Below, piece by piece: positions 1-64,000 of a stretch of DNA of 64,000 nucleotides (positions are counted from its first letter, which is position 1; every line of letters starts with the position of its first letter). The stretch is from Verrucomicrobiia bacterium. GTDB taxonomy: Bacteria; Verrucomicrobiota; Verrucomicrobiia; Limisphaerales; JADLHS01. The DNA lies in NCBI GenBank assembly GCA_011525685.1, contig WYBW01000052.1, forward strand, positions 1 through 64,000, in the 5' to 3' direction. The notes beneath the pieces are model-generated. The model worked only from the letters and a program-made list of their open reading frames with translations. It made no database searches and had not been told where the DNA came from. The position numbers and the translations under genes were made by a program.

Positions 1-113
1 GGCTGGTTCTCAACCAACTCCGCCGTGACACCCGCTGTCAGACTGGGATCAAAGGCAAACAACTCAACGCCAGTTGGGACCATGCCTACCTCCAATCCCT
101 CCTCGGCTTTTAA
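1..113 (+). CDS. C-terminal fragment of a probable DDE transposase (cut by window edge)
   Basis: Frame 3 is open from the left edge to a TAA at 111-113 and encodes about 36 residues ending in IKGKQLNASWDHAYLQSLL. A lysine-rich stretch followed by a W-D-x-x-Y-L-x-x-LL ending is how I remember many IS4/ISAs1-type transposases of Planctomycetes and Verrucomicrobia finishing, so I call it a transposase C-terminus. The catalytic DDE core would lie outside the window. A second frame (frame 1, ending at 120) is also open but has no recognisable signature. The call rests on a short tail and is tentative. No inverted repeat was found just downstream. Confidence 0.35.
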   Translation, partial: LVLNQLRRDTRCQTGIKGKQLNASWDHAYLQSLLGF

Positions 114-207
114 TGCGTAGGCCCTGAGGTCGGGGTAATTGCGCCTTGCCTAAAATCGAAGGTCGGTGGTATCTGTTTATCTGGAGACCGAACCAGTTGG
201 TTGCATT

Positions 208-999
208 ATGACGAACCACACCCATGGCCGTGTGAACCGCGCAGTCGGCTTCACCCTGATCGAATTGCTGGTGGTGATCGCGATCATTGCCATTCTGGCG
301 GCGATGCTGTTGCCGGCGTTGAGCAAATCCAAGACTAAGGCGCAGGGCATTTCTTGCATGAACAACCACCGCCAACTCATGTTCGCCTGGCGGATGTACG
401 CGGAGGACAGCAACGATCAACTCCTCTTCGCCTACGGCGGGTTGACGACCAATTCAATGACGCCTTATTGCTGGGTACAGGGAGACATGCGCAGCGAGCC
501 GACCAACACGCTGTATTTCGATGTCAGTCCGCTGACCCGGTTTGTGGGCCGCAACCATCAGATCTGGAAGTGCCCGGGCGATCAGAGCCGTCAGGTGCGC
601 AGCATGTCCATGAACAACCTGGTCGGCGGAAACGGCTTGAGCCCCGAGACGGAATACTACGGGCTTTGGACCAGCCCATATCAGTTGTTCCGCAAGTTGA
701 GCAGCATGAGGAGCCCGGCCATGACGTGGGTGATCACCGACGAGCGGCCCACGCTCATCAACGACGCCTTCTTTGTGGTGGACATGATCAATTTTGAAAA
801 CCCCCGGGCCATGCAGATCATTGATCATCCCGGCATCCAGCACAACAATGGCGCGGGATTCTCCTTCGCGGACGGCCATGCCGAACTCAAGCGGTGGCGG
901 GACGCTGCGTTCCTCACCCGCAATCCGACGGGCCGGGTGAACGCGCCCAGCAGCCAGGACCTCCTCTGGTTGATGCAGCGCACTTCGCAACGGAAATAA
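208..999 (+). CDS. Secreted prepilin with type II/IV cleavage-methylation leader (DUF1559-like)
   Basis: A 263-residue pseudopilin-like protein. The ATG at 208 gives a 14-residue leader ending in glycine, followed by [24 protein letters not shown]. That is the classic prepilin peptidase site with Phe at +1 (methylated) and Glu at +5. A GTG at 166 would add 14 unneeded residues. Near the C-terminus the segment [13 protein letters not shown] fits the H-X9-DG pattern of the abundant planctomycete/verrucomicrobial DUF1559-type prepilins. After the hydrophobic helix the protein is predicted to be a soluble periplasmic or surface domain. It lies 2.9 kb upstream of the pilus operon, with a LamG gene between. 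Its specific role (pilus subunit or minor pseudopilin of a secretion system) cannot be told from sequence. Confidence 0.85.
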
Positions 1000-1038
1000 C
1001 TGCTTTCGCGCAATCTCTCAGCACCAACTCAAACCCCA

Positions 1039-3591
1039 ATGACCATGAACTCATTCCGCAACGCCACGAAAGTTTGTTTGCTTGCCCTGGGCCTCGGCTG
1101 GACGGCCAGTCAGCTCCCGGCTCAACCCATCATCCACTTCCCCTTCAACGAAGGCTCCGGCCCTACGGTCACCGATATCGCCAGTGGATTGGTCGGCGTT
1201 ATGGGCACTCAACAGGACCCTGTGGCGGACGCGGTGGTGTTGTCCGATACGTCACCCTCGGGTCTTGTGGGCGACCGCTGCATTACGACCTCCGGCAACG
1301 GCTTTCTGGTGGCGGACGATTCCGCCACCAAAGCGCTGGCGATCACCAACGGCCCGATCACGGTTGAATGTTGGATCAACATCAACGGGGCCTTTGCGCG
1401 GCCAAACGAGGGCATCGTGGCCTATGGTGGGTCGTACAAAATGGGAATGCGCGGCGGCTGGCACGTGTTCACGTTGTTTGGCATCGCTGACATCACCAAC
1501 AGTGTGGGCATCATGCCCGCGGACCAGTGGATTCACCTGGCGGCGGCCTGGGAGCCGGGCGTGGGCGTGCATTTTTACTTCAACGGCATTTCCAACTTCA
1601 CCGCCCACACCAGCATGGCGGCCCGGCCGCCGTTGCATAACTACCTGAGCATCGCCTCCGAGGGGTTGGGCAACAACGTGGTGGCTTCGCTGGATCGCGT
1701 CCGCATCCATAATGCGCTGCTGACGGCGGGTGAATTGGACACGGACCCCGCCAATCCAAAACCCGTCACTGCCAATACCATCGTCAACTACGGTTTCAAC
1801 GAGGCTGCGTTCCCTTCGATGAATTCGCTCACACCGTCGCTGCCAACCATGCAATCTTCGACCTTCCTTCCCGCAGTGACCAGTCCGGTGTGGACCAACG
1901 ACACGCCGACGGGCCTGGCGGGCGACTATGCGCTCGCGTTCCTCACGGAACGGCCGCCGGTGTTTGAATCGGCTTTCGCTCCCGACACCGGCGGTGTGAT
2001 TGACCTGGACGCAAACGGCACGAACTACACGCTGCAAGCCTGGGTCAAACTGCCCACCGGTCCAATGGAAGAACGGCGGGTGATTTATTTCACAGGCGGC
2101 CCGGCGCCGCGCGCTTCCCTTTCGATCAATGCCAACCGCGCCTTGCACACCACGCTTTACGGCAATACGGACTTTGCCTCTTCGGTATTTGTGCCAAACG
2201 ATGGTCGCTGGCATCACGTGGCGGTGGTGATGGAGGACTTTTTGCGGATGCGCTTCTACCTGGACGGGATACTGCGCCAAACCATCAACCGAACGGCTAC
2301 TGGCGCGCTCGGTTCAACCGCCACCCCGGGAATCACCATCGGCAAAGAAAGCGAAACCCGTTACTTCCGTGGCTTGTTGGATCGCGTGATAATTCACAAT
2401 GTCGCTCTGACCAACTCCACAATCGACTATCCGGCGGTTCCGGGACTGGCCACGTTCAATTCTTTGTCGGCTCACCCCGCCAATGTGGCAACCAATCTTG
2501 GCGCCACTGTGGCCTTCACGGCCGCCCCGACTTCGGCCAGTCCCGCCACGTATCAGTGGCGCTATCGCACCAATCTGGCGGACCAGACAAGTATCGCGTT
2601 GCCGGGCGAAACCGGGCTCACTCTCACGTTGAACAACATCACCGCCGAACAACTGGGTTATTACTTCCTGGCCGTCACCAATGCCGTCGGCGCCTCGGAG
2701 TCCTACGCGGCCCGGTTGAGTCTGCCCATCAATCTCGATGCAAAACTGTTTGATTTTGAAGCGCCCACCTATGTCTCCGGATTGCTCAAAGACCAGGACG
2801 GTTGGTCCAATGACTTCAACGACAACGCCGTGCGCGTCCTTACCGACGCAGAAATCGCCTCCATTCTCGCCGCGACCGGTCGCATCCCGGGCCAGACTGT
2901 TCATGGGGGATCGCAGGCGCTGTTGATTACCGGTCCCGCATTGGCGACGACCAGCATCCGCCCCATCACCGGACTCGAAACCGAACAATTGGTAACTGTG
3001 GACGTTTGGGTACGTCCCTTGGCCGCTGGCAACACGGGCACAGTGACCAACAACGTGTTCCTTACCATTGAGAATGCCGCCGGCACGCGCGCGGCGGCGT
3101 TCCGGCTCGGGCCGGCCAGGAGCATAGATTACGGCACCGCGGTGGCTTCACCCGCCCCGTGGCAGGCGACGGGGCAACTCTGGGACGAAAACACCTGGTA
3201 TCGTTTCACCATGAGTCTCGACTATGCGGCTAGAACCTATGACTTCTCCATCAACGGCGTTCAGGTGAACACCAGCCCCATCCCGTTCTACACCGCCACC
3301 TCCGATAGTCTCAGGCAAATCCGCATCTTCCGCGGCGCGAATCAGGCCGGCATGATTGTTGACGATTTGAGCGTGCAGGCCTCAACAACGCCCTTGCGGA
3401 TCACGGACGTTTCCCGCTCGGGTTCCACCCTCACCATCAGTTGGGAGGGCGGAAAGCCGCCGTATCAATTGCAACGGCGCAACAATGTCGCCAGCGGCAT
3501 CTGGAACAACGTGGGTGAGCCGACCAACTCCTCGCAAACCACTGATACGATTGACGACACCATGATGTACTATCGGGTTGTGAGCAATTGA
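1039..3591 (+). CDS. Secreted LamG/concanavalin-like protein with Ig-like domain
   Basis: An 850-residue exported protein. Residues 1-30 form a Sec signal peptide (positive n-region, VCLLALGLGW core, cut near LPAQP). Two LamG/pentraxin-type jelly-roll domains follow: about 40-235, with the typical 'ITVECWININ' and 'LDRVRIHNALLTAGEL' edges, and about 285-460, with 'YTLQAWVKL' and 'LLDRVIIHNVALT'. An Ig-like segment follows at about 475-555 (YQWRY...LTLNNITAEQLGYYFLAVTNAVG), then a third jelly-roll-like region at about 570-780. The last ~60 residues carry the C-terminal module shared with other secreted proteins here, ending MYYRVVSN. LamG domains bind carbohydrate or protein ligands, so a surface or matrix binding role is likely. 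It starts 39 bases after the prepilin gene, so the two may be cotranscribed. Confidence 0.85.
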   Translation: MTMNSFRNATKVCLLALGLGWTASQLPAQPIIHFPFNEGSGPTVTDIASGLVGVMGTQQDPVADAVVLSDTSPSGLVGDRCITTSGNGFLVADDSATKALAITNGPITVECWININGAFARPNEGIVAYGGSYKMGMRGGWHVFTLFGIADITNSVGIMPADQWIHLAAAWEPGVGVHFYFNGISNFTAHTSMAARPPLHNYLSIASEGLGNNVVASLDRVRIHNALLTAGELDTDPANPKPVTANTIVNYGFNEAAFPSMNSLTPSLPTMQSSTFLPAVTSPVWTNDTPTGLAGDYALAFLTERPPVFESAFAPDTGGVIDLDANGTNYTLQAWVKLPTGPMEERRVIYFTGGPAPRASLSINANRALHTTLYGNTDFASSVFVPNDGRWHHVAVVMEDFLRMRFYLDGILRQTINRTATGALGSTATPGITIGKESETRYFRGLLDRVIIHNVALTNSTIDYPAVPGLATFNSLSAHPANVATNLGATVAFTAAPTSASPATYQWRYRTNLADQTSIALPGETGLTLTLNNITAEQLGYYFLAVTNAVGASESYAARLSLPINLDAKLFDFEAPTYVSGLLKDQDGWSNDFNDNAVRVLTDAEIASILAATGRIPGQTVHGGSQALLITGPALATTSIRPITGLETEQLVTVDVWVRPLAAGNTGTVTNNVFLTIENAAGTRAAAFRLGPARSIDYGTAVASPAPWQATGQLWDENTWYRFTMSLDYAARTYDFSINGVQVNTSPIPFYTATSDSLRQIRIFRGANQAGMIVDDLSVQASTTPLRITDVSRSGSTLTISWEGGKPPYQLQRRNNVASGIWNNVGEPTNSSQTTDTIDDTMMYYRVVSN

Positions 3592-3626
3592 CCGTGCCCG
3601 GGTACGAGTTTGGGACAAGCTGGCAA

Positions 3627-3655
3627 GCGAGGACCACCGCGCGGGTGGTCCTCGC
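3627..3655 (+). terminator. Strong hairpin, probable transcription terminator
   Basis: A perfect 12-bp stem (3627-3638 pairing with 3644-3655) around a 5-base GC loop, 35 bases after the stop of the LamG gene. It is followed by moderately T-rich sequence (GATTTTGTCAGGTTGTTTT) but not by an immediate U-tract. It separates the LamG gene from the pilus operon. Confidence 0.65.
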
Positions 3656-3772
3656 CGTCTCTGGCGATTTTGTCAGGTTGTTTTAGCCGCGTGACTCGCG
3701 ACGAGAGCGACCGGGCAGCCGTCGCTGGAGACGATGTGACGAAATTTACTCGTGAGTTTTTGGTTTTTCTAT

Positions 3773-3799
3773 TTGACCGGCAGGCTCGATTCCGATAAC
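3773..3799 (+). promoter_or_regulatory. Possible sigma-70 type promoter of the pilus operon
   Basis: TTGACC at 3773-3778 (5 of 6 to the -35 consensus) and GATAAC at 3794-3799 (4 of 6 to the -10 consensus), but with a short 15-bp spacer. It lies about 80 bases upstream of the pilM start and after the hairpin terminator, where a promoter is expected. Weak by itself. Confidence 0.28.
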
Positions 3800-3879
3800 C
3801 AGCGCGAACCAAATTCAGAAATCCCGCTTGTCGGGAACCCGCGGTCGGGGTAGTGAAAGATGCGCAGTGACGAAACCAA

Positions 3880-5787
3880 ATGCTGAATTCCAAGTCATTT
3901 CTGGCGGTTGATTTCGGGGCGGGCAGTTTGAAGCTGGCCGAGTTCGAGGGGGACGAAGCCGGCGGTTTGCGGTTGAAGCAATTTGCCATCAAATCTCTTG
4001 GCCTTGAGGGTTCGCAGGAAACCAAGCGGGAAGCGGTGATTCTCAAGGCCTTGCAGGAGGTCATTGCCGAGCGCGGCATCAAGTCCCGGGACGTCAACGT
4101 CTGCGCTCCCGGATTCCACGTCTTCTCCAAATTCGTCAAGCTGCCGCCGGTGGACGCCGGCAAAGTCACGCAAATCATCGAGTACGAGGCCAAGTCCAAC
4201 GTCCCGTTCCCGCTCGAGGAGGTTGTTTGGGATTACCAGATTCTGGGCACGAGTGCCGGGGGCGAAATGGAAGTCCTCCTCGTGGCCATCAAGTCCGACA
4301 TCGTCGAGGGTCTCTTTCGGGTGAACGAAAGCGCCGGCTTGCGGTTGCAACTGTGCGATGTGTCCCCCGCCGCGTTGTGCAACGCGTTTCGCTACAATTA
4401 CGGCGACCTCGAAGATTGCACGATGCTGTTGGATATCGGGGCCAAGACCAGCAACCTGTTGTTCTTCGAGAAGGGCAAGGTCTTCTCCCGCAGCATCAAT
4501 CTCGGCGCCAACTCGATTACCCAGGACTTCGCCAACGAAGCCAAACTCAAATTCGACGTCGCCGAGAAAATCAAGATCGAAGAAGGCTTTGTCAGTCTGG
4601 GTGGCGCCTATGAGGAACCCGAGAACCCGCATCAGGCCGCCATCAGCAAGATTGCGCGCCAGTTCATGACCCGCCTGCACATTCAGGTCAACCAGACCAT
4701 GCAGTTCTACCGCGGGCAGCAGGGCGGTGGCGCTCCGCAGCGCCTGTTCCTCTCCGGGGGCGCTTCGATCATGCCTTACACGGCGCAGTTCTTCGCCGAG
4801 AAGCTCAACGTCCCTGTCGAGTACTTCAATCCCTTCCGCAGCCTCCAGATTGATCCCGAGGTCAACCTCGAGGAACTCGCGCGCGGCGCGCACAGCCTGG
4901 GGGAAGTGGTCGGCTTGGGACTGCGCAATCTCGCCCACTGCCCGGTCGAGTTGAACCTCATGCCCGACAGCACGCTGCGCTGGCAGAGTTTCAATCAGAA
5001 GAAGCCTTACTTCCTCGCCACCTTCTGCAGTCTTGTGCTCATGGCCTTCGCCGTTGGCTTCCTGTTCGAGAAGCTGGCCGGCGTCAAGCAGGCCCAGTTG
5101 GCCGACCTGCAAACCAAGAGCGAACCGCTCAAGGCCAAGGAACAACAATTCAAGCGCGTCCACGGCGAACTCAAGAAAACGCAGCAAGAGCTTGAACAGC
5201 TCGGCACCTGGCTCGAGGAGCGCTACTACTGGGCTGATCTGCTCAAGGCCTTGCACGACTCACTCGTGCGCGCCGAGGATGTCACCAAACGGCGTCTGGG
5301 CACCGACACCGGAGTCTGGATTGAACAGCTTACCAGCACGGGACTCAGCCCGGCGCTCGCTGGCGGCGATCTGCTGGTGCCGGAGGCGCCCGCCGCGCCG
5401 GTGGTTCGTCGGCGCGGGGAAATGACGGAGAGCGAGCGCATGTTCATGGAGCGTTATGGCATCCATCCCGGCGGTGGACCAGTGGCGCCCGCGGCGCCGG
5501 CGCCCGCGGAAAGTGGCGTGACGGGCGCTGAGGGCGGAGCAACCGTTGCCGGCGAAGGTGAGGGAACCAACACGGTGGTTACGTTGCTCTGCCGCGCGGT
5601 GAACCTCTCGCACGTCACCGCCGATGCCAATATCACCATCGCCTACGCCTTGGAGAACGAAGTCAAAAGTCACCCGCTTTTCGATGGGGAGCATACCAAG
5701 CTTATTCACGGTCCCGACACCGACGAAGCCAGCGGGACTTTCACCTTCGGCGTGAATCTGGCCCTCAAACGCACGATCAAGCCATGA
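3880..5787 (+). CDS. pilM: PilM-like pilus assembly ATPase with PilN-like C-terminal extension (Amuc_1101 type)
   Basis: A 635-residue protein. Residues 1-350 are a PilM/FtsA-type actin-fold domain: FLAVDFGAGSLKLAEF (phosphate-1), VPFPLEEVVWDYQIL, MLLDIGAKTSNLLFF (phosphate-2) and LFLSGGASIMPYTAQFF (adenosine loop). Cytoplasmic PilM proteins are usually about 350 residues. Here the chain continues with one membrane helix (about 376-395), a coiled coil (about 396-450), a segment resembling periplasmic PilN/PilO-type domains, and a Pro/Ala/Gly-rich linker (about 500-560). This looks like a PilM-PilN fusion, matching the gene order of Akkermansia Amuc_1101. It anchors the inner-membrane platform of the pilus. 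The stop overlaps the next start (ATGA), so translation is coupled. A short motif, ESERMFMERYGIHPGGG, recurs in the next protein. Confidence 0.85.
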   Translation: MLNSKSFLAVDFGAGSLKLAEFEGDEAGGLRLKQFAIKSLGLEGSQETKREAVILKALQEVIAERGIKSRDVNVCAPGFHVFSKFVKLPPVDAGKVTQIIEYEAKSNVPFPLEEVVWDYQILGTSAGGEMEVLLVAIKSDIVEGLFRVNESAGLRLQLCDVSPAALCNAFRYNYGDLEDCTMLLDIGAKTSNLLFFEKGKVFSRSINLGANSITQDFANEAKLKFDVAEKIKIEEGFVSLGGAYEEPENPHQAAISKIARQFMTRLHIQVNQTMQFYRGQQGGGAPQRLFLSGGASIMPYTAQFFAEKLNVPVEYFNPFRSLQIDPEVNLEELARGAHSLGEVVGLGLRNLAHCPVELNLMPDSTLRWQSFNQKKPYFLATFCSLVLMAFAVGFLFEKLAGVKQAQLADLQTKSEPLKAKEQQFKRVHGELKKTQQELEQLGTWLEERYYWADLLKALHDSLVRAEDVTKRRLGTDTGVWIEQLTSTGLSPALAGGDLLVPEAPAAPVVRRRGEMTESERMFMERYGIHPGGGPVAPAAPAPAESGVTGAEGGATVAGEGEGTNTVVTLLCRAVNLSHVTADANITIAYALENEVKSHPLFDGEHTKLIHGPDTDEASGTFTFGVNLALKRTIKP

Positions 5788-6917
5788 ACTGGATCAAGCG
5801 CAATCTCTGGTTCGTGTGCGGCGGGGCTGTCGCCCTGCTCCTGATGCTCGGGGCGGGATACTACACTTGGACGCGATTGGATCGCAATGCCAAGGCGCGC
5901 GAGGAACTCAACGCGGCTTACGAGGAACTCAAGCGCCTGAACAACCTCAACCCTCATCCCGGCGACGGGAAGAAGGTGGACAACATCAAGCTGGCCCGGC
6001 AGCAACAGGCGGAACTGCGGGCGTTTCTGGAGAAAGCGGCGGGTCGCATCGAGCGTATCGCTCCCATTCCCGACCTGGGCACCAACCTGACGCGCGCGGA
6101 GTATGCCTCGGCGTTGCGGTTGACCGTGGCGCAATTGCAACGCGACGCGACGAACAACAGCGTCGTGCTGCCGCCCAACTACAGCTTCTCCTTCGAGGCG
6201 CAACGCCAGCGTGCCTTCGAGGTGGCCAACTTGACCGGGTTGGCAACGCAGTTGGGGGAAGTGAAGGCGATCTGCGACATTCTGAACCGGGCGAAGATCA
6301 ACTCGCTGTTGAGCATCCGCCGCGAGCGGGTGTCGCAGGAGGACAACGCGGGACCGCCGACCGACTACTTGAACGTGCCCAGCGAAACCAACGAACTGGC
6401 CGTGCTTACACCCTATGAGATTTCCTTTCAGTCCTTCGGCGCGGAACTCGCGGCGGTGATGGCGGGCTTTGCCAATTCGCCGCACGGGATCCTGGTCAGG
6501 AGCGTGAACGTGCGCCCGGCCGCCATCGGGCCGATACTCGATCCGAGCGGGTTCGCAGTGACGCCGCAACCCTTCACCCAGCCTTATTTCCAGCCTCAGC
6601 CCAGACCGGGTATGGACCCGCGACTGGCCCGGGGGCCCGGCGAGATGAGCGAGAGCGAGCAGTTCCGGCAGCGCTATGGAACGGGACCGGGCGGCGGCAG
6701 TTCGGCGGACGCCTTTCGGCAGCGGTACGGCACGGGTGGTGGAAAGGATTCATTGATGTCGCGCTACCAGCAACCTGTGGCTCCGCCCCCGGTGGCACCG
6801 GTAGCGGCGCCGCCGACGGGTGCGGCGCCCAGGGGCGGCTTGCAACCGATGCTCGACGAACGGCAACTCGATGTGACCATCGTGGTGCGAATTGTGAAAC
6901 TGTTGCCTCGGAATTGA
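5784..6917 (+). CDS. Amuc_1100-family pilus-like protein
   Basis: A 377-residue single-pass membrane protein with a short cytoplasmic N-terminus (MNWIKRN), a membrane helix at about 8-27, a coiled coil at about 30-85 (ELNAAYEELKRLNN...RQQQAELRAFLEKAAGRI), then a folded periplasmic region. It sits exactly where Amuc_1100 sits in Akkermansia, between the PilM-like and Amuc_1099-like genes, and has the same layout. Amuc_1100 is a PilO/GspM-like alignment-complex protein that is also known to interact with the host. Residues about 275-325 form a Gly/Pro/Arg-rich low-complexity insert with motifs ESEQFRQRYGTGPGGG and DAFRQRYGTGGG, like one in the preceding protein. Start ATG overlaps the pilM stop by four bases. 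Family assignment rests on synteny and architecture, since sequence identity across the family is low. Confidence 0.75.
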   Translation: MNWIKRNLWFVCGGAVALLLMLGAGYYTWTRLDRNAKAREELNAAYEELKRLNNLNPHPGDGKKVDNIKLARQQQAELRAFLEKAAGRIERIAPIPDLGTNLTRAEYASALRLTVAQLQRDATNNSVVLPPNYSFSFEAQRQRAFEVANLTGLATQLGEVKAICDILNRAKINSLLSIRRERVSQEDNAGPPTDYLNVPSETNELAVLTPYEISFQSFGAELAAVMAGFANSPHGILVRSVNVRPAAIGPILDPSGFAVTPQPFTQPYFQPQPRPGMDPRLARGPGEMSESEQFRQRYGTGPGGGSSADAFRQRYGTGGGKDSLMSRYQQPVAPPPVAPVAAPPTGAAPRGGLQPMLDERQLDVTIVVRIVKLLPRN

Positions 6918-6923
6918 TCCCGC

Positions 6924-7775
6924 ATGGAACTGCTCAAGAAACACTACGAAAAGATCATTCTAGGTGTGGTCTTGCTGGTCTTGGTGGTGACGGCGGCCTT
7001 CCTGCCCGTGATTATCTCCAAGGAAACCGATGAATTGCGTGCCATGGCGGATGCCGAATTCAGCCGCACTCCCAAGGAACTGCCGCCTTTGGAATTGGGG
7101 CCGCGCGAGGCGTTGCTGGCCCGCGTCCAGACACCGCTGGTCCTGGATTTCTCCGCCAATCACAAGGTCTTCAATCCGGTTCCTTGGAAGAAGCGGGCCA
7201 CCGACAACATTCCGATCAAGGTGCAGAAAGGCAACGTGGGCGTCGAGGCCGTCGTCGTGACCAAAATCACGCCGCTGCACCTGATCATCACGCTGGACTC
7301 GGTGGCGCCGTCCGATTCAGGGGTGCGTTACACGATTGGCGTGGAGCGCGAAGCGGCCACGACCGCGGCGTTGCGCCGCAAGCGCGCCTTCCTCGGCACG
7401 CCGAACGTGAAGAGTGACGGTGGCTTCACCATCGTGGATGTCCGGGGCGCGCCGGATAATCCGGAGTTGGTGTTGGAGCTGGCCGACACCGGAGAGCGCG
7501 CCGTGATCACTCGCGAGCAGCCGTTCCGTCGCGTGGATGGTTACATGGCCGACCTGAGATACCCCCCGGATAACCGATCGTGGCTCAACCAGCGAGTCAG
7601 TGCCGGCGGTGCTGGCATGGCGGCTGTCGGCGCCGGCGGCGCCGGCACACCGGCCATCACGATCGAGGGCGAGTCCTACATTGTCGTTGCCATCAACAAG
7701 GATGAGGTTGTATTGTCCGCCAGGTCGAACAACAAGAAAACGTCGCTCCTGATCAACCCTGCGGACCGGCCGTGA
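6924..7775 (+). CDS. Amuc_1099-family pilus-system protein
   Basis: A 283-residue protein starting six bases after the previous stop. MELLKKHYEKIILGVVLLVLVV marks a short basic N-terminus and one membrane helix (about 11-32). The rest is predicted periplasmic and ends in a small beta-rich domain (TPAITIEGESYIVVAINKDEVVLSARSNNKKTSLLI) that resembles the C-terminal HR/PilP-like modules linking the inner-membrane complex to the secretin. A Gly/Ala-rich linker (about 230-247) precedes that domain. In Akkermansia the equivalent gene is Amuc_1099, directly before the secretin, as here. The probable role is a PilP/GspC-like connector, which is inference from position and layout. Confidence 0.72.
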   Translation: MELLKKHYEKIILGVVLLVLVVTAAFLPVIISKETDELRAMADAEFSRTPKELPPLELGPREALLARVQTPLVLDFSANHKVFNPVPWKKRATDNIPIKVQKGNVGVEAVVVTKITPLHLIITLDSVAPSDSGVRYTIGVEREAATTAALRRKRAFLGTPNVKSDGGFTIVDVRGAPDNPELVLELADTGERAVITREQPFRRVDGYMADLRYPPDNRSWLNQRVSAGGAGMAAVGAGGAGTPAITIEGESYIVVAINKDEVVLSARSNNKKTSLLINPADRP

Positions 7776-7803
7776 TTTTTGGTATTCAAACAGAAGTGAA
7801 CCC

Positions 7804-10527
7804 ATGACAAATGCAGCTCCCGTTTCCATCGGTTTAGTCCTCTTGCTGGCCACTGCGACCGTCGCTTGGTCTCAGACCGTTCCTACCGACACGGCCGTGC
7901 AGGAGGCGGTGCGCCGCCAGGCCAACGTCATCGTCTTGCGCCAGAAACTGGCCGAGGCCCAGGCCGCCCAGTCGCGCCAGGACCTCCCCGGCGCCGCCAA
8001 GCTTTACGAAAACGCCTACAGTTTGGTGGAGGAGATTGGTCCCGGCCAGGGTATCGAGTGGGAGACGGCCCAGACCGTTCAAGGCGTGACCGCCATCCGC
8101 ATGGAGCTTGCCCGCCGGGCGCAGCGGGCCGGCGATTGGAAGGAAGCCAAGACCCAGGTGGACCGTGTACTCAAAGTGAACCCGAGCAACCCCGAAGCCA
8201 TGGAACTAAAAGGCGGCATCGAAAAGACGTTGATCGAGAAGGCGGGACAGATTCCCAGCGAGCCGGCGATGGAGCAGGCGGCGCTGGCGGGCAAGGACCG
8301 CATTGAGGCGGCGACCAAGGTCCAGGATGGCCGGATCCTGCTGGAGGCCGGCCGGCTGGACGAAGCCGAGGCAAAGCTCAAGGATGCAATCAAACAGGAC
8401 CCCTCGAACCAGTCCGCGTTTTATTACCTGAGCCTCATCAAGGAGCGCCGTTACGCCATTGCCGAAGGCCGTCGCGAGCAGGATTCCAAGAATGCCTTTG
8501 TCGAGGTGCAGAACGCGTGGAGCCGCCCGGTGTCTCGCGATTCATTGCCCGTTCCCAACCCTTATGCCAACACCAACCTGATTTACACGAGCAAGGGGCG
8601 GCAGGGCATCGTCAGCAAGCTGGACCGCATCCGGATGGACAATGTGCAATACAGCGGCCTGGGTCTGGCCGAGGTGATCAAGACCCTGAACGATGAATCG
8701 AAGCGGCGCGATCCGGACCGCAAAGGCATCAATTTCATCCTCAACCCCAACGCCGAACCTTCCACGACGCCTTTCCTCCCAACCCTGACCGACCCGACGA
8801 CGGGCTTTCCGCTGCCCTCGGCACCGGCTGAGTCGGTGGACATCGGCAGCATTGCCATCAAGATTGATCCGCCTCTCGCGGATGTGCGACTGGCGGATGT
8901 GCTCAATGCCATCGTTACGGTCGCCGAAACCCCGATCAAGTATTCGATCGAGGACTACGCCGTGGTGTTCTCCCTGAAGGGCGCGGAAACCACGCCGCTG
9001 TTCACGCGCACATACAAGGTGAACCCGAACACCTTCTATCAGGGTTTGGAGAGCGTGGGGGCGTTCGCATTTGACATTCAAACGAGCGGTGGCACGGGCG
9101 GCGGTGGTGGCGGCGGCGGTGGTGGCGGCGGCGCGCTGGGCGGGGGCAGCCAATTGATGACCGTGCCGCGCGTCAATGTGGCGGGAGGCGCGATTCAAGG
9201 CGGAGGCGGAGGCGGTGGTGGTGGCGGGGCCTTGGGCGGCGCTGGCGGTGGCGGGAGCGGATTGCGTTTCATCACCACCACCAATTCCATGCAGGAGGTC
9301 AGCATCGCAGTGCAGAACTTTTTCACCACCCTCGGTGTGGATTTGAATCCGCTGCTGGGCAAGAGCGTGTTCTGGAATGATCGCGGTGGCGTGCTGCTGG
9401 TGCGGGCCACCATGCAGGACCTCGACACCATCGAGGCTGCCATTCAGATTCTGAATGTCACCCCCAACCAGATCAACATTAAGGCGAAGTTTGTGGAGAT
9501 CACCCAGGACGACACCCGGGCCTTGGGATTTGACTGGTATCTCGGCAACTTCCTGATGGGCAATGGAGGAGTGATAGGGATGCAGGGCGGCTCGGCACCG
9601 TCCTTCAGCGGAGCACCCAGCAAGGCGAATCCAAGTGGCACTTTTCCTGGGACGCCCGCCAATCCGATCACGGGCGCGGCGGCCACGACGGTGGCTCCGA
9701 GCGCTTCGGACCAATTGCTCTCCGGCAGCCTGCGCAATCTTCAGGGATTCGGCGGCGGAACGATCCCAGCCTTGGCCAGTTTCACCGGTATTCTGACCGA
9801 TCCCCAGTTTCGCGTCGTCATCCGGGCCATGGAACAACGCCAGGGCGTGGATGTGCTGTCCGCGCCGGAGGTGACGACCACCAGCGGTCGTCAGGCTCAG
9901 ATGATGGCGGTGGACATGCGGACGATCGTGACCGGTACCGACCAGGGCACCGGCCAGCAAGGGGGCGCGGTGGCCACCACGGGCACGGGCACGGTCAACC
10001 AGGCGCCGCAACCGATCTTCCAGACCCCGAACACGCAGTTGCTGCCCTTTGGTCCGATCCTTGATGTGGTGCCTTACATCTCGGCGGATGGGTACACGGT
10101 GCAGATGACCATCATCCCTTCAATCACCGAATTCATCGGCTACGATGATCCCGGTCAGTTTGTGCCCACCGCCATCACGGCGCAGGGCACGCCCATCACT
10201 TCGGTGCTGCCATTGCCGCGCTTCCGCATGCGGCAGGTGACGACCAGCGCCATTGTCTGGGACGGACAGACGGTGGTGCTGGGCGGGTTGCTCTCAGAAG
10301 ATGTCGCGCGCTACAAGGACAAGGTGCCGGTGTTGGGTGATCTGCCCTATGTGGGACGCTTGTTCCGGAGCGAGTCCAACTTCACGCGCAAGAAGAACCT
10401 GGTGATCTTTGTGACACCGCGGATCATTGACCCGGCCGGCAACCCGGCCCACACGGAAGACGAGCTGCCGTTTGCGCAATCGAGCATCCCGGCGCAGGTG
10501 CCTTTCGAGCCGGGGGCCGGGCAGTGA
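7804..10527 (+). CDS. Outer-membrane secretin with N-terminal TPR region (Amuc_1098 type, PilQ/GspD-like)
   Basis: A 907-residue protein. The signal peptide is residues 1-23 (VLLLATATVAWSQ). A TPR-like helical region follows at about 35-235 (LPGAAKLYENAYSLVEEI, DWKEAKTQVDRVLKVNPSNPEAMEL). Next comes an STN/N0-like domain at about 255-410 (VQYSGLGLAEVIKTLND...ADVRLADVLNAIVTVAETPIKYSIEDYAVVFS). Two glycine-rich linkers (about 431-447 and 465-484) precede an N1-type domain. The secretin barrel-forming region is at about 665-885, with 'VDVLSAPEVTTTSGRQAQ' and the terminal signature VLGGLLSEDVARYKDKVPVLGDLP followed by LFRS...KKNLVIFVTPRIID. It should form the gated outer-membrane channel of the pilus, or of a related secretion system. 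TPR fused to secretin is the Amuc_1098 arrangement. It is the last gene of the operon. Confidence 0.88.
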   Translation: MTNAAPVSIGLVLLLATATVAWSQTVPTDTAVQEAVRRQANVIVLRQKLAEAQAAQSRQDLPGAAKLYENAYSLVEEIGPGQGIEWETAQTVQGVTAIRMELARRAQRAGDWKEAKTQVDRVLKVNPSNPEAMELKGGIEKTLIEKAGQIPSEPAMEQAALAGKDRIEAATKVQDGRILLEAGRLDEAEAKLKDAIKQDPSNQSAFYYLSLIKERRYAIAEGRREQDSKNAFVEVQNAWSRPVSRDSLPVPNPYANTNLIYTSKGRQGIVSKLDRIRMDNVQYSGLGLAEVIKTLNDESKRRDPDRKGINFILNPNAEPSTTPFLPTLTDPTTGFPLPSAPAESVDIGSIAIKIDPPLADVRLADVLNAIVTVAETPIKYSIEDYAVVFSLKGAETTPLFTRTYKVNPNTFYQGLESVGAFAFDIQTSGGTGGGGGGGGGGGGALGGGSQLMTVPRVNVAGGAIQGGGGGGGGGGALGGAGGGGSGLRFITTTNSMQEVSIAVQNFFTTLGVDLNPLLGKSVFWNDRGGVLLVRATMQDLDTIEAAIQILNVTPNQINIKAKFVEITQDDTRALGFDWYLGNFLMGNGGVIGMQGGSAPSFSGAPSKANPSGTFPGTPANPITGAAATTVAPSASDQLLSGSLRNLQGFGGGTIPALASFTGILTDPQFRVVIRAMEQRQGVDVLSAPEVTTTSGRQAQMMAVDMRTIVTGTDQGTGQQGGAVATTGTGTVNQAPQPIFQTPNTQLLPFGPILDVVPYISADGYTVQMTIIPSITEFIGYDDPGQFVPTAITAQGTPITSVLPLPRFRMRQVTTSAIVWDGQTVVLGGLLSEDVARYKDKVPVLGDLPYVGRLFRSESNFTRKKNLVIFVTPRIIDPAGNPAHTEDELPFAQSSIPAQVPFEPGAGQ

Positions 10528-10621
10528 GAGAATCCGTTGTTCCACTTTTACTGGTTGCCCCTTTCCCCTGTCAGGTCTGGCGGAGACGCAATCAGGAAGG
10601 GGCGCCGAGGGGCGGTGGCTG

Positions 10622-11506
10622 ATGCAGGGTCGCTTGTTGATTGTGGACGGGCATGCGTATGCGTATCGGGCATTTTTTGCGATTCGCCAATTGCGGTCGC
10701 CGTCGGGAGCGCCAGTGAACGCGGTGTTTGGCTTTGTGAAAATGCTGGGGCGGCTGCTGGCCTGGCTCACTCCGACCCATCGCGTGGTCGTATGGGATGG
10801 CGGTTTGAGCGAAGAGCGGCTGGCGTCCTTGCCTGATTACAAGGCGCAGCGCCCGGAGTTGCCGGTGGAGCTGGGGGAGCAGATTGGAGAATTGGAAGGG
10901 TATTTGCCGGCTGCCGGAGTTGCCAGTGTGTGTCTGCCCGGAGTGGAGGCGGATGACGTGATCGCCGGTCTGGCGCAACGGGGTGCGGCGGCCGGGCTGG
11001 AAGTGGTGGTGGCCAGTTCGGACAAGGATTTCATGCAGTTGGTGCAACCGGGGATCGGGCTGGTGAATCCGGGAGACAAGACGGCCCGGATCTGGGGAGC
11101 GACCGAAGTGCGGGAGCGCACGGGCGTGGAGCCGTCGCAGGTGGTGGATTGGTTGGCGCTGGTCGGTGACAGCGTGGACAACATTCCGGGTGTGCCGGGC
11201 GTGGGGCCGAAAACGGCGGCGGAGTTGTTGCGGCGATTTGGATCAGTGGACGGACTGTATGGGCGGTTGAGCGAAGTGGATTCGGACCGGTTGCGAGGGG
11301 CTTTGGCGGCGGCGGAAGGCGCGGTGCGGCGGAATTGCGAACTGGTGCGATTGCGCGGCGCGGTGGCGAGCGGGGTGGAACTTGAGGGGTTGCGCGCGCG
11401 ACCGTCGGAGACGGGGCGGTTGGTGGAGTTGTTTCGGCGGTGGGGCTTTCGGTCGTTGCTGGCTGAGGTGGAGGCTTCGGCGGCGGCCCAGGCGGTTTTG
11501 CTTTAG
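10622..11506 (+). CDS. Stand-alone 5'-3' exonuclease (PolA N-terminal/FEN-like)
   Basis: A 294-residue homologue of the 5' nuclease domain of DNA polymerase I. The ATG at 10622 begins MQGRLLIVDGHAYAYRAFFAI, the expected N-terminal metal-ligand strand. Longer in-frame starts only add secretin-overlapping shadow sequence. Acidic motifs are present: GVEADDVIAGLA and VASSDKDFMQLV. The helix-3-turn-helix DNA-binding motif is at about 185-210 (ALVGDSVDNIPGVPGVGPKTAAELL). It should remove RNA primers or cut 5' flaps. The polymerase part is absent, and the gene is not obviously linked to its neighbours. It starts 94 bases after the secretin stop. Confidence 0.88.
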   Translation: MQGRLLIVDGHAYAYRAFFAIRQLRSPSGAPVNAVFGFVKMLGRLLAWLTPTHRVVVWDGGLSEERLASLPDYKAQRPELPVELGEQIGELEGYLPAAGVASVCLPGVEADDVIAGLAQRGAAAGLEVVVASSDKDFMQLVQPGIGLVNPGDKTARIWGATEVRERTGVEPSQVVDWLALVGDSVDNIPGVPGVGPKTAAELLRRFGSVDGLYGRLSEVDSDRLRGALAAAEGAVRRNCELVRLRGAVASGVELEGLRARPSETGRLVELFRRWGFRSLLAEVEASAAAQAVLL

Positions 11507-11524
11507 GACGATTTGGATTTGATC

Positions 11525-13480
11525 ATGAGAATATCAATTCAGAGGGCGGTTGGCGGTTCGGGCGGGTTGTTGGACCGGCCCGGTATGGCCAGACCCACAC
11601 GCGGAACGGCAACGCGTATCGCCTGGCTGCGCCGGATGATTTGTTTGGGCATGCTGACGCTGGTTATGCCGTCGGTGGTGCGGGGCGAGCCGGGTTTTGT
11701 CACGCAAGGGATCGAGTATGGCATCGCCGGGGCGGCCCTGGGAGATCAGGTTTATCCGGCGGTTAGCCTGAAACCAAGCGGCGGATTCGTCGTGTGGCAG
11801 GATAACCGCACCGACGGAGACGGGCAGGGAATCAGCGCGCTGCGCTTGGACACCAGTTTTTCGAGTCCGTTTGGTTCTTTTCGGGTGAATGAAATCGGGG
11901 CTTTCGATCAGAGCCATCCGGCAGTTTCGCTGTTGAATGATGGCGGGGCGGTGTTTGTGTGGCAGGGCGGGCGGCGGGGTTATCAAGGAATTTACGCCCG
12001 GTTCCTCACTTCCTCGAATACTTGGGCCGGGGGCGACGTGCTGGTCAACACCTTTACGAATCACTCGAAGCTCAGTCCGGCTGTCGCCACGTTGAGCGAT
12101 GGGAACGTGGTGGTGGTCTGGGGCAGCTTCAATCAAGTGGCGGCGGACAGCATGCAGGACGTGTTCGCGCAACGCTTCAGCCCGGCCGGCCAGAAACTGG
12201 GCGGTGAGTTCCGGGTGAACCCGGTGACCGCTTTCAACCAGCGTTCCCCCGTGATTGCGGCCTTGACGGATGGGCGGTTCGTGGTTGCGTGGGTGTCCGA
12301 ACACCAACGCTTCGAGAACAGCGTGGACATCTTCGCCCAGATGTTTTCCGCCGCCGGCGTGCCTTCCGGCAACCCGGTGATGATCAACACGGGCACCAAC
12401 GTTTGCGCCAACCCGAGCGTGGCACCATCGGCGGACGGCGGATTTGTCGTGGCGTGGACGCAAAAGAATCAAGTGGAGCGGTCCGACAGTTGGGATGTTT
12501 TCGCCCGGCCATTTTCCGGCGGTGGTTTTGGCGGCGTCGCCCGTCGCGTGAACACGCACACCTACGGCGACCAGTACGCGCCGCGCATCAGCGCTAACGG
12601 TTCGGACTACATGGTGGTCTGGACGAGCCTGGGGCAGGATGGTTCGCGCGAAGGGGTGTACGGCCAGTTCTTGCGGAGTGATGGATTACTGGCCGGTGGC
12701 GAGTTCCGCGTGAATCTGACTACGGCCAGCCAGCAGATGCACCCGGCACTGGCGGCGGACGGCACGGGCCGGTTCCTCGCGGTCTGGACGGGATTTGTCG
12801 GCGGGGCGGGAAGCTTCGACCTCGCCGCCCAGCGGTTTGCGAGCATTGCCGATCCCATCCCCGCGCCGGAGCCGCCGTACGTGACCATCCTGAGTTCGAA
12901 TCGCCTGAGTGTGACGTGGCCGCTGATGGAGGGTTTCAATATTGCCAACTACGAAGTTTACATGAACGGGGCGATGCCTCCCGCGGCCACGGCGGTGACC
13001 ACGGAGAATTTGTGGACCGCGACGGGACTGTCGCCCAACAGCACCCACTCATTCCGGCTGGCGTTTGTGCTGGCGGACGGCCGGCGCTCGCCGCTCTCGG
13101 GCGAAACCACCGCCACCACTTACGGACCGTTCACCTACTTTGGCATCCCCGTGGAGTGGATGTCGCAACACTGGGGCGACAACTGGCCTCCGGCATTGGA
13201 CGACAGCGATGGAGACGGCGCCTCGAATCGCGATGAGTTTCTGGCCGGCACGGATCCGACCGACCCGAACAGTGTGCTGCGCGTCCGGTTGGAATCCACG
13301 CCGCAGGGATGGTTCATGAGCTGGCCGACGCGGCCGGGACTTATCTATCAGGCGCAGGCATCGGAGGATTTGCAGAACTGGTCGAACTTGGGCGGGCTGC
13401 GGTTCGCGGCCGGTTCGGTGGATTCCGTGTTCCTGAGCGGGGGCAACACCGGTTATTTCCGGATCGTCCGAGTGCGTTAA
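11525..13480 (+). CDS. Secreted repeat protein with Fn3-like domain and Ca-binding-type motif
   Basis: About 651 residues from the ATG at 11525. A TTG at 11513 with AGGA four bases upstream, or the ATG at 11585, are alternatives. All give the same hydrophobic export segment (MICLGMLTLVMPSVVRG). Residues about 60-440 hold seven or more ~50-residue repeats with the core GGFVVxWQ...DVFAQRFSxxGxxxGGEFRVN. These are probably beta-propeller or solenoid blades like those in many bacterial surface proteins. An Fn3-like domain follows (about 450-530), then DSDGDGASNRDEFLAGTDPTDPNS (a TSP3/dockerin-like Ca-binding loop at about 560-585), then the C-terminal module ending GYFRIVRVR. The role is unknown but extracellular. 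It is the first of five co-directional secreted proteins. Confidence 0.8.
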   Translation: MRISIQRAVGGSGGLLDRPGMARPTRGTATRIAWLRRMICLGMLTLVMPSVVRGEPGFVTQGIEYGIAGAALGDQVYPAVSLKPSGGFVVWQDNRTDGDGQGISALRLDTSFSSPFGSFRVNEIGAFDQSHPAVSLLNDGGAVFVWQGGRRGYQGIYARFLTSSNTWAGGDVLVNTFTNHSKLSPAVATLSDGNVVVVWGSFNQVAADSMQDVFAQRFSPAGQKLGGEFRVNPVTAFNQRSPVIAALTDGRFVVAWVSEHQRFENSVDIFAQMFSAAGVPSGNPVMINTGTNVCANPSVAPSADGGFVVAWTQKNQVERSDSWDVFARPFSGGGFGGVARRVNTHTYGDQYAPRISANGSDYMVVWTSLGQDGSREGVYGQFLRSDGLLAGGEFRVNLTTASQQMHPALAADGTGRFLAVWTGFVGGAGSFDLAAQRFASIADPIPAPEPPYVTILSSNRLSVTWPLMEGFNIANYEVYMNGAMPPAATAVTTENLWTATGLSPNSTHSFRLAFVLADGRRSPLSGETTATTYGPFTYFGIPVEWMSQHWGDNWPPALDDSDGDGASNRDEFLAGTDPTDPNSVLRVRLESTPQGWFMSWPTRPGLIYQAQASEDLQNWSNLGGLRFAAGSVDSVFLSGGNTGYFRIVRVR

Positions 13481-13490
13481 TCGAGTTTCT

Positions 13491-15716
13491 ATGTTGCGAA
13501 TATTAAAGCGATTTTGCTGGGTGTGGCTCGTGTTCGGGAGCGCGCAATGGGCCTCGGCGTTTTCGTTGGGCGGGCCCATCAACGAGGCCTATCAGGTTCC
13601 GGCCATTGCCTACAACCTGCCCGGCGACATCATGGCGCCGAAGAACTTGGGCGAGGAGTACCGGCGAAACACCCCGGTGATGTATTACACCTTCGACGCG
13701 AACTTTCTCGAGTTTTTCGGCTCCAACGGCGTCTTCGCGGTCGAGCAGGCGTTTGCCATCATGAACTCCCTGAGCAACGTGTCGGCTTACACCCAGGGAT
13801 TGTACGAGTTCCCCTACGAGGCGCAGGAATTCAACTGGCTGGCGCAGGCGCTGTTGTTGTGGGATTTGAAGTCCAAGACCCTGACGTTGCTGGTCGAGCA
13901 GATGGGCCTGGCCGAGCCGGATCGTTACACCTGGACACTGCACGACCGCTACCTGCCGCCGGGCGGCGCCTGTCCGCAGGACATGCTCTATCTGGTCATC
14001 AAACGCAATTTCGATCCGGTCTGGAGCACGACGGATCAACTGCAACCGAGCAGTTACGTCAATGGCACCCTTTACAGCTACGACATTTTTGAAATCTGCA
14101 CGGGACCCGATCCCCTGGCAGAGGCGGTGGAGTTTCCGGTGGACCCCAACGCCGGCATTTTCACGGCGGTGTCGGCCTTTGGGCAGGAGTTTGGCGGTTT
14201 CTACACCGGCCTGACGCGGGATGACGTGGGGGGATTGCGGTATCTGCTGCGCACAAACAACATGAACATCGAGAGCGCCGGCGCGGACACGTTCACGTTT
14301 GTCACCAACAACGCCGCCACCGAACTGGTGGTCAGCTCGAATTTCACGTTTCTGTCCAGTGCGGCCCTGACCAATGACGCCATCGCGCTGACGGCGCTGA
14401 TTCCCGAACTGGTCATTTCCAGCAGCACGAACTACTTCACCAACATCGTCACGACGAACGTGCTGGCCTACTTCACCAACTTCCCGTGGTCGCCCGCCGG
14501 CAGCCCGCTCACGCTGGTGTTTGCCACCAACTACACCACCAACGTCGCCACCCATTACAACCACACGTTTGCCAACGTCATCACGAACACCTATTACACG
14601 ACCGGCACGGTGACGATTCTGGAAACCAACATCGGGCCGTGCGGACCGTGGTCGCCGCCCGACCTGGTCTGCACCAACGTCACGTTGCGCAACGTGCGGG
14701 TGCCGCAAATCTCAGGCGCTTATTTCCTGGTGCCGACGAACAATGACACCTGCGGTTTCTCCATCCTCTACACCCAGTTGGTGAGCGTGGTCGCCACCAC
14801 CAACCTGGTGGTGCAATCCACCAACCTCCCCACGGTGACCAATGCGCTGGGGCAGGAGTTCTCGCAGAGCATCGTCGAGTATTTCACCAATTACAGCGTG
14901 GTCGCGCGGCGGGTGTTTTGCCCCACCAATAGCGTCGCATTGCGCCAGGGCGTCGAGAAGATCAACTTCGTGCGGCGGGATTTCGATTCGTTGTTGAACC
15001 GGTTTTTCGAGCCGGTGACCAACAACTACACGCTGGTGGCCGTGACGAACAACGCCCTGCTGCCACAACGCATCCAAAGGGTGGTGACCGGGCCTGATTT
15101 TCTGCTCACGGCCCAGGATGTGACTGCCGGACCTTCCGCTCCGCCCGCCGTGGGTGATATTGCGCGCGGAATCAGTTTCACCACAAACGGGCTGGCCGCC
15201 TATCCCGGCCTGGCCGGACCAGGAACCATCGAAACCCCGACGACCTTCATCTACAACAAAGTGGGTCCGGTGTACCTGAACCCCTCGACGTTCTTCCTGA
15301 ACCCTGTGGTGCCGTTTGGCGAAGATCAGCACGGGCAGGTCCTGGTCTGGGGCACCTTTGACGGTTCAACCAACGCGCCCATTGTTTATCCGAACGGCAC
15401 GGACATCACGAACCTCGAGAACCAGGTGTTCATCCAGATCATGCCGACCGGTCCGGACCTGCCCGACGGGGCGCTGGGGGTCAACTACACCAACGTGTTC
15501 AGCGGGTTCAGTGTCGCGGGCGGACAGCCTCCCTACACCTGGTCGCTGGCGCCGGGTTCGCCCGGCCTGCCGCCGCTGTTGACCTTGCTGCCCAATGGCC
15601 GGATCACGGGCGTGCCCACCATGGCCGGGACATTTGATTTTGCGGTGAGAATGACGGATGCTGGCTCACGGTACGTGGATCGCGCGTACACCATTACGAT
15701 CAACGTCAGCCCGTGA
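13491..15716 (+). CDS. Secreted Thr/Asn-rich protein, possible degenerate matrixin-like domain, C-terminal putative Ig domain
   Basis: A 741-residue protein with a signal peptide at 1-23 (VWLVFGSAQWASA). Residues about 30-260 have the flow of an M10 matrixin catalytic domain (YYTFDANFLEFF, 'VFAVEQAFAIMNSLSNV', then 'TGLTRDDVGGLRYLLRTNN'). I see no HExxHxxGxxH zinc site, so it may be an inactive relative or unrelated. Residues about 265-560 are very rich in Thr-Asn pairs (TNYFTNIVTTNVLAYFTNF and similar). The C-terminal ~90 residues match putative Ig (He_PIG/cadherin-like) domains: FSGFSVAGGQPPYTWSLAPG, then LPNGRITGVPTMAGTFDFAVRMTDAG. It lacks the terminal (F/Y)R module of its neighbours. It starts 10 bases after the previous gene, and its stop overlaps a GTG of the next. 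Confidence 0.75.
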   Translation: MLRILKRFCWVWLVFGSAQWASAFSLGGPINEAYQVPAIAYNLPGDIMAPKNLGEEYRRNTPVMYYTFDANFLEFFGSNGVFAVEQAFAIMNSLSNVSAYTQGLYEFPYEAQEFNWLAQALLLWDLKSKTLTLLVEQMGLAEPDRYTWTLHDRYLPPGGACPQDMLYLVIKRNFDPVWSTTDQLQPSSYVNGTLYSYDIFEICTGPDPLAEAVEFPVDPNAGIFTAVSAFGQEFGGFYTGLTRDDVGGLRYLLRTNNMNIESAGADTFTFVTNNAATELVVSSNFTFLSSAALTNDAIALTALIPELVISSSTNYFTNIVTTNVLAYFTNFPWSPAGSPLTLVFATNYTTNVATHYNHTFANVITNTYYTTGTVTILETNIGPCGPWSPPDLVCTNVTLRNVRVPQISGAYFLVPTNNDTCGFSILYTQLVSVVATTNLVVQSTNLPTVTNALGQEFSQSIVEYFTNYSVVARRVFCPTNSVALRQGVEKINFVRRDFDSLLNRFFEPVTNNYTLVAVTNNALLPQRIQRVVTGPDFLLTAQDVTAGPSAPPAVGDIARGISFTTNGLAAYPGLAGPGTIETPTTFIYNKVGPVYLNPSTFFLNPVVPFGEDQHGQVLVWGTFDGSTNAPIVYPNGTDITNLENQVFIQIMPTGPDLPDGALGVNYTNVFSGFSVAGGQPPYTWSLAPGSPGLPPLLTLLPNGRITGVPTMAGTFDFAVRMTDAGSRYVDRAYTITINVSP

Positions 15717-15754
15717 CCGGCCCGGATGCAGGTGCGAATCTTTTGCGAAACGAT

Positions 15755-18664
15755 ATGAAGTGCCAATTACTTTGCGGCGGACTGGCGGCGGTGCTGGCGG
15801 CGCCCGCGCTCGGAGCCACCGCCGATTTCTACGTCAATGACGCGGTGGTCATCTGTCCGCCCCAGGTCGCGCCCCAGGTGGACGCCACCAACTTCGTCAA
15901 CAAGAACTTCTTCAGCGTCAATTTCACCAATCTGGTTTTCAACACGCAGCTTTACCGCACCGCCAACACGCTGAACTTCACCAACGTGAGCGTGATGATC
16001 GCCAACAACGGCTTCCAGTTCGACACGGGGCCGAGCGGCGCGGGCCAGCGGCGCATGGCGGCCAATTTCGACAACACCGGCGGAACGATCACTGCGGGGT
16101 CGGTGGACAACACCAACGTCTTCTTCAATTTCTTCTTCGGTGTTGGCCTGCCCAAGATCGTCATCTCGGCCACCAACGTGACCATGAATTCCGGGACGAG
16201 CACCGTGGGCCGCAACGGCCTGTTCTCGTTGACCGGAAGGAACGTGGACCTGACCCGCGGCAACATCCGGATGGAGGGTTTTGACGACAGTCTGACGGCG
16301 CAGAACTTCTTCGGCTCCGCGTTCGACGGCATCTTCGACGGTTATTGGGGCATTGGGACGAATGTGATGGTTGCGAACAACAATTTTGCCGGGGCGGTTC
16401 CGCAAAGCCCGTTCCATACAGTCACCAGTCCCGGCGGGACCCTGTTTACCTCGCTGCAACTGCCCGGAGCCACGGCTTACGCGAGGGCGGTGGTGGGCGG
16501 CACGGGCGGCACCAATGTGTTTTACCAGATTGTCTTCCTGCGAAACACCAATTCGGCGGTGTTCAACAATGTTTACATCCCCAACCAGCTTCCCAGCCAG
16601 ATGATTGTGGAATGGCAGGGGGTTTACACCAATCCACTCAGTGGCGCCCTGCTGACCAATTACCTCTATTTGTCCGACAATTTTGGCACCTTTGCCAGTA
16701 ACTCCCTGGTAACGACGTTCAATTATTACGGGCAGGAGACGTTTGTGCCCGCCAATTACACCTTCTCCCGCGGCGGCCCCCGGGCTTTTGGGGCACCGTC
16801 CACCCCTATTTCCGTTGCCGGATTCTTCCCGGCACCGTCTCTCGCGACCAACGATTATTCCTCGTATCGCGCCATCCTTGCGCCCACGACCGTGCTGCCT
16901 TCCAGTTTGCCCGGCCCCAACGCCCAACTCACCAACATTCCGGGCCGGATCGAGATCTCCGCCGACGAGGTGCTGGAGATGGGGCGCGCCCGGATTTCCG
17001 GGCTGAACTACTTGGGAATCAAGTCAACCAATCATTTCGCGGGCAGCAGCCGCGCCCAAATCACCGTGCCGTGGAGCGACATCAACTTGCGCTCCACCAA
17101 TGGAGCGATGGTCCTGACGAACCTGCTCGCTCCCGAGGTCCCGCGGTTGACCGGGGAAGTGGACTTGTGGAGTGGAAGGTGGACGAACACCGGCCCAGTC
17201 TTTCAGCGGGTTTATCACGTCCTAATGGTGGACAGCCGGGTGGCCCCCACCGCCCCGGCGCTGGTCCAGGACCTGACCCTGCGCAGCACCAATGCCGCGG
17301 GCGGGAGCGACAGCATGGTCATCAATGACGTGTTCAACGTGACGCGCAAGCTGTTGCTCGAGACGGAACGATTGACCATTGCCACCAACCAGTTGCCGGC
17401 GCCGGCGCCCGTGGGCGAACTCAACCTGCTTTCGACCCAGATTCTCTGGCCGGCCGCCACCCCGCGACTTCAATACTTCACCAACTGGGGCGGGTTCAAC
17501 GCGCTAAACGCCGTGTTCTTCGGTGGTTCGCGTTCCTCGCCTTACTTCACCAGCAATTACAACGAACCTTACCTGGCGTTCGTCAATCACGGGACGGTCA
17601 CGACCGAGGGCAGTTTGATCTGGGCGGATTACTTTGAAAACACCGGCTTGTTCGATACCGGTCTGGGCTTCGGCTCCATCGAACTGGAATCCCAGATCAC
17701 CCGGCTCACCAACGGCAGCTTCCTGGCTTTGAACGGCGACATCTCCATCAACACCGGCGAGTTGATCGTCACCAACCACGTGTTGCAGGCCGGCCGCCGC
17801 TTGACGCTCAACGTCCGCGACCTGCTCACCGACACGGGCGTCAGCAACGCCAATGTCTGGGCGGTCGGCCGCGGCATCCATCTGCCGGTCAAACCGGCGA
17901 TGGGCGACTTGCTCGGCACCACCATCGAGGACACTGCGCCGCCGGACGCGGATGTCCGGCATTTGTGGGCGGCCGAGGACCGGGGCTGTGTGCCGGAAGG
18001 CTTCACGAACAACGCCGCCTTGGGGCGCTTGATTCTCGACGGCGGCACGAACAGCCAGTTCACGTTCACGGGAGCGGGCGTGGCCAACGCGATTTACGTG
18101 GACTACATCGAACTGCGCAACTTCGCGACGAACATTGATTTCTTCGGGAACCTGACCGCGTTGGAGGTCAGCCCCAACATGAGAATCTACTATGGTCAGG
18201 TCATGGCGGACGGCATCTCGGTGGCCGAGCGTTTGAGCGGGTCGCATGGCGGCCGGCTCTGCTGGGTGGCGGATTACGCCGGCATCTGGTCCGGCACCAA
18301 TGTCGTGTATCCCGACGGCACGACCAACCGCTTCAACACGGCCCTCGTCCAGAGCTGCAACTTGGATTCGGACGGCGACGGGTTGGTGAACTGTGTGGAC
18401 CCGACGCCGATTCTGCGGCCGCAGGACATTGTGCTGACGGTTTCGGTGATTTCACAACCGCAGTTGGGCGCGCAACTGTCCTGGACCACCGTGCCGAATT
18501 CCACGAATTACGTTTATTACAAGACATCGCTGGCGGGAACGGACTGGCAGGTTTTGACCAACTTTGTGTCCGGCCCGGTGAGCGCGCCGGTGAAGGTCCT
18601 TGATCCGTTGGGCGGCGGCCCGGCGCGGTATTATCGCGTGCGGGTGGATTCGTATCATCCTTGA
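15755..18664 (+). CDS. Large secreted protein of unknown function
   Basis: A 969-residue protein from the ATG at 15755. A GTG at 15713, overlapping the upstream stop, would add 14 residues before the signal peptide MKCQLLCGGLAAVLAAPALGA. No family is recognised for most of the chain, which is Asn/Thr-rich and beta-strand-rich, with many 'TNxxF' and 'NTN' turns as in parallel beta-helix or autotransporter-like passengers. Near the end, NLDSDGDGLVNCVDPTPI is a TSP3-like calcium loop. The final ~75 residues are the C-terminal module shared with other secreted proteins here (LSWTTVPNSTNYVYYKTSL, then PARYYRVRVDSYHP). The stop touches the ATG of the next gene (TGATG), which suggests cotranslation within an operon. 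Confidence 0.75.
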   Translation: MKCQLLCGGLAAVLAAPALGATADFYVNDAVVICPPQVAPQVDATNFVNKNFFSVNFTNLVFNTQLYRTANTLNFTNVSVMIANNGFQFDTGPSGAGQRRMAANFDNTGGTITAGSVDNTNVFFNFFFGVGLPKIVISATNVTMNSGTSTVGRNGLFSLTGRNVDLTRGNIRMEGFDDSLTAQNFFGSAFDGIFDGYWGIGTNVMVANNNFAGAVPQSPFHTVTSPGGTLFTSLQLPGATAYARAVVGGTGGTNVFYQIVFLRNTNSAVFNNVYIPNQLPSQMIVEWQGVYTNPLSGALLTNYLYLSDNFGTFASNSLVTTFNYYGQETFVPANYTFSRGGPRAFGAPSTPISVAGFFPAPSLATNDYSSYRAILAPTTVLPSSLPGPNAQLTNIPGRIEISADEVLEMGRARISGLNYLGIKSTNHFAGSSRAQITVPWSDINLRSTNGAMVLTNLLAPEVPRLTGEVDLWSGRWTNTGPVFQRVYHVLMVDSRVAPTAPALVQDLTLRSTNAAGGSDSMVINDVFNVTRKLLLETERLTIATNQLPAPAPVGELNLLSTQILWPAATPRLQYFTNWGGFNALNAVFFGGSRSSPYFTSNYNEPYLAFVNHGTVTTEGSLIWADYFENTGLFDTGLGFGSIELESQITRLTNGSFLALNGDISINTGELIVTNHVLQAGRRLTLNVRDLLTDTGVSNANVWAVGRGIHLPVKPAMGDLLGTTIEDTAPPDADVRHLWAAEDRGCVPEGFTNNAALGRLILDGGTNSQFTFTGAGVANAIYVDYIELRNFATNIDFFGNLTALEVSPNMRIYYGQVMADGISVAERLSGSHGGRLCWVADYAGIWSGTNVVYPDGTTNRFNTALVQSCNLDSDGDGLVNCVDPTPILRPQDIVLTVSVISQPQLGAQLSWTTVPNSTNYVYYKTSLAGTDWQVLTNFVSGPVSAPVKVLDPLGGGPARYYRVRVDSYHP

Positions 18665-18723
18665 TGGGGGGCGCGTTTGTCGCCGGAAGGGATGTGCTGG
18701 TGAAATTGTTACTGGTCCGGGAA

Positions 18724-21700
18724 ATGAAGCTTTCGAAGTTGTTTATGCGAAGAGTGCGAAACAGAGATCTGGCGCCGCGCTGGCCTCGCTTGGCGAAGCT
18801 CGCCGGGTGGGTCGCGGGTATGGGTCTGGCCGCCACCGTGGGCTTGGCGCAGCCCGCCAACGACAACTTTGCCAACGCCGAAGCCATCTCCGGCGCGAGT
18901 GGCACGGTGTCCGGCGATAGCACGGGCGCAACCCTCGAAGCGGGTGAACCGGCCCACAACTGCGTCAATCCCGACCCCGGCGGTTCGTCGGTCTGGTATC
19001 AATGGATCGCCCCCGCCGATGGAACGATCATCTTCGACACCGTGGGCAGCGGCTTCGACACGGTGATGGCCGCCTATACCGGCACGGACGTGACTGCCCT
19101 GACGGTGGTGGCTTGCGATGATGACTCGGCGGGGAACTTCCTGAGCCGGATCAGTTTCAGTGCGACCACCGGCACGGTTTATTACATCGTTGTGGATGGT
19201 TACTTTGGATCGCAGGGACCCGTCACCCTGAACTGGCGTTCCGGCGAAACCGTGCCGCTGGAGGCCGGCACATTTCAATTCACGCGCCAGCGGTATTTCG
19301 TCAGCGAGTACGAGTCCTTCGCCGCGCCGACTCCGCCGGTGCAGATGTTCGCCCCGGGGCCGCTGGCCAGCATCACCCGCGTGTTGGGCTCGACCGGACG
19401 CATGTTGGTGAATTACCGGATCACGAACGCCTTTTACCAGCAGATCGTTGTCACCAACTTTTTCGGCACCAACATCTACACCACGAACTTTGACGAAGGC
19501 ACCGGGTTGCCGACGGATTTCAACATCGCCGTGGCCACCAACATCGCCGTCACGATTCCACATCTGGATGTGGACGGTCAGGGCAATTTCAGCTTCTGTC
19601 TGGAACAGTTCGCCAACCAGATTTCCGGCACCAACGCCAACGGCCTGCTCATTCTCACGAACTCCCCGATAGATTTCCCCACCAACTTTGTCTGCCTCGA
19701 GGGTGTTTCCATCAGCAACGCGCCGCCGACGAACATCGTCGTCACGGAATTGTTCTGCACCAATGTCTTCGTGACGAATCTCGTGCCCACCGCCTTGCCG
19801 TTCCAGGACTACATTCCCCAGGCCGGCCAGTTGGTCTTTGAGGATTACCAGATGCGGGCGGACATCCCCATTCTGGTGTTTCCGAGAAATCCCACCCCCC
19901 GGTTGAACCGGACGATTGTGGCGATCATAGACAGCGTGATCCCCGACCCGCTTGAATCACCGGACATCGTGGCCCCGCAGGTCAATCCCGCCCGCGCCAG
20001 CGCGCTGCTGCACATCCTGGACACGGACGTCGTTCCCAACGAGTGCGGCACGAACGCCGGCATCATCGTCAACTTTACGCACAAGACCATCCAGGCGCCG
20101 GAGGACGTGGGCGAAGCCGTCGTGTACGTGCGGCGCAGCGGCACGAACGGCACCACCAGCGGCTCCGTCCGTTATCGCATTGACTGGACCCCGCAGGGCG
20201 AGAGCAGTCTCAACACGTTTACGCTCTCCGACGGCTCGGACTACGCGATTGCCGACGATTGCATTCTGACCTACGCCCAGGCGACGCCCGATTATACCAA
20301 CACCAGCCACGGCACGCTGAATTGGGGGGCGAATGATTTCAATCTCAAGGGCATTTCGATTCCCATCATTGACGACACCCGCGTCGAGTTCAACGAGGAC
20401 ATCTTCATCACGTTGTACGAGCCGAGCGGCGTCGAAATCGGTTACATCAACTCCTGCAACCTGACCGTCCTGTTCGACAACCAGTTGGGCGGTGAGCAAC
20501 CGGCGGGCGCGGCCGACCGCACGCACAACCGCCACGACGCGGCGGAAACCAGTCCGCCCTTCAATCAGCGTCCGGGCGCCAACGGCACCGTCTTTGCCCT
20601 CGCCGTGCAATCGGATGACAAGACGGTCGTGGCCGGCAACTTCACCGCCTTCAACACCACCCCGCGCAACCGCATCGCGCGGATGAACGTCAACGGGCAA
20701 CTGGACACCGCCTTCAACCCCGGCTCGGGCGCCAACGACTTCATCAGCGCCCTGGCCCTGCAAAGCGATGGCCGCATCGTTGCGGCCGGCGCCTTCAACT
20801 CGTTCAATGGCACGCAACGTCCCCGCATCGTGCGCCTCAACTCCAACGGATCGCTCGACAACGCGTTCAACCCCGGCTTCGGCGCCAACGCCACGGTCTG
20901 GGCGGTTGCCGTGCAGCCCGACGGCAAGATCATCATCGGCGGCGAATTCACGATGGCCGACGTGTTCACGCGGAAGTACATCGCGCGGCTCAACACCGAC
21001 GGCACAGTGGACACGACCTTCGACCCGGGCATCGGTCCGAACGGCGCAATCTATGGCCTCGCGCTGCAGCCCAACGGCGCCATCGTCATCGGCGGTGAAT
21101 TCACCAGCGTTGCCGGTGTCAGCCGTCCGCGCGTCGCCCGGCTCAATCCCGACGGAACCCTCGACCCGACCTTCGATCCGGCGGTGGGCGCGGATGACAC
21201 CATCTATGCCGTGGCGCTTCAGGGGGGCCGCGTCTGGATCGGCGGCGCGTTCAACAATTTCAACCTGATCAGCCGCAAGTCCATTGCCCGCCTCAACGCG
21301 AACGGTTCGCTGGACACCACCTTCGACCCGGGAGTGGGCGCCAATGACACCGTGTATTCCATCGTCCCGCAGAACGACGGCCGCGTCCTCATCGGCGGCA
21401 TCTTCACTTCCTACAACAAGACCCGACGCATGGGCTTTGCGCGCCTCCAGGCCAACGGGCCGGTGGACACCTCCTTCCTGGACACGGCCTACAACCACTA
21501 TGCCGGACTGCCCAAGTCGCTTTACAACCCCGAAATCGAGCCGGACAATTTCGTGTTCACCTCCGGCTTGCAGAGCGATGGCAACGTGATGATCGGCGGC
21601 GGTTTCACCCGGGTCGGCGGCGGTTTCACCCGGTCGGACATCACCCCGCGCCAGAACGTGGCCCGTTTGATCGGCGGCGGCACCCCCGGTCCCGGCAGCA

Positions 21701-24700
21701 TCAGCCTGGCCCATGACCAGTACACCGCAGACGAAAACGGACTGACCGGCTATGTGACGCTGGTCCGCGAGAATGGTTCGCTGGGACCGGCAGCGGCGGT
21801 GGTGACGGGCACGACACTGCCGGCCGGGCCGGGCGCGGCAGTCGAGAACGCGGACTTTTCGTTCAACGCCTCCGTTTATGGTCGGCCGCTCTGGACCACC
21901 ACCTGGTCGCGCCCTACGTGGATGTTGAGCGACGGCCTCACCGACGCCAACAACAACGAACTGGCGGTGGATGACGTTCGCCGGGCTTCGACCCTCAACG
22001 ACGTCTTCTTCAACATGATTGACAACACGAACATTGACGGCAACCGCACCTTCACCGTCGAAGTGTCCGCGCCGATCACCGCGGACGTTTTCTTCCTGGG
22101 GGGCAGCCCCTCCAGTCCCGCCGCCGCGCTGGCCAGCCCGTTGTCCGTGGATGGCGAGAACATCCCGCTGGGTGTGGCCATTGGCCGGGCCGCAGCCCCG
22201 ATGACCATCATTGACGACGACGCGCCCCCGGGAACGATCACCTTCACGCACGCGGATTATTTCGTGAGCGAAGACGCCACCAACGCCGTGATCAGCGTCA
22301 TCCGCACCAACGGCAGTGTGGGACTGGTGACCGTGCAATACGAAACCAGCGCCGGCTCGGCCGCCGCGGGAGCGGACTATCAGAACCGCAGCGGCACCTT
22401 GAGCTTCCCGGGCGGCGTTACCAGTAACGCCTTCCTCGTGCCCATCATCAATGACTCGCTGGTCGAGGACGATGAAACCGTGAATCTCCGCCTTTTCAGC
22501 GTGACCGGCGGCGGCCGGTTCGGTCTGACGAACGCCACGCTCACCATCGTGGACAACGACTTCCCGTCCGGTCGGCTCAACTTCAGCGTGACCAACTACA
22601 GTGTGCCCGAGGGCGCCGGCCAGGCCACCATCACCGTCACGCGCACGGGCGGCAGCAAGAACGCCCTCTCCGTCCAATACGCCTCCTCCGCGGGGACGGC
22701 GACCGCGGGGGTGGATTACACAAATGTGACCGGCACGTTGAACTGGGACGCCAACGACATCGCGCCGAGAACGTTTACCGTACCGATCGTCCAGGATGTC
22801 TTTGTGGAAGGTAATGAAACCATCAATCTCTCGCTGTTCAATCCGTCCCTCACCGGCGCGGTGGGCAGCCGCTCCAACGCGGTGTTGACGATTGTGGATG
22901 ACGATTTTTACGGCACGGTGCAGTTCAGCGCCGAGGCGATTTCCTTCCCCGAAAACGGTGGCAGCGCCACCATCACCGTGGTGCGCACCGGCGGCAGTTC
23001 GGAGTCCGTGACGGTGAACTTCACCACGTCGGACGTGGAGGCGGTGGCTGGCTTTGATTACAGCCCGACCAACGGCACCCTGGCCTTCGGTCCGGGCGAG
23101 ATCAGCAAGACCTTCAGTGTGCGGCTCCTGGACAATCCCTTCCAGGACGGTAACCGGCGACTGGCTCTGGTGCTCACGGATTCCTCCCCCACCAACACCC
23201 TGGGCTTCCCGCAGGCCGTGTTCCTGACGATTGTGGATGACGAGTCGAACAACGAGCCGGCCGGTTCGCCCGACACCGCGTTCTTCGCGGGCTTCAACGG
23301 CGACGTCTTTACGCTGGCTCTCCAGCCCGACGGCAAGATCCTGGCCGGCGGTGACTTTACGTTTGCCGCCAACACCCCGCGCACCCGCATCGCCCGGCTC
23401 AACTATGACGGTTCGGTGGACGAGACCTTCATGAAGTCCTTCAGCGGCGCCAATGACACCGTGCGCGCCATGATCCATCAGACGGACGGCCGCACGCTTA
23501 TCGGCGGCTTCTTCACGCAGGTCAATGGCGTCAATCTCAATTCCATCGCCCGCCTCAACGACAACGGTTCCCTCGACAGCCTTTTCAATCCCGGTTCGGG
23601 CGCCAATGGGCCGATCTACGCCCTCGCGGAAACCTTCGCCGCCGACGGCAGCCGCCGGTTGGTGGCCGGTGGTTCGTTCGTGACCTACAACGGCACCCCG
23701 CGCAACCGGATCGCCCGCATCAACAACAACGGCACGCTCGACTTCTCGTTTGACGTGGGTCTGGGCGCCGATGCCACGGTGTTTGCGGTCGCTGTGTTCC
23801 CCACCAACAGCCTGCACGCGGGCAAGGTCCTCATCGGTGGCGACTTCACCAGCGTGAACGGTGTGGCCCGCAGCCGCATCGCCCGCCTGAACACGGACGG
23901 CTCGCTGGATCTCAGCTTCAATCCGTTTGCCGGTCCGAACGAGTCCGTCCGCACGGTGGCCATCCAGAGTGACGGCCGGATTTTGATCGGTGGCCTGTTC
24001 ACCAACGTCAACGGTTTCGCCCGCAGCCGTATTGCGCGGCTCAACGCCGACGGTTCGGTGGATGCGACCTTCAATCCGGGCCTGGGCGCGAACGACATCG
24101 TCCAGACCATCGCGGTGCAGGGCGATACGCGCATCATCTTGGGCGGTCAGTTCACGCGCGCCAGCGGCGTGTCGCGCAACCGCGTCACCCGCCTCCAACC
24201 TGACGGCACGGTTGATCCGATGATCAACTTCGGGGCCGGCGCGAACGCCTTCGTGGCCGCGGCGGTGATTCAGACCAACGACATGATCGTGCTGGCCGGT
24301 GGGTTCACGGAATTCGACGGCGTTTCCCGGCCGCGCATTGTGCGGCTTTACGGTGGGGCCATCGCCGGTTCGGGCAGTCTCGAATTCACGCGGGCCAATT
24401 ATCCGGTCAATGAAAACGCCACGAACGTCACCGTCACCGTCCGGCGGCGCGGCGGCACTTCGAACGCGCCCGATGGTGCCAACATTACCGCGAGCACGGT
24501 GACCAGCGACGGCACGGCCTTGCAGGGCCTGCATTACGCGGGCGGCACCAACGCCCTCGTCTTCCCGCAGGGCGAAGTGTTCCAGGACATTTTGATCCCG
24601 ATCTTCGACAATTTTGAGATCAACCCGGACAGGGTCTTCCAGGTTGCGCTCACGAATCTGTTGCCCGCCGGGGTGGCCGCGACCGGCGACCAGCCGACGG

Positions 24701-27700
24701 CGACGGTGACGATCATCAACGACGACAGCGCCATCAGCTTCGCGGCGGAGTCCTACTCGGTCAGCGAAAACACCGGCACCGGCGTGGCCGCCATCACCGT
24801 GATTCGCGTCGGGAGCGTGGTGGGCGATGCCACGGTGGAGTTCAATACCACAACCAACGGGACTGCCACCGCCGGCCTGGATTACCTGCCGGTCACCAAC
24901 GCGCTGGTGGTGTTTACCAACGGCGAGACGATGAAGATCGTCACCATTCCGATCCTCAACGACACGTTGATTGAGGGCAACGAAACCATCACGATGGAAC
25001 TGACGAATTCCATCGGCGCCTACCTGCTCTCGCCCTTCCAGGCGACGTTGACGATTGTGGATGACGATTTCGGTCCGGGCCGGATCGCGTTTGCGTCGCC
25101 CGCGTACACCGTGGTCGAGAACGCCGGCAACGCGATCATCAGCCTGATCCGCACCGACGGTTCGGCGGGTCTGGTGGGGGTCAGCTATTTCACCAGCAAT
25201 CTGACCGCGACGGCGGGCTTCGACTATGTCGCCAGCGGCGGGACCGTCGCCTTCGGCGATGGCGAGACCAACAAGAACATCGTGATTCCGATCCTGGATG
25301 ATTCGTTTGTCGAGGGCAACGAGGTCTTCCTGGTAACCATCACCAATGCCACGGGCGGGGCGACCATCACCGGCTCGAACAGTGCCCCGGTCACGATCCT
25401 GGACAACGACGTGGGCATCACGTTCGCCTCGCCGGTTTACGTGGTGAACGAAGGCGGCGGCAGCGTGACCCTGACGGTGTTGCGCATCAGCGGCAGCAAC
25501 GGCGTCGCCACCGTCCGCTACAGCACCGCGAACGGGACGGCCCTGGCGGGTGCGGACTTCCTGGGCGCCACGAACAACCTGTTGACCTTCGCCGACGGGG
25601 AAACCATCAAGACCATCACCATTCCCATCCTGGAGGACACGCTGGTGGAGGGCGACGAAGCCTTCAGCGTTGTGCTGTCCAATCCGAGCAGCGGGGTGCA
25701 GTTGCTAACCAGCACCGCCACGGTCACCATCCTGGACAATGACTCCGGATTCCGTTTCGCCGAGGCCTCCTATTTCGTGGATGAGTACGGCACCAACGCG
25801 CTGTTGACTGTGATCCGCACCAATCCCAACACCGGTATCATCACGGTGGTGTTCTCGACGACCAACGGGACGGCGACGGCGGGTTCCGACTTCATTGCCT
25901 CGGGAGGGTCGCTGGTCTTCACCAATGGCGAGTCCGCCAAGACCATTGCCATCCCGATTATCAATGACACTCAGGTGGAAGGCCCGGAGACCTTCTTCGT
26001 CACACTGTCCAGCCCGAGCGACGGGGCGCAATTGCTCGAGCCGGTCACCGCGTCGGTCACGATCATTGACAACGACTCCGGCTTGCGGTTCTCCAGCGCC
26101 AACTACACCGTCACCGAGAACGGGGTCGAGGCCATCATCAGTGTGCTGCGGTCCGGCGTCCTGACCAACACCGTGGCGACGAGCTACGCCACCAGCGACG
26201 GCACCGCCGTCAGTGGACAGGATTACCTCAGCGTCAGCGGCCTGTTGGTCTTCACCAACGGCGAGTCGCTCAAGACGTTTGCCGTGCCGATCGTGGACGA
26301 CGATTTGGAGGAAGGCGCGGAAACCGTGCTGCTCACCCTGCACAGCCCGACCGGTCAGGTGTCCCTGCTCAACCCGAACTCCGCCATCCTCACCATCGTT
26401 GACAACGACGGCGGTTCGATCTTGCCCGCCGGTGTGCTCCTCACGGCGGAAAGCGTGGCGGTCAACGGCGCGATTGACCCCGGTGAAACCGTGACTGGCT
26501 TGTTCGCCCTCCGCAACCTCAGCGGCATCAACACGACCAACCTGGTCGCGACTTTGCTCCCGACCAACGGAGTCACCGCGCCGAGCGGGCCTCAAAACTA
26601 CGGTGCGCTGGCGGATGGCGGGGCCTCGGCTTCTCGGTCGTTCACGTTTACAGCCAACGGCACAAACGGCGCCATGGTTGCGGCCACCTTCGAGGTTCAG
26701 GACGGGCCCATCAATCTGGGCCGCGTAACTTTCCCCTTCATGATCGGCAGCGGTTCGACCGTGTTCTCGAACGTGGCGCCCATTACGATTGTGGACAACA
26801 ACACCGCCCTGCCGTACCCGTCCTCCATCTCCGTCACCGGACTGGTCGGCAGCATCAGCAAAGTGACGGTCATGGTGACCAATCTCAGCCACGGGTCGCC
26901 GATGGACATTGACATGCTGCTGGCGGGGCCGGATTCGACCAGTGCCGTGCTCATGTCCGACGCGGGCGGCGGCAACTTCATCACCAACATCACGCTCACG
27001 TTCGATGACGCTGCCGGGGCTTCATTACCGTTCAACAGCGCCATCGGCAGCGGGACGTACAAGCCGACCAATTTCGGAGCCGCGGATCTCTTCCCGGTGC
27101 CGGCGCCGCCGTCGCCGTGGGGCTCGACTCTGTCCGTCTTCAACGGCACTAACCCGAACGGGTTGTGGTCCTTGTTTGTCGTGGATGATCTCACGATCTT
27201 TTCGGGCAGCATCAGTCGCGGCTGGCGTTTGGCGATCACGACCTTCGGCTTGATTCCCTCGGCGGCCGATTTGTCCGTGGGCTTGACCGCCGCGCCCGAC
27301 CCGGTGGTGGTGAGCAGCAATCTGGCTTATTCGGTGCAGATCACCAACCACGGGCCGTGGGCGGCCACGGGAGTGACTCTGAGCCAGGCGCTGCCGGCTG
27401 GGGCAACCTTTGTCTCCGCCACTTTGTCCACCGGCACCTTCACGACGAACAATGGGGCGGTGATCTGGTCGGTGGGCAATCTGGCCATGGATGCCGTGGC
27501 CACGGCGACCATTGTGGTACGGCCGACGGTCGTAGGGCCGAACACCAGCACCGTGACGTTGGCGGGCCACGAGGGCGACCCGAATCCCTTGAACAACGTT
27601 GCGAGCGTCACCAGCACCGTGAGCAGCTTGGTGGCGGACCTGGCCGTGGGCGTGGTTGGCTCACCGGATGTCCTTTACCTGGGCGTTGGAGGCAACCTGA

Positions 27701-28218
27701 CTTTCAATATCGTCGTGACGAACCTCGGACCGGCGACGGCGACGGGCGTCACCGTCACCAACTTCCTGCCACCGGGCGTGACCTTTGTTTCGGCCACCCC
27801 GGCCAGTTACACGGTGGCGGGCAATGTGGTGACCTTCACTAATCTGGGCACGCTGGGCAGCGGCGCTCAACTCGCCGCCAGCATTGTTGTAACCCCGACT
27901 GTGGCCGACACCCTCACCAACACCACCGCCTGCGGGTCGGATTTGATAGATCCGTTGCGCGGCAACAACGTCGTGTCCGTGAAGTCCGTGGTGGAAGTGC
28001 CGCAGTTGACGGTCACGCGGGTTGGGAATGCCTTGGTGATAAGCTGGCCGGCGGACGCCACTGGTTTCATTTTGGAGCGCACCGCGAGTCTGACGCCGCC
28101 GGTCGTGTGGACGACAGTGACCAGTCCGCCCGCGCAAACGGCCGGGGAAGTGCGCTTCATCACCCTGCCCCTCGGGAGCGGCAATGAGTTCTTCCGTCTG
28201 AATGTGGGCGGACCCTAG
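18724..28218 (+). CDS. Giant secreted Calx-beta / delta-60 repeat / P-domain / DUF11 protein
   Basis: About 3164 residues. I use the ATG at 18724, which puts a normal basic n-region before the signal core GWVAGMGLAATVGLAQ. An ATG at 18664 overlaps the previous stop and adds 20 residues. By base position: a pre-peptidase-C-like beta domain (18850-19240); a Calx-beta-like region with inserts (19250-20490); seven delta-60 repeats (20578-21680; unit xxxALQPDGKIIxGGxFT...RIARLNxDGSLDxxFNPG); four Calx-beta domains (21690-23245); seven more delta-60 repeats (23290-24355); six Calx-beta domains (24370-26410, each ending TxxIxDND); a CARDB-like domain (26412-26750); a proprotein convertase P-domain (26757-27243); two DUF11 domains (27263-27990); and the C-terminal module ending NEFFRLNVGGP. 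Calx-beta domains bind Ca2+. A stalk-like surface adhesin or matrix protein is the likely role. Confidence 0.85.
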   Translation: MKLSKLFMRRVRNRDLAPRWPRLAKLAGWVAGMGLAATVGLAQPANDNFANAEAISGASGTVSGDSTGATLEAGEPAHNCVNPDPGGSSVWYQWIAPADGTIIFDTVGSGFDTVMAAYTGTDVTALTVVACDDDSAGNFLSRISFSATTGTVYYIVVDGYFGSQGPVTLNWRSGETVPLEAGTFQFTRQRYFVSEYESFAAPTPPVQMFAPGPLASITRVLGSTGRMLVNYRITNAFYQQIVVTNFFGTNIYTTNFDEGTGLPTDFNIAVATNIAVTIPHLDVDGQGNFSFCLEQFANQISGTNANGLLILTNSPIDFPTNFVCLEGVSISNAPPTNIVVTELFCTNVFVTNLVPTALPFQDYIPQAGQLVFEDYQMRADIPILVFPRNPTPRLNRTIVAIIDSVIPDPLESPDIVAPQVNPARASALLHILDTDVVPNECGTNAGIIVNFTHKTIQAPEDVGEAVVYVRRSGTNGTTSGSVRYRIDWTPQGESSLNTFTLSDGSDYAIADDCILTYAQATPDYTNTSHGTLNWGANDFNLKGISIPIIDDTRVEFNEDIFITLYEPSGVEIGYINSCNLTVLFDNQLGGEQPAGAADRTHNRHDAAETSPPFNQRPGANGTVFALAVQSDDKTVVAGNFTAFNTTPRNRIARMNVNGQLDTAFNPGSGANDFISALALQSDGRIVAAGAFNSFNGTQRPRIVRLNSNGSLDNAFNPGFGANATVWAVAVQPDGKIIIGGEFTMADVFTRKYIARLNTDGTVDTTFDPGIGPNGAIYGLALQPNGAIVIGGEFTSVAGVSRPRVARLNPDGTLDPTFDPAVGADDTIYAVALQGGRVWIGGAFNNFNLISRKSIARLNANGSLDTTFDPGVGANDTVYSIVPQNDGRVLIGGIFTSYNKTRRMGFARLQANGPVDTSFLDTAYNHYAGLPKSLYNPEIEPDNFVFTSGLQSDGNVMIGGGFTRVGGGFTRSDITPRQNVARLIGGGTPGPGSISLAHDQYTADENGLTGYVTLVRENGSLGPAAAVVTGTTLPAGPGAAVENADFSFNASVYGRPLWTTTWSRPTWMLSDGLTDANNNELAVDDVRRASTLNDVFFNMIDNTNIDGNRTFTVEVSAPITADVFFLGGSPSSPAAALASPLSVDGENIPLGVAIGRAAAPMTIIDDDAPPGTITFTHADYFVSEDATNAVISVIRTNGSVGLVTVQYETSAGSAAAGADYQNRSGTLSFPGGVTSNAFLVPIINDSLVEDDETVNLRLFSVTGGGRFGLTNATLTIVDNDFPSGRLNFSVTNYSVPEGAGQATITVTRTGGSKNALSVQYASSAGTATAGVDYTNVTGTLNWDANDIAPRTFTVPIVQDVFVEGNETINLSLFNPSLTGAVGSRSNAVLTIVDDDFYGTVQFSAEAISFPENGGSATITVVRTGGSSESVTVNFTTSDVEAVAGFDYSPTNGTLAFGPGEISKTFSVRLLDNPFQDGNRRLALVLTDSSPTNTLGFPQAVFLTIVDDESNNEPAGSPDTAFFAGFNGDVFTLALQPDGKILAGGDFTFAANTPRTRIARLNYDGSVDETFMKSFSGANDTVRAMIHQTDGRTLIGGFFTQVNGVNLNSIARLNDNGSLDSLFNPGSGANGPIYALAETFAADGSRRLVAGGSFVTYNGTPRNRIARINNNGTLDFSFDVGLGADATVFAVAVFPTNSLHAGKVLIGGDFTSVNGVARSRIARLNTDGSLDLSFNPFAGPNESVRTVAIQSDGRILIGGLFTNVNGFARSRIARLNADGSVDATFNPGLGANDIVQTIAVQGDTRIILGGQFTRASGVSRNRVTRLQPDGTVDPMINFGAGANAFVAAAVIQTNDMIVLAGGFTEFDGVSRPRIVRLYGGAIAGSGSLEFTRANYPVNENATNVTVTVRRRGGTSNAPDGANITASTVTSDGTALQGLHYAGGTNALVFPQGEVFQDILIPIFDNFEINPDRVFQVALTNLLPAGVAATGDQPTATVTIINDDSAISFAAESYSVSENTGTGVAAITVIRVGSVVGDATVEFNTTTNGTATAGLDYLPVTNALVVFTNGETMKIVTIPILNDTLIEGNETITMELTNSIGAYLLSPFQATLTIVDDDFGPGRIAFASPAYTVVENAGNAIISLIRTDGSAGLVGVSYFTSNLTATAGFDYVASGGTVAFGDGETNKNIVIPILDDSFVEGNEVFLVTITNATGGATITGSNSAPVTILDNDVGITFASPVYVVNEGGGSVTLTVLRISGSNGVATVRYSTANGTALAGADFLGATNNLLTFADGETIKTITIPILEDTLVEGDEAFSVVLSNPSSGVQLLTSTATVTILDNDSGFRFAEASYFVDEYGTNALLTVIRTNPNTGIITVVFSTTNGTATAGSDFIASGGSLVFTNGESAKTIAIPIINDTQVEGPETFFVTLSSPSDGAQLLEPVTASVTIIDNDSGLRFSSANYTVTENGVEAIISVLRSGVLTNTVATSYATSDGTAVSGQDYLSVSGLLVFTNGESLKTFAVPIVDDDLEEGAETVLLTLHSPTGQVSLLNPNSAILTIVDNDGGSILPAGVLLTAESVAVNGAIDPGETVTGLFALRNLSGINTTNLVATLLPTNGVTAPSGPQNYGALADGGASASRSFTFTANGTNGAMVAATFEVQDGPINLGRVTFPFMIGSGSTVFSNVAPITIVDNNTALPYPSSISVTGLVGSISKVTVMVTNLSHGSPMDIDMLLAGPDSTSAVLMSDAGGGNFITNITLTFDDAAGASLPFNSAIGSGTYKPTNFGAADLFPVPAPPSPWGSTLSVFNGTNPNGLWSLFVVDDLTIFSGSISRGWRLAITTFGLIPSAADLSVGLTAAPDPVVVSSNLAYSVQITNHGPWAATGVTLSQALPAGATFVSATLSTGTFTTNNGAVIWSVGNLAMDAVATATIVVRPTVVGPNTSTVTLAGHEGDPNPLNNVASVTSTVSSLVADLAVGVVGSPDVLYLGVGGNLTFNIVVTNLGPATATGVTVTNFLPPGVTFVSATPASYTVAGNVVTFTNLGTLGSGAQLAASIVVTPTVADTLTNTTACGSDLIDPLRGNNVVSVKSVVEVPQLTVTRVGNALVISWPADATGFILERTASLTPPVVWTTVTSPPAQTAGEVRFITLPLGSGNEFFRLNVGGP

Positions 28219-28310
28219 CGGAGTGACCCGCGCGAGCCGGTCCGATTCGGCCTCGCGGCAAATTGTTGATTGAGCAAACAGTGAATCGTTGGATTTCGCA
28301 CAAGTTGTCT

Positions 28311-31300
28311 ATGAAGATTCGGTCCCTGAGACTCCCGGGTGGTGTGGGGCGCGGTGGCGCTCTGGCGGTCATGCTGTTCGTTTTGGCTGCGGCGACGGGT
28401 TCGGCCCGGGCGGCGCTGCAGAGCAGCTATCTGGTCAGCGAGGGCAAACAATCGCACGCCGTCGAGATCGCCACGGATGAATTCTGGGTGCGCACCGGTG
28501 ACCGCAGGGAGGTTCGCGCCGCGACCGGGCCTGCTGTGCTGACGAACGTGGTGGCGCAGGTCGAGTCCTTCCGCCAAGCCACCGGGCAGGAAGCGGACCT
28601 GGTGCTTTATCCGGTGGGTCTGCCGAAGAACGAATACACGCGCCTTTACGTGACGCGCTCGATGCTGGTGCAACTGGAGTCGGGAGTTGACGCTCAGGGG
28701 ATCGGCGCATTGATCAACGCGGAGAGTGTGGCGCCCGTGGCCTATGCGCCGGGGTATTGGTTGCTACGGGTGGCCAGTGGGGCGGCCGCTTTGACGGGAG
28801 CCGAATCGTTGCGCGGCCGGCCCGGAGTCAAGTACGCCGAGGCGCAGTTCGCCCGGCAGGCGCAGAAGCGGTTGATTCCCAATGACCCGCTGTTCCGCGA
28901 CCAATGGCACTTGCTCAACACCGGCCAGACCTCGGGCACTCCCGGAATTGACGTGGGTGTGACTGAGGTTTGGGATACCTACCAGGGCAGCGGCGTGGTC
29001 ATTGGCATCGTGGACGACGGCCTGCAACTGACGCATCCCGACTTGGCGCCCAATGTGGTGGCCGGGTTGAGTTTCGACTGGAATGGCAACGACAACGATC
29101 CCAGCCCCAACGTGGCTTTCGATTTTCACGGCACGGCCTGCGGCGGCTGCGCGGCGGCCCGCGGCAACAACGGCATTGGATTGTCCGGCTCCGCCCCATT
29201 GGCGGGTCTGGCCGGGCTGAGGCTGATTTCCGGGCCCAGCACGGACCAGGACATCGCCGAGAGTATCATGCACCAGTCACAAGCCATCCATGTGAAGAAC
29301 AACAGTTGGGGACCGGCGGATTTTGGCTTCATCGCAGCCGGCCCCGGACCGCTGGCGGCCGCGGCGCTGGTGGAATCCACAACCACCGGTCGTGGAGGGT
29401 TGGGAACGATTCACCTCTGGGCGGGCGGCAACGGGTTGGACAATGGCGATCATGCCAACTACGACGGCTATGCCAACTCGATCTACACCATTGGTGTCGG
29501 GGCCTGCAATGATTTCGGCCAGCAGGTCGTTTACAGCGAAAGCGGTGCGTGTCTGGTGATTGTGGCCCCGTCGCTGGATTTCCCTTCGCCTCCACGCCCC
29601 GGCATTTCAACCACCGATCTGGTCGGCGACGACGGGTATAACGGTCCGGGTGCCGTGGGCGAGTATGCGGACTTGGACTACACCCGGTTCTTCAGCGGCA
29701 CATCCGCCGCTACCCCGATCGCGGCCGGGGTGGTGGCCTTGGTGCTGGAGGCGAATCCCAACCTGGGCTGGCGCGATGTGCAGGAGATTTTAATCCGTTC
29801 CGCCACGTTTGTGGACCAGCAGGATGGCGGTTGGTTTGTCAACGCCGCCGGTCTCCGGTTCAACAACAAGTACGGCGCCGGCCTGATCAACGCCAGCAAC
29901 GCCGTCGCGCTCGCGCAATCCTGGGTAAACCTCGATCCGCATACCAATGCCGCGGTGGAAGCCGCCGGTCTGAGCCTCGCCATTCCCGACAACAGCACGG
30001 CGGGCGTCACCCACGAACTCCCCTTCCTGCGTGGCAATCTGCGGCTCGAGCACGTGACGTTGACCGTGGACATCCAGCACTCCCGGCGGGGTGATTTGGA
30101 GATCGAGTTGATTTCCCCCTCTGGCACGCGAAGCGTGGTGGCGGAACCACGCCCCGCGGACGGGACCGCCAATCTCAACGGCTGGACCTTCATGACCGTG
30201 CAGTTCTGGGGCGAAAACGCTTTTGGCACCTGGCGCGTCGTGGTGCGCGACCGGGCAGGTGGCGGCGTCGGTTCGGTCAGCCGGCTGCGGCTGGAACTTT
30301 GGGGCACGCCCAGTTCCTTCAACCTGCCCGTGCTCCTGGACAATTATTTCACCGGCGGCAACGGCAACGGCATCATTGACTTCAACGAGTGCAACAATCT
30401 CTACCTCGTGCTCGGCAACATTTCGTCCACCCCGTCCACGCGGGTGCAGGTCAGCCTCTCGACGACCACTCCCGGCGTGGCGCTGGGCACACGGGTTTCC
30501 GATTACGCGGATTTGCAGCCCGGCACCACCGGCACGAATCTCGTGCCTTTCACGTTGAGCACCGCGCCCACGTTTGTCTGCGGCACTCCCATCACGGTCA
30601 CGGCGCTGGTCAAGTCCGATCAAGGCTCCACCACCAACACCCTGCAATTTACGTCGGGCACCAATGGCCTCCCGCTGCGCTTCAACAGCACCTCGGCGGT
30701 GGCCATTCCCGACAACAACCCGCAGGGCACCAACTCGGCCATTTTCGTCACCAACATCCTCACCGCCATCCGCAAGGTGACCGTGTCGCTGCATGTGACC
30801 CACACCTGGCTCTCCGATTTACAGCTTGAATTGATCGGTCCAGACGGCACCACGGTTCTGCTTTCCGCCAATCACGGCGGAAGCGCCGACAATTACGGCG
30901 CCAGTTGTTCGCCGGACATCTTCCGAACGACGTTCGACGACGATGCCAGCCAGGCGATCAGCGGAGCGGCACCGCCATTCGTGGGCACCTTCCGTCCAGA
31001 CGCACCGCTCTCCACCTTCATCGGCAAGTCCGGCACCAACGCGAATGGCTTCTGGCGGCTGCGCGTCGTGGATCAGGCCACTTTGGACGCGGGGGTGCTG
31101 CAGTGCTGGTCGCTGTTTGTGACCGGTTCGGAATGTCTGGACGGCGGCGGCACTTGTCCCGGGGCGGACATGGCTCTGGGTTTCTCGGCGGCCCCGAACC
31201 CGGTCTCCATTGGCAGCAATCTGGTCTATACCGTTTCGGTCACGAACCTGGGGCCGAGTGAGGCGAAGAACGTGGTCGTCAATCAGGCCCTGCCCGGCTC

Positions 31301-34300
31301 GGTGGTCTTCGTCAGCGGGTCGGCCTCGCAAGGCAGCGTGGTTTCGGCCGGCGGCACGGCCATCATCAATTTGGGCACCATGCCGTTCACCGGTGTCGCC
31401 ACCGCTTCGGTGGTGGTCAGCCCCACGATTGCCGGGACGATCAGTTCCACCGCCAACCTCAGTTCCGGAGAGGCCGATCCTGATACGGCCAACAACACCA
31501 GCGTCGTGACCTCCGTGGTCATTCCTCCGACCTCCGACCTCGCCGTCGGCCTGCTCGATTCCCCCGATCCCGCGCTCGTGGGCGCCGGCCTGACTTACAC
31601 GGTGTCCGTGACCAATCGTGGACCTTCCGTGGCGACGGGCGTGACCGTCACGAACACACTGCCGGTCAGTGTTGCGATCAACGGGGCCACGGCTTCGCAG
31701 GGATTCACCGCCATCAGCGGAAACGTTGTGGTTTTCACGTTTGGCACCATGACCAATGGCGCGCGCACTTCCGGCACGATCAATGTCACCCCGTTTGCCG
31801 AAGGGGTGATTAACGCCACTGCGGTTGCCTCCGGCAATCAAGGAGATCCGGTGCCCGGAAACAATACCGCCACGGCTGTCACCACGGTGGGACCCGCGGC
31901 GGACCTGGTCATTGGCTTGGCTGATTTCCCGGACCCCGTGGTCGTGGGCAGCAATTGGACCTATCTCCTGACGGTCACCAACCGCGGACCCAGCCAGGCG
32001 GGCGCGGTGTTCGTGAATCACACGCTGCCGGCCGGCGTGAGCATCGTTTCCACCAATACCACCCAGGGCGTTCTCTCGCTCAGTGGCAATGTATTGGTGG
32101 GCACGCTGGGGCCGCTGCCCAACGGCGCCGGCGCGGCGATCACGGTGGTCGTCAACGCAACCAACAGCGGTAATTATGCTTCCACCGCCAACGTCAGCGG
32201 CTCCCAGGCCGATCCCAACACGGCCAATAACTCGGCCTCGGTCACGACAACGGTCGCGCCGCCCACAGTCAGCATCGTGGCGGCGGGTGCCACGTTGACT
32301 GCCGAAAGCGGCTTGCCAGCCAACGGCACTGTGGATGTGGGTGAAACCGTGACCATGCTCCTGCGCCTGCGCAACGGCGGCAACATCAGCAACACCAATC
32401 TCGTGGCGACGTTGCTGCCCACCGGTGGAGTGACAGCTCCCTCACCGGCGACGCCGGTGAACTATGGTGTTTTGCCGCCGGGCGGCCTGCCCGTTGCCCA
32501 GCCGTTTACATTCACGGCCAGTGGCCCGGCTGGCGGCACGGTTGTCGCGACGTTGCAACTGCAGGATGGTGCGAACAACCTCGGCACCGTGAGCTTCAGT
32601 TTTGTCCTGCCGAACGTGTGGACCTTTGCGAACACCAACCGCATTGCGATCACAGACAACCAGCCCATTCCCTGGCCCGCGGGGCCGGCTTCGCCTTACC
32701 CCTCGACCAACCTCGTGTCGGGAGTGAGCGGTCTGGTGGGCAAAGTTTCGGTCACGCTCTCAAATTTGAACCACAGTTTCCCGGATGACCTTGATGTGCT
32801 GCTGGTGGGACCCAACGGCCAGAAGATCATCTTGATGTCCGATGCCGGCGGGGCGAACACGGTCGCCAACGCGACCGTGACTTTCGATGACGGGGCCTCG
32901 ACCGCAGTTCCGGATGGCGGGCAGATTCTATCCTCCAGCTACCGGCCTGCTGATTACGAGCCGGGGGATGTCTTTGACGCGCCAGCCCCCGCCGGTCCTT
33001 ACGACACCAGCCTCTCCACGTTCGCGGCGGGCGATCCGAACGGGGTCTGGTCGCTTTACATCATGGACGATTCGACGGGTGATCCCGGCAACGTGGCCAA
33101 CGGCTGGCGTCTGGCGATCACGACCATCGCTCCCGTGAACCAGGTGGCCGACCTCGGCTTGGCCGCATCGGTATCCGCCACCACGGCTCTGGTGGGCGAC
33201 CATCTGGCCTATACATTCACGGTGACCAACCGGGGGCCGAACACCGCCACGGGGGTCGCGTTTACCAACCTCGTTCCAGCCGGTGCCAGCCTGCTTTCGG
33301 CCGGCGCGTCGCAGGGCACGGTGTTCACCAATGCTGGCAGCGTTTTTGTATCGCTTGGAGCGATTGATTCGGGAAGCAGCGCCTCGGTGATGGTCGGCTT
33401 GCGGCCCACCGTCCCGGGTACGCTGATCAACACCGCCACTGTTTCGGCCAGCGAAAACGATTTGAACCAGGCCAACAATACGGTCTCCGCGAGTACGGTG
33501 GTGACTTTGCCGGTGGCGGATGTCGGGTTGGGCAAGGCGGTGTCCCCCGATTCGGTGGTTCTGGGGAGCAACATCAACTTCATCATTTCGGTGACCAACC
33601 ACGGACCGCAAAATGCCTTGAATGTGGTGGTGACGGATCCCTTGCCGGCCGGCCAGGTGTTCGTCTCTGGCACCGTCAGTCGTGGCAGTGTCTTTCACTC
33701 GTCGGGAACGGTTATCGCCAGCCTGGGTGACTTGTCGCCCGGTCAGACAGCCGAAGTGACCATCCTGTCCACGGCGACCAGCGTCGGAACCCACACCAAT
33801 TTTGTCAGCATGGCCACCGGTTCGAGTGATACGAACGCATCCAACAACACCGACTTTGCGGTGCTGACGGTGACTCTGCCGGCGCCCGGTATCGTGCCGG
33901 CCGGAGCCGTTTTGCTGTCGGAAAGCCAGTCACCGGCCAATGGCGCGGTGGACGTCGGAGAGGCAGTGACTTTGTCCCTGAGATTGGAAAACACGGGTTC
34001 CGCCGGAACGGCTAACCTGGTGGCAACTCTCCTCGCCACAGGTGGTGTGACCGCGCCGAGCGGGCCGCAGAATTATGGCGCGCTGGCGCCGGGTGCGCCC
34101 GCGGTGGCGCGCGATTATTCCTTCACGGCCACTGGCGCGAATGGCGACGTGGTGGTGGCCACTCTCCAGTTGCAGGATGGGGCGGCCGATCTCGGCACCG
34201 TGACTTTCACTTTTGCGTTGCCGGCCACGACTTCCCTCGCCAACCCCGCGACCATCCTGATTCCAGAGCAAGGTGGCGCCACTCCTTATCCTTCCACCAT

Positions 34301-35324
34301 CCACGTTAGCGGCTTGGAAGGTCTGGTCAGCCGGGTGCAGGTGGCGCTCAATGGTCTCACCCATGGATTCCCGGATGATTTGGATGTGCTGCTCGTTGGG
34401 CCCAACAACCAGAAAGTCATGTTGATGTCCGATGCGGGGGGCGGACATGGCATCACGAATGTGTTGATCCAATTCGACGACGACGGTCCGGTGCTGCCCA
34501 ACAGCAGCCCCATCGCCGCGGGTACGTATGCCCCCACCGATTACGAGCCGGGTGACGCGTTCCCGCCACCGGTGCCCGCCGGGACGCCATCGGTGCGGCT
34601 CAACACGTTGAACAGCATTGATCCGAATGGTGCATGGTCGCTTTATGTCGTGGACGACTCCACCGGCGACGGCGGCAACATCGGCGGCGGTTGGACGTTG
34701 ACCCTCACGACCATCAGCCCCGTCAGCCCGGTGGCGGATCTGTCCATCGGCCTGACCGACTCGCCCGATCCCATCTACGTGGGCGGCACTGTGGTTTACA
34801 CGATTCAGGTCATGAATCACGGTCCCTTCGCCGCGACGGGGGTGACGGTCACGGATGCCTTGCCGGCCGGAGCGAGCTTCGTCTCCGCGTTCGCGTCGCA
34901 GGGCAATACCACCAACGTGGACGGGGTGGTGACCTGCAATTTGGGCGATTTGGACGTGGGTGCCGCTGCCACGGTCACCATTCGCGCGACGGCCAACGTT
35001 GGCGGCACGATGGTCAACTCCGTCAGCGTCAGCGCCGTGGAGACGGACTTGAACCCGGCAAACAATGCCGCCCAGACCACCACGGTGATCCTGGTACCGG
35101 CTCCGGCCATACTGGGCGACGTGGTCGTGACCAATGGGATCGTGCAATTCAATCTTACTGGCGAGCCGAACTTCAATTATTCGATCGAGGCCTCGACCAA
35201 TCTGGTGGCATGGGTGTCCATTGGTTCCGGCACCACGGCGGCGAATGGCACATTGAAGTTCACCGACTTGAATGCTCCCGCGTTCGGTTATCGGTTCTAT
35301 CGCGCCGTGGCCTTGAATCCGTAA
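28311..35324 (+). CDS. Kexin-like subtilisin (S8) protease with multiple P-domains and DUF11 repeats
   Basis: About 2337 residues from the ATG at 28311 (signal peptide core ALAVMLFVLAAATGSARA). A TTG at 28263 is less likely. A ~150-residue propeptide region precedes the subtilase domain, whose triad motifs are all visible: Asp in VIGIVDDGLQLTHPDL (about base 29010), His in DFHGTACGG (about 29125) and Ser in FSGTSAATPIAAGV (about 29700). A P-domain (29985-30320) follows directly, as in kexin/furin proteases. Then come a linker domain, a second P-domain (30695-31140), three DUF11 domains (31165-32265), CARDB-like plus P-domain 3 (32270-33130), two DUF11 (33145-33880), CARDB-like plus P-domain 4 (33885-34715), one DUF11, and the C-terminal module ending YRFYRAVALNP. 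It is secreted and probably active. The repeated C-terminal units may hold it at the surface. It follows the giant gene by 92 bases. Confidence 0.88.
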   Translation: MKIRSLRLPGGVGRGGALAVMLFVLAAATGSARAALQSSYLVSEGKQSHAVEIATDEFWVRTGDRREVRAATGPAVLTNVVAQVESFRQATGQEADLVLYPVGLPKNEYTRLYVTRSMLVQLESGVDAQGIGALINAESVAPVAYAPGYWLLRVASGAAALTGAESLRGRPGVKYAEAQFARQAQKRLIPNDPLFRDQWHLLNTGQTSGTPGIDVGVTEVWDTYQGSGVVIGIVDDGLQLTHPDLAPNVVAGLSFDWNGNDNDPSPNVAFDFHGTACGGCAAARGNNGIGLSGSAPLAGLAGLRLISGPSTDQDIAESIMHQSQAIHVKNNSWGPADFGFIAAGPGPLAAAALVESTTTGRGGLGTIHLWAGGNGLDNGDHANYDGYANSIYTIGVGACNDFGQQVVYSESGACLVIVAPSLDFPSPPRPGISTTDLVGDDGYNGPGAVGEYADLDYTRFFSGTSAATPIAAGVVALVLEANPNLGWRDVQEILIRSATFVDQQDGGWFVNAAGLRFNNKYGAGLINASNAVALAQSWVNLDPHTNAAVEAAGLSLAIPDNSTAGVTHELPFLRGNLRLEHVTLTVDIQHSRRGDLEIELISPSGTRSVVAEPRPADGTANLNGWTFMTVQFWGENAFGTWRVVVRDRAGGGVGSVSRLRLELWGTPSSFNLPVLLDNYFTGGNGNGIIDFNECNNLYLVLGNISSTPSTRVQVSLSTTTPGVALGTRVSDYADLQPGTTGTNLVPFTLSTAPTFVCGTPITVTALVKSDQGSTTNTLQFTSGTNGLPLRFNSTSAVAIPDNNPQGTNSAIFVTNILTAIRKVTVSLHVTHTWLSDLQLELIGPDGTTVLLSANHGGSADNYGASCSPDIFRTTFDDDASQAISGAAPPFVGTFRPDAPLSTFIGKSGTNANGFWRLRVVDQATLDAGVLQCWSLFVTGSECLDGGGTCPGADMALGFSAAPNPVSIGSNLVYTVSVTNLGPSEAKNVVVNQALPGSVVFVSGSASQGSVVSAGGTAIINLGTMPFTGVATASVVVSPTIAGTISSTANLSSGEADPDTANNTSVVTSVVIPPTSDLAVGLLDSPDPALVGAGLTYTVSVTNRGPSVATGVTVTNTLPVSVAINGATASQGFTAISGNVVVFTFGTMTNGARTSGTINVTPFAEGVINATAVASGNQGDPVPGNNTATAVTTVGPAADLVIGLADFPDPVVVGSNWTYLLTVTNRGPSQAGAVFVNHTLPAGVSIVSTNTTQGVLSLSGNVLVGTLGPLPNGAGAAITVVVNATNSGNYASTANVSGSQADPNTANNSASVTTTVAPPTVSIVAAGATLTAESGLPANGTVDVGETVTMLLRLRNGGNISNTNLVATLLPTGGVTAPSPATPVNYGVLPPGGLPVAQPFTFTASGPAGGTVVATLQLQDGANNLGTVSFSFVLPNVWTFANTNRIAITDNQPIPWPAGPASPYPSTNLVSGVSGLVGKVSVTLSNLNHSFPDDLDVLLVGPNGQKIILMSDAGGANTVANATVTFDDGASTAVPDGGQILSSSYRPADYEPGDVFDAPAPAGPYDTSLSTFAAGDPNGVWSLYIMDDSTGDPGNVANGWRLAITTIAPVNQVADLGLAASVSATTALVGDHLAYTFTVTNRGPNTATGVAFTNLVPAGASLLSAGASQGTVFTNAGSVFVSLGAIDSGSSASVMVGLRPTVPGTLINTATVSASENDLNQANNTVSASTVVTLPVADVGLGKAVSPDSVVLGSNINFIISVTNHGPQNALNVVVTDPLPAGQVFVSGTVSRGSVFHSSGTVIASLGDLSPGQTAEVTILSTATSVGTHTNFVSMATGSSDTNASNNTDFAVLTVTLPAPGIVPAGAVLLSESQSPANGAVDVGEAVTLSLRLENTGSAGTANLVATLLATGGVTAPSGPQNYGALAPGAPAVARDYSFTATGANGDVVVATLQLQDGAADLGTVTFTFALPATTSLANPATILIPEQGGATPYPSTIHVSGLEGLVSRVQVALNGLTHGFPDDLDVLLVGPNNQKVMLMSDAGGGHGITNVLIQFDDDGPVLPNSSPIAAGTYAPTDYEPGDAFPPPVPAGTPSVRLNTLNSIDPNGAWSLYVVDDSTGDGGNIGGGWTLTLTTISPVSPVADLSIGLTDSPDPIYVGGTVVYTIQVMNHGPFAATGVTVTDALPAGASFVSAFASQGNTTNVDGVVTCNLGDLDVGAAATVTIRATANVGGTMVNSVSVSAVETDLNPANNAAQTTTVILVPAPAILGDVVVTNGIVQFNLTGEPNFNYSIEASTNLVAWVSIGSGTTAANGTLKFTDLNAPAFGYRFYRAVALNP

Positions 35325-35422
35325 ACGGACTGCACTTCTCCACGGTGCGAGCACGCCACCGCGTGTTCTCAATTGCCCTCGAGCCTTGAGGGGTTGGGGA
35401 GCACACGTCTCATTAGCCATTC

Positions 35423-36007
35423 ATGAAAGTTTTTGGACTGACCGGCGGCATCGGCATGGGCAAGTCCACCGCGGCACAGTTGCTCCGTGCGCGGGGTGTG
35501 TCGGTGGTGGACACGGATGACCTGGCCCGCGAACTGGTCCTGCCCGGTCAGCCGGCTTTGGAGGAGGTTCGCGCCACGTTTGGCGACCAGATGGTTGGGC
35601 CGGACGGACAATTGCTTCGCGAGGAACTGGCGCGGCTCGTTTTTGCCGATGCCAATGCCCGCCGAAGACTCGAGGCAATTCTGCATCCCCGCATCCGGGA
35701 GCGCTGGCGGGCGCAGGTGGAGTTTTGGCGTGAAGAAGGCCGGTCAGTGGCGGTCGTGGTCATCCCGCTATTGTTCGAGACCGGCGCGGAAACGGAGTTG
35801 GACGCGGTGATTTGCGTGGCTTGCACGCCGGGCACGCAGGCGGAGCGATTGCGCGCGCGAGGCTGGACTGAGGAGGAAATCAAGCAACGCCTGGCCGCCC
35901 AGATGTCCACGGACGAGAAACTCGCGCGCGCCACCTACGCTATATGGACCGAGGGCAGTTTGGAGGTCCATGCACAACAACTGGAGCGCATTCTCCCGCG
36001 GGAATGA
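35423..36007 (+). CDS. coaE: Dephospho-CoA kinase
   Basis: A 194-residue cytosolic enzyme that phosphorylates the ribose 3'-OH of dephospho-CoA with ATP, the last step of CoA synthesis. The P-loop is GLTGGIGMGKST (residues 5-16), VVDTDDLARELV supplies the conserved substrate/Mg aspartates, and ILHPRIRERW and VVIPLLFETG are typical CoaE segments. RARGWTEEEIKQRLAAQM is the family's R-x-x-x-R region. Length is normal for the family. It starts 98 bases after the protease gene and is probably transcribed from its own promoter or by read-through. Confidence 0.95.
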   Translation: MKVFGLTGGIGMGKSTAAQLLRARGVSVVDTDDLARELVLPGQPALEEVRATFGDQMVGPDGQLLREELARLVFADANARRRLEAILHPRIRERWRAQVEFWREEGRSVAVVVIPLLFETGAETELDAVICVACTPGTQAERLRARGWTEEEIKQRLAAQMSTDEKLARATYAIWTEGSLEVHAQQLERILPRE

Positions 36008-36025
36008 ACGGGTCGCCCGGCGGGT

Positions 36026-36463
36026 TTATCGCGTCTGGGCAAACAACATGAACACGCGCGGTCCTTTGTCAGTCGTCAGTTGGTAGCGTTCCTCATGCGG
36101 GCCGTGCGGGACCGCGAGGCCGTCGCAGTTCTTGTCATAGCTCGGTTTGCCGTCCACCAGCAACATGTAGTGATGGGTGCGATTGCCCTCGATGTGGTGC
36201 AGGGTCACGTGCCAGGCGTCCAGTTTGCCATCGCGCAGCAGGGGCACCCGCTGCCAATGAGTGAAGGAGCCCACGACTTCCACCACCTCGGGTTCGGTGG
36301 TCTGGCCGTCCGGCAAGCGCCAGCGAAAAATCTTGGAGAAGGTCTGCTTGCGCTCGCGGCTGTCCCGCCCCAGGGCCGGCGGGCTGGAGGAGCGTTCGGG
36401 AAACAGAAGCGGACCCTTTTGCGGCGGCCGGCGACTCAACAAGTTACTGAGACTGCTGAACAT
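36026..36463 (-). CDS. Small protein with AMPK-type glycogen-binding (CBM48-like) domain
   Basis: A 145-residue protein. The first ~45 residues are basic and proline/serine-rich. Residues about 45-140 form a CBM48/AMPK-beta-like beta-sandwich (FSKIFRWRLPDG, VVEVVGSFTHWQRVPLLRDG, WHVTLHHIEGNRTHHYMLLVDGKPSYD). The 'GSFTHWQ' tryptophan and the 'HYMLLVDG' strand correspond to the carbohydrate-contact residues of these domains. No enzyme domain is attached and no signal peptide is seen, so it probably acts in the cytosol as a glycogen-binding or regulatory adaptor. It converges on coaE (18 bases between stops) and is divergent from the TraB/GumN gene, with 193 bases between starts. Confidence 0.8.
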   Translation of the reverse strand: MFSSLSNLLSRRPPQKGPLLFPERSSSPPALGRDSRERKQTFSKIFRWRLPDGQTTEPEVVEVVGSFTHWQRVPLLRDGKLDAWHVTLHHIEGNRTHHYMLLVDGKPSYDKNCDGLAVPHGPHEERYQLTTDKGPRVFMLFAQTR

Positions 36464-36656
36464 ATTTTATTTGAGACGGCGCAAAATAGTGGGGGAGGAT
36501 GGGCAAAGCAAATTCTTTTGCGGTTATGCGGACCTGAATTATTACGGAATCGTCTTGCGGCTTCAGCGGCGAGCGAAGTGTGCTCGTATCGAACTGCGTG
36601 GCCGGCGCCAACTTTTTTTGTCGCGGGCGTTTCCCCTGGCGATTAGGGTGCGTGAC

Positions 36657-37559
36657 ATGAAATTCCGTCGCGTTCAGTTCCTTGGCGTTCTGCTGCTGGT
36701 TGTGTTGGCGCTGGTGCATCCCGCTTGCGCGCAAGACGCCGCCGCGCGCGCGGCTTCCCGCCATTCCTTGTGGAAAGTGGAGGGGACGAACAACACCCTG
36801 TATCTGCTCGGGTCCATTCACTTGTTGAAGGAGGACAACTATCCGCTTCCCGCGCCGATCGAGGCCGCGTTCAGCAATTCGCTGATCGCTGTATTTGAGG
36901 CCGATGTCAGCCGGATGCAGCAGCCGGAGTCGCAGTTGAAGCTGATGACCAAGGCGCGGTTGCCGGCGGGTGAGACGCTCAAGAGCCAGTTATCTTCCGA
37001 AACCTACGCCCGCTTTGAGGAGCATTTGAAGAAGCTCGAGTTGCCGGAAATGGTGTTTGCCCAGCTCAAGCCCTCGCTGGCGGCGATTACCCTCGCGATG
37101 TTGGAATTGCAGAAGATGGGGTTCGATCCTGCCCACGGCGTGGACCAGCATTTCTACAACCGGGCACGCCAGGACGGCAAGACGACCGAGGCGCTCGAAA
37201 GCGTGGATTTTCAAATTGACCTGCTGACCAACTTTACGAAGGAGGAGGGTGAACTCCTGATGAAGACCACGTTGAAGGACATCGAGAACACGCAGAAGAT
37301 GTACGACGAGATCGTGCAGGCTTGGAAAACGGGAGACGTGGACGCGATGGAAAAGCTCATCAACGAAGCTCTGCGCGAGGCGCCCGCCATCGCCAGTCGC
37401 CTGCTGACCGACCGCAACCACAACTGGGTGCCGAAAATCCGCGAACTGCTGAAAGGCGGCAAACCGGCCATCGTGATTGTGGGCGCGGGCCATCTGGTCG
37501 GGTCCGAGGGAGTGGTGGCCTTGCTCCGCCAGCAGGGCTTGAAGGTCACTCAGTTGTAG
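36657..37559 (+). CDS. Exported TraB/GumN family protein
   Basis: A 300-residue protein. The ATG at 36657 gives a clean signal peptide (VQFLGVLLLVVLALVHPACAQ). Upstream in-frame sequence lies over the divergent gene's 5' region and is not coding. SLWKVEGTNNTLYLLGSIHLLKEDNYPLP is the hallmark start of the TraB/GumN/PrgY family, with the first GSxH motif. The matching second motif near the C-terminus is AIVIVGAGHLVGSEGVVALLRQQG. The family is structurally related to Tiki metalloproteases, and the paired GxxH/GxGH motifs and conserved acidic residues could hold a metal. Substrate unknown. The 3' end overlaps the convergent hydrolase pseudogene by 14 bases. Confidence 0.88.
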   Translation: MKFRRVQFLGVLLLVVLALVHPACAQDAAARAASRHSLWKVEGTNNTLYLLGSIHLLKEDNYPLPAPIEAAFSNSLIAVFEADVSRMQQPESQLKLMTKARLPAGETLKSQLSSETYARFEEHLKKLELPEMVFAQLKPSLAAITLAMLELQKMGFDPAHGVDQHFYNRARQDGKTTEALESVDFQIDLLTNFTKEEGELLMKTTLKDIENTQKMYDEIVQAWKTGDVDAMEKLINEALREAPAIASRLLTDRNHNWVPKIRELLKGGKPAIVIVGAGHLVGSEGVVALLRQQGLKVTQL

Positions 37560-38580
37560 CCGGGGCCTTCAACTTCACTTCCAGTTTTCCGTCTGGGCCG
37601 AGGGTTGCTTTGAAGCTTCCCAGCAGCCAGGCCTTCGCTTTGGCATCGCCACGCAAGTAGGCGTCCCAGAACGCGGTGGAACTGGAGCAGATCAGCTCTT
37701 GAAACCGCGCGTCCTTCGCCCTGGCCAGCAGGCGACCGCGTCCGGAGAAAATGGCATGGTCGCCGTCCTGGAAAGTGATCAGGTATTGGTCCGAGCCTTG
37801 GCTGTGATCGAATGGCAAACGGCGCTGGTCCGGTTGCGTATCGCCGATGGGACTGTAATCCTCAGTGCCGGTCATGTGGAGGCACGGGATTGTGATCTTG
37901 CCATAAACTTCGTCGAGCCGGCGTTTGTCTGCCGGGGCGGGAGCGCTCATCGGGATGGCCGCCTTCACCCTTGGATCAGCCAGGGAAGTCTGCCGTCCTG
38001 GCCCCGGCGTGAAAACCTGACCGGCTACGGCCAAGGTGGTGAAGGCGCCAAAAGAATGGCCCGCGACGCCGATGCGATCCAGGTTCAGCTTCCCCTAGAA
38101 CGGCGAGGGTTCCCGGTGCAGTTTCTCCAGTTGGTCAATCGCGAAGCTCACGTCCAAGGGACGGTTGATGGCATTGCTTGGGTTGACTGTGGCCTGGCGC
38201 AGGGCCTTCGTCCTTTCTATCCCCGCCGCATCACGCCAGACAGCGTCGTCGCTCCCGAGATGTTGCAGGTGAACCGAAACGTAGCCGCGACCCGCCCAAT
38301 GCCGGCCCAGGTATTCGTAACCCTCCCGGGAGCCGCCCAACCCATGCGAGAAGACGATGACTTGAAACGGCCCGTTGCCGGTTTCGGGAAAGTAAATCTT
38401 CGCCGGCACCTTGCGGCCGCGCTTGGGGTCATGCCAATCGTAGCGAACGACTTCGACGGAATTTACCGCGGTCTCAGCGCGATAGGGCTCGGACTCTGAA
38501 TTCGTTGCGATGGCTGTGCTCACGTCCAGCCATCCCACGGCTGCAGACAGCATCCACACCACGTTCAAGGGCAGTCTCAT
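37546..38580 (-). pseudogene. Exported alpha/beta hydrolase interrupted by an in-frame TAG
   Basis: Read through, this is a single ~344-residue secreted alpha/beta hydrolase of the dienelactone-hydrolase/PAF-acetylhydrolase type. It has a signal peptide (MRLPLNVVWMLSAAVGWLDVSTA), FQVIVFSHGLGGSREGYEYLG (oxyanion region), then the nucleophile elbow GVAGHSFGAF, then IPCLHMTGTEDYSPIG (acid) and FQDGDHAIFSG (catalytic His). A TAG codon at 38095-38097 falls between SPF and GKLNLDRIGVAGHSFG in an otherwise perfectly open frame, just before the catalytic serine. No frameshift is needed. One substitution in a CAG, AAG, GAG, TGG, TAC or similar codon would explain it. It may be a fresh pseudogene, a sequencing error, or read-through. 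The start is the ATG at 38580, with a GTG at 38589 possible. Confidence 0.8.
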
Positions 38581-38713
38581 TGTGCTCACCAGACGCGCCG
38601 TCCGCCCCGCGAGTTACGCCAAAATGTCTTCCTGCAAACAGGCTGGCAATCTGTTCAAGAGTGGAGCAATCTGCACTCGATTGCCGGTAGTTGAACCCAA
38701 AATCAAAACTCCC

Positions 38714-39646
38714 ATGAAACTCCTAAACACGATTCTCGTTTCGTTCGTTGGAATTGCTCTCGCCAACTTCACCACTCAGGCGGGCGCAGCCCTGGGCATT
38801 GATGGCGTCAGGATGCCGCCGGATGACGGCAAGCTCCGCGTCATCTGTTTCGGCGCGCATCCGGATGATTGCGAGCTTCAGGCCGGCGGGACGGCCGTGC
38901 TCTGGGCCAAACGCGGGCATCATGTGCTGTTCGTTTCGGTCACCAATGGCGACATCGGCCACTGGCGCGAGGCCGGCGGACCCTTGGCGCTGCGGCGGAA
39001 GGCCGAGGTGGACAAAGCCCACGAAATCCTCGGCATTCAAGGCGTCGTGCTGGACATTCATGACGGCGAACTGGAGCCGACGATGGAGAATCGCCGGAAA
39101 ATAACCCGGCTGATCCGATTATGGAAGGCCGACGTGGTCATTGCGCACCGTCCGAACGATTATCATCCCGACCATCGTTACACCGGCGTGCTCGTGCAGG
39201 ATGCGGCCTACATGGTGACGGTACCGTTTTTCTGCCCCGACGTGCCGGCCTTGAAGCGGAATCCCTCGTTCTTCTACTTCCCCGACCGCTTCCAAAAACC
39301 CAACCCGTTCAAACCCGACGTCGTCGTTGCCGTGGACGAGGTGATGGAGCAGAAGCTCGATGCGCTGGCGGTGATGGAATCACAATTCTACGAGGGCGGC
39401 GCGAACGGCTCGGTGGACTTGCTGCCCAGCGACCCGGCCAAGCAGAAGGCGCGGCATCAACAAGTGCGCGAGGGATTCGCGCGGCGCAATCACTCGCTTG
39501 CCGACCGCTTCCGCGCGCAACTCGGTGATTGGTATCCGGCCGAAAAAGCCAAGGTGATCAGACACGCGGAGGCCTTCGAGTTGTGCGAATACGGCGCGCA
39601 GCCGGACAAGGCACAACTGAAGAAGTTGTTTCCTTTCTTTGATTGA
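38714..39646 (+). CDS. Exported PIG-L family deacetylase (LmbE-like)
   Basis: A 310-residue zinc-dependent N-acetylglucosamine deacetylase-like protein. The ATG at 38714 starts a signal peptide (LLNTILVSFVGIALANFTTQAGA). Upstream in-frame codons overlap the divergent hydrolase. The zinc/catalytic motif is CFGAHPDDCELQAGG (residues about 44-58), and the second zinc motif is HRPNDYHPDHRYTG (about 145-158). Many verrucomicrobial homologues act on GlcNAc-type or related amide substrates outside the cytoplasm. The exact substrate is unknown. Length and order of motifs are normal. It is followed by a strong ribosome-binding site that leads into the amidohydrolase gene. Confidence 0.9.
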   Translation: MKLLNTILVSFVGIALANFTTQAGAALGIDGVRMPPDDGKLRVICFGAHPDDCELQAGGTAVLWAKRGHHVLFVSVTNGDIGHWREAGGPLALRRKAEVDKAHEILGIQGVVLDIHDGELEPTMENRRKITRLIRLWKADVVIAHRPNDYHPDHRYTGVLVQDAAYMVTVPFFCPDVPALKRNPSFFYFPDRFQKPNPFKPDVVVAVDEVMEQKLDALAVMESQFYEGGANGSVDLLPSDPAKQKARHQQVREGFARRNHSLADRFRAQLGDWYPAEKAKVIRHAEAFELCEYGAQPDKAQLKKLFPFFD

Positions 39647-39660
39647 GGAGGTCAAAGGTG
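39646..39660 (+). promoter_or_regulatory. Consensus ribosome-binding site followed by GTG
   Basis: AGGAGG at 39646-39651, six bases before a GTG at 39658, the best Shine-Dalgarno site seen in the window. The frame entered at the GTG joins the amidohydrolase gene, but about 80 codons of low-complexity, repeat-like sequence come before the signal peptide at 39898. It may be the ancestral start signal, now separated from the gene by inserted repeat DNA. Confidence 0.5.
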
Positions 39661-39876
39661 AAGTTCTTGAAGCACCCCATGGATACCGCACCAGCACCTC
39701 CCAGGTTATCGAAGACGGCGCACGGAGATGGCTCCAGCACCACAACTTCGTTTTCCTGGCCAAGTCCGCTTTCACCCTCCGCAAGAACAAGAATCGCCTC
39801 CCGGTTTGAGAAACAACCTGTGTCGGCGGCTGTACCGCGGCCGCTTGGATACCTGCCGCCAAGCGACCGCTGTTCC

Positions 39877-39893
39877 CTCTCCCTCAGGGAGAG
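39877..39893. repeat. Short palindrome (CTCTCCC-TCA-GGGAGAG), REP-like
   Basis: A perfect 7-bp inverted repeat with a 3-base loop immediately upstream of the ATG at 39898. Together with CGCTTGG/CCAAGCG at about 39842-39866 it suggests that 39660-39895 is a repetitive intergenic element. The AGGGAGAG arm may serve as ribosome-binding site for the ATG at 39898. Confidence 0.45.
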
Positions 39894-39897
39894 AGTC

Positions 39898-41697
39898 ATG
39901 GTGCGGGGGAGGATGCCAGGCGCACGTTACTTCGCCAGAGTTCTTGTCCTCCTCTTTGCCACTCTGTTACCTGCTGTTGCGGCAGACCCAAGCCAGTCTG
40001 ACGACCAGCGCCAAGCCGGCGCGTGGCGTGCGGAACATCGCCTCATTGATCTTCACCAGCACATCAACGGCACAACCCAGCACGTCACTCGGGCGATCAA
40101 GATCATGGACGCTGTCGGCGTGGGCCTCGTCGTGAATCTGAGTGGTGGGACCGTGACGCGGCCCCGGCCCGACCAGCCCTCCGATTTCGAGCGCAACAAG
40201 GCGCTCATGGACACCCTGTTCCCCGGCCGGTTTCTGCATTACCTGAACCTTGATTACCGCGGTTGGGACGAGCCGGATTTTGCCGAGCGCGCCGCCAAAC
40301 AAATCGAGGAAGGGCATCGTCTCGGCGCGGCGGGCTTCAAGGAGTACAAGCGTCTCGGCCTGACGATTCGCGATCGCTCGGGCAAGGCCGTGGGTATTGA
40401 TGATCCCAAACTGGATTTGATGTGGTCGAAGTGTGGTGAACTGAACATGCCGGTTTCCATCCATGTCGCCGACCCGAAGGCGTTCTGGGAACCTTACAAC
40501 CCGGAGAATGAACGCTGGAAGGAATTGAAAGATCACCCGGGTTGGTGGTTTGGCGACACGAACAAGTACGCGCCCCGGATGGAACTGCTGGAAGCGCTCG
40601 ATCGGGTCATTGCGCGCCACCCGAAGACGAAATTTGTCTGCGTCCACTTTGCCAACAACGCCGAGGATCTGGACTGGGTGGAGCAGGCGCTGGATCGGCG
40701 GCCAAACATGTACGCTGACCTCGCCGCCCGCATTCCGGAAATCGGCCGTCACCATCCCGACAAGGTCCGGCGGCTGTTTCTCAAACATCAGGACCGCATC
40801 CTGTTCGCCACCGATTTCCAGGTCTATAACCGGCTCATTCTGGGCAGCAGCGGCAATGAACCTCCGCCCAGCGACGCCGACGCCGAGGTGTTTTTCGCCA
40901 AGCACTGGCGCTGGCTCGAGACCCGTGACCAGGACTGGCCGCACATGACGCCCATTCAAGGCGATTGGACAATCAGCTCCATCGGCCTGCCGGCTCCGGT
41001 GTTGCGGAAGATCTATTTCGACAATGCCCGGAAACTCCTGGCGCGGTCATTGCCATTGCCGGTCGTGCAGGCGCGCCGCATCAGCCAGGATTTTATGCCG
41101 AATGGCGAACTGGATGAACCGGTCTGGCAAACGACAAGACCGGTCGTGATGGAATATGCCTCCGCGGACCATTCGGCGCGGCCGGAAATGGCGACCACCA
41201 TCCGTGTGCTGTGGTCGGACGAATGGCTGTATCTCGCTTACGAGTCTCCCTACACCCGGCTCACCGTGTTCGATCCGCCCCGGTCCGATTCGGAGCGTTA
41301 CAACATGGAGCAGCGCGGAGTGAGTTTGTGGGACCGGGACGTCGTTGAGGCTTTCATCGCAAGTGACCCAACGAAGCTGAGGCGTTACACCGAGTATCAG
41401 GTCGCGCCCACGAATGAGAAGCTGGATCTGATCCTCGACCTCCCGGCTCGCGACTTTGCGTGGAGCAGCGGCTTTCAATCCGCGGTGAAAGTGGACGAAC
41501 AGGCCAAGATGTGGACCTGCGAAATGCGCATCCCGATGAAATCCCTTACTTCAGACAAAACGCAAACCGGCGCGCGATGGCGGCTGAACTTCTTCAGGTG
41601 TGACCGGGCCAACAATGCCTTTCTGGCCTGGAGTCCGACGTTGACGGGGAACTTCCACACTCCGGAAAAATTCGGGGTGCTGGAATTTGTTGAATAA
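39898..41697 (+). CDS. Exported amidohydrolase fused to a CBM9/DOMON-like domain
   Basis: 599 residues from the ATG at 39898, chosen because it places a signal peptide (YFARVLVLLFATLLPAVAA) at the N-terminus. The frame is open back to 39643 but encodes repeat-like sequence. Residues about 45-385 form an amidohydrolase-2 TIM barrel: LIDLHQHIN (HxH metal motif), MPVSIHVAD, KFVCVHFAN and ILFATDFQ give the expected His/His/Asp ligands. Residues about 395-599 resemble the CBM9-like domain that bacteria attach to carbohydrate-active enzymes (FMPNGELDEPVWQTT, LWSDEWLYLAYES, DRDVVEAFIASDP, CEMRIPMKSL, WRLNFFRCDRA). The enzyme probably hydrolyses or decarboxylates a sugar- or aromatic-derived substrate outside the cytoplasm. 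The substrate is unknown. It is likely cotranscribed with the PIG-L deacetylase gene. Confidence 0.82.
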   Translation: MVRGRMPGARYFARVLVLLFATLLPAVAADPSQSDDQRQAGAWRAEHRLIDLHQHINGTTQHVTRAIKIMDAVGVGLVVNLSGGTVTRPRPDQPSDFERNKALMDTLFPGRFLHYLNLDYRGWDEPDFAERAAKQIEEGHRLGAAGFKEYKRLGLTIRDRSGKAVGIDDPKLDLMWSKCGELNMPVSIHVADPKAFWEPYNPENERWKELKDHPGWWFGDTNKYAPRMELLEALDRVIARHPKTKFVCVHFANNAEDLDWVEQALDRRPNMYADLAARIPEIGRHHPDKVRRLFLKHQDRILFATDFQVYNRLILGSSGNEPPPSDADAEVFFAKHWRWLETRDQDWPHMTPIQGDWTISSIGLPAPVLRKIYFDNARKLLARSLPLPVVQARRISQDFMPNGELDEPVWQTTRPVVMEYASADHSARPEMATTIRVLWSDEWLYLAYESPYTRLTVFDPPRSDSERYNMEQRGVSLWDRDVVEAFIASDPTKLRRYTEYQVAPTNEKLDLILDLPARDFAWSSGFQSAVKVDEQAKMWTCEMRIPMKSLTSDKTQTGARWRLNFFRCDRANNAFLAWSPTLTGNFHTPEKFGVLEFVE

Positions 41698-42016
41698 GCG
41701 GACGGGAGCCTGTGATCGGGTTGAGTCTGAAGGGTGGATTCAAACCGGATCGGCAGGTTCGCTTGCTCTGCGCCGTCGAATCGAACTCACGGCCTCCCCG
41801 CTCCGAATTCGCCATCCTGACAGGCACGGTTCGGCTCTTCGCAGACTACAGCTCACAGAGCAAGTGCAGCATGGCCGGCTGGCTTGATGCTTGATTCGGA
41901 GCTTTCACTTGTGAGCATTCGCAATTCACCTTTTGATCGGGCTGGCGCCGCCGTTGCGGACGGCCAATCGGGCGTGGCCACGCGCTTGGTCGTCTTGGTC
42001 CTATCGTCTGGCATGG
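41698..42016. other. Intergenic region, 319 bases, no gene seen
   Basis: Lies between the convergent amidohydrolase and purB genes. Only short unconvincing frames are present. On the minus strand the bases around 41780-41800 contain GAGTTCGATTCG, which recalls a tRNA T-loop, but no flanking stems support a tRNA. No clear terminator was found. Confidence 0.5.
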
Positions 42017-43453
42017 CTATAGCCCCAGTTTCTTAAACCGATTGTTCACTTCCTTGAAATGGAACTCCAGCGAGCAAAGCCTTTCGAGTTCGCCTTTCCT
42101 GAAATGCCTGGCCACGTCGGGCGTGGATTTGAGCACTTCCAGAAAATCCGCGTCGTCGCGACCGGCGTGTTTGACGGCCCAAGTTTTCATGGCGGCGTCT
42201 TGGACGAGTTTGTAGGCGGCTTCGCGCGTCAGGCCTTTGCGAATGAGCGCCAACAGCACCGTTTGGCTGTTCCACATGCCGAGCGAGAGGCCGAGGTTGC
42301 GCTTCATGTTCTCAGGATAGACCTTCAAGCCTTCCATCAGACGCGTGAGCAGGCCGAACATGTAATCGAGCAGCGTGCAACTGTCGGGGAAGATGATGCG
42401 CTCGACGCTGCTGTGGCTGATGTCGCGTTCGTGCCAGAGGGCGACGTTTTCCAGCGCGGCCACGGCATTGCCGCGCAGCACGCGGGCCAGACCCGTGAGG
42501 CGCTCCCAGGTGATGGGATTGCGCTTGTGCGGCATGGCGCTGCTGCCTTTCTGGCCGGCGGTGAACGGCTCCTCGACTTCGAGCACTTCGGTGCGTTGCA
42601 GGTGACGGAACTCCACCGCCCAGCGTTCAATGCTCGCGCCGACGAGGGCAAGCGTGGTTTGAAATTCCGCGTGGATGTCGCGCTGTACGACCTGCGTGGC
42701 GATGGGCGCGGGACGGAGACCAAGCTGCTTGCAGACGTAAGCCTCGACGCGCGGCGACAGGTGCGCGCTCGTGCCCACGGCGCCAGACACTTTACCCACG
42801 CTGACGGAATACTTCGCGGATTCGAGCCGGCGGAGGGTGCGCTTGAACTCGTCATACATCAACGCGAGTTTGAGGCCGAAGGTGGTCGGCTCGGCGTGGA
42901 TGCCGTGGCTGCGACCAATACAGGGTGTGAATTTGTGCTCGTTCGCTCGCCGCTTGATCACCGGCAGGAGCTTCTTCGCGTCCGCGATCAAAATGTCTGC
43001 CGATTGCATCATCTGCACGGCGTAACAGGTGTCACCCACGTCGCTGCTGGTGAGGCCGAAATGAAACCAGCGTGAGGCAGGGAGCGCAGCCGCCCCGGCT
43101 GTTGCCGTCTGCGCCCTCGCGGACGGCTTCGGAGTGTTGCCGACAAGGGCGTCGGCAACTGCGCCCGGGGCGGGCGCGCTCCCCGCTTCAATGGCTTCGG
43201 CGACGGCGGTGGTGAAAGCAATGACGTCGTGGTTGAGCGTCTTCTCCAGTTCGCGTTGGCGGGCGACCAGGCCGGGGAGGTCGGCGAACCATTTGTCGCA
43301 ACCGGCTTTGATCTTCTTGAAATCGCCACCAGGCACGACGCCTTCCTTGACGAGGGCTTCGCTGGCGAGGAGTTCGATCTGCAACCAGATCCTAAGCTTG
43401 TTTTCGTCGGTCCAGATGGCCCGCATCTCGGGGCGGGAATAGCGTGTAATCAT
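42017..43453 (-). CDS. purB: Adenylosuccinate lyase
   Basis: A 478-residue enzyme of the fumarase/aspartase superfamily that makes fumarate plus AICAR or AMP in purine synthesis. Recognised by TRYSRPEMRAIWTDENKL at the N-terminus, HFGLTSSDVGDT (about 131-142), GRSHGIHAEPTTFG (about 180-193), and the superfamily signature loop SSAMPHKRNP (304-313) with the catalytic serine. Residues about 89-127, between AVAEAI and RWFHFGLTSSD, are an Ala/Pro-rich insertion of some 35 residues that I do not expect in PurB; relatives have about five residues there. The DNA below the insertion is palindromic (see the repeat entry). The rest looks intact, so the protein is presumably functional. Confidence 0.93.
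   Translation of the reverse strand: MITRYSRPEMRAIWTDENKLRIWLQIELLASEALVKEGVVPGGDFKKIKAGCDKWFADLPGLVARQRELEKTLNHDVIAFTTAVAEAIEAGSAPAPGAVADALVGNTPKPSARAQTATAGAAALPASRWFHFGLTSSDVGDTCYAVQMMQSADILIADAKKLLPVIKRRANEHKFTPCIGRSHGIHAEPTTFGLKLALMYDEFKRTLRRLESAKYSVSVGKVSGAVGTSAHLSPRVEAYVCKQLGLRPAPIATQVVQRDIHAEFQTTLALVGASIERWAVEFRHLQRTEVLEVEEPFTAGQKGSSAMPHKRNPITWERLTGLARVLRGNAVAALENVALWHERDISHSSVERIIFPDSCTLLDYMFGLLTRLMEGLKVYPENMKRNLGLSLGMWNSQTVLLALIRKGLTREAAYKLVQDAAMKTWAVKHAGRDDADFLEVLKSTPDVARHFRKGELERLCSLEFHFKEVNNRFKKLGL
43079..43184. repeat. Palindromic element inserted in frame within purB
   Basis: About 106 bases with imperfect inverted-repeat ends: GGGAGCGC at 43080-43087 pairs with GCGCTCCC at 43176-43183, and the arms 43080-43098 and 43165-43183 match at 17 of 19 positions. 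Inside is a perfect hairpin, GTTGCCGAC (43136-43144) with GTCGGCAAC (43151-43159) around a 6-base loop. It coincides with the non-conserved Ala/Pro-rich stretch of PurB. Length, terminal repeats and internal hairpin suggest a small non-autonomous repeat that stays open in the purB frame. No second copy was noticed in this window. Confidence 0.65.
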
Positions 43454-43549
43454 GAAGGCAGATTAAGCGAACCTCCGAAGCGTTAAAATGTTAAATCTGC
43501 AAAGCGCGCTTCCAGGCGGCCACCGCCCCTCATTTCGGCGAGGGAGCGT

Positions 43550-44740
43550 TCAAGTCAGCCGCTTGATCAACTCTTCCAGTCCACCCGCCACAGGCTCGAT
43601 TTCGATCGGCCCGGTGGCTTTGCCTCCGGGGGCAGCGGGAGACGCCCCCGGTGCAGATGACGAAATCGGTGACGTGGATTTTCCGGAAGATGAAGGGCGC
43701 TCAGTGCCAGGAGGCGCGTCTTCGTCAGGAGCTTCGTCCTCGGCGCTGGGGACGTGCCACTTGGTGCGTTTGGTCATCCAGGCTTGGTAGCGGTCAAAAC
43801 TCCACATGCCGAATTCGGCACCGGTTTCGAGGGCCTGCGGCAGCTTGAAGAAGTCACGGTTGCGGATGAAGGTCTTCACCGAGGCCGTCGAGCGCAGGAT
43901 TTCACATTCCGGAACGCGGATGTTCAAGTCGGCGCGGTAACGAAGGCGCTGGCAGACGACCCCCACGAGCGAATCCGCGAGTTGGGCGGCAATGTTGTTT
44001 TGAATCTCCGATGGGAAAGCGAGCACGATGCGTTGAAGGGCCTCCGCGCACGTCCCGGAATGAACCGTGGCAAGCACGAGATGACCGGTTTCGGCGGCGT
44101 TCAAGGTGAGGCGCATGGTTTCCGGTTCGCGCATTTCGCCGACCATCAGCACATCCGGATCCTCGCGCAGGGCATCAAGCAGACCCTGCTCGAAAGTGGG
44201 AGTGTCGCGGCCCACTTCGCGCTGGCGAATGAACGCGCGCCGCGGGCGGAAGATGTGTTCGATGGGGCTTTCCAGCGTCAGGACATGGCGTGATTCCGCG
44301 AGGTTGACCTCCTGAATCAGCGCCGCGAGGGTCGAAGATTTTCCGCTCCCGGTGCCGCCGCAGACCAGCACCAGGCCGGTGGTGGGGGCCACGAGCTTTT
44401 TCAGATCCGGGTGCAAATTCAACCGTTCGATCGTCGCTTGAAAGCTGGCCAGCATCCGAATGGCGAAGCCGACGCCGCGGGAAGTATGAAATACGTTGAA
44501 TCGGCAGCGCACGCCTCCCACGGTGCGGGAAAAATCGGCTGACCGTCGTTCGACAAAGTGCGGCCACTCGTGCGTGCCGATGGCCTCCTTGGACCATTCG
44601 AGCAGGAGCGGTCCGGAGAGCGGCTCGCCCACGGTTCGCAGCACACCGCGCACGCGGATGGCGGCGGGCAAACCCGTCTCCATATGCAAGTCGCTTGCCC
44701 CCTGCCCATGGGCGGCGGCGATCAAGGATTCCAGCGTCAT
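43550..44740 (-). CDS. pilT: PilT-type pilus retraction ATPase with acidic/proline-rich tail
   Basis: 396 residues from the ATG at 44740 (TLESLIAAAHGQGASDLHMETG is the standard PilT N-terminus). Longer starts only add shadow sequence. Walker A is GGTGSGKSST (128-137), the Asp-box region includes VLTLESPIEHIF, Walker B is LREDPDVLMVGEMRE (191-205), and the His box is ATVHSGT (224-230). The ATPase core ends near residue 335. The last ~60 residues are acidic and Ser/Pro/Ala-rich and are not typical of PilT. It hydrolyses ATP at the cytoplasmic base of type IV pili to drive retraction. It is not in the pilus operon at 3.9-10.5 kb but may serve that machine. Confidence 0.9.
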   Translation of the reverse strand: MTLESLIAAAHGQGASDLHMETGLPAAIRVRGVLRTVGEPLSGPLLLEWSKEAIGTHEWPHFVERRSADFSRTVGGVRCRFNVFHTSRGVGFAIRMLASFQATIERLNLHPDLKKLVAPTTGLVLVCGGTGSGKSSTLAALIQEVNLAESRHVLTLESPIEHIFRPRRAFIRQREVGRDTPTFEQGLLDALREDPDVLMVGEMREPETMRLTLNAAETGHLVLATVHSGTCAEALQRIVLAFPSEIQNNIAAQLADSLVGVVCQRLRYRADLNIRVPECEILRSTASVKTFIRNRDFFKLPQALETGAEFGMWSFDRYQAWMTKRTKWHVPSAEDEAPDEDAPPGTERPSSSGKSTSPISSSAPGASPAAPGGKATGPIEIEPVAGGLEELIKRLT

Positions 44741-44887
44741 GGCCGCCAAGCTACAACTCTGAGGGCCAGCCGTCGAGTTGCGATGAAGCGGAAACAAGGC
44801 GGAGGTTTCCACCCTTGGCGCTTGAGCGCGAAGCTGGCGGAGGGACGCCCGCCTCATTAGCATGGCCTCGATTCAAGACCACCAAAC

Positions 44888-45781
44888 ATGTTCACAGCGG
44901 AGTCACTTACGATGGGCAGCACAGCAATCCTGGTGCTGACGACCATTTGCTCGTGGATGGGATTTCGCGATCCGGCTTTTCGCGACCGGCATTTGTTTTC
45001 CGTCCAGGAAATCCTGGTGGGAAAGCAGTATCACCGGCTCTTCACCTCCGCCCTGCTGCACGCCGATTGGAATCATCTTCTGTTGAACATGATCACCCTG
45101 TTCTTTTTTGGGCCGCGCTTGGAGTCCGCTTTGGGCATCTGGAATTTCCTGTTGGTTTACCTGGCGGCAATTATGGGTGGAAGCGTGCTTTCCTTGTGGC
45201 TTCACCGGCATCACGAGTACACGGCGTACGGTGCTTCGGGAGGCGTTTGCGGACTGGTCTTCAGTCATATCCTGCTGTTTCCAGGCGGCAAGCTCATGCT
45301 GTTTCCTTTGCCGATGGGTGTGCCGTCCTGGCTTTACGCGGTGCTCTTTCTGGGCGGCTCGATGCTGGCGCTCAAACGACAGGCCGACAACGTGGGCCAT
45401 GACGCGCACCTCGGCGGCGCGGTGATTGGGCTTTGGACGACCGCCGCCTTGGAGCCGGACAGTGTGCGGATGCATCCCGGTCTGTTTCTGGGGATTTCCA
45501 TGGCCGCTGTGGTGCTCATGGTATATCGCATCAGGAATCCACTGTTCCTGCCGCTGTCCGGTTTTCGGTTGCACAAGCCAGGCTGTGAGCGCAAGCCGAC
45601 CAAGCCTCTGGCGAAGCCGGGTCAGGCGGTCGAGTTGGATGCGATCTTGGAGAAGATTTCACGAGACGGGATGGAGAGCCTCAGTCGCGAGGAGAAGGCC
45701 CGGCTCAATGCCGCGGCCGAGGAGCTTCAGCGTCGGGGAGATTCCTCCCGGTCGGACAGGGACTCAGACTCAGGATCCTGA
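44888..45781 (+). CDS. Rhomboid intramembrane serine protease with C-terminal cytosolic motif
   Basis: A 297-residue multi-pass protein. HADWNHLLLNM (58-68) is the rhomboid HxxxN-type motif, YGASGGVCG (114-122) has the catalytic Ser117, and GHDAHLGGAVIG (170-181) has the catalytic His174, so the dyad is complete. Six or so membrane helices span residues 12-225. The cytosolic tail ends in a small helical motif (LDAILEKISRDGMESLSREEKARLNAAAEEL), seen also in the neighbouring rhomboid and common in a group of bacterial rhomboids (DUF6576-like). It cleaves membrane-anchored substrates, unknown here. An ATG at 44912 is an alternative start. It converges on the second rhomboid (36 bases between stops). 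Confidence 0.9.
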   Translation: MFTAESLTMGSTAILVLTTICSWMGFRDPAFRDRHLFSVQEILVGKQYHRLFTSALLHADWNHLLLNMITLFFFGPRLESALGIWNFLLVYLAAIMGGSVLSLWLHRHHEYTAYGASGGVCGLVFSHILLFPGGKLMLFPLPMGVPSWLYAVLFLGGSMLALKRQADNVGHDAHLGGAVIGLWTTAALEPDSVRMHPGLFLGISMAAVVLMVYRIRNPLFLPLSGFRLHKPGCERKPTKPLAKPGQAVELDAILEKISRDGMESLSREEKARLNAAAEELQRRGDSSRSDRDSDSGS

Positions 45782-45817
45782 GCGCAATGGAGATTTGCGG
45801 CGGTTGAAGATTCAAGC

Positions 45818-46741
45818 CTAATGCTTGGTCATCTTCTTGCGCGCGGCCTCCAGGATGCGGCGCTCGCGTTCGGTCAGGCTTTGGATGCCATGGGCCGATA
45901 TCTTGTCGAGAATCGGGTCCACTTCCTTGCTGATGAACTCTTCGGGAGGGAGGTCAGGCTCCGTTTCCGCGGTGGGTTGCGGCCAGGCACGCCCACGCAG
46001 GGAGGCGGCACGGACGAGTTCCCGTTTGCGCTGGCGGGATTGCAGGGGTTTCCAGCGGCGCAGGCGTTCGAACAGGCTGTCCCAGGGCAATTGCGCGTAG
46101 TCGTGATGCCAGCCCATCCTGACCCAGGCAACCCCGGCCAGGATGCCGCCAAGATGCGCCCCGTGCGCCACGTGGTCATCGCCCGGGATCAGGATAAACA
46201 GGACCGTCGCTGCGATCATCAGCGGCAGGAAGTAAACGGCGCGGATTGGCAGCACGAAAAACAAGTAAATCGTGCTTTGGGGGTTGAGCAGGGCGAACGC
46301 TCCCACCAGGCCGCACAGACCGGCGGAAGCGCCAACCGTTGTGCCGGCGAACCGCTCGGAAATCAGCCCCAGCAGAATCTGGACGATGCCGCCGGCGAAA
46401 CCACTGAACAAATACAGGCTCAGGAAGGTTCGTTTGCCGAGCAGGGTTTCCAGTGGCCGCCCGAAAAAGAAGAGGACCAGTGAATTGAGCAGCAGATGGC
46501 CGAAGCCGCCGTGCATGAACTGGAAGGTGAGCAACTGCCAGAGAAAGCCGCGTTTCAAGCCTTCGACGCTCAACGCACCGTATTCCAGAAAGAACCGGTT
46601 GAGTCCGCCCGTGTTTTGGATCAGGAACACCAGGACGTTGAGAATCAGGATAACCAGCCAGGCCGGCAGCGGCGGAATCGTGCCGAATCGCCCGGATGGG
46701 GCGCGCATATAGTCCCGGTCCTCAAGCATGACACGTGACAT
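45818..46741 (-). CDS. Second rhomboid intramembrane protease
   Basis: A 307-residue multi-pass protein. FMHGGFGHLLLNSL (76-89) is the HxxxxHxxxN segment, TVGASAGLCGL (135-145) holds the probable catalytic Ser139, and VAHGAHLGGILAG (191-203) the catalytic His. About six membrane helices lie between residues 27 and 210. The soluble tail (210-307) ends VDPILDKISAHGIQSLTERERRILEAA, the same helical motif as in the adjacent rhomboid. The shared motif suggests both arose from related ancestors, although overall similarity is modest. ATG at 46741 is used, with an ATG at 46729 possible. Substrates unknown. Confidence 0.9.
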   Translation of the reverse strand: MSRVMLEDRDYMRAPSGRFGTIPPLPAWLVILILNVLVFLIQNTGGLNRFFLEYGALSVEGLKRGFLWQLLTFQFMHGGFGHLLLNSLVLFFFGRPLETLLGKRTFLSLYLFSGFAGGIVQILLGLISERFAGTTVGASAGLCGLVGAFALLNPQSTIYLFFVLPIRAVYFLPLMIAATVLFILIPGDDHVAHGAHLGGILAGVAWVRMGWHHDYAQLPWDSLFERLRRWKPLQSRQRKRELVRAASLRGRAWPQPTAETEPDLPPEEFISKEVDPILDKISAHGIQSLTERERRILEAARKKMTKH

Positions 46742-46851
46742 TAGGCGGCGTGGCCCGGTTTTTCAACGTCGAATTGCTGAAGCGGAACTCAAAGCCCTGA
46801 TTGGTCATGGGTCTGATGACCGGTGATCGTCGGGCGGACGCGCCTGTCTCC

Positions 46852-47778
46852 TCAACCCAGGAGCACTGTCCTGATCCCCGGACGGATGGCTGACAGGAGT
46901 CTCTCGCCCTCTTTGCCCAAGACCAGCAGGGCGGTGGACAGCGCGTCCGCTTCGGTAGCCGAAGGCAACACCACCGCCGCCAAACGGGCGCGATCCACGG
47001 GATATCCCGTGCGCGGGTCGAGGACATGGCCCAGCGTCTTTCCGTCGGCTACGAATTGTCGTCCCCAGACCGCAGATACCGAGAGCGCTTCGTCACACAG
47101 CGATACCGGTTGCGGCCAGGCATGGTCCTCTTCATCCGCAGAGGTTGCCGGAGATTCAGGCTCTTGTTCCGACCCTGGTGGGCGCTCGATGGCAACTTTC
47201 CAAGCCTCAGCCTCCAGCGGACGGCCGATGGCGAAGACCGTGCTTGTCCCCCCGTGGATGAGCGCGCGGGTGACACCAGCGGCGCGAAGCAGTTCCGCCG
47301 CCTGGCCGACGGCGTAACCTTTGCCGATGGCCCCAAGGTCCAGCATCACTCCTTCCCGCGTGAAACGAACCGTGAAAAAGCGGTCATCCAGTTGAACGTG
47401 CGACATGCCCACGCACGCCCGCGCGGCAGCAAGTTCCTCGGAAGCCGGGATCTTTCCCTTGGCAGCCATGAAGCCCCAGCAGCGGACCAATGGCGCAATC
47501 GTGACGTCAAACGCCCCGCCCGTCGCCTGATGCAGTTGTTGCGCCTGCTCAAGCAACTTGAAAACCTCCGGCGTCACCCTCACTGGCTCGCGGGCGGCGC
47601 GCGCGTTTACCTGGGCAATCTCGCTGCCGGGACGGTAGAGGCTGAGTTGGTTCTCCAACCGGTCAACTTCATCGAGAGCCTCCTCGCCCGCGGAGCGCAG
47701 AGCGGCCAGATTGTCGCCGTGAAGCACGATTTCAAATCGAGTCGCCATGGCATGGCGGGCCAGCGTGACAGTATGCAT
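46852..47778 (-). CDS. apbE: FAD:protein FMN transferase
   Basis: A 308-residue ApbE family flavin transferase, which attaches FMN from FAD to Thr/Ser residues of target proteins such as NqrB/NqrC and RnfG/RnfD. Motifs: HAMATRFEIVLHG at the N-terminus, ENQLSLYRPGSEIAQVNA, TGGAFDVTIAPLVRCWGF, VMLDLGAIGKGYAVGQAAELLRAAG, ALIHGGTSTVFAIG and LGHVLDPRTGYPV with the Mg-binding/flavin-contact region at the end. An acidic Glu/Pro-rich loop (about 203-225) replaces a usually shorter connection. No signal peptide or lipobox is seen, unlike many ApbE proteins, so it may be cytosolic or start elsewhere. A weak GGTCAT/ATGACC hairpin lies just downstream at 46803-46821. Confidence 0.92.
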   Translation of the reverse strand: MHTVTLARHAMATRFEIVLHGDNLAALRSAGEEALDEVDRLENQLSLYRPGSEIAQVNARAAREPVRVTPEVFKLLEQAQQLHQATGGAFDVTIAPLVRCWGFMAAKGKIPASEELAAARACVGMSHVQLDDRFFTVRFTREGVMLDLGAIGKGYAVGQAAELLRAAGVTRALIHGGTSTVFAIGRPLEAEAWKVAIERPPGSEQEPESPATSADEEDHAWPQPVSLCDEALSVSAVWGRQFVADGKTLGHVLDPRTGYPVDRARLAAVVLPSATEADALSTALLVLGKEGERLLSAIRPGIRTVLLG

Positions 47779-47869
47779 GGGCTATTCAGGGCCGGTTTCT
47801 CTTGCTCTTGCTCTTAGTCACGACTGCCGGAGTTTCATGTGAGGATGACGATCAAGATTAAGAAAGCAA

Positions 47870-47899
47870 AAGGCCGGACGCACGAATGCGCCCGGCCTT
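47870..47899 (-). terminator. Rho-independent terminator of the Gfo/Idh/MocA gene
   Basis: AAGGCCGG (47870-47877) pairs with CCGGCCTT (47892-47899), extended by CGC/GCG across one mismatch around a 6-base loop. Read on the minus strand it follows the stop at 47916 by 16 bases and runs into CCTTTTGCTTTCTT, a good U-rich tail. Confidence 0.75.
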
Positions 47900-47915
47900 C
47901 ATGCTGAGATCAAGG

Positions 47916-49301
47916 TCAGGAGAGTTCCGTCGAGCCGTAAGTCAGCGGCTTGACTTCCTTGCCGTCGGCGGTGGTGACCTTGCGCGTCTTCTCGTCGAAG
48001 AGGCAGGCGACCTTCAACCGGTCAGACATTTCCGCCAGGGAAATGACCGTCTGCGCGCGCACAGCGAGGTCAATGCCGCAGTTCGGCTGTTTGTTGGCGC
48101 GGATGGAGTCGAACCAGTTCTTGTGATGCACGCCGATGTCCTCGACGGGTTTGAGGCCGTCGAAGGTTTCCGGGTCAATCTCGTCGGCGAACGGCGCTTC
48201 GGGCAGAATCTGAATGCGTTCACCCGCGTTGCCGATGATCAACGAGGCATGGTGGCCATAAATGGCGAACTCGGGGCTGCGGGCGTTGACGGTGCTGCTG
48301 GCCAGCACGAGCGAAACGCCGCTGGGGAATTCCACCAGGATTTGAACGTGTTCCGGCACATCGCGTTCCGGCGTGTCCGGCGTGTTCTTGTCCGTATGCA
48401 CGTTCTTGGTGCCGATGCAAACGACCCGCGAGGGGAACTCCGGCTTGCCGGTGGCCAGCATGAGCGGCAACAGGCGGTGCGGGATCAGATCGCCCAGCAG
48501 ACCGGCGCAATACGGATAGTACTTGCGCCAACGGAAGTAGTGGTCGGGGTTGAAGGGAATGCGTTTTTTGACCGGGCCGAGCCATTTTTCCCAATCGGCG
48601 TTATCGGCCTTGAAATCCTCGAGGATCGGGTAGTTCCACTCGCCCTTGGTGTTGTTGCGGCAGTAATAACCCTGCGCCCAGACGAGTTGGCCGATCTTGC
48701 CCTCGTTGATCATCTTGGCGGCGGTGTGCCACGCTTGAGCGGAGCAACCTTGCGAGCCGACTTGCAGGATCTTCTTGGTGGCTTTCACCTTGTCATGCAC
48801 CGCCAGGGCCTCGTCGAGATAACGCGTCATCGGTTTCTCGCAATAGACGTGTTTGCCCGACTCGACCGCCGCGATGATGGCGTCGGCATGGATGGGGTCG
48901 TGCGTGGCAATCACCACGGCGTCAATGTCCTTTTGCTCGATGAGTTTCCGGTAGTCGCCGTGCGCCGTGACCTTGGCGCCGGGATTATCCTTTTCGATGA
49001 AGTCCTTGGCGGTGCCGGTGCGCTTGGTCCACACGTCGCACACCGAGGTGAGCGCGACGTTGTTGGCCGAGGCGTTGCTCTTCATGATGCGGACGTGGGC
49101 GTTCATGCCCTGGCCGCCGACGCCGATGAAGCCCACCGTGATGCGGTCATTGGCGCCGATGACCCGCCCGGTGGCCGGCGCCTGGCCGTAAACGGTGTTC
49201 TTGAAGAGGGGAGTGGCGGCAACCGCGGCCGCGGCCGTGGCGGTCGTGCGAATGAATTGCCGGCGTGTGGACTTGCTGGATGTGTTTTGAGTCGGTTTCA
49301 T
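47916..49301 (-). CDS. Tat-exported Gfo/Idh/MocA family oxidoreductase
   Basis: A 461-residue protein with a twin-arginine signal (STRRQFIRTTATAAAAVAATPLF) cut near VYGQA. The Rossmann fold begins ITVGFIGVGGQGMNAHVRIM, and DAVVIATHDPIHADAIIAAVESGKHVYCEKPMTRYLDEA holds the family's EKP motif, whose lysine is catalytic. The C-terminal alpha/beta domain follows. Such exported enzymes bind NAD(P) tightly and oxidise sugars or polyols in the periplasm. They are numerous in Verrucomicrobiota and Planctomycetota. Substrate unknown. It is a monocistronic unit with its own terminator. Confidence 0.9.
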   Translation of the reverse strand: MKPTQNTSSKSTRRQFIRTTATAAAAVAATPLFKNTVYGQAPATGRVIGANDRITVGFIGVGGQGMNAHVRIMKSNASANNVALTSVCDVWTKRTGTAKDFIEKDNPGAKVTAHGDYRKLIEQKDIDAVVIATHDPIHADAIIAAVESGKHVYCEKPMTRYLDEALAVHDKVKATKKILQVGSQGCSAQAWHTAAKMINEGKIGQLVWAQGYYCRNNTKGEWNYPILEDFKADNADWEKWLGPVKKRIPFNPDHYFRWRKYYPYCAGLLGDLIPHRLLPLMLATGKPEFPSRVVCIGTKNVHTDKNTPDTPERDVPEHVQILVEFPSGVSLVLASSTVNARSPEFAIYGHHASLIIGNAGERIQILPEAPFADEIDPETFDGLKPVEDIGVHHKNWFDSIRANKQPNCGIDLAVRAQTVISLAEMSDRLKVACLFDEKTRKVTTADGKEVKPLTYGSTELS

Positions 49302-49443
49302 TTCAGTAGCAGGTTAAATGTCACTGTTCCTAGGGACGAAGCATAGGCCAACTTAATTCGCGGTCAATCAAACAAACGACACGCATGAACATGCGGTGTC
49401 TGTCTGGGAAGGACGGCCTGGCCGATTTCGTAACTCGTTTGCT

Positions 49444-50043
49444 TCAGTTGACTTGCTCCTCGGGGAGGCGTCGGTGCCACCACAGCATCAGCTCCAGTCC
49501 GGTGCGATTCGGATAGGAGCGCGGCACCCACTCCGCTTGCAGGTCAAAGTGAGGGGAGAAGCGTTGCCACAATTCCTGGCGGGTCGTGCCAAAGGGAGGG
49601 CCGTCACGGTCTGGAATCAGGTAGTTGACCGCCAGAAAATGGCCGCCGGGTTTAAGCCAGCGCAGGACGGCGTTTACGTAAAGCTCCCGTTCGATGGGCT
49701 GGATGGCGCAGAACAACGTGTGCTCGAACAACCAGTCGAACGGAAAGGGAGGTTCCTCGCGCAAGAAATCAAGCTGGCGGAATTCGGCCTGCAATCCCGC
49801 CGCACGGGTCCGCTCCCGGCCGAGACGAATGGCGCTTGGAGCGATGTCATAGCCGTATGCTCGGAATCCCGCCTTGGCCCACTCGCGCACGTCGTGGCCC
49901 GTGCCGCAGCCCGGAACGCAGACCGTCTCGCCCGGCAGGTTGGGGTTTGACGTGAGAAAGTCCACCAAACCCGGCGAAGGGGCGCCCTTCTCCCAGGGCA
50001 TTTCGCGGGTTTGGTAACGTTCTTCCCAATACTGCTGGCTCAT
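49444..50043 (-). CDS. TPMT-like class I SAM-dependent methyltransferase
   Basis: A 199-residue protein of the thiopurine methyltransferase-type group. YWEERYQTREMPWEKGAPSPGLVDFL is the typical N-terminal W-x-x-R/P-W region, VCVPGCGTGHDVREWAKAGF is the SAM-binding motif I, and GYDIAPSAIRLGRER, FDWLFEHTLFCAI and GGHFLAVNY complete the fold. Bacterial members methylate thiols, selenium or halides, and the natural substrate here is unknown. Length is typical. It sits alone between the Gfo/Idh gene and lolD. Confidence 0.85.
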   Translation of the reverse strand: MSQQYWEERYQTREMPWEKGAPSPGLVDFLTSNPNLPGETVCVPGCGTGHDVREWAKAGFRAYGYDIAPSAIRLGRERTRAAGLQAEFRQLDFLREEPPFPFDWLFEHTLFCAIQPIERELYVNAVLRWLKPGGHFLAVNYLIPDRDGPPFGTTRQELWQRFSPHFDLQAEWVPRSYPNRTGLELMLWWHRRLPEEQVN

Positions 50044-50138
50044 GAGGAGGCCGGTTCTTTTTACGTTTTGCGTCTAGTGCTTGAGGATGGCGTCGTGAGG
50101 TTAGGAATTGCTGGGCGTCATCCGAAACACGCAGCAAG

Positions 50139-50805
<667 letters not shown>

Positions 50806-50813
<8 letters not shown>

Positions 50814-52080
50814 GGCGCAAGGCCTCCACGGGATTCATGCGACTGGCGTGCCACGAGGGAAATGCCGCCGCGAGCAGGCAGATGACCAACGACCCGCCGC
50901 AGATGATGGCAATATCACCGGGAACCAGCAGCGCCGGGAGTTCGGAGAAGCCGTAAATTTCCGCGGGAAACAGTTCCAGACCCGTCAGCCGCCGCATAAA
51001 GGCCAGAAAGTTGTTGCGGTAGGTCAGGGCCAACATGCCCATGCCAAACCCGGCGAAGACCCCCAGCACACTGACGATCAGGCTCTGGCCCAGAAACACC
51101 CACATCACCTGCCGGTTCGACGCGCCGAGCGCCTTCAACAATCCGATCTCGCGGGTCTTCATCACGATGAACGTGATCAGCGTGCAGGTGATCCCAAACG
51201 CCGCCACCAGGACGATGAAGAACAGGATGTAGAGCATCACGTTCTTCTCCGCCATCACGGCCATCATCAACGGGCTTTCCTCCATCCAGGTGCGCACGTC
51301 GAACCCCGGGCCGAGCGTTCCGGCCAGTTCGCGGGCGATGCGGTGGGCCTGATAAGGGTCACGCACGGCCACCGTCAGGGCGTGGATGCTGTCGCTGTCC
51401 TCCAGATCATACAGCGCCTGCGCGTCCTGCAGGGAGGCGATGACGACCGTGGCGTTGAACTCGAAATAGCCGGCGTCGAAGACGCCCCGGATTTCGTAGT
51501 CGGACGCCAGCACGGCCACGCCCTCGTCCTTGCCGCGGCTGGCTTCCATCCGCTTCAAGTCCTCCGGTGAATACACCGCCACGCGGTCGCCGATGCCCAA
51601 CTGCATCTGGTCGGCAAAGACGGTGCCCACGACCAGGCCGTGGTCCTCCAAGTCGAACGTGCCGGCGACGAGATTGGAAATCAGGTTGCTGACCCTGGCC
51701 TCGGCCTCGGGTTGAACGCCGCGCACCCACGGCGCGGCGACCAGGGCCTGGCCGTTCGGTGGCTGAGTCTTGACCATCACTTGTGCCAGCACCAACGGGG
51801 CGACGCCCTTCACCTGTGAGTGTTCCGCCACAGTGCGGGCCACCGACTCGTAATTCTCCAGGGTGCGGCCCTGGGCGAGGATTTTTAGATGCGCGTTGAA
51901 ACCGAACATCCGTTCCTTCAAATCGTGATCGAAACCGCTCATCACACTGATGACAATGATGAGGACGGCCACGCCGAGCATGACGCCAATGATGGAGATC
52001 AGCGTGATGACTGAAACGAAAGTCCGTTTGGGCCGCAGATAACGCAGGGCCAGCAGCAATTCAAACGGCAAACGCGACAT
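50806..52080 (-). CDS. lolC: LolC/E-type lipoprotein-releasing permease
   Basis: 424 residues from the ATG at 52080 (MSRLPFELLLALRYLRPKR...). The frame stays open upstream but only over the antisense of the prepilin gene. Architecture is that of LolC/LolE/MacB: TM1 at about 20-47, a large periplasmic MacB-PCD domain (about 48-265, including GFDHDLKERMFGFNAHLKI), then three membrane helices (about 270-410) with the coupling segment TREIGLLKALGASNRQV that contacts LolD. Only one permease is present in this pair, so it may act as a homodimer (LolF-like), or a partner lies elsewhere. Translationally coupled to lolD. Confidence 0.9.
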
Positions 52081-52208
52081 GGGTGGCAGGCTAGACTTGC
52101 CGCGTGAGGGTGTCAACGGAGCGGCAGGCATGAATCGCTCCGCCGCGCGGGTAAAGCCCAAGCGTTTCGACTCTTTTCCGTGATTGGCGCGAGCAATGCC
52201 TTCCTGGA

Positions 52209-52958
52209 CTACTGAGGAGTTTTCATGGAGCGGACGCTCCAATCGTAATACAGATACTGCCGCAACGCGGGCCGCTTGCTGCCATGCACCGGCTCCTTGG
52301 GAATGTAATCGAAGTAGGTCGCCGAGGTGATCCCAAAGCTGGTCAGCAATTGCACGTCGCAATCGGTCATGGCCCACGTGTCCGCCGGGCGGCGGATGGC
52401 GCTGGCCTTTTTGTTGGGCGCGAACGGATTGTTGGGCCGGCCAAAGGGGAATTGCACCACGTCCGCGCCTAACGGCGGGTCGTTGGTGATGGTGCTCAAC
52501 GAAAAATAACTGACCGGCACGTAGAGCGGCGGATTGGGCGGCGTCCTGGGCAGCCGCTTGAGCGAGCCGGGGCACATGGCCACCACCGCCGTGCGCACGA
52601 TGGGCGACGGCGGGGGAATCGAAAGATACGTGGTCAGATAAGCGGCCAGCGAACCATTGTAACGATTCGGGTCCAAGGGCATGGTGGGATTGGCATCCTG
52701 ATAGGTGAAGAACATGCCCGTCCAGCACGGGCCGGGCAGCAGGTCGTTGTAATCGCTGGTGTACATCGCGATGGCATAGCCGATTTGTTTGAGGTTGCTC
52801 GTGCAGTTTGCCTGTTCGGCTTTCTGTTTGGCCCTGGCCAATGCTGGAAGGAGCATTGCCGCCAGGATGGCGATGATGGCGATGACCACCAGCAACTCAA
52901 TGAGGGTAAATGCGCGTCGCCGCGTTGGCGAAATCGGATGAAGCCTGGCGTCCTGCAT
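52209..52958 (-). CDS. Prepilin with type II/IV cleavage-methylation leader
   Basis: 249 residues from the ATG at 52958. The basic leader [16 protein letters not shown] is followed by [24 protein letters not shown]. Here the residue before Phe is Ala, a tolerated substitute for the usual Gly at -1, and Glu is at +5. The helix continues [36 protein letters not shown], the pattern of verrucomicrobial/planctomycete general-secretion pseudopilins. The C-terminal domain lacks the H-X9-DG motif seen in the prepilin at the window's left end. The longer start at 53105 overlaps the rpoD 3' end and is unlikely. It starts 143 bases after rpoD and may be cotranscribed. Confidence 0.85.
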
Positions 52959-53101
52959 GTTCTCTAATTTGGTGTTACCATGCCTCCGGATTGGCTGATT
53001 CGCAAATCTGGCCGGGCCTTGGTGCGAGCGGACCGTGGCCGCCGGCCAGCTCAAGTCGAGGCTGTTGCAGGCCAGACGTGAACCTCCGTCGAGGGGTGGC
53101 C

Positions 53102-54913
53102 TCATTCGAGGTCTTCAAATTCGAGGAAGCCGTGCAGTTGCCGGATGCGGGTGGGGTGGCGCATTTTCCGGAGGGCCTTGGCTTCAATCTGACGGATGCG
53201 CTCGCGGGTGACCCGGAACTGCTTGCCCACTTCCTCGAGCGTGCGGGAGTAACCGTCCCCCAGACCGAACCGCAGTTCGAGCACCTTGCGTTCGCGGTCG
53301 GTCAGGCTGGACAACACATCGCCCAGCTTGTCCTTGAGCAGGCTGAAGCTGGTGATGTCCGAGGGACTCTCCGTGGCCTTGTCCTCGATGAAATCACCGA
53401 AGCTGGTGTCTTCGCCGTCGCCCACAGGCGATTGGAGGGAGATGGGTTGTTGCGCCATTTTCATCACGGCCCGCACCCGGTCCACCGGCAACTCGAGTTC
53501 GTCGGCGATTTCCTCCGGAGTCGGCTCGCGGCCGAAGTCCTGCAGCAACTGCTTCTGGGCGCGCATCAGCTTGTTGATCGTTTCGATCATGTGGACCGGA
53601 ATGCGGATGGTGCGGGCCTGGTCGGCAATCGAACGGGTGATGGCCTGGCGAATCCACCACGTGGCGTAGGTTGAGAACTTGTAGCCACGGCGGTACTCGA
53701 ATTTTTCCACCGCCTTCATCAAGCCCATGTTGCCCTCCTGAATCAGGTCGAGGAACGAAAGTCCGCGGTTCGTGTACTTCTTGGCGATGGAAATGACCAG
53801 CCGCAGGTTGGCCTCCACCATCTCGCTTTTGGCCTGGTGGGCGCGGGCGGTGAATAGCTTCAACTGGTCGTAGGCCTTGAGGTAGTCCGGATGGGGCATC
53901 CGGACGAATTCCTCCAGCGCGTGAATCTTCCGCTGTTCGGATTGAATGATGGCCTGCGCCTGGGGCGACTTGCGCTGCGGTTCCCATTCCCGGATGACCC
54001 GCAGGCTCAACTGGATCTTGTCGTGAATGTTTTCCGCGACCAACGCCATTTCCTCGATGACCTTCTGCTTGTAACAGAACTTGCCGAAGGTGGCCTGCAG
54101 CTTCTGGTCCAGCTTTTTGAACGCGGCGACCCGGCCGCGTCTGGACTTGGCCGGGGCGCTTTGCCACTCGGCGTATTTCTCATCCACCTGCTGGTCGAGG
54201 GCGCGGACGTGTTTGATCAATTTCCGCAGCGTCCGGAGGTGCGTGTCCCGGTTGTCCACCTTCTTGTCAATGATCACACGGTCAAACCGCTCCTTCGGCG
54301 GCTCGGAAATCAATTTTTCCGCCAGGGCAATGTGCTCCTTGCCGGCAAAGCCGTAACTGTAAATGATCCTGCGAACCTCGTTCTCCGCGTCTTCGATGCG
54401 CTTGGAGATTTCGACCTCCTGCTCGCGGGTCAACAAGGGGACGGCGCCCATTTGCTTGAGATACATCCGCACCGGGTCATCCAGTATGTCGAGGCGGGTC
54501 TTCTCCTCTTCCTCCTCGGGTTCCGGTTGTTTGACCCGGTCCACCTCCGCCTGGTCCACGATCTCGATCTCGAGGCTGCGCAACTTGATGTACACTTCGT
54601 CCATCTCCTCCGCCGAAATCACGGTGTCGGGCAGGGTATCGTTGATGTCGTTGTAAGTCAGATAGCCCTGCTCCTGGGCGAGGCGGACCAGCTCCTTGAT
54701 CTTCTCGGCGACCTCGTTCGTCGAGGCGCGGTGTCCGGGCTGCAACGGGGGCGAGGAAACGGACCCGGCGGAGGCGGGCGCGCCGTTGGCGGAGGGAGTC
54801 TCTCGCGCTTTGGCCGCTCTGGGCGAGGAGGGGCGAGGGGCGGAGTTTGCGGTCCGGCTGGTTTGTCGAGTGGCGCTTTTTGACGCCGGGCTGCGAACCA
54901 TTGGCTTAGACAT
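53102..54913 (-). CDS. rpoD: Primary RNA polymerase sigma factor (sigma-70)
   Basis: 603 residues from the ATG at 54913. A start at 54985 would lie inside the likely promoter. The first ~65 residues are Ala/Ser/Pro-rich and poorly conserved. Region 1.1 is at about 65-120 ([23 protein letters not shown]), region 1.2 contains [25 protein letters not shown], then a non-conserved insert, then region 2 ([37 protein letters not shown]... with the -10 recognition helix [15 protein letters not shown]), region 3 and region 4 with the -35 helix-turn-helix ([31 protein letters not shown]). All key segments are present. It directs housekeeping transcription. Confidence 0.96.
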
Positions 54914-54956
54914 ATTGGTGCGACACTGGATTTTCGGACTCGCCAAGTGAGGCTGC

Positions 54957-54985
54957 AATATGGGAAGCCCGCCTTTCACCGTCAA
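54957..54985 (-). promoter_or_regulatory. Likely sigma-70 promoter of rpoD, with -35 box inside a hairpin
   Basis: On the minus strand TTGACG (54980-54985) is followed after exactly 17 bases by CATATT (54957-54962), giving 5 of 6 and 4 of 6 consensus matches. Transcription would start near 54950, leaving a leader of about 37 bases before the ATG at 54913. The -35 box sits in the loop and arm of a perfect 8-bp inverted repeat (CTTTCACC 54973-54980, GGTGAAAG 54988-54995), which could be an operator. Confidence 0.5.
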
Positions 54986-55167
54986 GGGGTGAAAGTGCCT
55001 TTCAATCCCGAGACCTCCTCGAAGGTGATTGCCACAGCTTTAGCCCGCAACTCTTGAATGGAGTTTCTGACATTCTCAGCGGTTATGGAGAAATGCCTGG
55101 TGGTGACTGGGGTGATGGATCAACTCGCCCTCAGTCCGGGCCTTGCTCGCGCAAGCGGAGAATTCTT

Positions 55168-55203
55168 CGCCGATTCAGTTGAGAGCCTGCGACTGAATCG
55201 GCG
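55168..55203. repeat. Perfect 12-bp inverted repeat
   Basis: CGCCGATTCAGT (55168-55179) is the exact complement of ACTGAATCGGCG (55192-55203), with a 12-base loop. It is followed by the palindrome CTCCGGAG (about 55214-55221) and CGGGT/ACCCG (about 55280-55300). It is too far from gene ends to be an obvious terminator, so a REP-like or mobile-element end is more likely. Confidence 0.55.
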
Positions 55204-55432
55204 CTGCCAGACTCCGGAGAAGCAAACATCGCGAGCGCTGTCCCTTGCTGTCCTGCTCACCGTCCACGAACCGCTGAACAGTGACGCGGGTTCTTCGACC
55301 CGGCACACGCGCCGACTGGAAAGCGGGCGTCACCGGCAGGCGGCTCACCGAAAGGCCGAACACCACGCTCCTCTGCCCAAACCCGCCACCCAATATCACG
55401 CAACTCGGCCGGGAGATTAACCGCCATCACCC

Positions 55433-56782
55433 TCAGATCACCTTCGTGTTGCCGGGCATGGCGATGGGATACCGGCCGTTCGCATCCGGCAGGACCGGCG
55501 GATTCGAGGCGTCGGTGAAATTCTCCAGCCCCGGCGCCAGTTCCAGGTTCGATGCGAGCGCCTCTTCCCAGGTGATCATCTGACCCGACTCGCAGGCCAT
55601 GCGGCCCATGATTGCGGCCATGCAGGACTTGGCGGAGCGTTCGGTTTCGTTGTAGGGACGGTCGTTCCGGATCGCCTCGAAGAAGAGATCGTGCTCGCGC
55701 TGGTACTGGTCGCACGGCGCGCCGGTGTATTGCCAGAGCAACTGGCCCGAAACCGGTTTGTGACCTTTGAACAGGCGCGGTTTGGGTTGCCCTTCGCCCA
55801 GAACCGCGCAGCCTTTGGCTCCTTGAATCACGTTGCCGAAGAAGTCGTAGCAATTCGTGATGTGGCGTCCTTGCGCGAGCATCTTCGTGCCGTCGGCGAA
55901 TGTGTACTCGGCCGTGTAATGATCGAAGAGTTGATCCGGTTCGGTCCGCACCTGACGGCCCCCGATGCCTTGCACGGCGACGGGCCAGTCGTTCTTGATC
56001 CAGCAGCAGATGTCAATGTTGTGGATCAGCCAGTCCACGATGAAGCTGCCATTGAGCCAGGTGAAGCAACTGTAGTTGGCGATCTGATGTCCCAGTTCCG
56101 TCACCCCGGCCGTGCGCGGATGAAACCCCACCGGGCCGTGCATGCGATTGGCCCAGCACGTGATGACGTCCCCGATGGCGCCCTCGTGAATCTGCTGAAC
56201 CGCTTCCTCCAGCGGCAGGTAATGACGGCTCATCAGGCCGCCGGCGATTTTCAGATTTTTCCGGGCCGCCACTTCCCCCGCCTGCAACACGCGCCGAATG
56301 CCGGGCGCATCCACGGCAAAGGATTTTTCCATGAACACGTGCAGCCCTTTCGCGACCGCGTATTCAAGATGAATGGGACGAAACGCGGGAGGTGTGGCCA
56401 GCAATACCACGTCGCCCTTGTCCAAGGAGTCAATCGCCTTCTTGAACCCGTCCAGGCCGGTGAACTGTCGTTCCGGCGGCACGGCCAGTTGCTTCTCAAA
56501 CTTTGGCTTCAGGTTGTTTAAGGTGTTTTGCACCCGGTGTCCGAAGAAATCCGCCAGCGCCCAGAGTCGGGTCGGTCCCGGAGTGGAAAGCGCCTGCGCC
56601 ACGGCGCCCGCGCCGCGTCCGCCACAGCCGATCAGCGCCAGCTTGAGCGTGTGGTTCTCGCCGGCGTGCGCCCGTGTGGCGATCGCGCTGGCCAGTGCCG
56701 CTCCCGCGGCGGCCTTGGCGGAGGTTTTGAGAAATTCACGACGCGATGCGCGAACCGAGGGTGAAGTGTTTGAAGTAGTCAT
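55433..56782 (-). CDS. Tat-exported Gfo/Idh/MocA family oxidoreductase (second)
   Basis: 449 residues from the ATG at 56782, which puts the twin-arginine signal near the N-terminus (ASRREFLKTSAKAAAGAALASAIATRAHA). The Rossmann start is LKLALIGCGGRGAGAVAQAL, and GDVVLLATPPAFRPIHLEYAVAKGLHVFMEKSFAVDAPG holds the NAD region with EKS instead of the usual EKP. The substrate domain contains FIVDWLIHNIDICCWI, with the family's conserved D-x-x-x-H-x-x-D (D-W-L-I-H-N-I-D). It probably oxidises a sugar derivative in the periplasm. It is only distantly similar to the homologue at 47.9-49.3 kb. Longer starts (56830) lack support. Confidence 0.9.
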   Translation of the reverse strand: MTTSNTSPSVRASRREFLKTSAKAAAGAALASAIATRAHAGENHTLKLALIGCGGRGAGAVAQALSTPGPTRLWALADFFGHRVQNTLNNLKPKFEKQLAVPPERQFTGLDGFKKAIDSLDKGDVVLLATPPAFRPIHLEYAVAKGLHVFMEKSFAVDAPGIRRVLQAGEVAARKNLKIAGGLMSRHYLPLEEAVQQIHEGAIGDVITCWANRMHGPVGFHPRTAGVTELGHQIANYSCFTWLNGSFIVDWLIHNIDICCWIKNDWPVAVQGIGGRQVRTEPDQLFDHYTAEYTFADGTKMLAQGRHITNCYDFFGNVIQGAKGCAVLGEGQPKPRLFKGHKPVSGQLLWQYTGAPCDQYQREHDLFFEAIRNDRPYNETERSAKSCMAAIMGRMACESGQMITWEEALASNLELAPGLENFTDASNPPVLPDANGRYPIAMPGNTKVI

Positions 56783-57287
56783 AACCCGTTCCCGATAAGT
56801 TCTGGTCCGATCCTGTTGCCCCATGCCCATGGCTGAAGGATTCCCCCGCGTCGCCGCCTTGGCAAGTCCGTTCTCGTGGCGGTTTGCAGTTGAAGGTGAG
56901 AGCAGCTTGTAGTGGGGGCAGTGCTTGCGTTGGGAGAGCTTCGCTCGCTTTCTGGCGGTCAGGAGGCTGCGCCAAAGTCAAACGCCAGCTTTGATCTTCG
57001 TCGAGGTCCGAAATCCGAAAGTCCGAAGCCCGTAAGAAACCCGAAGCCCGAAATCCGAACGGCGAGCGCACGACTGGGCAGGCGAGCAATTCGGGCTTGG
57101 GATTTCGAAGTGCTTTCGGCCCTCGGATTTCGGGTTTCGGATTCTTACCCAACCGCTTGTGCGGGTGAGGAGAGAGACTCTGTCACGGTTTGACGAAAGA
57201 TCAACGGTGCTGAATCGCAAAGGAATTTGTAACGCCCGACGCGGCAGCACAGTTCCTCCCGCGGTCTCAAGCCGCACGGCCAGCGGT
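56783..57287. other. Intergenic region, 505 bases, repeat array, no gene seen
   Basis: Lies between two minus-strand genes. The right half holds an inverted array of CCGAA-type units (separate entry). Frames through it translate to repetitive RNPKPEIR / FRISDFGFR strings, which are products of the repeat and not of a gene. Confidence 0.55.
57007..57147. repeat. Inverted array of short CCGAA(A/G) repeats
   Basis: The left arm (57007-57060) is a run of units such as TCCGAAA, TCCGAAG, CCCGAAG. The right arm (57090-57147) is the same kind of run on the other strand (TTCGGGC, GGATTTCG, GGTTTCGGATTC). About 30 bases separate them. The transcript could fold into one long imperfect hairpin. I recall similar arrays between genes of Verrucomicrobia and Planctomycetes, but the copy number here is unknown. 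Confidence 0.6.
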
Positions 57288-58418
57288 TCAAAACTGTCTC
57301 AAGAACCGCAGGTCATTCTCGTAGAACAACCGGATGTCCGTGATGCCGTAACGGAGCATCGCAATGCGTTCGATGCCAAAGCCAAAGGCCCAGCCCGTCC
57401 AGATCTCGGGATCGTAGCCGACATTCTCGAAGACCTGCGGATGCACCATGCCGCAACCGGCGATCTCGAGCCACTCCTTGCCCATCTTCTTGACCAGCGC
57501 GTTCGTGAAATCAATCTCGTAGCTCGGCTCGGTGTAACTGAAGTAGTGGGGACGGAAACGAATCTTCACGTCGCTGCCCATGAGTTCCTTGAAGACGAAC
57601 TCCACCGTGCCCTTGAGGTCGCCCACGGTGACGCCCCTGTCCACGTATAGGCCCTCAACCTGATGGAAGGTCGGATTGTGAGTGGCATCGGCGTTGTCGC
57701 GGCGAAACACCCGGCCCGGGACGATGATGCGCACCGGCGGCGGTTGCGACTTCATCACGCGGATCTGGACGGACGATGTGTGCGTGCGGAGGAGTAATGG
57801 CTTTGCCTCGCGATTCTGACTCTGGCCTTCTGCTGCTCCGCTACGCGAAGGAGAGTCGTTGGACAGGCGGGACGCCTGTCCGACTAACGCGCCCTCGGCT
57901 GCGGACGTGGGAGAGTCATTGGGCACGTGGTTGGCAAGATAGAAGGTGTCCTGCGTGTCGCGCGCCGGATGGTCGGCAGGCGTGTTGAGTGCGTCGAAGC
58001 AATGATATTCGTCCTCGATCTCGGGACCGTCGGCCACCACAAAACCGATCTTGCGGAAGCTGCGGACGATGTCCTCGGTGATCTGCGTGAGCGGATGCAG
58101 TTTGCCAAGCGCGCGCCGGCGGCCGGGCAGGGTGAAATCGGTCGGCTCCTTCGGCAGCGCCGCCTGCAATTCCAACTCCTCGCGGCGTGAAGTGAGGGCG
58201 GCCTCCAGTTCGACCTTTGCGGCGTTGATGAGCTTGCCGGCGGCGGGACGTTCCTCCTTCGAGAGCGTCCCGAGCCGTTTCATCAAGGCGGTGAACCTGC
58301 CGTGCGGGCCGATCCAGGCGCCTTTGGTCTGGTCCAGCGCGGCCAGGTCCGGCGCCGCCTTCAAGTCGGCGAGCGCCGCGTGTTTCAGTGGTTCAATTTC
58401 ATCAAGCAATCCAGCCAT
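57288..58418 (-). CDS. pheS: Phenylalanyl-tRNA synthetase alpha subunit
   Basis: A 376-residue class II aminoacyl-tRNA synthetase subunit that charges tRNA-Phe together with PheT. The N-terminal coiled coil is about 1-90. Class II motif 1 lies around FDALNTPADHPARDTQDTFYL, motif 2 contains FHQVEGLYVD (251-260), and motif 3 is GWAFGFGIERIAML (342-355). RTHTSSVQIR (211-220) is the usual ATP/Phe-site strand. Residues about 164-207, between FYLAN and LLLRTHTSS, are an insertion of some 40 residues absent from ordinary PheS, and they lie on palindromic DNA (next entry). pheT is not adjacent: downstream is the repeat region and a Gfo/Idh gene. Confidence 0.94.
   Translation of the reverse strand: MAGLLDEIEPLKHAALADLKAAPDLAALDQTKGAWIGPHGRFTALMKRLGTLSKEERPAAGKLINAAKVELEAALTSRREELELQAALPKEPTDFTLPGRRRALGKLHPLTQITEDIVRSFRKIGFVVADGPEIEDEYHCFDALNTPADHPARDTQDTFYLANHVPNDSPTSAAEGALVGQASRLSNDSPSRSGAAEGQSQNREAKPLLLRTHTSSVQIRVMKSQPPPVRIIVPGRVFRRDNADATHNPTFHQVEGLYVDRGVTVGDLKGTVEFVFKELMGSDVKIRFRPHYFSYTEPSYEIDFTNALVKKMGKEWLEIAGCGMVHPQVFENVGYDPEIWTGWAFGFGIERIAMLRYGITDIRLFYENDLRFLRQF
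57799..57930. repeat. Palindromic element inserted in frame within pheS
   Basis: About 130 bases that encode the extra PheS residues. It contains two hairpins: 57858-57869 pairing with 57873-57884 (12 bp, one G-T wobble, 3-base loop, core GGACAGGCG/CGCCTGTCC), and 57818-57830 pairing with 57847-57857 (GACTCT..CCTTC with GAAGGAGAGTC). The flanks carry a direct near-repeat, GGAGAGTCGTTGG versus GGAGAGTCATTGG, so the protein reads NDSPTSAAEG then NDSPSRSGAAEG. The hairpin encodes GQASRLS, a peptide I associate with repeat-derived reading frames in related genomes. Confidence 0.65.
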
Positions 58419-58627
58419 AAATGGTCGCGGAGTTTATTCGCGCCCGGCGCAAAAGTCACAAACGAAAATCAGCCGGCGTGCAACCGCGGGCGCATGTCTG
58501 TTGTTGCAAGCTGGCCAACCTGGCCACCCAGCGACGAGCGCGCAGCCACGTTGCGGCGAAGTTTTGACATCACCACGAGCCGCGGACAGAATTCCACCGG
58601 CTTCAAACTGCCCATGGCCTTGTTCAC

Positions 58628-60145
58628 ATGAAAAGAATCCTGTTGCGCGCGCTCCGCTGGGGCGCGGTGTTGTTGCTGGTGATCATGGTCGCGCTCATTG
58701 GGCGCGGCTGGTATGCGTTTCGCGACCGCGTGCCCGGCTACACGCTGGACGTCAAGATTGACGCGGCGCCGTCGCAAGCCGCGCCGCAGCCGCTGCGCGC
58801 GGGGTTTGGCCGCGTGAAAATCAACCCCGACCTTTCCGATCCCAAACGGCCCGTCTGGGTGGCGGGCTTCGGCCAGAACCGGGCCGCCACGGCCCTGCAC
58901 GACGATCTTTGGGCCATCGCTTGTGTGCTGGACGACGGGCACAGCCGGGTGGGGATGGTGGTGCTGGACGCCATCGGGTTTTTTCACGACGACGTGGTGG
59001 CGGTGCGCCGCGCCTGCGCCGCCGAGTGGAAACTGGATTACGTGATCGTCTGCTCGACGCACAATCACTCCACTCCGGACCTGATGGGGATGTGGGGACC
59101 GCATCCACTGAAATCGGGGGTGGACCCGCGGTATCGCGAACAGGTCATTGCCGCCGCCGCTCGATCTCTGGGTGACGCCGTGGCCGCGTTGCAGCCCGCG
59201 CGGGTGGCTTATCACGAGATTCCCATGCCCACGGACGGCCTGGTGGCCGATACCCGCAAACCGATCGTTTTCGATTCCGACGCGCGCGTGATGCACTTCA
59301 CCGGCATCGGGAACGGCCACACCCTCGGCACCATCGTCGGCTGGGCGAACCATCCGGAAACCCCGTGGAGCAGGAACACCGAACTCACGTCGGATTTTTG
59401 CGGCTTCCTCCGCGACGCGTTGGAGCACGGGGTTCAACAAGAGGGCCGGCAACTGGCCGCCGGCGTGGGCGGCATCCACCTTTACGTCAACGGCGCGGTC
59501 GGGGGCTTGATGACCACGCATCCGAGTGTGACGGTGCGCGATCCTTATCTGGATCAGGAGTTCAAGGAACCGTCCCATGCCAAATCCCGCGCGGTGGGGC
59601 ACCAGCTTGCGGCGCGCATCCTGCCCAGGCTCCACGAGCCGCACGTTTCGCGTTACGACTTTGCGCCCATTGGTGTACGCGCCCGCACGCTGGAGATGCC
59701 CATTGACAACAAACTGTTTCTGGCGGCGGCGTATCTGGGCGTGTTCGACCGCGGCCACGTCCGGTGGCGACATTTGCGGACGGAGGTGGCGCTGCTGACG
59801 ATTGGCGAGGCCAGCATCGCCTGTGTGCCCGGCGAGATTTACCCCGAGATCATCAACGGCGGCATCGAGCGTCCGCCGGGAGCGGATTTCGACATCGAGC
59901 CGGTGGAGGTGCCGCCGTTGCGCGAGGTGATGCCGGGCCGGGTCAAGTTCGTGTTCGGTCTGGCCAACGATGAGCTGGGGTATCTCATCCCCAAGAGCGA
60001 GTGGGATGTCAAACCGCCGTTCCTCTACGACTCCAACGGCGTCTATGGCGAAATCAACTCCTGCGGGCCGGAGGCCGGGCGGATCATCCACGCCGCGCTG
60101 GCGGAACTTTGCCGCGAAATGACGCCGGTCGCCGCCGGCGAATGA
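58628..60145 (+). CDS. Membrane-anchored neutral/alkaline ceramidase-like hydrolase
   Basis: A 505-residue protein with one N-terminal membrane helix (about 10-29, WGAVLLLVIMVALIGRGWYAF) and the rest outside the cytoplasm. LRAGFGRVKINPDLSDPKRPVWVAGFG resembles the start of the neutral ceramidase N-terminal domain, and VCSTHNHSTPDLMGMWG carries the THxHSxPD-like zinc motif (H-N-H). VGWANHPET (with a further zinc His), HLYVNGAVGG and IACVPGEIYPEIINGG also fit the family. True ceramidases have a C-terminal Ig-like domain, which is missing, so lipid amidase activity is uncertain. It is convergent with the CotH/lamin-tail gene (10 bases between stops). Confidence 0.82.
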   Translation: MKRILLRALRWGAVLLLVIMVALIGRGWYAFRDRVPGYTLDVKIDAAPSQAAPQPLRAGFGRVKINPDLSDPKRPVWVAGFGQNRAATALHDDLWAIACVLDDGHSRVGMVVLDAIGFFHDDVVAVRRACAAEWKLDYVIVCSTHNHSTPDLMGMWGPHPLKSGVDPRYREQVIAAAARSLGDAVAALQPARVAYHEIPMPTDGLVADTRKPIVFDSDARVMHFTGIGNGHTLGTIVGWANHPETPWSRNTELTSDFCGFLRDALEHGVQQEGRQLAAGVGGIHLYVNGAVGGLMTTHPSVTVRDPYLDQEFKEPSHAKSRAVGHQLAARILPRLHEPHVSRYDFAPIGVRARTLEMPIDNKLFLAAAYLGVFDRGHVRWRHLRTEVALLTIGEASIACVPGEIYPEIINGGIERPPGADFDIEPVEVPPLREVMPGRVKFVFGLANDELGYLIPKSEWDVKPPFLYDSNGVYGEINSCGPEAGRIIHAALAELCREMTPVAAGE

Positions 60146-60155
60146 ACCCGCTGCG

Positions 60156-63100
60156 TCACGGCAACAACAACATCCGATAGAACCGTTGGGGCCGGTCGGC
60201 CACCGGATCGGTGATGGTGAGCAGCGGACCGCCGGCGGTGCGATTCGCGCCCAGCGGCAACCAAGACGGCGCGGTCAAATCATCCTTGTACTCCACGCGG
60301 TAGGTGCGGTTGGGGATGACCTCGGCCTCGAACCAGATTCCCCCATTGTCGCCCAATCCCAGCTCGACGAGCCGGGGCGCGGGCGGCGCGCCCAGTTGAT
60401 TGCTGGCGCGCGGCGACCAGTTCGTCATGAAAAAGATTCCGTTGGTGTTGCCATCGGGAAAGAGTCCCTGGGTGACGTTTTGGATTTGCGGGCCGAACAC
60501 CACCTGATGCTGCGGCGTGCCGTCCGGCGAATAAAGCGCAAGGGCTTCCCCGCTGAGGCTCAGGGCAAAGCTGGCATGAAGATCCCCGTGACTGCCCAGC
60601 CCGCTTTGATTCGCTTCATTGTCCGCCCAAACCAGCAGGAAGCCGCGCGGGGCAATGACCGTGTTGGCGGGAATCTGCCATTTCGTCGGCTGCGCCAGGT
60701 TGTCGGTCAGGTGGAAACCCGAGAGGTTCACGGGCACGTGGTTCGGGTTGTACAGCTCGAACCAATCCTGGAACAACCCATCGAGCGGATCGGCGAAGCC
60801 GCCCGGGCCGGCGTTGTCGGCCATCCATTCGTTGATGACCACCGGCGCGGGCGGGAGTGTGCCGAGGTTGGTCACGGTGATGGAAGCGGTGGCGTTGGTG
60901 ACGGGGTTGCCGTAATTGTCCACGCCCTGGAAAGCGAGCAGGTTCACGTAAGCGGGCAACGGGACGGTCACGCTCCAGTTCGTCAGGCTGGTCCAGGTGA
61001 TGGCGCGACTGATGCCATTGACTTCAATCTCCTTCACGGTGAGCGGTGCCGTGCCGGAGAGCAGGACTGGTGAATTGCTGGTGGCGAAATTGTTTCCACC
61101 GTTGCTCGTGATGGCGAACGGCGTGTTGAGCGGCATCGTGCCGCGAATGTAATTCGCGCGCTGTTGGAGGTAAGTCACCGCGCCACCCCAGTTCTGGCCC
61201 AGCAGTCCGGCGTAGTGGGCGGCCCAGGGCGCGAGGTGGTTGGTGTTGATCGTGGTGTTCAGGAGGTCGAGCAGGTGGTTGTAATAGCGGCGATGGTTGT
61301 CCGGGAGGGTGATGATCCGGTGGGTGTTCGGCGAGCCGCCGCCGGGGAAGCTGCTGTTCTCCGGCTGGACAAAGGAGAAGTCCATGTCCCAGAGCAGACC
61401 CAGCGCCTTGCCGTCGCCGGGGCGGAAATAAATCTTCCAGTTGTGATTCAGGCCGACGGTGTAGGTGTCCACGTCGCCGGTGAACGCCTTGAACGCCAGC
61501 GTGCGCATCCATTGATCCACGTCCATGAGCTGCCGCGTCTGGGTGTCGAGCGCCGCGCCGGTGAGGCTGAACGCCTGGCTCAAGGCGATCATCTGGCTGT
61601 AATCATCCAGGTCGGCATGATTCTCCTGCTCGAAGATCCAGCGGTAGTTTTCCGGGTGGTTGCCCCAGTTTTGAATTTCCACCTGCAACACGTCGTCCGG
61701 CTGCGGCAGTTTGGGCGATTGCGGATCGCCGGTCAGGGTCGTGGTCGGATAGTAGATCAACTCCAGCATGTAGCGCTGGCCCGCGTCGCCGTTCGGAAAC
61801 TGGCTGTCAAAGTAATCGTTGTTGAACGCCTCCATCCGCATCAGCGCGGTGCTGTCCTCCACGCTGCGCGGGGCGAACACCTGCACCAGGTCGCACTCCA
61901 GGCCGAGCAAGCCGCCGCCGGCGTGGTTGACCGCGTGCCAGAGCAGGATTTCATCGTGCCGCCCGCCCCGGCCGGAGTAACCGCCCGAACGGTCGAGGTT
62001 GATGCCTCGCTGCACGCCGCGGAACAGTTGGTCTTCGTTGAACCGGAGGGTGAAACCGACGCGCGACGTGGCGTTGCGCCCGCGCTGGCTGCCCTGGAGA
62101 TGCACGCCCACGTCGTAGAAGACCTCGCGTTCGTTGTACACGACCGTCAGCCCCAGACGATCGTTGCTCATCACGTTGGTCGGCGCGTGGAGCAGGTTGG
62201 CGTCGGCGGCGGACATCAGCAGGCTGAAGCGATGCAACTGCGTCATCAGCGGTTTGCCTTCGTCCACCTTGAAGAACGCACGCGAGTTGGTGCCGCGGGC
62301 GGGAAAAGTGGCGCTCGCGCCCAGGCCGTCCGTGGCTTGAACGTAGAACTGCACCAGCGTTCCGGCCGCCTGTCCGGCGAGCGTGGCGGAATAATTCGCA
62401 TAGCCCGGCGGCGCGGCCAGCGCGCCCGGCGCCATCGGCGCGCTTTGCCACGTTCCACCGTTGGCGGACCAATGCAGCGTGACCAAGTTGACGCCCTGCG
62501 GATCGTGCGCGTTGACACTGATGGTGACCGGTTGATTCGGCTGCGGCACGACCGGACTGTGCTGGAAGCCTTCAAAGGTCGGCCCGAGATTGCCGACCAG
62601 AGTCGAATTCGGCGCGCCGGGCGTGCCGCGCAGGACAGGTCTGCGTAGTTCGGTGGTGCGCGCCACCCGGTTGAAATAGAGGCGCGTGTTGAGCCGATGA
62701 TTGCCCGAGAGCCACCTGGCTCGGAACGAAATCTGATAGGTCCGCCCGTCCACCACCGAGCGGCCGTTGGCGAAGGTGGTTTCCAGATGATTGTGCATGT
62801 GGCCGGTCGGACCGGTGGCGACCAGATGCAGCACCTGGTTTCCCGGATTGTCCGGGTCCGCGATGACCCGGCTGCGGCCATGGTTGCCCAGCGCCCGCCA
62901 CGCGGTCAGGCCCGAATCAAACGAACCGTTCTGCAACATTTCGACCGGCGCGGTGTCCGGCGATTCGATCACGCTCAGGTCGTCAATGAGACATTCGCCC
63001 GCCTCGAGCAGGCCCATGACGAACTCGTTCCAGGTCGTCGGACCGAGCACATTCTGCGCGACGGCGCGATAGGAGTAATTGCTCCAGCCGGAGCGGACGG

Positions 63101-64000
63101 ACTCGTTGCTGGCGGCCCACGCCTCGGCGCGCGCGTTGTCGGCCCAGGGATCGCGCAACTCGAGACTGCTGCCGCCGCCGTCGGCCATCCCGGGCCAGCG
63201 TCCGCCGTCGAAGTAACGGACCTGATCCGCCGGGTTGTTGGCCGCGTCCTTCAGCGTGATCACGTCGCTGCGGCGGGAGAGCTGGTTGTTGAACGGACCG
63301 ACGACGTTGAGGCCGGGATAATTGGACTGCATGTAACCCACATCCTTGGCCACGACCAGATAACCGCCGGCGGGAATGGTGGTGCCGGGCGCGAACCGAA
63401 AATCAATGCCCTCATCCAATCGCCAATTCGTGAGGTCCACCGTGTTTGTGCTGCGATTGAACAGTTCCACCCAGGCATCAGGCGCGGGCCGGGCCGGCAG
63501 TCCGGGATCCAGCGGGCCGAGAGTCGCGACTTGCACGCCGAACGCCATGTCCGCGGCGATGGGGTTGGTGGTGAATTGATGCACTTCGACGGCCAGCAGG
63601 TTGGCGCCGTTCAGGAGGTTGGACACGTTCACCGCGAACGGTCCGCTGTACGCGGGCGTGGCCACACCGGCGCTGGCCAGGGTTGAGTACTGGATGGTTC
63701 CCGCCGGCATGTTCTGGCGGTGAACCTCCGCGCCGTTCAGGTAGTAAACCGCGCCGTCGTCCACGATGGAATTGAACACCAGCTCGGCGTTGCCCGACGG
63801 GCCGTTCCAGACAAACGGCGCTCGGAAATACCAGGTGATGATGCGGGTGCCGCCGGAGTCAACCAGCGGCAGTTCCGTGTGCTTCGGCGCGGGCAACACC
63901 GAGGTGGTGTTGTAGAACAAGGCTGGTCCGACCGGCCACGTGCTGTCGTCGTAGCCCGGCGCGCGCCAGCCGGTCCCGAGATTTTGACCCAGCGCGTGGT
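60156..64000 (-). CDS. Large secreted CotH-kinase / lamin-tail domain protein (5' end outside window)
   Basis: At least 1281 residues, with the frame open to the window edge, so the signal peptide is not visible. The upstream-most part is a jelly-roll domain (GTGWRAPGYDDSTWPVG, 'WYFRAPFVW...YYLNGAEVHRQNMP'). A lamin-tail domain follows (bases about 63510-63130: DAWVELFNRSTNTVDLTNWRLDEG). Next are a carbohydrate-binding-like region, an Fn3-like region, and a CotH kinase-like domain (about 62280-61350: VGVHLQGSQRG, FTLRFNEDQLFRGVQRGINLDRSG, WMRTLAFKAFTGDVDTY, LLWDMDFSF). A second lamin-tail domain follows (about 60850-60520), then the C-terminal module ending RFYRMLLLP. CotH phosphorylates spore-coat proteins in Bacillus, and bacterial homologues outside sporeformers are mostly uncharacterised. 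Confidence 0.85.
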   Translation of the reverse strand, partial: HALGQNLGTGWRAPGYDDSTWPVGPALFYNTTSVLPAPKHTELPLVDSGGTRIITWYFRAPFVWNGPSGNAELVFNSIVDDGAVYYLNGAEVHRQNMPAGTIQYSTLASAGVATPAYSGPFAVNVSNLLNGANLLAVEVHQFTTNPIAADMAFGVQVATLGPLDPGLPARPAPDAWVELFNRSTNTVDLTNWRLDEGIDFRFAPGTTIPAGGYLVVAKDVGYMQSNYPGLNVVGPFNNQLSRRSDVITLKDAANNPADQVRYFDGGRWPGMADGGGSSLELRDPWADNARAEAWAASNESVRSGWSNYSYRAVAQNVLGPTTWNEFVMGLLEAGECLIDDLSVIESPDTAPVEMLQNGSFDSGLTAWRALGNHGRSRVIADPDNPGNQVLHLVATGPTGHMHNHLETTFANGRSVVDGRTYQISFRARWLSGNHRLNTRLYFNRVARTTELRRPVLRGTPGAPNSTLVGNLGPTFEGFQHSPVVPQPNQPVTISVNAHDPQGVNLVTLHWSANGGTWQSAPMAPGALAAPPGYANYSATLAGQAAGTLVQFYVQATDGLGASATFPARGTNSRAFFKVDEGKPLMTQLHRFSLLMSAADANLLHAPTNVMSNDRLGLTVVYNEREVFYDVGVHLQGSQRGRNATSRVGFTLRFNEDQLFRGVQRGINLDRSGGYSGRGGRHDEILLWHAVNHAGGGLLGLECDLVQVFAPRSVEDSTALMRMEAFNNDYFDSQFPNGDAGQRYMLELIYYPTTTLTGDPQSPKLPQPDDVLQVEIQNWGNHPENYRWIFEQENHADLDDYSQMIALSQAFSLTGAALDTQTRQLMDVDQWMRTLAFKAFTGDVDTYTVGLNHNWKIYFRPGDGKALGLLWDMDFSFVQPENSSFPGGGSPNTHRIITLPDNHRRYYNHLLDLLNTTINTNHLAPWAAHYAGLLGQNWGGAVTYLQQRANYIRGTMPLNTPFAITSNGGNNFATSNSPVLLSGTAPLTVKEIEVNGISRAITWTSLTNWSVTVPLPAYVNLLAFQGVDNYGNPVTNATASITVTNLGTLPPAPVVINEWMADNAGPGGFADPLDGLFQDWFELYNPNHVPVNLSGFHLTDNLAQPTKWQIPANTVIAPRGFLLVWADNEANQSGLGSHGDLHASFALSLSGEALALYSPDGTPQHQVVFGPQIQNVTQGLFPDGNTNGIFFMTNWSPRASNQLGAPPAPRLVELGLGDNGGIWFEAEVIPNRTYRVEYKDDLTAPSWLPLGANRTAGGPLLTITDPVADRPQRFYRMLLLP

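Follow-up and report, generated by a model that had tools for sequence, protein, structure and literature searches.

A conserved three-gene cassette of exported proteins between an Amuc_1098-1101-like secretin operon and coaE in an order of Verrucomicrobiia

Results

Organization of the locus

The window, i.e. the whole stretch of 64,000 nucleotides that was analysed, is located on contig C24 of a 6.73-Mb assembly. Five open reading frames, here designated A to E, occupy positions 11525-35324, all on the plus strand (Table 1). All five are open throughout, and their translations (651-3164 residues) represent exported proteins, each with a hydrophobic, signal-peptide-like N-terminal stretch as judged by hydropathy. 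The preliminary description of five co-directional exported proteins at this place was thus confirmed, as were the short distances between the genes, which had been given as ranging from overlap to about 90 bases: the gaps measure 10, about 38, 59 and 92 bases, and when a GTG start is taken for C, the genes B and C overlap by 4 bases. The same holds for the repeat modules, with a propeller-like A, a predicted beta-helix in C, Calx-beta, delta-60 and DUF11 repeats in D, and P-domains and DUF11 repeats in E. The term 'giant' is appropriate for D and E, but A, B and C are not truly giant.

The array had also been placed behind a secretin operon. That operon (PilM, Amuc_1100-like, Amuc_1099-like, secretin) is found at 3880-10527 and indeed has the same orientation as A-E, but it is separated from A by a gene for a PolA-type 5'-3' exonuclease. 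The match of the secretin to PF00263 is clear, while its score with the curated Amuc_1098-family model is under the cut-off (361 versus 750 bits). The protein at the Amuc_1099 position matched none of the families in NCBIfam and Pfam. On the right, the site is bordered by coaE, which was recognized by eye in the window and subsequently used as a marker in the relatives. Genes for GspE, GspF or pseudopilins were not found within 3880-36007. Pattern scans found promoter- or terminator-like sites in 3.5-36.5 kb no more often than in shuffled sequences, a result that neither proves nor excludes a single transcript.

Table 1. Genes and C-terminal domains (CTD) of the locus, in positions of the window
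Feature	Position	Strand	Evidence
PilM (Amuc_1101/MUL2B-like)	3880..5787	+	TIGR01175 pilM 151 bits, cut-off 133; NF045709 474 bits, under cut-off 650
Amuc_1100-like inner-membrane/periplasmic protein	5784..6917	+	NF038287 E=1.2e-16, 61 bits, under cut-off 180
Amuc_1099-like protein	6924..7775	+	by position; place kept in relatives
Secretin with TPR N-terminus (Amuc_1098/PilQ-like)	7804..10527	+	PF00263 E=6.7e-32; NF042912 E=1.2e-107, under cut-off
PolA-type 5'-3' exonuclease	10622..11506	+	PF02739 E=3e-43; PF01367 E=1.1e-24
Protein A, 651 aa: seven-repeat propeller, FN3-like part, TSP3, C-terminal domain	11525..13480	+	
CTD of A	13286..13474	+	E=1.2e-16
Protein B, 741 aa, new family: conserved N-terminal domain 1-260, core 480-650	13491..15716	+	
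Protein C, about 969 aa: predicted beta-helix, FN3-like C-terminal domain	about 15755..18664	+	
CTD of C	18443..18649	+	E=5e-18
Protein D, 3164 aa: Calx-beta, delta-60/DUF5122, DUF11, C-terminal domain; variable slot	18724..28218	+	
CTD of D	28009..28206	+	E=6.3e-12
Protein E, 2337 aa: subtilase, P-domains, DUF11, C-terminal domain; variable slot	28311..35324	+	
CTD of E	35118..35315	+	E=1.7e-19
coaE (dephospho-CoA kinase), right edge of the cassette site	35423..36007	+	by eye in translation; edge kept in relatives

Two observations were made by eye in the surroundings of the locus. Downstream of the locus the window also holds, within 12 kb, a gene for a PilT-like ATPase and two genes for rhomboid-like membrane proteases (43550-44863 and 44888-46741). 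In the relatives, the region upstream of PilM often contains ORFs that resemble an NAD-dependent sugar epimerase and a polyprenyl sugar transferase, which suggests a link to surface polysaccharide.

Proteins A, B and C

Protein A contains about seven propeller-like repeats with a spacing of about 54 residues (counted by eye; six by pattern) and a TSP3 calcium repeat (PF18884) that scores slightly under the cut-off. Apart from TSP3_bac nothing in Pfam matched A at E<=0.01, and this includes the C-terminal propeller family of PilY1.

No Pfam family was found for the conserved part of B, nor an NCBIfam family for the copy in the window. Only the long form of the protein carries a putative Ig domain at its C-terminus, which matched He_PIG in 12 of the 57 members. 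Relatives among the solved structures were not found by sequence, and the fold search with the AlphaFold2 model (pLDDT 88.9) covered the C-terminal Ig domain only. Residues 60-255 were also read as a possible degenerate matrixin, with LTRDDVGGLRYLL resembling the end of a matrix metalloprotease, but HExxH is absent and the assignment is not claimed.

Protein C likewise has no family in Pfam and, for the window copy, none in NCBIfam. The model (pLDDT 85.8) predicts a beta-helix at residues 36-856 approximately (numbered from the GTG start). Its best structural match was EtpA (8vbb, Z 12.4), and HxuA (4i84) followed with Z 11.8 over 206 residues at 3.7 A, where the residues aligned with the TPS domain of HxuA are scattered across positions 34-546 of the model. 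The FN3-like domain behind the helix matched 4lpw (Z 7.1, 75 residues, 3.1 A). With Foldseek alone, C had no match at E<=0.001, and the assignment of a beta-helix therefore derives from the second aligner in combination with the strand pattern. On this basis C is predicted to be a TpsA-like beta-helix.

Conservation of the gene order

PilM was matched in 94 of the 96 genomes of the order, including all 61 good genomes, B in 84 and C in 77, where some of the C matches cover the C-terminal domain only. In 55 of the 96 genomes PilM and B reside on a common contig (56 contigs in all), where they invariably have the same orientation and a distance of 6.2-10.8 kb. Gene-by-gene reading of 32 loci revealed the order PilM - Amuc_1100 - Amuc_1099 - secretin - (exonuclease) - A - B - C in nearly all of them; the exceptions (e.g. 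G006 and G017) were assigned to the wrong strand by the simple gene caller and are corrected by the matches of B, C and PilM. An independent set of 80 loci, nearly all of them titled Verrucomicrobia, subdivision 3, Pedosphaera or Limisphaerales, showed secretin - (exonuclease) - A - B - C wherever the contig was long enough, bar a few gene-calling faults (L103, L143); some genomes occur in both sets, so that the loci are not all independent. The spacing is operon-like, with median gaps of 2 bases between A and B (105 loci), 6.5 between B and C (94 loci) and 8 between the exonuclease and A (43 loci). Of the 94 loci with both secretin and A, 43 have the exonuclease gene in place, and where it is missing the median gap between secretin and A is 105 bases (51 loci).

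The A-B-C order is kept through about 60 families, and considering this order-wide conservation the arrangement at this locus is not due to chance. Conservation of the gene order in relatives had been set beforehand as a test of the array. The outcome was clearly in line with it for A-B-C but not for the five genes together, as full-length D and E as in the window were present in only 4 of the 32 inspected loci (G008, G022, G051 and G080), the others having a different fourth gene or none. The conserved unit is thus the A-B-C core and not the five-gene array.

Several further observations relate to the distribution of the locus. One genome contains two PilM...B-C loci (G002, contigs C37 and C2). 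Three public MAG records titled Akkermansia muciniphila (L148, L158 and L178) carry an A-B-C locus of the present order, and these titles are probably wrong. In two families with small genomes (L202-L208, L216 and L217, from G007, G024, G065 and G075) A-B is found at the secretin operon together with further B or B/A copies elsewhere; the B proteins of these extra copies are longer (1000-1300 aa), and C was not found in these genomes.

Order boundary and a site without the cassette

In a sample of 188 genomes of the class, B was present in 31 of the 33 genomes of the same order and in one of the 155 others, the latter by a weak match (E=3.1e-6). Full-length A is confined to the order as well. 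Elsewhere in the class the matches comprise the TSP3 and C-terminal part only, bar one genome outside the order (G190) with a partial match to the propeller (E=3.1e-34), and in the phylum sample only partial propeller matches were seen. Matches to the Amuc_1098-family secretin, in contrast, were obtained in 173 of the 188 genomes, 47 of them over the curated cut-off. Thus, A and B belong to the order and come on top of an operon that is far more widespread. Tandem pairs of Amuc_1098-family secretin genes were observed in several other families of the class (G126:C26, G194:C27, G237:C5, G161:C27 and G229:C1).

One genome of 95% completeness (G034) has PilM - Amuc_1100 - Amuc_1099 - secretin - exonuclease - coaE on a single contig, with nothing between the last two genes. 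B and C were unmatched anywhere in this genome and A gave only a weak match of the C-terminal type. This cassette-free site puts the position of the cassette between the exonuclease and coaE, and it implies that the operon can exist without A-B-C and that the pilus does not strictly need them.

The variable slot after C

The gene that follows C varies strongly between loci. A D-type giant with Calx-beta and delta-60 repeats was found in 21 loci, a protein with an S8 motif in 12 and one with an M12-type zinc motif in 2; coaE follows directly in 16, an ORF on the opposite strand in 3 and the contig end in 10, and the remaining 30 have other or unclassified ORFs, some of which are M36 proteases or short spurious ORFs. 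A Pfam search with 15 fourth-slot proteins yielded S8 in 7, M36 in 3 and M12 in 1. Several of these proteins have the C-terminal two thirds in common (Glucodextran_B/Big_7, InlB B-repeat and CTD), whereas at the N-terminus they have an S8 catalytic domain, an M36 one or none, and three of them retain the rest of the protein without a protease motif or match. Such swapping of catalytic domains (S8, M36 or none recognizable) on a fixed C-terminal chassis was observed in L047, L067, L097, L071, L101, L060, L063 and L075.

In the window the slot is occupied by D and E. Protein D has 9 stretches of Calx-beta, 10-12 DUF5122/delta-60 repeats and 2 DUF11 repeats. Protein E combines Peptidase_S8 (PF00082, E=2.2e-42) with 2 P_proprotein domains (PF01483, E=1.5e-48) and 6 DUF11 repeats (E=7e-130), and the catalytic D, H and S motifs of the S8 family can be read in the translation (VDDGLQLTHPDL, HGTACGG and GTSAATP). 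The minus strand of D contains an ORF of 1525 aa (19957-24534), most likely a shadow of the biased third positions of D (GC3 0.84).

A C-terminal domain shared by A, C, D and E

Proteins A, C, D and E end in a common FN3-like domain (CTD) of about 70 residues. A profile grown from the loci matched 226 proteins and was C-terminal in 221 of them, a count that is favoured by the construction of the profile from C-terminal hits. When the C-terminal restriction was lifted and 150 of 275 candidates were scored, the genome yielded at least 118 copies. Of 20 copies that were inspected, 19 reach to within 6 residues of the stop codon. Two further copies terminate other proteins of the window, namely a LamG/Ig protein (1039-3591) and a very large protein, named CotH-like or lamin-tail-like by eye (60156-63998). 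In searches with 28 members no NCBIfam or Pfam family was found to cover the domain and the T9SS and PEP-CTERM sorting models were unmatched; the comparison with solved structures gave weak sequence matches to FN3 designs and to glucanase and chitosanase chains.

The CTD is present at E<=1e-4 in 93 of the 188 genomes of the class. A strict coupling with the secretin across the class was considered and rejected, as one large genus with strong secretins has no CTD. Within the order the domain is paired between A and C: among the loci with both proteins complete, it is found in both in 72, in neither in 6 (5 genomes), in A only in 3, one of which has an assembly gap, and in C only in none (Fisher p=2.6e-7, uncorrected for relatedness or for genomes counted twice). 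In the loci where neither carries the CTD, C ends in another common tail, and so does A in L110. The joint change of the domain in A and C suggests that one factor would handle both proteins.

Discussion

Verrucomicrobiota are major degraders of polysaccharides in soil and water. To our knowledge, how they hold and import large polymers is an open question outside Akkermansia. The operon at the present locus is of a kind that is already known. In the Akkermansiaceae, the type IV-like pilus locus MUL2 (amuc_1099-1102) is reported to serve the attachment to complex glycans, the mul genes are reported to be required for mucin accumulation in A. muciniphila, and MUL2 is drawn with the gene of a secretion channel (secretin) and a dephospho-CoA kinase beside the locus (PMC13174399). 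The same source reports that laminarin is stored via selfish uptake in aquatic Pedosphaeraceae (PMC13174399), and Amuc_1098 has been located in the outer membrane (PMC4960237). In comparison with MUL2/Amuc_1098-1102 (PMC13174399, PMC5332112, PMC4960237) the present locus has the same run of PilM, Amuc_1100-like, Amuc_1099-like (by position) and Amuc_1098-like secretin genes, with the dephospho-CoA kinase nearby. It differs by the order-specific A-B-C genes (plus the variable D/E or protease) between secretin and coaE, and by operon proteins that score under the Akkermansia equivalog cut-offs, which makes it a distant relative. An Amuc_1102-like (MUL2A) pilin was not seen beside PilM when the PilM neighbourhoods of the inspected relatives were read by eye, and in the window this place is taken by a LamG protein.

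The individual proteins of the cassette resemble components of other systems. A long right-handed beta-helix as predicted for C is typical of the TpsA-type adhesins EtpA and HxuA, but C ends in an FN3-like domain and the outer-membrane channel encoded alongside is a secretin; a gene for a TpsB transporter is not adjacent to C, the neighbours being the secretin operon, the exonuclease gene, A, B, D, E and coaE. Like the PilY1-type adhesins of the pilus tip, A would be a large propeller whose gene accompanies pilus genes, but it ends in TSP3 and CTD and has no Pfam match beyond the TSP3 repeat. As in the case of the T9SS CTD and PEP-CTERM, a single domain terminates a very large number of exported proteins, but here the domain is FN3-like, matches no sorting model and has no proven sorter. 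The literature on this order in connection with pili, adhesins and C-terminal sorting, searched with few subscription papers covered, did not contain a description of the cassette. In Pfam, NCBIfam and this literature we found no earlier description of A-B-C as a cassette, of its conservation throughout the order, of the families B and C or of the paired CTD.

The position of A-B-C gives good support for a functional tie to the secretin operon, although a conserved gene order can also reflect shared regulation only. It had been proposed that the array could form a surface assembly or could consist of substrates of the secretin. Our preferred reading, in which we place moderate confidence, is that A-B-C constitutes the order-specific outer and probably adhesive part of a MUL2-like locus for pilus formation and glycan uptake. 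The locus would then be a type IV-like pilus/secretin operon of the Amuc_1098-1101 kind, with the cassette lying between the secretin (and exonuclease) and coaE. A, B and C would be exported via Sec and would reside on the cell surface or the pilus, where the propeller of A and the long beta-helix of C may serve as adhesive or spacer parts and B as their dedicated partner. Together they may form the outer end, where polysaccharides or other polymers would be bound as substrates and held for uptake. Lineage-specific exported extras would be encoded in the slot after C, either a Calx-beta/delta-60 giant like D or proteases, and the latter, with their interchangeable S8, M36 and M12 catalytic domains, could open or release the bound material. 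The role in glycan binding would be carried over from distant relatives, given that the scores of the operon proteins are under the NCBIfam equivalog cut-offs.

The secretin operon might alternatively represent a type II-like exporter, with A-E as its resident substrates and the CTD as export or sorting tag. The secretin gene indeed adjoins genes of exported proteins, the CTD is located at the extreme C-terminus in most of its copies in the genome and it was lost from A and C together. Moreover, 15 genomes of the class have no secretin match, and among those listed with the CTD at E<=1e-4 only one of these (G184) appears. These secretin-less genomes, however, come mostly from one family, many genomes with a secretin have no CTD, including the large genus mentioned above, whose closely similar genomes have strong Amuc_1098-family matches, and B, the most order-specific of the proteins, does not carry the domain. 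We regard such an exporter as a rather improbable explanation.

A second alternative holds that A, B and C are independent adhesins, which reside in an inherited neighbourhood and share expression without any physical tie to the pilus machine. Neighbourhoods that are conserved without physical contact do exist, as exemplified by coaE and the exonuclease gene alongside, and the families f8 and f25 carry copies of B and A away from the secretin operon too. Yet the linkage has been kept through the many families of the order though the fourth gene changes freely, and A and C change their C-terminal domain together; we consider independent adhesins unlikely. Finally, the suggestion that the last-encoded protease processes the other proteins of the array is plausible insofar as the slot often holds an exported protease (clan S8, M36 or M12) and E has S8 catalytic motifs and P-domains, but it is very unlikely as a general rule, because A-C cannot need a slot protease everywhere when coaE follows C directly in 16 loci, and three fourth-slot proteins have kept everything but a recognizable protease.

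The reading of A-B-C as the outer part of the pilus locus may be extended to a more far-reaching proposal, in which the outer end of the pilus would be a dedicated A-B-C complex in the whole order, and the class-wide CTD would be the sorting tag of an unrecognized pathway for surface display, used by these proteins and by at least a hundred others. In this combined form the proposal is speculative, and we think it doubtful that both parts hold.

The analysis provides order-wide candidate genes, among which B and C are without a family model, and ties them to the kind of locus that constitutes the mucin system of Akkermansia. The genome without the cassette offers a natural site for comparison, and the CTD, found throughout the class, is a testable candidate for a sorting signal. 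If the preferred reading is correct, these genes would contribute to the way in which members of the order hold large polymers at the cell exterior for uptake.
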